Assembly: GCA_014378225.1 (NCBI GenBank)
Contig: JACMOA010000072.1
Coordinates: 1 to 14,028 of the forward strand
DNA length: 14,028 nt
DNA from: Deinococcales bacterium
GTDB lineage: Bacteria; Deinococcota; Deinococci; Deinococcales; Deinococcaceae
Direction: 5' to 3'
Within the stretch, counting starts at the first letter, position 1. Every line of letters starts with the position of its first letter. Both the position numbers and the translations under genes were made by a program. Positions 1 through 14,028 of the stretch are shown here, one piece after another. The notes below the pieces were generated by a model. The model was not told the DNA's origin, searched no databases, and saw only the letters and a list, made by a program, of their open reading frames with translations.

Positions 1-369
1 CCGCACCCGCTCGAGCTGTTTTTCCTCCACGAGGACCCCCCCCAGCACCTCGGCTGCAAAGCTTTCTCCAGCGGCCTCCACCTTGACCCGCTGACCGCGC
101 AGAGCGCCCAGCAATCCGGTCAGGCTGCGCTCGTCTGACAGCTCGAGCACGGCTTTTGACACGCTCCGGTTGCGGTCTGGCGGGGTCTCGAACTCGAGGC
201 CGTGAATTTCACCGCCATTTAGAGACAGCACCACTAAACTTTTGAGCACATCGTCCATCGCCTTTTGGTCAAACTCGAGCCGTAGCGTGGGACCCGTGAC
301 CGGGCCGCGCCGCTCGAAGTAGCCCAGGCCGTGTTGATAGAGGTGGATGCGCCGGATGGGTGGGGTCAT
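1..369 (-). CDS. Uncharacterised protein, N-terminal 123 codons (runs off the left edge)
   Basis: The reverse strand is open from an ATG at 369 to the edge of the window with no stop. The protein begins MTPPIRRIHLYQHGLGYFER and continues with an acidic/hydrophobic pattern (LEFDQKAMDDVLKSLVVL). This reminds me of uncharacterised proteins with a 'hG-YFER...MDDVLKSL' N-terminus, sometimes carrying DUF4139, but that link is from memory and weak. No signal peptide or membrane segment is visible. The start is supported by a leaderless-type -10 box (TAAACT, 376-381) exactly 6 nt before the ATG. CTCGAG density and composition match the neighbours. The gene is divergent from the release-factor-like gene at 517, sharing a 147-bp intergenic region. 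Coding status is fairly sure; function is unknown. Confidence 0.72.
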   Translation of the reverse strand, partial: MTPPIRRIHLYQHGLGYFERRGPVTGPTLRLEFDQKAMDDVLKSLVVLSLNGGEIHGLEFETPPDRNRSVSKAVLELSDERSLTGLLGALRGQRVKVEAAGESFAAEVLGGVLVEEKQLERVR

Positions 370-375
370 GACTCC

Positions 376-381
376 AGTTTA
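376..381 (-). promoter_or_regulatory. -10 box (TAAACT) of a probable leaderless promoter
   Basis: On the reverse strand TAAACT is followed by six bases (GGAGTC) and then the ATG at 369. This geometry puts the transcription start at or next to the initiation codon. No convincing -35 hexamer is seen. The GGAG just before the ATG is too close (2 nt) to be a normal ribosome binding site. Confidence 0.5.
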
Positions 382-516
382 CCCCCAACCTCGAGCCGTC
401 CCCCAACTCTGCTTCACCCAACAAGAGCGCGTCTCACCCTCGAGCCGACCACACTAAGAAGGAACACATTTTATTTGCGCTCGAGCCATTCTCGTGCGCT
501 CCCATTGGAGAACATT

Positions 517-1671
517 ATGCTGACCAAACAGGATATGGACCGCATCAACAGCCTTCCCCAGGACAAGATGGTTTTAATGGCCATCGTGAACACCAACCCC
601 TCGAGCGTGGACAACTCGAGTTCGGCGCTGGCCACCCGCATCAAGAGCCACGCCAAAGATGAAGCCATTCCACCCACGCTTTTGAGCCGCCTGCTCGAGC
701 GGGTGAGCGCAGACCAGCGCGAGTTTGGCAAGAGTCAGATTTATGTGTTGGGTGAGGACATTGAGGAAAGCATCGGGGTACAGCTCGATTTGGAGGAGCG
801 CTTGCATTTTGGAAGGCCGCTGCGCTCGGTGTTGATGAGTGTTCTGGAAGTTCATCCCAGGGTAGGCGTCTTGGCGGTAGACCGCGAGTGGGGCCGCTTT
901 TTTGTGCTCGAGCAGGGAGAACTGACCGAGATGAGGCGTGAGCAGAACCCGGATGTGGGAGACCGGGGTGACTCCCTGATGACCGGAAGGACCCGTGTAC
1001 CCGGCGCCAACAACGGGGGCGAAACCGCCGACGGACCCCAAAGCTCGAGCGGGAACGATCTGTTCCAGAACTATCTCGATGCGTCCGAGCAGAAATTCTT
1101 CAATGCGCTGCAAGCCGAACTCGAGCCGCTGATGAAGGAAAATGACCTCAAATACCTGGCCTTGGTGGGACCCGACGAGCGCCGTGCCAACTTCAAAGCC
1201 GAGATTCCAACTACCGCCCGTTTCGAGATTATTGCAGAAACCAACGTGGAAGTGGGACCCGGACACGCTCCCACCCAGAGCTTGCTCGAGAAAATCATGC
1301 CGATGGTGCAGGAATTCAAGGGTGTGCTGGCAGAGCGCCTGCTAGAGCAGGTTCAGGAAAAGGGCATCATGAACCTGGAAAACGTGCTCGAGGCGGTGCA
1401 GGAAGGGCGGGTTTACGCGCTGCTGATTCCGCAGGACGGCGCTCAGCTTCATTTGTTTCGCAGCCACAACCCTGAAGTGCCGTACTACAGCGGCAAAAAA
1501 GACCTGACCGAAAGCCCACTGGACGGCAGCTTGATGGAACGGGTCACGCTCGAGGAAATTTTACCGGACCTCAGCGACCAGTACGGCCTCGAGATTCACC
1601 GTATGACCGGAGACCACGGCGAGAAACTTGTGCGGGAGTACGGTGGTCTGGCGGCTCTGGTTCGCTACTAA
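517..1671 (+). CDS. VLRF1/baeRF-family protein (bacterial relative of aeRF1/Vms1 release factors)
   Basis: A 384-residue cytoplasmic protein. The stretch VGVLAVDREWGRFFVLEQGE (117-136) is the typical first strand pair of the eRF1-like middle domain. A Gly/Asn-rich loop follows (about 150-180), then a long helix (183-210). The C-terminal part has NVLEAVQEGRVYALLIP (289-305), as in domain 3 of archaeal/eukaryotic release factors and the bacterial baeRF families, where members such as VLRF1 are linked to ribosome rescue. The canonical GGQ tripeptide is absent; the loop instead reads NNGGETADGPQ (165-175). The start ATG at 517 is chosen because GGAG lies at 507-510, 6 nt upstream. The longer frame back to 331 would overlap the divergent gene and translates to low-complexity non-conserved sequence. 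It stands alone, 60 nt before the next gene. Family assignment is moderately sure; activity is inferred. Confidence 0.75.
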   Translation: MLTKQDMDRINSLPQDKMVLMAIVNTNPSSVDNSSSALATRIKSHAKDEAIPPTLLSRLLERVSADQREFGKSQIYVLGEDIEESIGVQLDLEERLHFGRPLRSVLMSVLEVHPRVGVLAVDREWGRFFVLEQGELTEMRREQNPDVGDRGDSLMTGRTRVPGANNGGETADGPQSSSGNDLFQNYLDASEQKFFNALQAELEPLMKENDLKYLALVGPDERRANFKAEIPTTARFEIIAETNVEVGPGHAPTQSLLEKIMPMVQEFKGVLAERLLEQVQEKGIMNLENVLEAVQEGRVYALLIPQDGAQLHLFRSHNPEVPYYSGKKDLTESPLDGSLMERVTLEEILPDLSDQYGLEIHRMTGDHGEKLVREYGGLAALVRY

Positions 1672-1718
1672 GAAGGATTCGCCTAGCCTGCCCACCCTGC
1701 CCTCAAGCGCCCAACTGC

Positions 1719-1724
1719 TAAAAT
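1719..1724 (+). promoter_or_regulatory. -10 box (TAAAAT) of a probable leaderless promoter
   Basis: TAAAAT is separated from the ATG at 1732 by 7 nt (CTCCCTG). No Shine-Dalgarno sequence sits between them, so the mRNA probably starts at or within a base or two of the ATG. No good -35 element is visible. Confidence 0.55.
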
Positions 1725-1731
1725 CTCCCTG

Positions 1732-2481
1732 ATGCGCGTCGCGGTAGAACTGGTTCCCAGAACCCTCGAGAGCTTACGAACTGAACTCGAGCACTTACAA
1801 AAACTTACGCCCCGTGAACTGAGCGTTAACATCCCAGATTTGCTGCGCTTTCCGGTGCGAAGCTGGGACGGGTGCGCTCATTTGCTGCCGCACCAAACCC
1901 GCGTGATTCCGCACCTCCGCGCCACCGATATAGACCTGAAAAAACCACTCGAGCTGGCTCCTTTTTTGCTCGAGCAGGGAATAGGGGAAATTTTGATGGT
2001 CAGCGGAGACCCACCCCCCAATTCAGACCACCGGGTTTACCCCACCTCGAGCGTGCAGGCCATTCGCAAGTTTCGGGAGGAGCTGCCAGGTGTGCGGGTT
2101 TACGCCGCGCTGGACCCGTACCGCAGCTCTCTGCGCGGCGAACTCGAGTACTGCGAGGAAAAACGCGAAGCAGGCGCGGTGGGCTTTTTCACCCAGCCGT
2201 TTTTCGATTTACGCTTCATGGACGTGTTTTTTGAAATGCTCGAGCGCTCGAGTTGTGCAGACATGGAAATTTTTTGGGGGGTCACATCTGTCACCAGCAC
2301 ACCCTCCAGAAAATACTGGGAATCCCGCAACCGGGCCATCTTTCCCAAAAGTTTTGTTCCCTCCCTCGAGTGGAACCGAGAACTTGCACGGGAAGCGCTC
2401 GAGTGGGTGCAGGAGCGAGGAAACATCTATTTTATGCCCGTGAAGGTGGGTGTAAAAGAGTATCTCGAGGGGATTCTGTAG
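1732..2481 (+). CDS. metF: Methylenetetrahydrofolate reductase-like protein (short MetF)
   Basis: A 249-residue TIM-barrel protein of the MetF family, which reduces 5,10-methylene-THF to 5-methyl-THF using FAD and supplies methyl groups for methionine synthesis. Recognisable elements: VELVP near the N-terminus (5-9, equivalent to the family's FEFFPP with its catalytic Glu), IPHLRATDID (59-68), MVSGDPP (89-95, where classical MetF has RGD), and GAVGFFTQPFFD (148-159, with the substrate-binding Gln of TQ-FFD). It is about 40 residues shorter than E. coli MetF, losing part of the barrel's C-terminal half, though the ending looks intact with no frameshift. It is preceded by a leaderless -10 box and converges with the polyprenyl synthase gene 44 bp away. 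Fold assignment is sure; exact substrate is less so, because shortened homologues are poorly characterised. Confidence 0.82.
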   Translation: MRVAVELVPRTLESLRTELEHLQKLTPRELSVNIPDLLRFPVRSWDGCAHLLPHQTRVIPHLRATDIDLKKPLELAPFLLEQGIGEILMVSGDPPPNSDHRVYPTSSVQAIRKFREELPGVRVYAALDPYRSSLRGELEYCEEKREAGAVGFFTQPFFDLRFMDVFFEMLERSSCADMEIFWGVTSVTSTPSRKYWESRNRAIFPKSFVPSLEWNRELAREALEWVQERGNIYFMPVKVGVKEYLEGIL

Positions 2482-2525
2482 GTTTGAGGTCAACGGATTG
2501 CACCTTCCATCCCACCTGAAAACCC

Positions 2526-3590
2526 CTAGTGCGTTCTGGTCGCCAGCGAACGCATCTGCTCGAGAATGATTTTAACAGCCCTCCCATTGGGTGCATCGCT
2601 CAAAGCCTGCTCAAGAATGTGTAGTCCGCGCTCGGCTTCCGCGTTGGCTACGGTCATGGCGTGCTGGGGTGCGCCGCTCGAGAGCAGCCACTCGAGAATC
2701 TGGGCCATGTCCTGCGCGGATTTGTCCACTCGAGGTTTGTTCATGGCCTTCAGGAAAAACTCGTGCTGCTCGGGGTTTGCCCGCTCGAGCCACCACAGCA
2801 GCATCAAGGTACGTTTGCCCTCGAGCAAATCTCCGGCAATTTCTTTGCCGTAGTCAAGTCTGTCCGCAGTGAGGTTGAGCACGTCGTCCCGAATCTGAAA
2901 AGCTGCGCCCAGCGCCAGTCCCGCCTCGAGAAAGCGTGGGTCTGGCGTAAGGCCAGCGGCTATCATGCCCAGCCTTAATGGAGCCACCACCGTGTAGTAC
3001 GCCGTTTTGAGCCGCACCATCTCGAGGTAATCCTGCGGCGAAATATCCCAGCGCTCCGCTGCCACCCAGCCCAAATCCATGTGCTGCCCTTCGGCGGTGC
3101 GGTGGATGGTCTCGAGAAATTCGGCCCTCGCTTCGGCTGGACCCTGAAAAACAGCTTCCCACATGTAAACGTGCAGCGCGTCTCCGGCGTTGAGTGCCAG
3201 CGCCATACCGTGAATGCGGTGCAGTGCCGGAGACCCGCGCCGCTCTTCGCTTTCGTCCTCGATGTCGTCGTGAATCAACACCCAATTTTGAAACAGCTCG
3301 AGCGCGGAAGCCAGTGGAACCGCACGGGCCATAAATCCAGACATCGGCAACTCGAGTCCTGGTACCCGCTCGAGGGGTTCGGTTCTACCCCCGTAAGCCA
3401 GAGCGCTCATCAGTACAAGCTGACCCCGAATTCGCTTGCCACCGCGCTCTGGGTAGTCGCGCATCATGCGGTAGAGCAGCTCTATCTCCGCTCGAGGGTG
3501 ATTTTGAGGCAACAGGTGGTGGATAAATTGGCGAATGAGTTCGGACAGGTCGTTCACGGTGCTTACTATAACTCGAGCTTCGTGACTCAC
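2526..3590 (-). CDS. Polyprenyl (geranylgeranyl-type) diphosphate synthase
   Basis: An all-helical prenyltransferase of 354 residues that condenses isopentenyl diphosphate onto allylic diphosphates, giving precursors for quinone side chains or carotenoids. GGKRIRG (50-56) is the diphosphate-binding segment. The first aspartate motif is DDIED (108-112, DDxxD). The second is DDVLN (235-239), with Asn in place of the last Asp, a variation seen in some GGPP synthases. ATG 3590 is 9 nt after the arginase stop, so the pair could be co-transcribed. However, an in-frame GTG at 3557 is preceded by TATAGT with 7 nt spacing, the same leaderless pattern seen elsewhere here, and would give a 343-residue protein lacking an unconserved 11-residue leader. 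Product chain length cannot be read from the sequence. Confidence 0.88.
   Translation of the reverse strand: MSHEARVIVSTVNDLSELIRQFIHHLLPQNHPRAEIELLYRMMRDYPERGGKRIRGQLVLMSALAYGGRTEPLERVPGLELPMSGFMARAVPLASALELFQNWVLIHDDIEDESEERRGSPALHRIHGMALALNAGDALHVYMWEAVFQGPAEARAEFLETIHRTAEGQHMDLGWVAAERWDISPQDYLEMVRLKTAYYTVVAPLRLGMIAAGLTPDPRFLEAGLALGAAFQIRDDVLNLTADRLDYGKEIAGDLLEGKRTLMLLWWLERANPEQHEFFLKAMNKPRVDKSAQDMAQILEWLLSSGAPQHAMTVANAEAERGLHILEQALSDAPNGRAVKIILEQMRSLATRTH
3565..3570 (-). promoter_or_regulatory. -10 box (TATAGT), possible internal leaderless promoter for the prenyl synthase
   Basis: Reverse-strand TATAGT lies 7 nt before an in-frame GTG (3557-3555). TTGGAA about 19 nt upstream could be a poor -35. 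If used, the enzyme starts at GTG 3557 and has its own promoter, independent of arginase. Confidence 0.42.
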
Positions 3591-3599
3591 ATTCCAACA

Positions 3600-4514
3600 T
3601 CACATAATCCGCTTGCCCAGCAAACTCTCGGCCATACCCACCATCACCTGTGCGGTCTGATTTTGTACGTCTAAAATCGGGTTGACCTCCACAATATCCA
3701 TACTGGTCACGCACCCACTTTCCGAGAAGAGTTCCATCAACAGGTGAGCCTCACGGTAGCTCAGACCACCCGGAACCGGGGTTCCCACCCCCGGCGCAAT
3801 ACTGGGGTCCAGTGCGTCCGCGTCAAAGGAAACGTGCAGTCGCTCGAGTCCAGCCAACTTTTCTAAGGTTTCCGCCGCAATCCGGGTTATACCCAGTTGG
3901 TCTACATCTTTCATGGTGTACATCTTGACCCCGTACTCGAGCAGGAGTTCGCGCTCGAGGGGGTCCACCGAACGAATCCCAATCATCACGATATCCTCGG
4001 GGCGCATATGCCAGCCTCCGGCCAGACTCGAGAGTTTGGGGTCTCCCAGACCTATCAGGTGGGCCACTGGCATCCCATGAATATTTCCGGTTTCGCTCGA
4101 GGTGGGCGTGTTGAAATCGGTGTGCGCGTCTACCCAAATTAAGCCACTGCGCTTGCCGTGGGCGCAACCCGACACCGTTCCCAGGCTAATGGAGTGGTCT
4201 CCACCGATGCAGATAGGAAACACATCCTCGGGCAGAGCGCTCAAACGTTCATAAGCGGCGCGGCAAGCTTCCAGAATCGGCTCGAGCATAATTAGTCCAC
4301 CCTGCTCGAGCGCGTCCATAGTTTCGGCAATTCTCACCGGAACGTCTCCCAAATCCTGAACCGTGTGGCCCAGACCCCGTAAAGCTGCTGCCAACCGCGC
4401 ATTACGCAGCGCACTCACGCCCATATCCACCCCGCGCCGCCCTGCACCCAAATCCATTGGAATACCCAGTAAAGCCAAATTCTTGTTCAACGTCGCGCTC
4501 GAGAAACTCGTCAT
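3600..4514 (-). CDS. rocF: Arginase
   Basis: A 304-residue ureohydrolase with the complete manganese-site signature: GGDHS (104-108), DAHTD (129-133, followed by the Asn/Ser-Gly-Asn-His-Gly loop typical of arginases), and SFDADALDP (229-237). VGTPVPGGLSYREA and SMDIVEVNP near the C-terminus are typical of arginase rather than agmatinase. It hydrolyses L-arginine to ornithine and urea in the cytoplasm. Length is normal for bacterial arginases and no key residue is missing. ATG 4514 is preceded by TAGGCT with exactly 7 nt spacing and no Shine-Dalgarno, so translation is probably leaderless. The gene is divergent from yceD across 320 bp and sits just upstream of the prenyl synthase, with no obvious metabolic link. 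Confidence 0.95.
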   Translation of the reverse strand: MTSFSSATLNKNLALLGIPMDLGAGRRGVDMGVSALRNARLAAALRGLGHTVQDLGDVPVRIAETMDALEQGGLIMLEPILEACRAAYERLSALPEDVFPICIGGDHSISLGTVSGCAHGKRSGLIWVDAHTDFNTPTSSETGNIHGMPVAHLIGLGDPKLSSLAGGWHMRPEDIVMIGIRSVDPLERELLLEYGVKMYTMKDVDQLGITRIAAETLEKLAGLERLHVSFDADALDPSIAPGVGTPVPGGLSYREAHLLMELFSESGCVTSMDIVEVNPILDVQNQTAQVMVGMAESLLGKRIM

Positions 4515-4521
4515 GAAAGAG

Positions 4522-4527
4522 AGCCTA
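4522..4527 (-). promoter_or_regulatory. -10 box (TAGGCT) of the arginase leaderless promoter
   Basis: Reverse-strand TAGGCT is separated by CTCTTTC (7 nt) from the arginase ATG. AAGGCA, 17 nt further upstream, matches the -35 consensus at only three of six positions. Confidence 0.48.
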
Positions 4528-4637
4528 ACACGCTTTGGGGGTTATGCCTTGCGTCTGCAACATTATTTTGTCTGGATTGTGCCTCGAGCGCCTTGTCGAG
4601 TATGGGGGTGTATATTCATAAGCTCGAGAGTTTAAAC

Positions 4638-4665
4638 AGCAGACGACAAAATTCAGACATCAGAC
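4638..4665 (-). repeat. Heptanucleotide repeat array, left copy (reverse orientation)
   Basis: Read on the reverse strand, four consecutive 7-mers occur: GTCTGAT, GTCTGAA, TTTTGTC, GTCTGCT. They are related to the forward array at 4737-4771. The two arrays share a 12-bp complementary stretch (4655-4666 with 4757-4768) and a 9-bp one (4640-4648 with 4740-4748), in a crossing order. Confidence 0.55.
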
Positions 4666-4736
4666 AAATGGTGTCTTTGAGCAAAGCGACTTGGTTGGAA
4701 CGCCCGTTTAAACATCAGGGTTCAAGCATTGGCTTT

Positions 4737-4771
4737 TTCTGTCGTCTGGAGTCTAATGTCTGATGTCTTCA
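4737..4771 (+). repeat. Heptanucleotide repeat array, right copy
   Basis: Five in-phase 7-mers occur: TTCTGTC, GTCTGGA, GTCTAAT, GTCTGAT, GTCTTCA. A further single unit, GTCTGGA, sits at 4570-4576. The pattern resembles the short tandem heptad repeats known from other bacterial intergenic regions, notably cyanobacteria. Confidence 0.6.
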
Positions 4772-4798
4772 CTTTCAGCCCAAATTGTTCCACACGTC

Positions 4799-4828
4799 CT
4801 GAACCCGCTCTTCATAAAGAAGTAAACT
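4799..4828 (+). promoter_or_regulatory. Promoter of yceD (CTGAAC ... TAAACT)
   Basis: The -10 TAAACT (4823-4828) ends 6 nt before the ATG at 4835. CTGAAC (4799-4804) with an 18-bp spacer is a reasonable -35. No ribosome binding site lies between the -10 box and the start, again a leaderless arrangement. Confidence 0.5.
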
Positions 4829-4834
4829 TATGTG

Positions 4835-5434
4835 ATGGCTGTTTCTTTTGATAATCCCAGTATTCACCTGGGCAAACTTCTTCGCTCGAGCGGGGAAGCC
4901 ACTGCCGAAGGTGAGTTTTCCAAATTAGCTTACATTCAGGGAACCGAGCAAGCCGTGCTCGAAACCCGTGAACCCGCCTATTATGAGGTGGAAGTTCACA
5001 CTGTCAACGACGATGATTTCTGGTTGATGGGCCGCATTGAGGCGGTAGTTTTGCAGGAGTGTTCGCGCTGCCTGCGTCCGGTAGAAATGCCGCTCGAGGT
5101 GACGCTGGGTACGCTGCTGCGCTTTGACCCCAAAATAGAAATTCCCTTTCTGGATGAGGATGAATCCGGTCAAGAGGTGTGGGTTTTCAACGAAAGCGTG
5201 CTCGAGCTGAGTGCGTACTTTGCCGAGTCCATCCTGATGGCCCTGCCGCTGAGCGTGCTGCACGACTCAGAATGTAAAGGGCTGTGCAGCAAGTGCGGTA
5301 TTGACCTCAACGACGGGCTTTGCGGAAAGCCAGACTGCATCCACACGGATCAAACCAAACTCGAGCAGCGCAGGGTGTCGGACAAGCCCAACCCTTTTGC
5401 GGTGCTCAGTGGCCTCGAGCTACCAGACGAATAG
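4835..5434 (+). CDS. yceD: YceD/DUF177 family protein (large-subunit rRNA accumulation)
   Basis: A 199-residue cytoplasmic protein. CSRC (76-79), followed by a beta-rich segment, then an acidic linker (107-117), ESILMALPLSVLH (131-143) and ECKGLCSKCGIDLN (146-159) are the hallmark pattern of DUF177/YceD, which in E. coli is needed for normal 23S rRNA levels. Seven cysteines (76, 79, 147, 151, 154, 163, 168) plus H170 suggest metal binding; the C-terminal CGKPDC pair (163-168) extends the usual motif. ATG 4835 is preferred over the adjacent GTG 4832 because it gives the 6-nt spacing from TAAACT. In many bacteria yceD is followed by rpmF (ribosomal protein L32); here it is followed by moaC and no rpmF is present. 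Confidence 0.88.
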   Translation: MAVSFDNPSIHLGKLLRSSGEATAEGEFSKLAYIQGTEQAVLETREPAYYEVEVHTVNDDDFWLMGRIEAVVLQECSRCLRPVEMPLEVTLGTLLRFDPKIEIPFLDEDESGQEVWVFNESVLELSAYFAESILMALPLSVLHDSECKGLCSKCGIDLNDGLCGKPDCIHTDQTKLEQRRVSDKPNPFAVLSGLELPDE

Positions 5435-5444
5435 TAAAGCGTGA

Positions 5445-5501
5445 GGTTTTCGGTTCTCAGTCAAGGCAACAAGACTAGTGAATCATCAATAACTGATAAC
5501 T
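5445..5501 (+). repeat. Heptad-phase intergenic repeats between yceD and moaC
   Basis: GGTTTTC, GGTTCTC, AGTCAAG are consecutive 7-mers at 5445-5465. A second family, AATAACT, GATAACT, lies at 5488-5501. The first family recurs at 8288-8308. Confidence 0.45.
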
Positions 5502-5521
5502 GACCACCAAAACTACAAAAC

Positions 5522-6001
5522 ATGCCTAACCCCCTAACCCACTTCCAAAACGGACGCCCCCAAATGGTGGATGTGTCCGAAAAAACCCCGTCCCTGCGCG
5601 TGGCTCGAGCGGAGGGTTACGTTATACTCACCCCGGAAGCTCTAGCAGCCCTAGAAAATAACCCAAAAGGCGACCCGCTGGCAGTGGCTCAACTGGCTGG
5701 AATTATGGGAGCTAAGCAAACAGCCAACCTGATTCCGCTGTGTCACCCGCTGCTACTGTCGCATGTAGACGTGACCCTCGAGCAAATTCATCAAACCATT
5801 CGCATTGAGGCCACCGTCAAAACTCGAGAAGCCACCGGGGTAGAGATGGAGGCGCTAACGGCTGTCACCGTGGCGGCTTTGAGCGTGTATGACATGCTCA
5901 AAGCCTCGAGCAAAGCCCTCGAGATTACCGGGGTGCGCTTGCTGCACAAGAGTGGGGGAAAGTCTGGAGTCTATGATGTGGAGGGTGTTTCACCTGGATA
6001 G
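5522..6001 (+). CDS. moaC: Cyclic pyranopterin monophosphate synthase MoaC
   Basis: 159 residues, the normal length. MoaC converts the GTP-derived 3',8-cyclo intermediate into cyclic pyranopterin monophosphate, an early step of molybdenum cofactor synthesis, as a hexamer in the cytoplasm. MVDVSEK (15-21), [19 protein letters not shown] (59-77) with Lys65, [11 protein letters not shown] (105-115), and SVYDMLKA with Asp124 and Lys127 followed by [10 protein letters not shown] (140-149) are all family-diagnostic, and the catalytic Lys/Asp/Lys set is intact. The ATG at 5522 matches the usual MoaC N-terminus (LTHF...MVDVS). No Shine-Dalgarno or clear -10 is evident upstream, so initiation is unclear. 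A strong hairpin terminator follows. No other moa/moe genes are nearby. Confidence 0.96.
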
Positions 6002-6015
6002 CGCTACCCCCTTGA

Positions 6016-6069
6016 ACAGCAGCGTTGCACTCTGCTGTGGTTTTCCCCCTGTGCAGGGGGAAATTTTTT
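6016..6069 (+). terminator. Rho-independent terminator after moaC
   Basis: TTTCCCCCT (6042-6050) pairs with AGGGGGAAA (6055-6063) around a 4-nt loop and is followed by six T (6064-6069). Just upstream is a second hairpin, ACAGCAG (6016-6022) with CTGCTGT (6032-6038). Transcription from moaC should stop here. Confidence 0.85.
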
Positions 6070-6124
6070 ACAGCTTTGGTTCTCGAGTGCGTTCGTTTTT
6101 GATTTTAACCGAGGTTTTTAACTT

Positions 6125-6994
6125 GTGAGAATTGGACTTTTAGATACTCTGGCCCCCAAAGCGATGGCTTTCTGGGAAGCGTTTGCAGGGCAGCTCGAAC
6201 TTGAGCAAGTCAAGCCCACTCTGACCCTGGAAGCCTCGCTCGAGTTGGGGCGACAAACCCTGCCGAGTGAGGCCAGCTACGTGCAGCTTGCGGTGGGAAG
6301 ACTGCTCGAGATGCAAGACAGCGCTGATTTGTGCGCGATTCCTCTACTCGAGCCGGAGATTGAGCGTGAAACCTCGAGTCCGTGGCTCACCGATTTTGGC
6401 TCAGTGTACGCCCGCCGCCTCAGTTTTCCGCGCCCGGTGGACCTGACCGTGTATGGGCCTCCAGAAGCCCTCGAGCGCAATGCACTGACCCGGGGCCAGG
6501 AGTGGACCCACAGCATTGGGCTGGTTCGCAAAGCCCTGAACCGCACCAGTCCGATGCTGAAAGCCAAATTTAGAGAACCAGAGATGGAACGGGCCGGACA
6601 CGCCACAATTGCAGTGTTGGGCTTTAATGCCCTGCTCGAGCAACCCTTTTTATTGGGAGAGCTACCCGCTCAGCTCGGCGCTCACAGGCTTTTTCCGGTG
6701 TACTCGAGCACGCTGGAGCGCTCCAAGACCCTGGAGTATAGCGCCCGTGTGAATCTGAATCTGGCCCTCGAGATGGAACGTGGCGTAGCAGGCGCAATGG
6801 CCATGCTCGAGGGCAAGGCTCCACTGCGTGGTTTTGTGTTTGCCGTTGCCACAGGGGACACCAGCGGTCACGCTCTGGCACGGCGGCTTCAGGAACGCGC
6901 CCGCAAACCCGCCCTCACGCTCGAGGTCTCACCAGAAAAGCTGGATTTAGACGCGCTCGAGGAGTTTTCCGCTCGAGTGAGCGTGAACCGTTAA
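6125..6994 (+). CDS. Uncharacterised protein, possibly a degenerate DUF2229/2-hydroxyacyl-CoA dehydratase-like fold
   Basis: 289 residues, GTG start, with GAGG at 6111-6114 about 10 nt upstream. The N-terminal half (MRIGLLDTL...MAFWEAFAGQLELEQV...SEASYVQLAVGRLLEM...ADLCAIPLLEPE) follows the order of secondary structure and spacing of DUF2229-type proteins: a Rossmann-like strand, a helix ending in 'FWEAFFEELG', a conserved Glu, a 'GHV' helix, then 'D-I-IPR'. A second similar block begins at ATIAVLGFNALLEQP. The cysteines that bind the iron-sulphur cluster in those proteins are missing, so a catalytic role in dehydration is unlikely. It forms a unit with the following gene (13-nt gap). Coding status is certain; the family link is an inference from pattern only. 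Confidence 0.75.
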   Translation: MRIGLLDTLAPKAMAFWEAFAGQLELEQVKPTLTLEASLELGRQTLPSEASYVQLAVGRLLEMQDSADLCAIPLLEPEIERETSSPWLTDFGSVYARRLSFPRPVDLTVYGPPEALERNALTRGQEWTHSIGLVRKALNRTSPMLKAKFREPEMERAGHATIAVLGFNALLEQPFLLGELPAQLGAHRLFPVYSSTLERSKTLEYSARVNLNLALEMERGVAGAMAMLEGKAPLRGFVFAVATGDTSGHALARRLQERARKPALTLEVSPEKLDLDALEEFSARVSVNR

Positions 6995-6999
6995 AGGAG
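6993..6999 (+). promoter_or_regulatory. Ribosome binding site AAAGGAG
   Basis: A near-perfect Shine-Dalgarno sequence ends 8 nt before ATG 7008 and overlaps the stop codon of the upstream gene. It sets the start at 7008 rather than at GTG 6999. Confidence 0.8.
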
Positions 7000-7007
7000 T
7001 GCTCAAG

Positions 7008-7379
7008 ATGCTAAGTTTTTTATCCCGTATCCGCTTTATTCGCTGGCTCAACACCGTCGAGAAAACGCCTGGACTGAGCGTTAATAAAACCGTTCGGCTG
7101 CTGGTCAAGGCCATGCTGTTCGCCTTTCTAGCGGTTTCACTGCAAACACTTTTGGTGGGCCTGAAAATCCCTTATGCAAACACCATCTATGCCCAGATAG
7201 GCATTTTGCTGCTGATTTACATTCCCTTTTTTCGCTGGATGAACGCCGAAATGGTGTACACCCGGCCTCAAGCTGTGGCTCGAGGCAAAGATGGCAAGCC
7301 GCTGGGCAAGAAACTGGCGAGTAAGGCCAAAAAGGTCAAGTACGCCGGGGTGAAGGGAAAAGGTCCCAAGTTCCGCTAA
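7008..7379 (+). CDS. Small basic membrane protein, two predicted helices
   Basis: 123 residues. A basic N-terminus (RIRFIRW) is followed by two hydrophobic segments, about 31-51 and 61-77, joined by a short polar loop. The C-terminal tail from residue 86 on is strongly basic (GKPLGKKLASKAKKVKYAGV), probably cytosolic and able to bind nucleic acid or acidic lipid. I do not recognise a family. It lies 13 nt after the preceding gene and shares its ribosome-binding region with that gene's end, so the two are translated from one message. Its stop is 10 bp from the convergent SDR stop, with no hairpin between. Confidence 0.8.
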   Translation: MLSFLSRIRFIRWLNTVEKTPGLSVNKTVRLLVKAMLFAFLAVSLQTLLVGLKIPYANTIYAQIGILLLIYIPFFRWMNAEMVYTRPQAVARGKDGKPLGKKLASKAKKVKYAGVKGKGPKFR

Positions 7380-7389
7380 CCCAATCCGC

Positions 7390-8238
7390 TCAACCCCGCT
7401 TCCGCATGGCCTCGAGCGCGTCCCATTGCTTGGGTGTCACCTCGTCCAAAATGTTGAACTCTCCCCCACCCCACACGGTTTCGCCGCCGTCAATAGTGAC
7501 CACATCTCCGGTAATGAACCCGGCCATGTCCGAAATCAGGAACGCCGCCAAATTGGCCAGCTCGAGATGTTCACCCACCCGTTTCAGGGGAATACGCTTC
7601 TCGAACAGCTCACCGATTTCTGGAGTGGGCATCAGGCGGCTCCAAGCTCCCTCGGTGGGAAAGGGTCCGGGCGCAATGGCATTTAGCCGAATGCCGTACT
7701 TGCCCCACTCCGCCGCCAGCGATTTGGTCAGCGCTACCACACCCGCTTTGCTCACCGCGCTAGGAACCACGTAGCCGCTTCCGGTCTGGGCGTAGGTGGT
7801 AGCGATGTTGAGCACCACGCCCTTCTGACCCTTGGCAATCCAGCGCTTTCCCAGCTCGAGAGTGCAGTACACCGTTCCATGCAGCACAATTCCCAGCACC
7901 GAATCAAACGCTCGAGTGGACAGGCGCTCCGTTGGGCTGATGAAGTTTCCGGCAGCGTTGTTGAGCAGCACATCCACGCGCCCGTAATGGGTTTCTACCG
8001 CCTCGAGCATGGCGTTTACCGCTTCCGGGTCTCGCACATCCACGGAATACGGGAAAACCTCACCGCCACACTTCTCCACCATTTCTTTTGCAGCGCCCTC
8101 GAGCACTTCTTTTCTGCGCCCCGCAATGGCTAGTTTAGCCCCCAGCTCGAGGAAACGCTCTCCCATACTGCGCCCTAAACCCGTCCCGCCTCCAGTGATG
8201 AGCACCACTTTATTCTTGAGTAAGCCGTCTTGAAACAT
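7390..8238 (-). CDS. 2,4-dienoyl-CoA reductase-type short-chain dehydrogenase
   Basis: 282 residues. The NADP(H) site is TGGGTGLG (15-22), followed by NNAAGNF (93-99). The usual SDR Tyr-x3-Lys is absent: the segment reads TTYAQTGSGYVVPSAVSK (147-164), the arrangement of the mitochondrial 2,4-dienoyl-CoA reductase (DECR1) group, where the catalytic Tyr lies before the Ser/Lys pair (here Tyr149, Ser160, Lys164). Similarity to that group as I remember it continues through SLAAEWGKYGIR, PGPFPTEGAWSRL, GEFNILDEVTPKQWD. The predicted role is NADPH reduction of 2,4-dienoyl-CoA during beta-oxidation of unsaturated fatty acids. The start ATG 8238 has AGGAG (8247-8251) 8 nt upstream; a -10-like TAGACT is at 8273-8278. 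The longer frame to 8352 is unconserved. No other beta-oxidation gene is adjacent. Confidence 0.9.
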   Translation of the reverse strand: MFQDGLLKNKVVLITGGGTGLGRSMGERFLELGAKLAIAGRRKEVLEGAAKEMVEKCGGEVFPYSVDVRDPEAVNAMLEAVETHYGRVDVLLNNAAGNFISPTERLSTRAFDSVLGIVLHGTVYCTLELGKRWIAKGQKGVVLNIATTYAQTGSGYVVPSAVSKAGVVALTKSLAAEWGKYGIRLNAIAPGPFPTEGAWSRLMPTPEIGELFEKRIPLKRVGEHLELANLAAFLISDMAGFITGDVVTIDGGETVWGGGEFNILDEVTPKQWDALEAMRKRG

Positions 8239-8287
8239 AGATGTTGCTCCTGTGCCAGAGAATTTTGAACTCAGTCTAGCACCTGGG

Positions 8288-8308
8288 GGTTTTCGATTCT
8301 CGGTTAAA
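8288..8308. repeat. Heptad-phase repeat upstream of the SDR
   Basis: GGTTTTC, GATTCTC, GGTTAAA are consecutive 7-mers, clearly related to GGTTTTC, GGTTCTC, AGTCAAG at 5445-5465. This suggests a dispersed intergenic repeat family. Confidence 0.4.
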
Positions 8309-8410
8309 CCCTCGAGCGGTCCGGGAATTAAAATGACGTCCTGTAAAGGCAATCTCTTGTGGTTGCCCTAAACTCAAGAAGCCGAAGATGGAAACAGAAT
8401 TCTGGAAGGT

Positions 8411-10087
8411 TTAACCCGTTCCCACCGCAAAGACGGAGCGCCAGGGTTTGTAAACCGTCTCGAGCATATCCGAGGAATTGCCACCTTTGCCGCCCTTGAC
8501 CGAGCGGTAAATCTGGATGTGGTAGCCGTCCACCGCCCAATCCACCTGTTTGGTTTGACCGCTGGGAATGTTGGAATCGTAGATGGTTTGAGCGGGTGGA
8601 TGCGGCGTCTGCGACAGAATCCGGGCGGAAGACACCGCAACCTGTCTGCCGTCTGGGATGCCCCAGAGCTGCACCGTGAGCGAACCGCGTGCAGAGTTGA
8701 GCAGGGCGCGAATAAGCAGCGGTGCGCCCGTATTATTCTTCATCTTGAGGTCTACACCCGGCTGATAAACCGCCGCCTCGAAGCCCACGAAGGGTTCGTA
8801 CCACTTGACCCGGTAAGCGTGCTGTTTACGCTCCACAACGGGTAGACCTGCGCAGTACAGGGCGCGGAAGGCGGTAGTGGAGACCTGACAGACTCCACCG
8901 CCTACACCTTCCACTGTGCGGCCCCCAGAGATGACCAGTGCCGACTTGTAGCCGTTAGAGATATCTATGCTGCCGATGGCGTCGTTAAAGGAAAAAACCT
9001 CGTCAGGAGCTACAACGTGACCATCCAAATGACCTGCGGCGGCGTAGACATTAGCGCTGCGTTCATTGCTCGAGCCAGCAAAGTAAGAGGTGGACTGGGA
9101 GAGAATCTGCAACTTTTTGGGGTCTGGAAGCTGCTCGAGGGTGAGTTTTGGAACGTCCACCTCAGTCAGAACTTTGACCTGAGACACTTTGGGGTTCATC
9201 ACCGCAGCGGTCAGCAGCGGCAGAGACTGGGCCACATCCAGCCGGGTTCCCACTTGCTCCTTGACCAGCACGAATTTTCCGCTCGAGAAACGGTAAGAAG
9301 CATTTTGGGCGGGGCGGTCTAAGGTAAGACCAACCTCCTTGAGTTTAGCCTTGAGTGTCACCGCGTCCGGCTCGAGTTCGTCGCGCAGCCAGAACAGGTC
9401 AGCCACGCTGAGTGGCTCAATGGTCATGGATTTAACCCCACCTTTCACCGGATAGATGACTTTGAGCGGACGAATCAGTGCATTGGCCTGCTTGACACGC
9501 GACTCGAGAGTTGCGCGGGTTACTTTGGCTTCGGTCTGCTCGAGCGGCATGGTCAGAACTTCAGCGATAGGGTCTGCTACAAAAGCCTTAACCGCGCTGC
9601 CTACGTTAGCCCTGACGCCTTTGATATCGGTTCTGATTTCGTAACGGGTTTTGACGAATACCGCCTTGGCCCGCACCGGCATCATGTCCTGGTCTGCGGC
9701 CAGTTCAGCAAGTTTAGCTTTCAAAACGCTCTGGTCCACCTTACCCGCAAACTCGAGTTCTTTCTTTTGACCGCCGCTGAGGTGTGCGAACACCGAGGCG
9801 TCCTTACCCTGCTCGAGCGCGGCCTGCGCGGTAGTTTCCACATCTGGAGTCCAACCCAGGTCACTGGCAGGCAGCACATACTCGCGCTTGCCCACCACAA
9901 CCGTGACGGTAGGAATACGGGTCTGCGTGCTTTCAAGCGCAGCTTTGGCATCTTGAACAGTCATCCCACCCACGCTCACCCCAGCCACCAGGACATTGGG
10001 AAGGATGCGCCCAAAGTAGTACGACTGCGCTGCCACATATGAGCCACCCAACAGGGCGGGAATTGCAAGGAGGTAGAGCCACTTCAT
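8411..10087 (-). CDS. VanW-domain envelope protein
   Basis: 558 residues. An N-terminal hydrophobic segment (about 3-20) after MKW serves as signal anchor or signal peptide, so the protein is exported. Residues 30-320 contain repeated alpha/beta blocks resembling peptidoglycan-binding (PG_binding_4/YoaR-type) modules, for example PNVLVAGVSVGGMT near the start. The VanW domain is at about 334-480: SYFAGSSNERSANVYAAAGH, EVFSFNDAIG, GVGGGVCQVSTT (394-405), VYQPGVDLKMKNNTGAPLLI. VanW proteins are linked to cell-wall metabolism but their activity is unresolved. The tail (480-558) has a short basic Gly-rich stretch. ATG 10087 is chosen because the signal segment begins there and TAAAAT lies 7 nt upstream; the frame extends to 10165 only through unconserved residues. 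No vancomycin-resistance genes are nearby. Confidence 0.92.
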   Translation of the reverse strand: MKWLYLLAIPALLGGSYVAAQSYYFGRILPNVLVAGVSVGGMTVQDAKAALESTQTRIPTVTVVVGKREYVLPASDLGWTPDVETTAQAALEQGKDASVFAHLSGGQKKELEFAGKVDQSVLKAKLAELAADQDMMPVRAKAVFVKTRYEIRTDIKGVRANVGSAVKAFVADPIAEVLTMPLEQTEAKVTRATLESRVKQANALIRPLKVIYPVKGGVKSMTIEPLSVADLFWLRDELEPDAVTLKAKLKEVGLTLDRPAQNASYRFSSGKFVLVKEQVGTRLDVAQSLPLLTAAVMNPKVSQVKVLTEVDVPKLTLEQLPDPKKLQILSQSTSYFAGSSNERSANVYAAAGHLDGHVVAPDEVFSFNDAIGSIDISNGYKSALVISGGRTVEGVGGGVCQVSTTAFRALYCAGLPVVERKQHAYRVKWYEPFVGFEAAVYQPGVDLKMKNNTGAPLLIRALLNSARGSLTVQLWGIPDGRQVAVSSARILSQTPHPPAQTIYDSNIPSGQTKQVDWAVDGYHIQIYRSVKGGKGGNSSDMLETVYKPWRSVFAVGTG

Positions 10088-10094
10088 CTGCTTT

Positions 10095-10100
10095 ATTTTA
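10095..10100 (-). promoter_or_regulatory. -10 box (TAAAAT) of the VanW-protein promoter
   Basis: Reverse-strand TAAAAT is followed by AAAGCAG (7 nt) and the ATG at 10087. AAGGA further upstream is about 14 nt from the ATG, too far for a normal Shine-Dalgarno. A leaderless transcript is likely. Confidence 0.52.
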
Positions 10101-10151
10101 TCCTTCTTTCGTTTCTCAATGATTTGCAAAAGTGGATTTGAGCCTGCACTC

Positions 10152-10196
10152 GAGCCTGAAAACAAGTGTATTAAGGTTTGCTAAAGATTCAGGCTC
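10152..10196 (-). other. Inverted repeat at the end of the repeat-protein gene
   Basis: GAGCCTGAA (10152-10160) is perfectly complementary to TTCAGGCTC (10188-10196), a 9-bp stem with a 27-nt loop that overlaps the stop codon of the gene ending at 10195. There is no T-run after it, so it is at best a weak terminator or mRNA-stabilising hairpin. Confidence 0.35.
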
Positions 10197-10674
10197 AGCC
10201 GCTGCCCGACGCGGTTTTGGCGTCCTCGAGTAGTTTATAAGTGACTACCGCAATTAAAGCAGCCCACTCTGCTGAAGCGTCGCCCTCGAGCTGAACGTCC
10301 TTGCCGATGCTGGCCCCACCAATGCGGCCCTCGAGCCTACCTCGGCTGACTTTCAGGTGAACATCCTTGCCGTCGTGAGGACCGCCAAAACGTCCCTTGA
10401 ATTCATCCTGAACGCGCTCGAGGGTCAAAGTTTGACCCACCCCATCCCCACCTAGCCGCACTTTTATCCGGTTTGGCTCGAGGATTCCTACTACATCAAA
10501 CCCCAGAACCGCGCCCCCAATGCGCCCAGAAACTCCGCCTGGAACCCCCTCGAGGTGGACATCTGCACCGCTCGACGCGCCACCCAATCGACCCCTCACC
10601 TGAGTCTGGTTGACCTCGAGCCGCACGTCAAAGCCCTGAAGGGTTCCGCCTACCCGTCCCTTGAGAGTCTGCAT
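10195..10674 (-). CDS. Glycine-rich protein of six 22-residue repeats, unknown function
   Basis: 159 residues. The protein is built from six repeats starting at residues 6, 28, 50, 72, 94 and 116, a strict 22-residue period. The consensus is GRxGGxxxGxDVxLE followed by about seven variable residues with a hydrophobic one near the end; repeat 4 is the most divergent (VRLGG...GQTLTLE). The alternation of Gly turns and short hydrophobic strands suggests a beta-solenoid or stacked beta-hairpins. A short C-terminal segment, AEWAALIAVVTYKLLED (135-151), is helical and hydrophobic and could anchor or cap the domain. No signal peptide is evident. ATG 10674 lies 2 nt after the asnS stop, so the two are probably translationally coupled. 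I do not recognise a described family. Confidence 0.82.
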   Translation of the reverse strand: MQTLKGRVGGTLQGFDVRLEVNQTQVRGRLGGASSGADVHLEGVPGGVSGRIGGAVLGFDVVGILEPNRIKVRLGGDGVGQTLTLERVQDEFKGRFGGPHDGKDVHLKVSRGRLEGRIGGASIGKDVQLEGDASAEWAALIAVVTYKLLEDAKTASGSG

Positions 10675-10676
10675 AT

Positions 10677-12017
10677 TTAGGGATACATCCGGGTCAACAT
10701 GCGGGGAAAGGGAATCGCTTCGCGCAGGTGGTCAATGCCACTTATCCAGGCGACTAAGCGCTCGAGGCCCATACCAAAACCCGCGTGTGGTACGCTACCA
10801 AACCTACGGAGGTCCAGATACCACTCAAACGCCTCGAGCGGGAGGTTGTGCTCTTCGATGCGAGACTTTAAGAGTTCATAATCGTGAATACGCTCACTTC
10901 CCCCGATAATTTCGCCGTAACCCTCTGGGGCAATCATGTCGTCGCACAGGGCTAACAGCGGATTTTCGGGGTCGGGCTGCATGTAAAACGCCTTGAAGCT
11001 GGCCGGGTAGCGCTCCACCATCACCGGGCGGTCAAAATGATAGCCCAGAATGGTTTCATGTGGTGCGCCGAAATCCTCGCCCCACAGAACGGGTTGAATA
11101 TCGTCCTGCACGCCAGAAGGCAAATCTTTGTTCTCGATATGAACCCGGATAATCTCGAGCGCCTCGGTATAAGTAATGCGGGGAAAGTTGCCCTGGGCGG
11201 CTGGCTCTAGTTTTGAAAGGTCACGCTCGAGCAAACCCAGTTCGGTGGCACAGTGCTCTAAAACGTGACGCACCACGTAACTGACCATGCGCTCCTGCAA
11301 ATTCATATTCTGAACGTGGCTAGAGGGTGCTACTTCCGGCTCGAGCATCCAGAACTCGAGCAGATGACGGCGGGTTTTGGACTTTTCGGCCCGAAAAGTA
11401 GGGCCGAAGGTGTAGACCTTGCCCAGCGCCAGTGCGCCCGCCTCGGCGTAAAGCTGGCCCGACTGCGAGAGATACGCCTTGTCCTGCTCGAACAGGTCTA
11501 TCTCGAACAGGTTAGTGGTTCCCTCAGCGGCGCTGGGCGTGAAAAACGGTGCGTCAAAGCGCACAAACCCCTCGTCGTGAAAAAAGGTCATCAGCGCGAA
11601 CTGCACAGCGTCCCGAATTTTGAGAATGGCCCACGGACGGCGGTGACGGAGCCACAGATGGCGGCGCTCGAGCAGAAAATCAACGCCGTGTTCTTTGGGC
11701 GTGATGGGATATTCACCCGCACTGACGGCTTGTGGCTCGAGACCCGTCACCGCAATCTCAAAGCCGCCTGCCGCTCGAGTGTCAGCCTGCACCGTTCCGG
11801 TGAGCGCAAACGCCTGTTCCTGGGTTAAACGTCCTGCCGTATCGAAGACGGACTCTGCCACATCATTTTTGAACACGGCGGCCTGCACAAATCCGGTGCC
11901 GTCGCGGACCTGAAGAAAGTGTATTTTTCCGCTCGAGCGTTTCTGGGTGAGCCATACCGTAAGGGTGATGATTTGACCTTCAAACTGACTCAGGGTGGCA
12001 AGGGTGGGAGGATTCAT
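10677..12017 (-). CDS. asnS: Asparaginyl-tRNA synthetase
   Basis: 446 residues, class IIb. An N-terminal OB-fold anticodon-binding domain (about 12-100, with [19 protein letters not shown] at 31-49) is followed by the catalytic core. Motif 2 is [20 protein letters not shown] (208-227). Motif 3 is [13 protein letters not shown] (413-425). [17 protein letters not shown] (160-176) and [10 protein letters not shown] (184-193) resemble AsnRS rather than AspRS, and the protein lacks the GAD insertion of bacterial AspRS. It charges tRNA-Asn with asparagine in the cytoplasm. The ATG at 12017 has TATAAT 8 nt upstream and no Shine-Dalgarno. Length and motifs are complete. The repeat-protein gene begins 2 nt after its stop. 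Confidence 0.95.
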
Positions 12018-12025
12018 AGGGGGAA

Positions 12026-12031
12026 ATTATA
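12026..12031 (-). promoter_or_regulatory. -10 box (TATAAT) of the asnS promoter
   Basis: A perfect reverse-strand TATAAT is separated by TTCCCCCT (8 nt) from the asnS ATG, implying a leader of at most one or two bases. The -35 region is weak. Confidence 0.55.
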
Positions 12032-12053
12032 CAGGTGGCTCGAGGGGTGAAGC

Positions 12054-12081
12054 GACTGGGAGCGGGTCCACGCTCTCAGTC
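12054..12081. other. Hairpin upstream of the asnS promoter
   Basis: GACTGGGAGCG (12054-12064) pairs with CGCTCTCAGTC (12071-12081) across a 6-nt loop, 11 bp with one G-U on the forward strand (a C-A mismatch on the reverse). It has no T-tract on either side. It could be an operator-like palindrome or a remnant terminator of the acetyltransferase gene upstream. Confidence 0.35.
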
Positions 12082-12129
12082 AGGTCTGATTATCGCGTAC
12101 TGCACCACATCTTCTGGAGTTTGGTCCTT

Positions 12130-12675
12130 CTACACAAATGCTCTCAACAACCCTTCGCGCACAAACCCAGCCTTCTCCAGAACCCTTCCAGGCCCAGGAT
12201 TTCGTGGAAAGTGATTGACTTCCAGCCGATACAGCTCGAGCGGTCCAAAAGTGTAACCCACTACCTCGAGTAGCGCTTCAGTCATTAAACCCTGTCCACG
12301 CCAGTCTCGAGCCGTCCAGTAACCCAGTCCGCCCCTTTTGTGGGTAGGGTCCCAGCTCAGCCCTAAACGCCCCACCAGCCGTCCACTTTCCCGCAAAAAC
12401 AGGCCCCAACCATGTCTGGGTTTTCCACTCCGCTCCTGCTCGAGGTCGAGTTCAATCCGCTCGAGCGCAAAATTCGGGGGCAGCGGGTGCGGGATGGTGA
12501 GGGTGAAGTCAGCTATTTCGGGGTCATCCAGGGCTTTTTATAGCTCTGGGGCATCCTCGAGCGTAAGCGGGCGCAGGGTCGGACGGGAGGTGTTCAAGAT
12601 AGGAGTCTTACTCAAGCGCCAGCGTAGCAGGACGTTCAGCCCATCCACTGCTCGAGCCGTTCTGGACTCATTCAT
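12130..12675 (-). pseudogene. GNAT N-acetyltransferase (RimJ/RimL type), interrupted by one in-frame stop
   Basis: From ATG 12675 the frame reads a leader, then RPTLRPLTLEDAPEL, an ochre codon TAA (12540-12538), and KALDDPEIADFTLTIPHPLP in the same frame through to the natural TAG at 12130. The normal GNAT sequence at this point is 'DAPELYxALxDPEVA', so the stop most simply replaces a Tyr codon (TAT or TAC). Downstream, GLGYWTARDWRGQGLMTEAL (acetyl-CoA-binding R-GxG-type loop), LELYRLEVNHFPRNPGPGRVLEKAGF and REGLLRAF are intact and family-typical. No frameshift is present, so this is a young lesion, a sequencing error, or a split gene with re-initiation at an internal TTG or similar. Intact relatives acetylate protein N-termini or small molecules. 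Confidence 0.8.
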
Positions 12676-12815
12676 TTTGTTTCCAGCAGAGTTCACCTGC
12701 TTCAGGTTAATGCTAGCTAAATATTAAAGCAGTGGTCTTCACAATCTTTATGACGTACCACACGCCCTCAAGCGGTACTCCCTTACGAAGGCGACAGCAG
12801 AATTTTTTACAGAGC

Positions 12816-12848
12816 TTCAGCTAGGATTCAGCTAAGCTTCAGTAGCAT
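12816..12848 (+). promoter_or_regulatory. Three tandem 11-bp direct repeats upstream of the metalloprotease gene
   Basis: TTCAGCTAGGA (12816-12826), TTCAGCTAAGC (12827-12837) and TTCAGTAGCAT (12838-12848) are consecutive 11-bp units sharing TTCAG. Repeats one helical turn apart are typical binding sites of OmpR/PhoB-family response regulators. They lie about 60-95 bp before the start codon; TTGACT at 12856-12861 follows closely but has no good -10 at 17 bp. Confidence 0.45.
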
Positions 12849-12898
12849 CACCGAATTGACTTATCTGCTCGTCTGCGGGTCTTGTTTTTATGCTTTCT

Positions 12899-12903
12899 GG
12901 AGG
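12899..12903 (+). promoter_or_regulatory. Ribosome binding site GGAGG
   Basis: GGAGG ends 7 nt before GTG 12911. It selects that GTG over the in-frame ATG at 12890, which would place seven extra residues before the lipoprotein signal peptide. Confidence 0.75.
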
Positions 12904-12910
12904 CATCATC

Positions 12911-13828
12911 GTGAAAACTGTTACCCTCATCCTCAGCCTCTCCATACTACTGGCCGCATGTAACAACATCTCACAGGCTCCCCTGGCAGCCGCACCGGAC
13001 AACACCCAGGCCATCGAGACCCTTCCGGTGATGCCCGAGGTGCAGGTTTCTCCCGAAACCCTCGAGAATCAGGCTACCGAGCCGTACAACATCAGCCTCC
13101 AGTTTATTGCAGGTACACCTCAGAGCGTGCGGGACGCACTCAGCACCGCTGCCCGCCGCTGGGAAGGGGTGATTCGTCAGGGTCTACCCAGTGTGAGCGG
13201 CAGTATCCGTGCGGGTGCTTGCGGAGGCAATGCAGCCTTTAGTGGCACCATTGACGATATTCTGGTGTTCACCGGAACCAAAGCCATTGACGGAGCTGGA
13301 AAAATCCTGGCCCAGTCTGGGCCGTGCTACATCCGCTCGAGCGGTGGACTCACCTATGCATCCGTGCTGATTTTTGACAGTGCAGATGTGAACCAGTTTG
13401 GGAGTCAGTTGGCCGCTATCGCCACCCACGAACTGGGCCATAGCCTCGGTCTGGGAACGCTTTGGCAGTTCAAAGGCGTACTGCGCGGTGCTGGAACGAG
13501 TGACCCACGCTTTACCGGACTCAACGCGGTGCGCGAGTGGAATGCGCTCGGCGGCACGGGTCAGGTTCCGGTAGAAAATACCGGCGGCGCAGGAACAAGG
13601 GATGGTCACTGGCGCGAAAGCATCCTGAAAAACGAGCTGATGACGGGCTTTTTGAATGGCGGCAGCAACCCCCTGAGCCGCATCAGCATCGCCTCGTTTG
13701 CAGATTTGGGCTATGCGGTGGACCTGAACGCGGCCAACCCCTATAGCCTGTCTGCACTCAGCTCGAGCACTCTGGACCAGCTCGAGGTGGGCGAGGAACT
13801 CATTACACCGTTTGGACGGGCGGAGTAA
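12911..13828 (+). CDS. Secreted lipoprotein zinc metalloprotease (metzincin, leishmanolysin-like)
   Basis: 305 residues from the GTG at 12911. The signal peptide MKTVTLILSLSILLAAC ends in a lipobox (LAAC, Cys17), so the mature protein is lipid-anchored outside the cytoplasmic membrane. A Pro/Thr/Gln-rich linker (about 20-58) precedes the protease domain. The zinc site HELGHSLGLG (173-182) fits HExxHxxGxx. A further His in GHWR (His233) 56 residues later, then NELMTGF (241-247) with a Met-turn, and NPLSRISIASFADLGYAVD (253-271), is the arrangement seen in M8-type (leishmanolysin-like) peptidases, where the third ligand is separated from HExxH by a long insertion. Two cysteine residues (104, 139) could form a disulphide. 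CTCGAG is sparser here than in the neighbours. The substrate is unknown. Confidence 0.88.
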   Translation: MKTVTLILSLSILLAACNNISQAPLAAAPDNTQAIETLPVMPEVQVSPETLENQATEPYNISLQFIAGTPQSVRDALSTAARRWEGVIRQGLPSVSGSIRAGACGGNAAFSGTIDDILVFTGTKAIDGAGKILAQSGPCYIRSSGGLTYASVLIFDSADVNQFGSQLAAIATHELGHSLGLGTLWQFKGVLRGAGTSDPRFTGLNAVREWNALGGTGQVPVENTGGAGTRDGHWRESILKNELMTGFLNGGSNPLSRISIASFADLGYAVDLNAANPYSLSALSSSTLDQLEVGEELITPFGRAE

Positions 13829-13863
13829 GGGTTTTGAGCGGAGCGAGTGGGAAAAAGATACGA

Positions 13864-13928
13864 AATCCGTGATATGGAGAACTATTGGGAACAGCACCCA
13901 ATAGTTCGTAATTAAACGGATTCCATAT
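13864..13928. repeat. Compound inverted repeat after the metalloprotease gene
   Basis: A perfect 11-bp stem (GAACTATTGGG 13879-13889 with CCCAATAGTTC 13897-13907, 7-nt loop) is flanked by two further complementary pairs in crossing order: AATCCGT 13864-13870 with ACGGATT 13916-13922, and ATATGGA 13872-13878 with TCCATAT 13922-13928. There is no T-run. It may be a dispersed intergenic element. Confidence 0.5.
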
Positions 13929-13949
13929 GAGTGAAACATTCGCTCGAGG

Positions 13950-13976
13950 GGACAGGTTTTGGCCTGTCCTTTTTTT
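13950..13976 (+). terminator. Rho-independent terminator
   Basis: GGACAGG (13950-13956) pairs with CCTGTCC (13963-13969) around a 6-nt loop (TTTTGG), followed by seven T. It probably ends the transcript of the metalloprotease gene. Nothing recognisable follows to the end of the window. Confidence 0.85.
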
Positions 13977-14028
13977 GTTTTCCAACACCATCCTGACTTA
14001 GGTCCTCGAGTTCGTGTTCTACACTGAG

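Follow-up and report, generated by a model that had tools for sequence, protein, structure and literature searches.

The window analysed here is the whole stretch of DNA from position 1 to position 14028 (14,028 bp), and by exact count it holds 125 sites of the palindrome CTCGAG, which has no strand of its own. The sites start at positions 10, 142, 193, 274, 390, 439, 480, 600, 615, 694, 907, 1044, 1120, 1285, 1387, 1549, 1588, 1765, 1786, 1948, 1969, 2046, 2143, 2239, 2247, 2365, 2398, 2464, 2559, 2677, 2691, 2729, 2784, 2820, 2925, 3021, 3111, 3297, 3351, 3369, 3491, 3572, 3843, 3936, 3954, 4027, 4096, 4281, 4305, 4498, 4583, 4623, 4885, 5093, 5201, 5360, 5414, 5604, 5777, 5823, 5905, 5918, 6082, 6239, 6305, 6347, 6373, 6470, 6635, 6703, 6767, 6806, 6920, 6956, 6972, 7279, 7411, 7561, 7855, 7911, 8002, 8098, 8146, 8311, 8459, 9069, 9134, 9282, 9371, 9503, 9539, 9752, 9812, 10149, 10225, 10285, 10330, 10417, 10477, 10549, 10615, 10761, 10833, 11154, 11226, 11340, 11355, 11667, 11736, 11774, 11932, 12039, 12235, 12265, 12306, 12439, 12460, 12556, 12651, 13061, 13336, 13762, 13781, 13943 and 14005. 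The 13 listed open reading frames contain 108 of them, 51 on plus-strand genes, and the remaining 17 lie outside; by frame, 78 of the genic sites read CTC GAG (frame 0), nine are in frame 1 and 21 in frame 2. The gene for asparagine--tRNA ligase (AsnS; 10677..12017, minus strand, identified by an NCBIfam match) carries 10 sites, eight in frame as Leu-Glu codons, while an ORF (10195..10674, minus strand; 159 aa) that matches no Pfam family has seven, all in frame 0 (Leu-Glu), and another (6125..6994, plus strand; 289 aa), matching neither Pfam nor NCBIfam, has 12, nine of them in frame 0. Eight further sites (12039-12651) occupy the stretch 12018..12889 outside the 13 ORFs, where the sole ORF of at least 100 aa listed wholly inside is on the plus strand at 12338-12727. 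In AsnS, eight of the 10 sites are common to the relative G002 although third codon positions are only 50% identical, and at four of the eight in-frame sites the commonest dipeptide among outgroups (24 sequences retained from 38) differs from Leu-Glu (MD, IE, VA, EE); at the other four it is Leu-Glu.

Base composition, first-order and second-order Markov models predict 4.19, 4.40 and 8.05 sites in the window, corresponding to excesses of 30x, 28x and 15.5x (Poisson tail for 125 against 4.4 expected, ~1e-131); the maximal-order expectation, 121, is uninformative because CTCGAG sites dominate their own 5-mers. The runner-up palindrome, AGCGCT, occurs 15 times. The original prediction of about 125 sites at an approximately 30-fold excess, scattered over genes of either strand, all frames and intergenic DNA, is borne out by these counts, and the excess extends to the source assembly (G000; 1.94 Mb, 59% complete), whose 14,690 sites in 1,936,785 bp (one per 132 bp) far exceed expectation, the first-order excess in a sample of it being 30.8x, with AGCGCT next among palindromes at 2.7x. 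The reversed word GAGCTC, our control, is found twice in the whole 1.94 Mb. Across the genome one palindromic word, CTCGAG, is in strong excess, and it recurs outside genes as well as inside them, in every reading frame; as a check on the method, HIP1 counted on 50 kb of Synechocystis pSYSX gave 31 copies against 0.26 expected.

The same excess, 16-53x by first-order Markov, marks six strong genomes of two families (G000, G002 and G004-G007; five of them at least 91% complete, G000 59%), with 5,900-7,600 sites per Mb, or one per 130-170 bp, and observed-to-expected ratios of 23-82 against a masked background. Meiothermus-like and Trueperaceae genomes show it less strongly, Thermus shows it slightly, and it is absent from G003, a member of the same family as strong genomes, so that first-order values form a graded series from G003 (0.6x) through G001 (6.4x) and the Meiothermus-like G033 (12x) up to 53x. 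Among cultured relatives, Meiothermus granaticius (81 sites in 21.3 kb) and Allomeiothermus silvanus have a clear excess. The CTCGAG/GAGCTC ratio, which is composition-free but overstates the excess where GAGCTC itself is purged, making the Markov values sounder, correlates with genome size over 111 genomes (rho 0.64), and the densities of the two words correlate weakly (rho -0.25), both figures being uncorrected for kinship.

Coding and non-coding DNA are similarly dense in the six genomes (5.7-8.5 and 5.1-10.0 sites per kb), and what favours CTCGAG is a force acting on DNA, on both strands, in all frames and outside genes. It overrides amino-acid choice as well: Leu-Glu dipeptides reach 2.11-2.65x expectation in strong genomes, against 1.09x in G003, and 63-84% of them are written CTC GAG, while Glu-Leu stays at 0.74-1.08 of expectation. 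Here a DNA motif would more than double one dipeptide across the sampled proteins, biasing comparisons of proteins as well as codon statistics for these organisms.

The sites also avoid one another below ~20 bp, far beyond what generic repeats do. The pair correlation of CTCGAG is 0.25, 0.26, 0.39, 0.54 and 0.64 at 6-8, 9-11, 12-14, 15-17 and 18-20 bp and returns to 0.94-0.99 at 21-47 bp, whereas other six-base inverted repeats give 0.76 at 6-8 bp and 0.94-1.17 at 9-23 bp, and direct repeats 1.00-1.48 over 6-23 bp. Beyond 8 bp the other inverted repeats do not support an avoidance of hairpins as the chief reason for the exclusion. Coding pairs that are out of frame show it as well (0.36, 0.54), and so, more weakly, do non-coding pairs (0.56, 0.74; 22 at 6-11 bp against ~39 expected), and at 6-20 bp there are 3 pairs in G033 against ~11 expected and 22 in G001 against ~35. 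These distances suggest a footprint, a reading against which count the weaker non-coding deficit, the scarcity in G003 too of Leu-Glu pairs 2-3 residues apart (5 seen, 0.73) and the low value of GC-matched inverted repeats of other words at 6-8 bp (0.61).

One-base variants had been described as rare, which does not hold: in the window CTCGAA occurs 8 times against 3.4 expected (CTCGAC once against 4.5), and the 18 neighbours together stand at 0.92-1.47x in the six strong genomes (90-200 kb samples, background computed with CTCGAG masked). Individual pairs differ: CACGAG/CTCGTG is low in strong genomes (0.29-0.75) but also in G003 (0.31), and outer-base variants sum to 1.10, 1.69, 1.41, 2.25, 1.90 and 0.79x in G000, G002 and G004-G007, with 1.30 in G003. 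Overall, the force leaves one-base variants undepleted, and for the most part it adds no further site closer than ~20 bp to one already present. As regards sharing between genomes, where each shared site is counted from both sides and 57 HSPs were kept after dropping 16 without an open frame (3 + 10 + 3), frame-1/2 sites are shared within families in 14 of 22 (f1) and 26 of 71 cases (f2), against 0.14-0.18 for other hexamers, and between families in 2 of 12 against 0.15, without excess. Frame-0 sharing within f2 (45 of 82 both CTCGAG, ~42 expected from site frequency there) does not exceed what conserved Leu-Glu under independent bias would produce and is therefore no proof that single sites are retained; conservation was discarded as such a proof although sharing had looked strong, at 0.42-0.72 within families (other hexamers 0.13-0.35) and 0.60, 0.28 and 0.21 between them (0.13-0.17).

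The excess of one palindrome is accompanied by a purge of many other GC-rich six-base ones. In strong genomes 23-33 of the 64 six-base palindromes, GAGCTC among them, fall below 0.2x expectation, which resembles restriction-modification avoidance as treated in the cited part of PMC4687349, with the difference that CTCGAG, at 16-53x, runs the opposite way and is over-represented where a restriction target accompanied by its nuclease would be under-represented. Of the nine genomes sampled, seven combine a strong excess with the purge and G003 lacks both, while G001 has a clear excess with little purge (5 of 64 palindromes); no graded link emerged between the observed-to-expected ratio of CTCGAG and the mean ratio of other palindromes in the nine genomes (rho -0.08). 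The XhoI family (PF04555) has matches in four of 111 genomes, none of them strong, and three congeners carrying such a gene (G012-G014) have 0.70-0.97 CTCGAG per kb against 1.65-1.97 in three without it; this does not bear out an XhoI-specific depletion, as GAGCTC is lower too and the ratios overlap (1.8-2.8 versus 2.3-2.4).

A cognate orphan methyltransferase had also been anticipated, by analogy with HIP1. The high frequency, the presence in all frames and outside genes and the favouring rather than avoidance of the site all agree with that analogy, but the enzyme did not follow: profiles PF00145, PF07669, PF01555, PF02384 and PF02086 (94 ORFs in an all-against-all comparison), together with PF12950, yielded no methyltransferase orthologue common to the five strong genomes at least 91% complete. 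The widest orthologous set, L005/L006/L007 (PF00145, 59-74% identical; the solved chain nearest to L005 is M.HhaI), covers three of these five. The comparison leaves out further pieces of an ORF already included and those matches that had no locus, among them no fewer than three weak PF02384 ones from strong genomes (G002:C562, G006:C8, G006:C56), and contains two loci from non-strong genomes, L036 (G033) and L042 (G003), cut from the wrong strand.

In the reading we favour, at a probability of roughly 0.45, a branch of Deinococcota has in CTCGAG a highly iterated palindrome of the HIP type. The force would be either selection or, by way of DNA exchange, a molecular drive; a putative protein would recognise double-stranded CTCGAG, may or may not be a methyltransferase, and might occupy ~20 bp per site, the deficit below 20 bp arising, we propose, because little is gained from a further site under the same footprint. 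Ordinary mutation would create new sites, to be kept where tolerated, above all as Leu-Glu, and would also remove them, making a converting repair enzyme unnecessary, and under strong restriction pressure CTCGAG might have been the outstanding six-base palindrome both safe and useful. Counting against this reading, a candidate recogniser was not found among the methyltransferase families searched. The same holds for the missing excess in the between-family sharing of frame-1/2 sites, for the lack of a rank correlation between CTCGAG excess and the purge over nine genomes, for G001 with its excess but little purge, and for the slightly lower CTCGAG density of methyltransferase loci in five of five genomes. 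A bolder version, tentative though conceivable, sees a dense genome-wide address read by a putative dedicated and undescribed factor that binds double-stranded DNA over ~20 bp, with one sieve (DNA exchange or genome defence) imposing CTCGAG and purging other palindromes even at the price of rewriting proteins; if true, it would constitute a second, independently evolved HIP system.

Several other explanations have to be weighed against this reading. A codon or amino-acid artefact, by which CTC and GAG are preferred and Leu-Glu is common, could draw on the predominance of frame 0 in the window, but it is refuted by the similar non-coding density and by the 30 of 108 genic sites out of frame and deserves practically no credence; the near-absence of GAGCTC, the same codons swapped, at ordinary Glu-Leu frequencies argues likewise, yet GAGCTC is itself purged. 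A selection-free mutation or repair bias making CTCGAG from its neighbours would fit a force blind to strand, frame and gene boundaries, as well as the independent equilibrium that frame-0 sharing resembles. We consider it improbable, given that efficient conversion would deplete the neighbours, that point conversion would not give the 20-bp exclusion and that frame-1/2 sites are over-shared within families; its VSP-type form is disfavoured because CTTGAG/CTCAAG is not depleted (1.2-1.8x in the six strong genomes) and a Vsr gene occurs in one of 11 genomes.

A drive resembling DNA uptake, in which fragments bearing CTCGAG are favoured in transformation and other palindromes are cut by the recipients' restriction systems, would explain excess and purge by a single transfer sieve, and it is in line with their co-occurrence, with the overriding of protein sequence and with the 53 methyltransferase loci, presumably often exchanged, which lack GAGCTC and have 4.2-5.8 CTCGAG per kb against sample averages of 5.6-6.6 (lower in five of five genomes, by 5-25%, hence at 75-95% of average density). 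It is nonetheless unlikely: known uptake sequences are, in the passages cited, under-represented in coding DNA (PMC7811141), which CTCGAG is not, and, unlike it, are non-palindromic and longer (PMC1939737); in density CTCGAG stands at six to eight times the Haemophilus USS (~1 per kb, PMC7811141); and G001 has the excess with little purge. Rather doubtful, too, is a coupling to methylation, whereby a mark on CTCGAG (or YTCGAR/TCGA) is selected or drives accumulation through mismatch repair, self-recognition or replication control. There are precedents in the cyanobacterial HIPs (PMC4390886), in an orphan CTCGAG methyltransferase of Nocardia whose motif clusters near dnaA (PMC4752239) and in CTCGAG m5C in Halorubrum (PMC8112702); every strong genome at least 91% complete has several DNA methyltransferase matches, and outer-base variants at 0.79-2.25x recall the outer-base deviations described for HIP1 (PMC4390886). 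Against it stand the missing orthologous set, although lineages may use non-homologous enzymes, the lack of any match to the six Pfam families in the 59%-complete G000, the complement of G001 (one PF00145 enzyme adjoining a Vsr gene in a putative defence island, a single weak match to PF02384 and two large proteins of Eco57I type), and the fact that CTTGAG, the product of internal CpG transition, is the highest of three transition products in one genome of six, G000.

Known systems resemble this one in part. The cyanobacterial HIP1 (GCGATCGC) and its alternatives are, according to PMC4390886, GC-rich palindromes in very large excess both within genes and between them, unevenly distributed among relatives and often accompanied by rare GATC, and their function is still offered there as a model. 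The word here is a six-base one, CTCGAG, instead of HIP1 or a described alternative, its phylum, to judge from the relatives of AsnS, is Deinococcota rather than Cyanobacteria, and its 5,900-7,600 copies per Mb compare with 300-2,700 for the HIP1 8-mer in that account (PMC4390886); it further differs in lacking a shared methyltransferase of the six Pfam families, in more than doubling Leu-Glu and in its 20-bp exclusion. The AsnS alignment listed Thermus, Meiothermus, Thermaceae and Trueperaceae MAGs, one 'Deinococcales bacterium' MAG and 70 loci from other phyla, with no record assignable to the two strong families; no Deinococcota appeared among the 25 plasmid matches listed, of 707, for the arginase of the window. 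The DUS and USS of Neisseriaceae and Pasteurellaceae are likewise short words spread genome-wide, coding DNA included, possibly by drive, whereas CTCGAG is palindromic, shorter, much denser and undepleted in coding DNA. The Nocardia methyltransferase motif (Blow et al. 2016) is the same word and not a restriction target, but is described there as a cluster by dnaA, in contrast to the genome-wide saturation, with no matching enzyme found, described here.

No established account for this lineage turned up in the literature searched, as had been supposed, and four findings go beyond the original prediction: other palindromes are purged, sites exclude one another within 20 bp, protein composition is shifted and a gradient runs through the phylum. 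HIP1 was reportedly described in 1995, and a second case that is denser, belongs to a different phylum and has graded relatives makes a general explanation testable, since it would have to lie in whatever both groups share. Viral contigs picked by a triple-CTCGAG pattern (at least 80 loci) reach observed-to-expected ratios of CTCGAG as high as 19.9, and two of the 25 listed lack GAGCTC, but all were chosen for clusters.

The original prediction of a large excess of the palindrome CTCGAG is borne out: the window holds exactly 125 copies against 4.2, 4.4 and 8.0 expected from base composition, first-order and second-order models, respectively, the next commonest palindrome being AGCGCT with 15. 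In the 1.94 Mb assembly (59% complete) to which the window belongs as contig 320, CTCGAG occurs 14,690 times (7,585 per Mb, or once every 132 bp) and GAGCTC, a control that is CTCGAG read backwards, identical in composition and likewise a palindrome, occurs twice. CTCGAG was found in 111 of 111 genomes examined from the phylum, taken as Deinococcota because the nearest named relatives by asparagine–tRNA ligase (AsnS, window 10677..12017, minus strand) are Thermus, Meiothermus, Thermaceae and Trueperaceae. The CTCGAG/GAGCTC ratio, composition-free but inflated wherever GAGCTC is purged, exceeds 1 in 95 of these genomes, 2 in 54, 5 in 29 and 100 in six, namely G000 (the assembly of the window) and G002 of family f1 and G004–G007 of family f2, henceforth the strong genomes. 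Of the two remaining f1 genomes, G001 falls in between at 11 and G003 stands at 0.45; genus g13, which we infer to be Thermus, has a median of 1.0. The ratio also climbs with genome size (rho 0.64, 111 genomes, kinship uncorrected).

Named stretches, judged by base composition, reach 11.4x in Meiothermus granaticius, 6.4x in M. luteus, 2.3–3.3x in three Thermus and 5.6x in a Trueperaceae MAG; 70 loci from outside the phylum in the same scan lie at 0–2.2x. By first-order expectation over 50 kb each, plasmids of Allomeiothermus silvanus and Oceanithermus stand at 3.5x and 3.8x, and those of Deinococcus radiodurans and D. peraridilitoris at 0.43x and 0.48x, with no site in that of D. proteolyticus, so that Deinococcus proper, judged on these three plasmid stretches, appears to lie outside the excess.

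The excess is accompanied by a purge of other palindromes. Samples of 90–200 kb per genome (80 kb for the Meiothermus-like G033), taken in most genomes from contigs chosen partly for methyltransferase matches and in G000 containing the window, give first-order observed/expected ratios of 30.8 in G000, 46.3 in G002, and 40.8, 52.5, 32.3 and 16.1 in G004–G007, with 6.4 in G001, 0.58 in G003 and 12.4 in G033; the plain CTCGAG/GAGCTC counts alone use full assemblies, some of them incomplete and all with rounded sizes. Between 23 and 33 of the 64 palindromic hexamers fall below 0.2x in the strong genomes and G033, versus 28–63 of 2,016 non-palindromic pairs, and 5 and 2 of 64 do so in G001 and G003; ten, including GAGCTC, GGCGCC, CTGCAG and CGCGCG, are this low in all six strong genomes. 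The other palindromes above 2x (at least 10 copies), AGCGCT (G000, G004), TGATCA (G002), AATATT and TTTAAA (G006), TGTACA (G007) and CTATAG (G033), are all far below CTCGAG. Excess and purge coincide in seven of the nine sampled genomes, G001 showing excess with little purge, and their degrees have no rank correlation (rho −0.08, nine genomes). Among tetramers, GATC is near-missing from the G000 sample (L074–L093; 8 in 89.6 kb, 0.03x) and GGCC from those of G004–G006 (0.01–0.02x), presumably through the action of restriction systems. AGCGCT shows a mild second excess of 1.8–2.7x in the G000, G002, G004 and G007 samples, and GTAC one of 1.4–2.2x in G002 and G004–G007.

Across the strong genomes, CTCGAG density is 5.7–8.5 per kb in coding and 5.1–10.0 per kb in non-coding DNA, genes being crude ORF calls of at least 150 aa, with short genes thus counted as non-coding; in a separate observation, the 12 bp past called stop codons carry 11.8 per kb versus 6.3–10.3 in other bins away from the stop, which may relate to terminators. 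Frame 0, which reads Leu-Glu, is preferred, and frames 1 and 2 together hold 348–423 sites per f2 sample, 158 in G000 and 227 in G002. The Leu-Glu dipeptide is itself in excess (2.65x in G000, 2.11–2.44x in the remaining strong genomes, 1.87x in G001, 1.64x in G033, 1.09x in G003), and therefore the force has moved protein sequence itself; in G000, CTC GAG encodes 84% of Leu-Glu, and Leu-Glu written otherwise stands at only 0.42x. At four of the eight in-frame AsnS sites, the dipeptide most frequent in the outgroup is one other than Leu-Glu (24 outgroup sequences kept of 38 tried).

The force acts at the level of DNA, on a scale of about 20 bp. Pooled over six genomes, the hazard of the next CTCGAG is near-flat past about 24 bp (6.2–7.7 per kb) and is one quarter of that plateau at 6–12 bp; the pair correlation rises from 0.25 (6–8 bp) through 0.26 (9–11), 0.39 (12–14) and 0.54 (15–17) to 0.64 (18–20), is 0.94–0.99 from there to 47 bp, and is 0.88 at 48–59 bp. 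The deficit at 6–11 and 12–17 bp is strongest for coding in-frame pairs (0.10, 0.39), followed by coding out-of-frame (0.36, 0.54) and non-coding pairs (0.56, 0.74), and also occurs, on small counts, in G033 and G001. Avoidance of hairpins or repeats was rejected as its main cause and accounts for little of it, since other six-base inverted repeats reach 0.76 at 6–8 bp (0.61 with four G or C) and 0.94–1.17 at 9–23 bp, and direct repeats stand at 1.00 or above. Part of the deficit may be protein-level, given that Leu-Glu pairs 2–3 residues apart are low not only in the strong genomes (0.53) but also in G003 (0.73, 5 seen). Tandem sites 6 bp apart, of which none was seen, are separately barred because the junction spells GAGCTC. 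This spacing is the best mechanistic hint: it looks as if a unit some 20 bp wide were being counted.

The simplest account would be a sequence-specific double-strand reader of CTCGAG, under selection or drive. Among the alternatives that remain, the foremost is methyltransferase-coupled marking of the site. Every strong genome other than G000 has several DNA methyltransferase Pfam matches; G000 (59% complete) has none in six families searched, and no orthologous group among 94 ORFs compared (a few weak matches left out) spans the five strong genomes at least 91% complete, the widest being a C5 group in three of them (L005/L006/L007, 59–74% identical; L005 is nearest M.HhaI among solved chains). 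Second in order is an uptake-type sieve favouring CTCGAG. Surroundings of methyltransferase genes are probably prone to exchange between genomes, and the CTCGAG level there (4.2–5.8 per kb, 75–95% of average, with no GAGCTC, in 53 loci) is compatible with a sieve shared across the community or with fast amelioration, allowing for a slight lag. Third comes mutation bias toward CTCGAG. Were it to work by converting neighbours, one-mismatch words would be depleted, and in the strong genomes they are not: the claim that one-base variants are rare did not hold, the 18 words summing, with CTCGAG masked out of the background, to 0.92–1.47x (0.87x in G003), outer-base variants to 0.79–2.25x (1.30 in G003) and CTTGAG/CTCAAG to 1.2–1.8x. 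Information at the base next to the site does not exceed 0.4 bit, the preferred preceding base being G in G000, G002 and f2 and C in G001; G000 and G002 also prefer C at −2 to −4.

The closest known system is HIP1, the cyanobacterial highly iterated palindrome; in most cyanobacteria, one group excepted, its 8-mer reaches 300–2,700 copies per Mb and 55–228 times the number expected from base composition (PMC4390886, Table 2). Neither Deinococcus nor Thermus is named in the main text of that paper, and the literature matches listed, from a search outside which most subscription papers lie, hold no account of the excess in this phylum.

Sites appear to persist within families to some extent and, over longer times, to be re-made at permissive places. 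In small alignments, with AsnS also compared alone, a CTCGAG of one genome is matched by CTCGAG in its partner in 42–72% of cases within families versus 13–35% for other hexamers, and in 60, 28 and 21% between families versus 13–17%. Frame-0 sharing is at the level expected from independent bias at conserved Leu-Glu (within f2, both CTCGAG at 45 of 82, one at 28, none at 9), and frame-1/2 sites are over-shared within families (14/22 and 26/71, versus 0.14–0.18 for other hexamers), which together argue for partial persistence and later re-making; between families 2/12 are shared, these frame-split figures counting both directions, with single genomes recurring across several pairs.

Four of the 111 genomes carry an XhoI-family nuclease, and no strong genome is among the four; TaqI_C (above cut-off) and Vsr each occur in one of 11. 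In G012, adjoining XhoI-family and N6_N4 methyltransferase genes on opposite strands (G012:C125:464-1830; L063, L174) likely form a CTCGAG restriction-modification system; among the matches listed, the best that this methyltransferase has in the strong-genome ORFs compared stay under 30% identity. A decayed XhoI-family copy with two internal stop codons lies at G108:C1:1095688-1096226, in a genome of moderate CTCGAG density. The sole PF00145 enzyme of G001, a C5 DNA methyltransferase, stands in a putative defence island (L118:1126-10611, G001:C11), where its neighbours are a Vsr-like endonuclease gene, a dynamin-like ORF and a large helicase-like ORF; the cluster also has a further ATPase-like ORF, names other than those of methyltransferase and Vsr being read from sequence.

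Two AsnS-like genes, 61% and 60% identical to that of the window, lie about 4.4 kb apart at G024:C3:2804570-2811490. The window ORF at 331-1671 matches bacterial archaeo-eukaryotic release factor family 10 (PF18854), and our impression is that its listed start is too far upstream.
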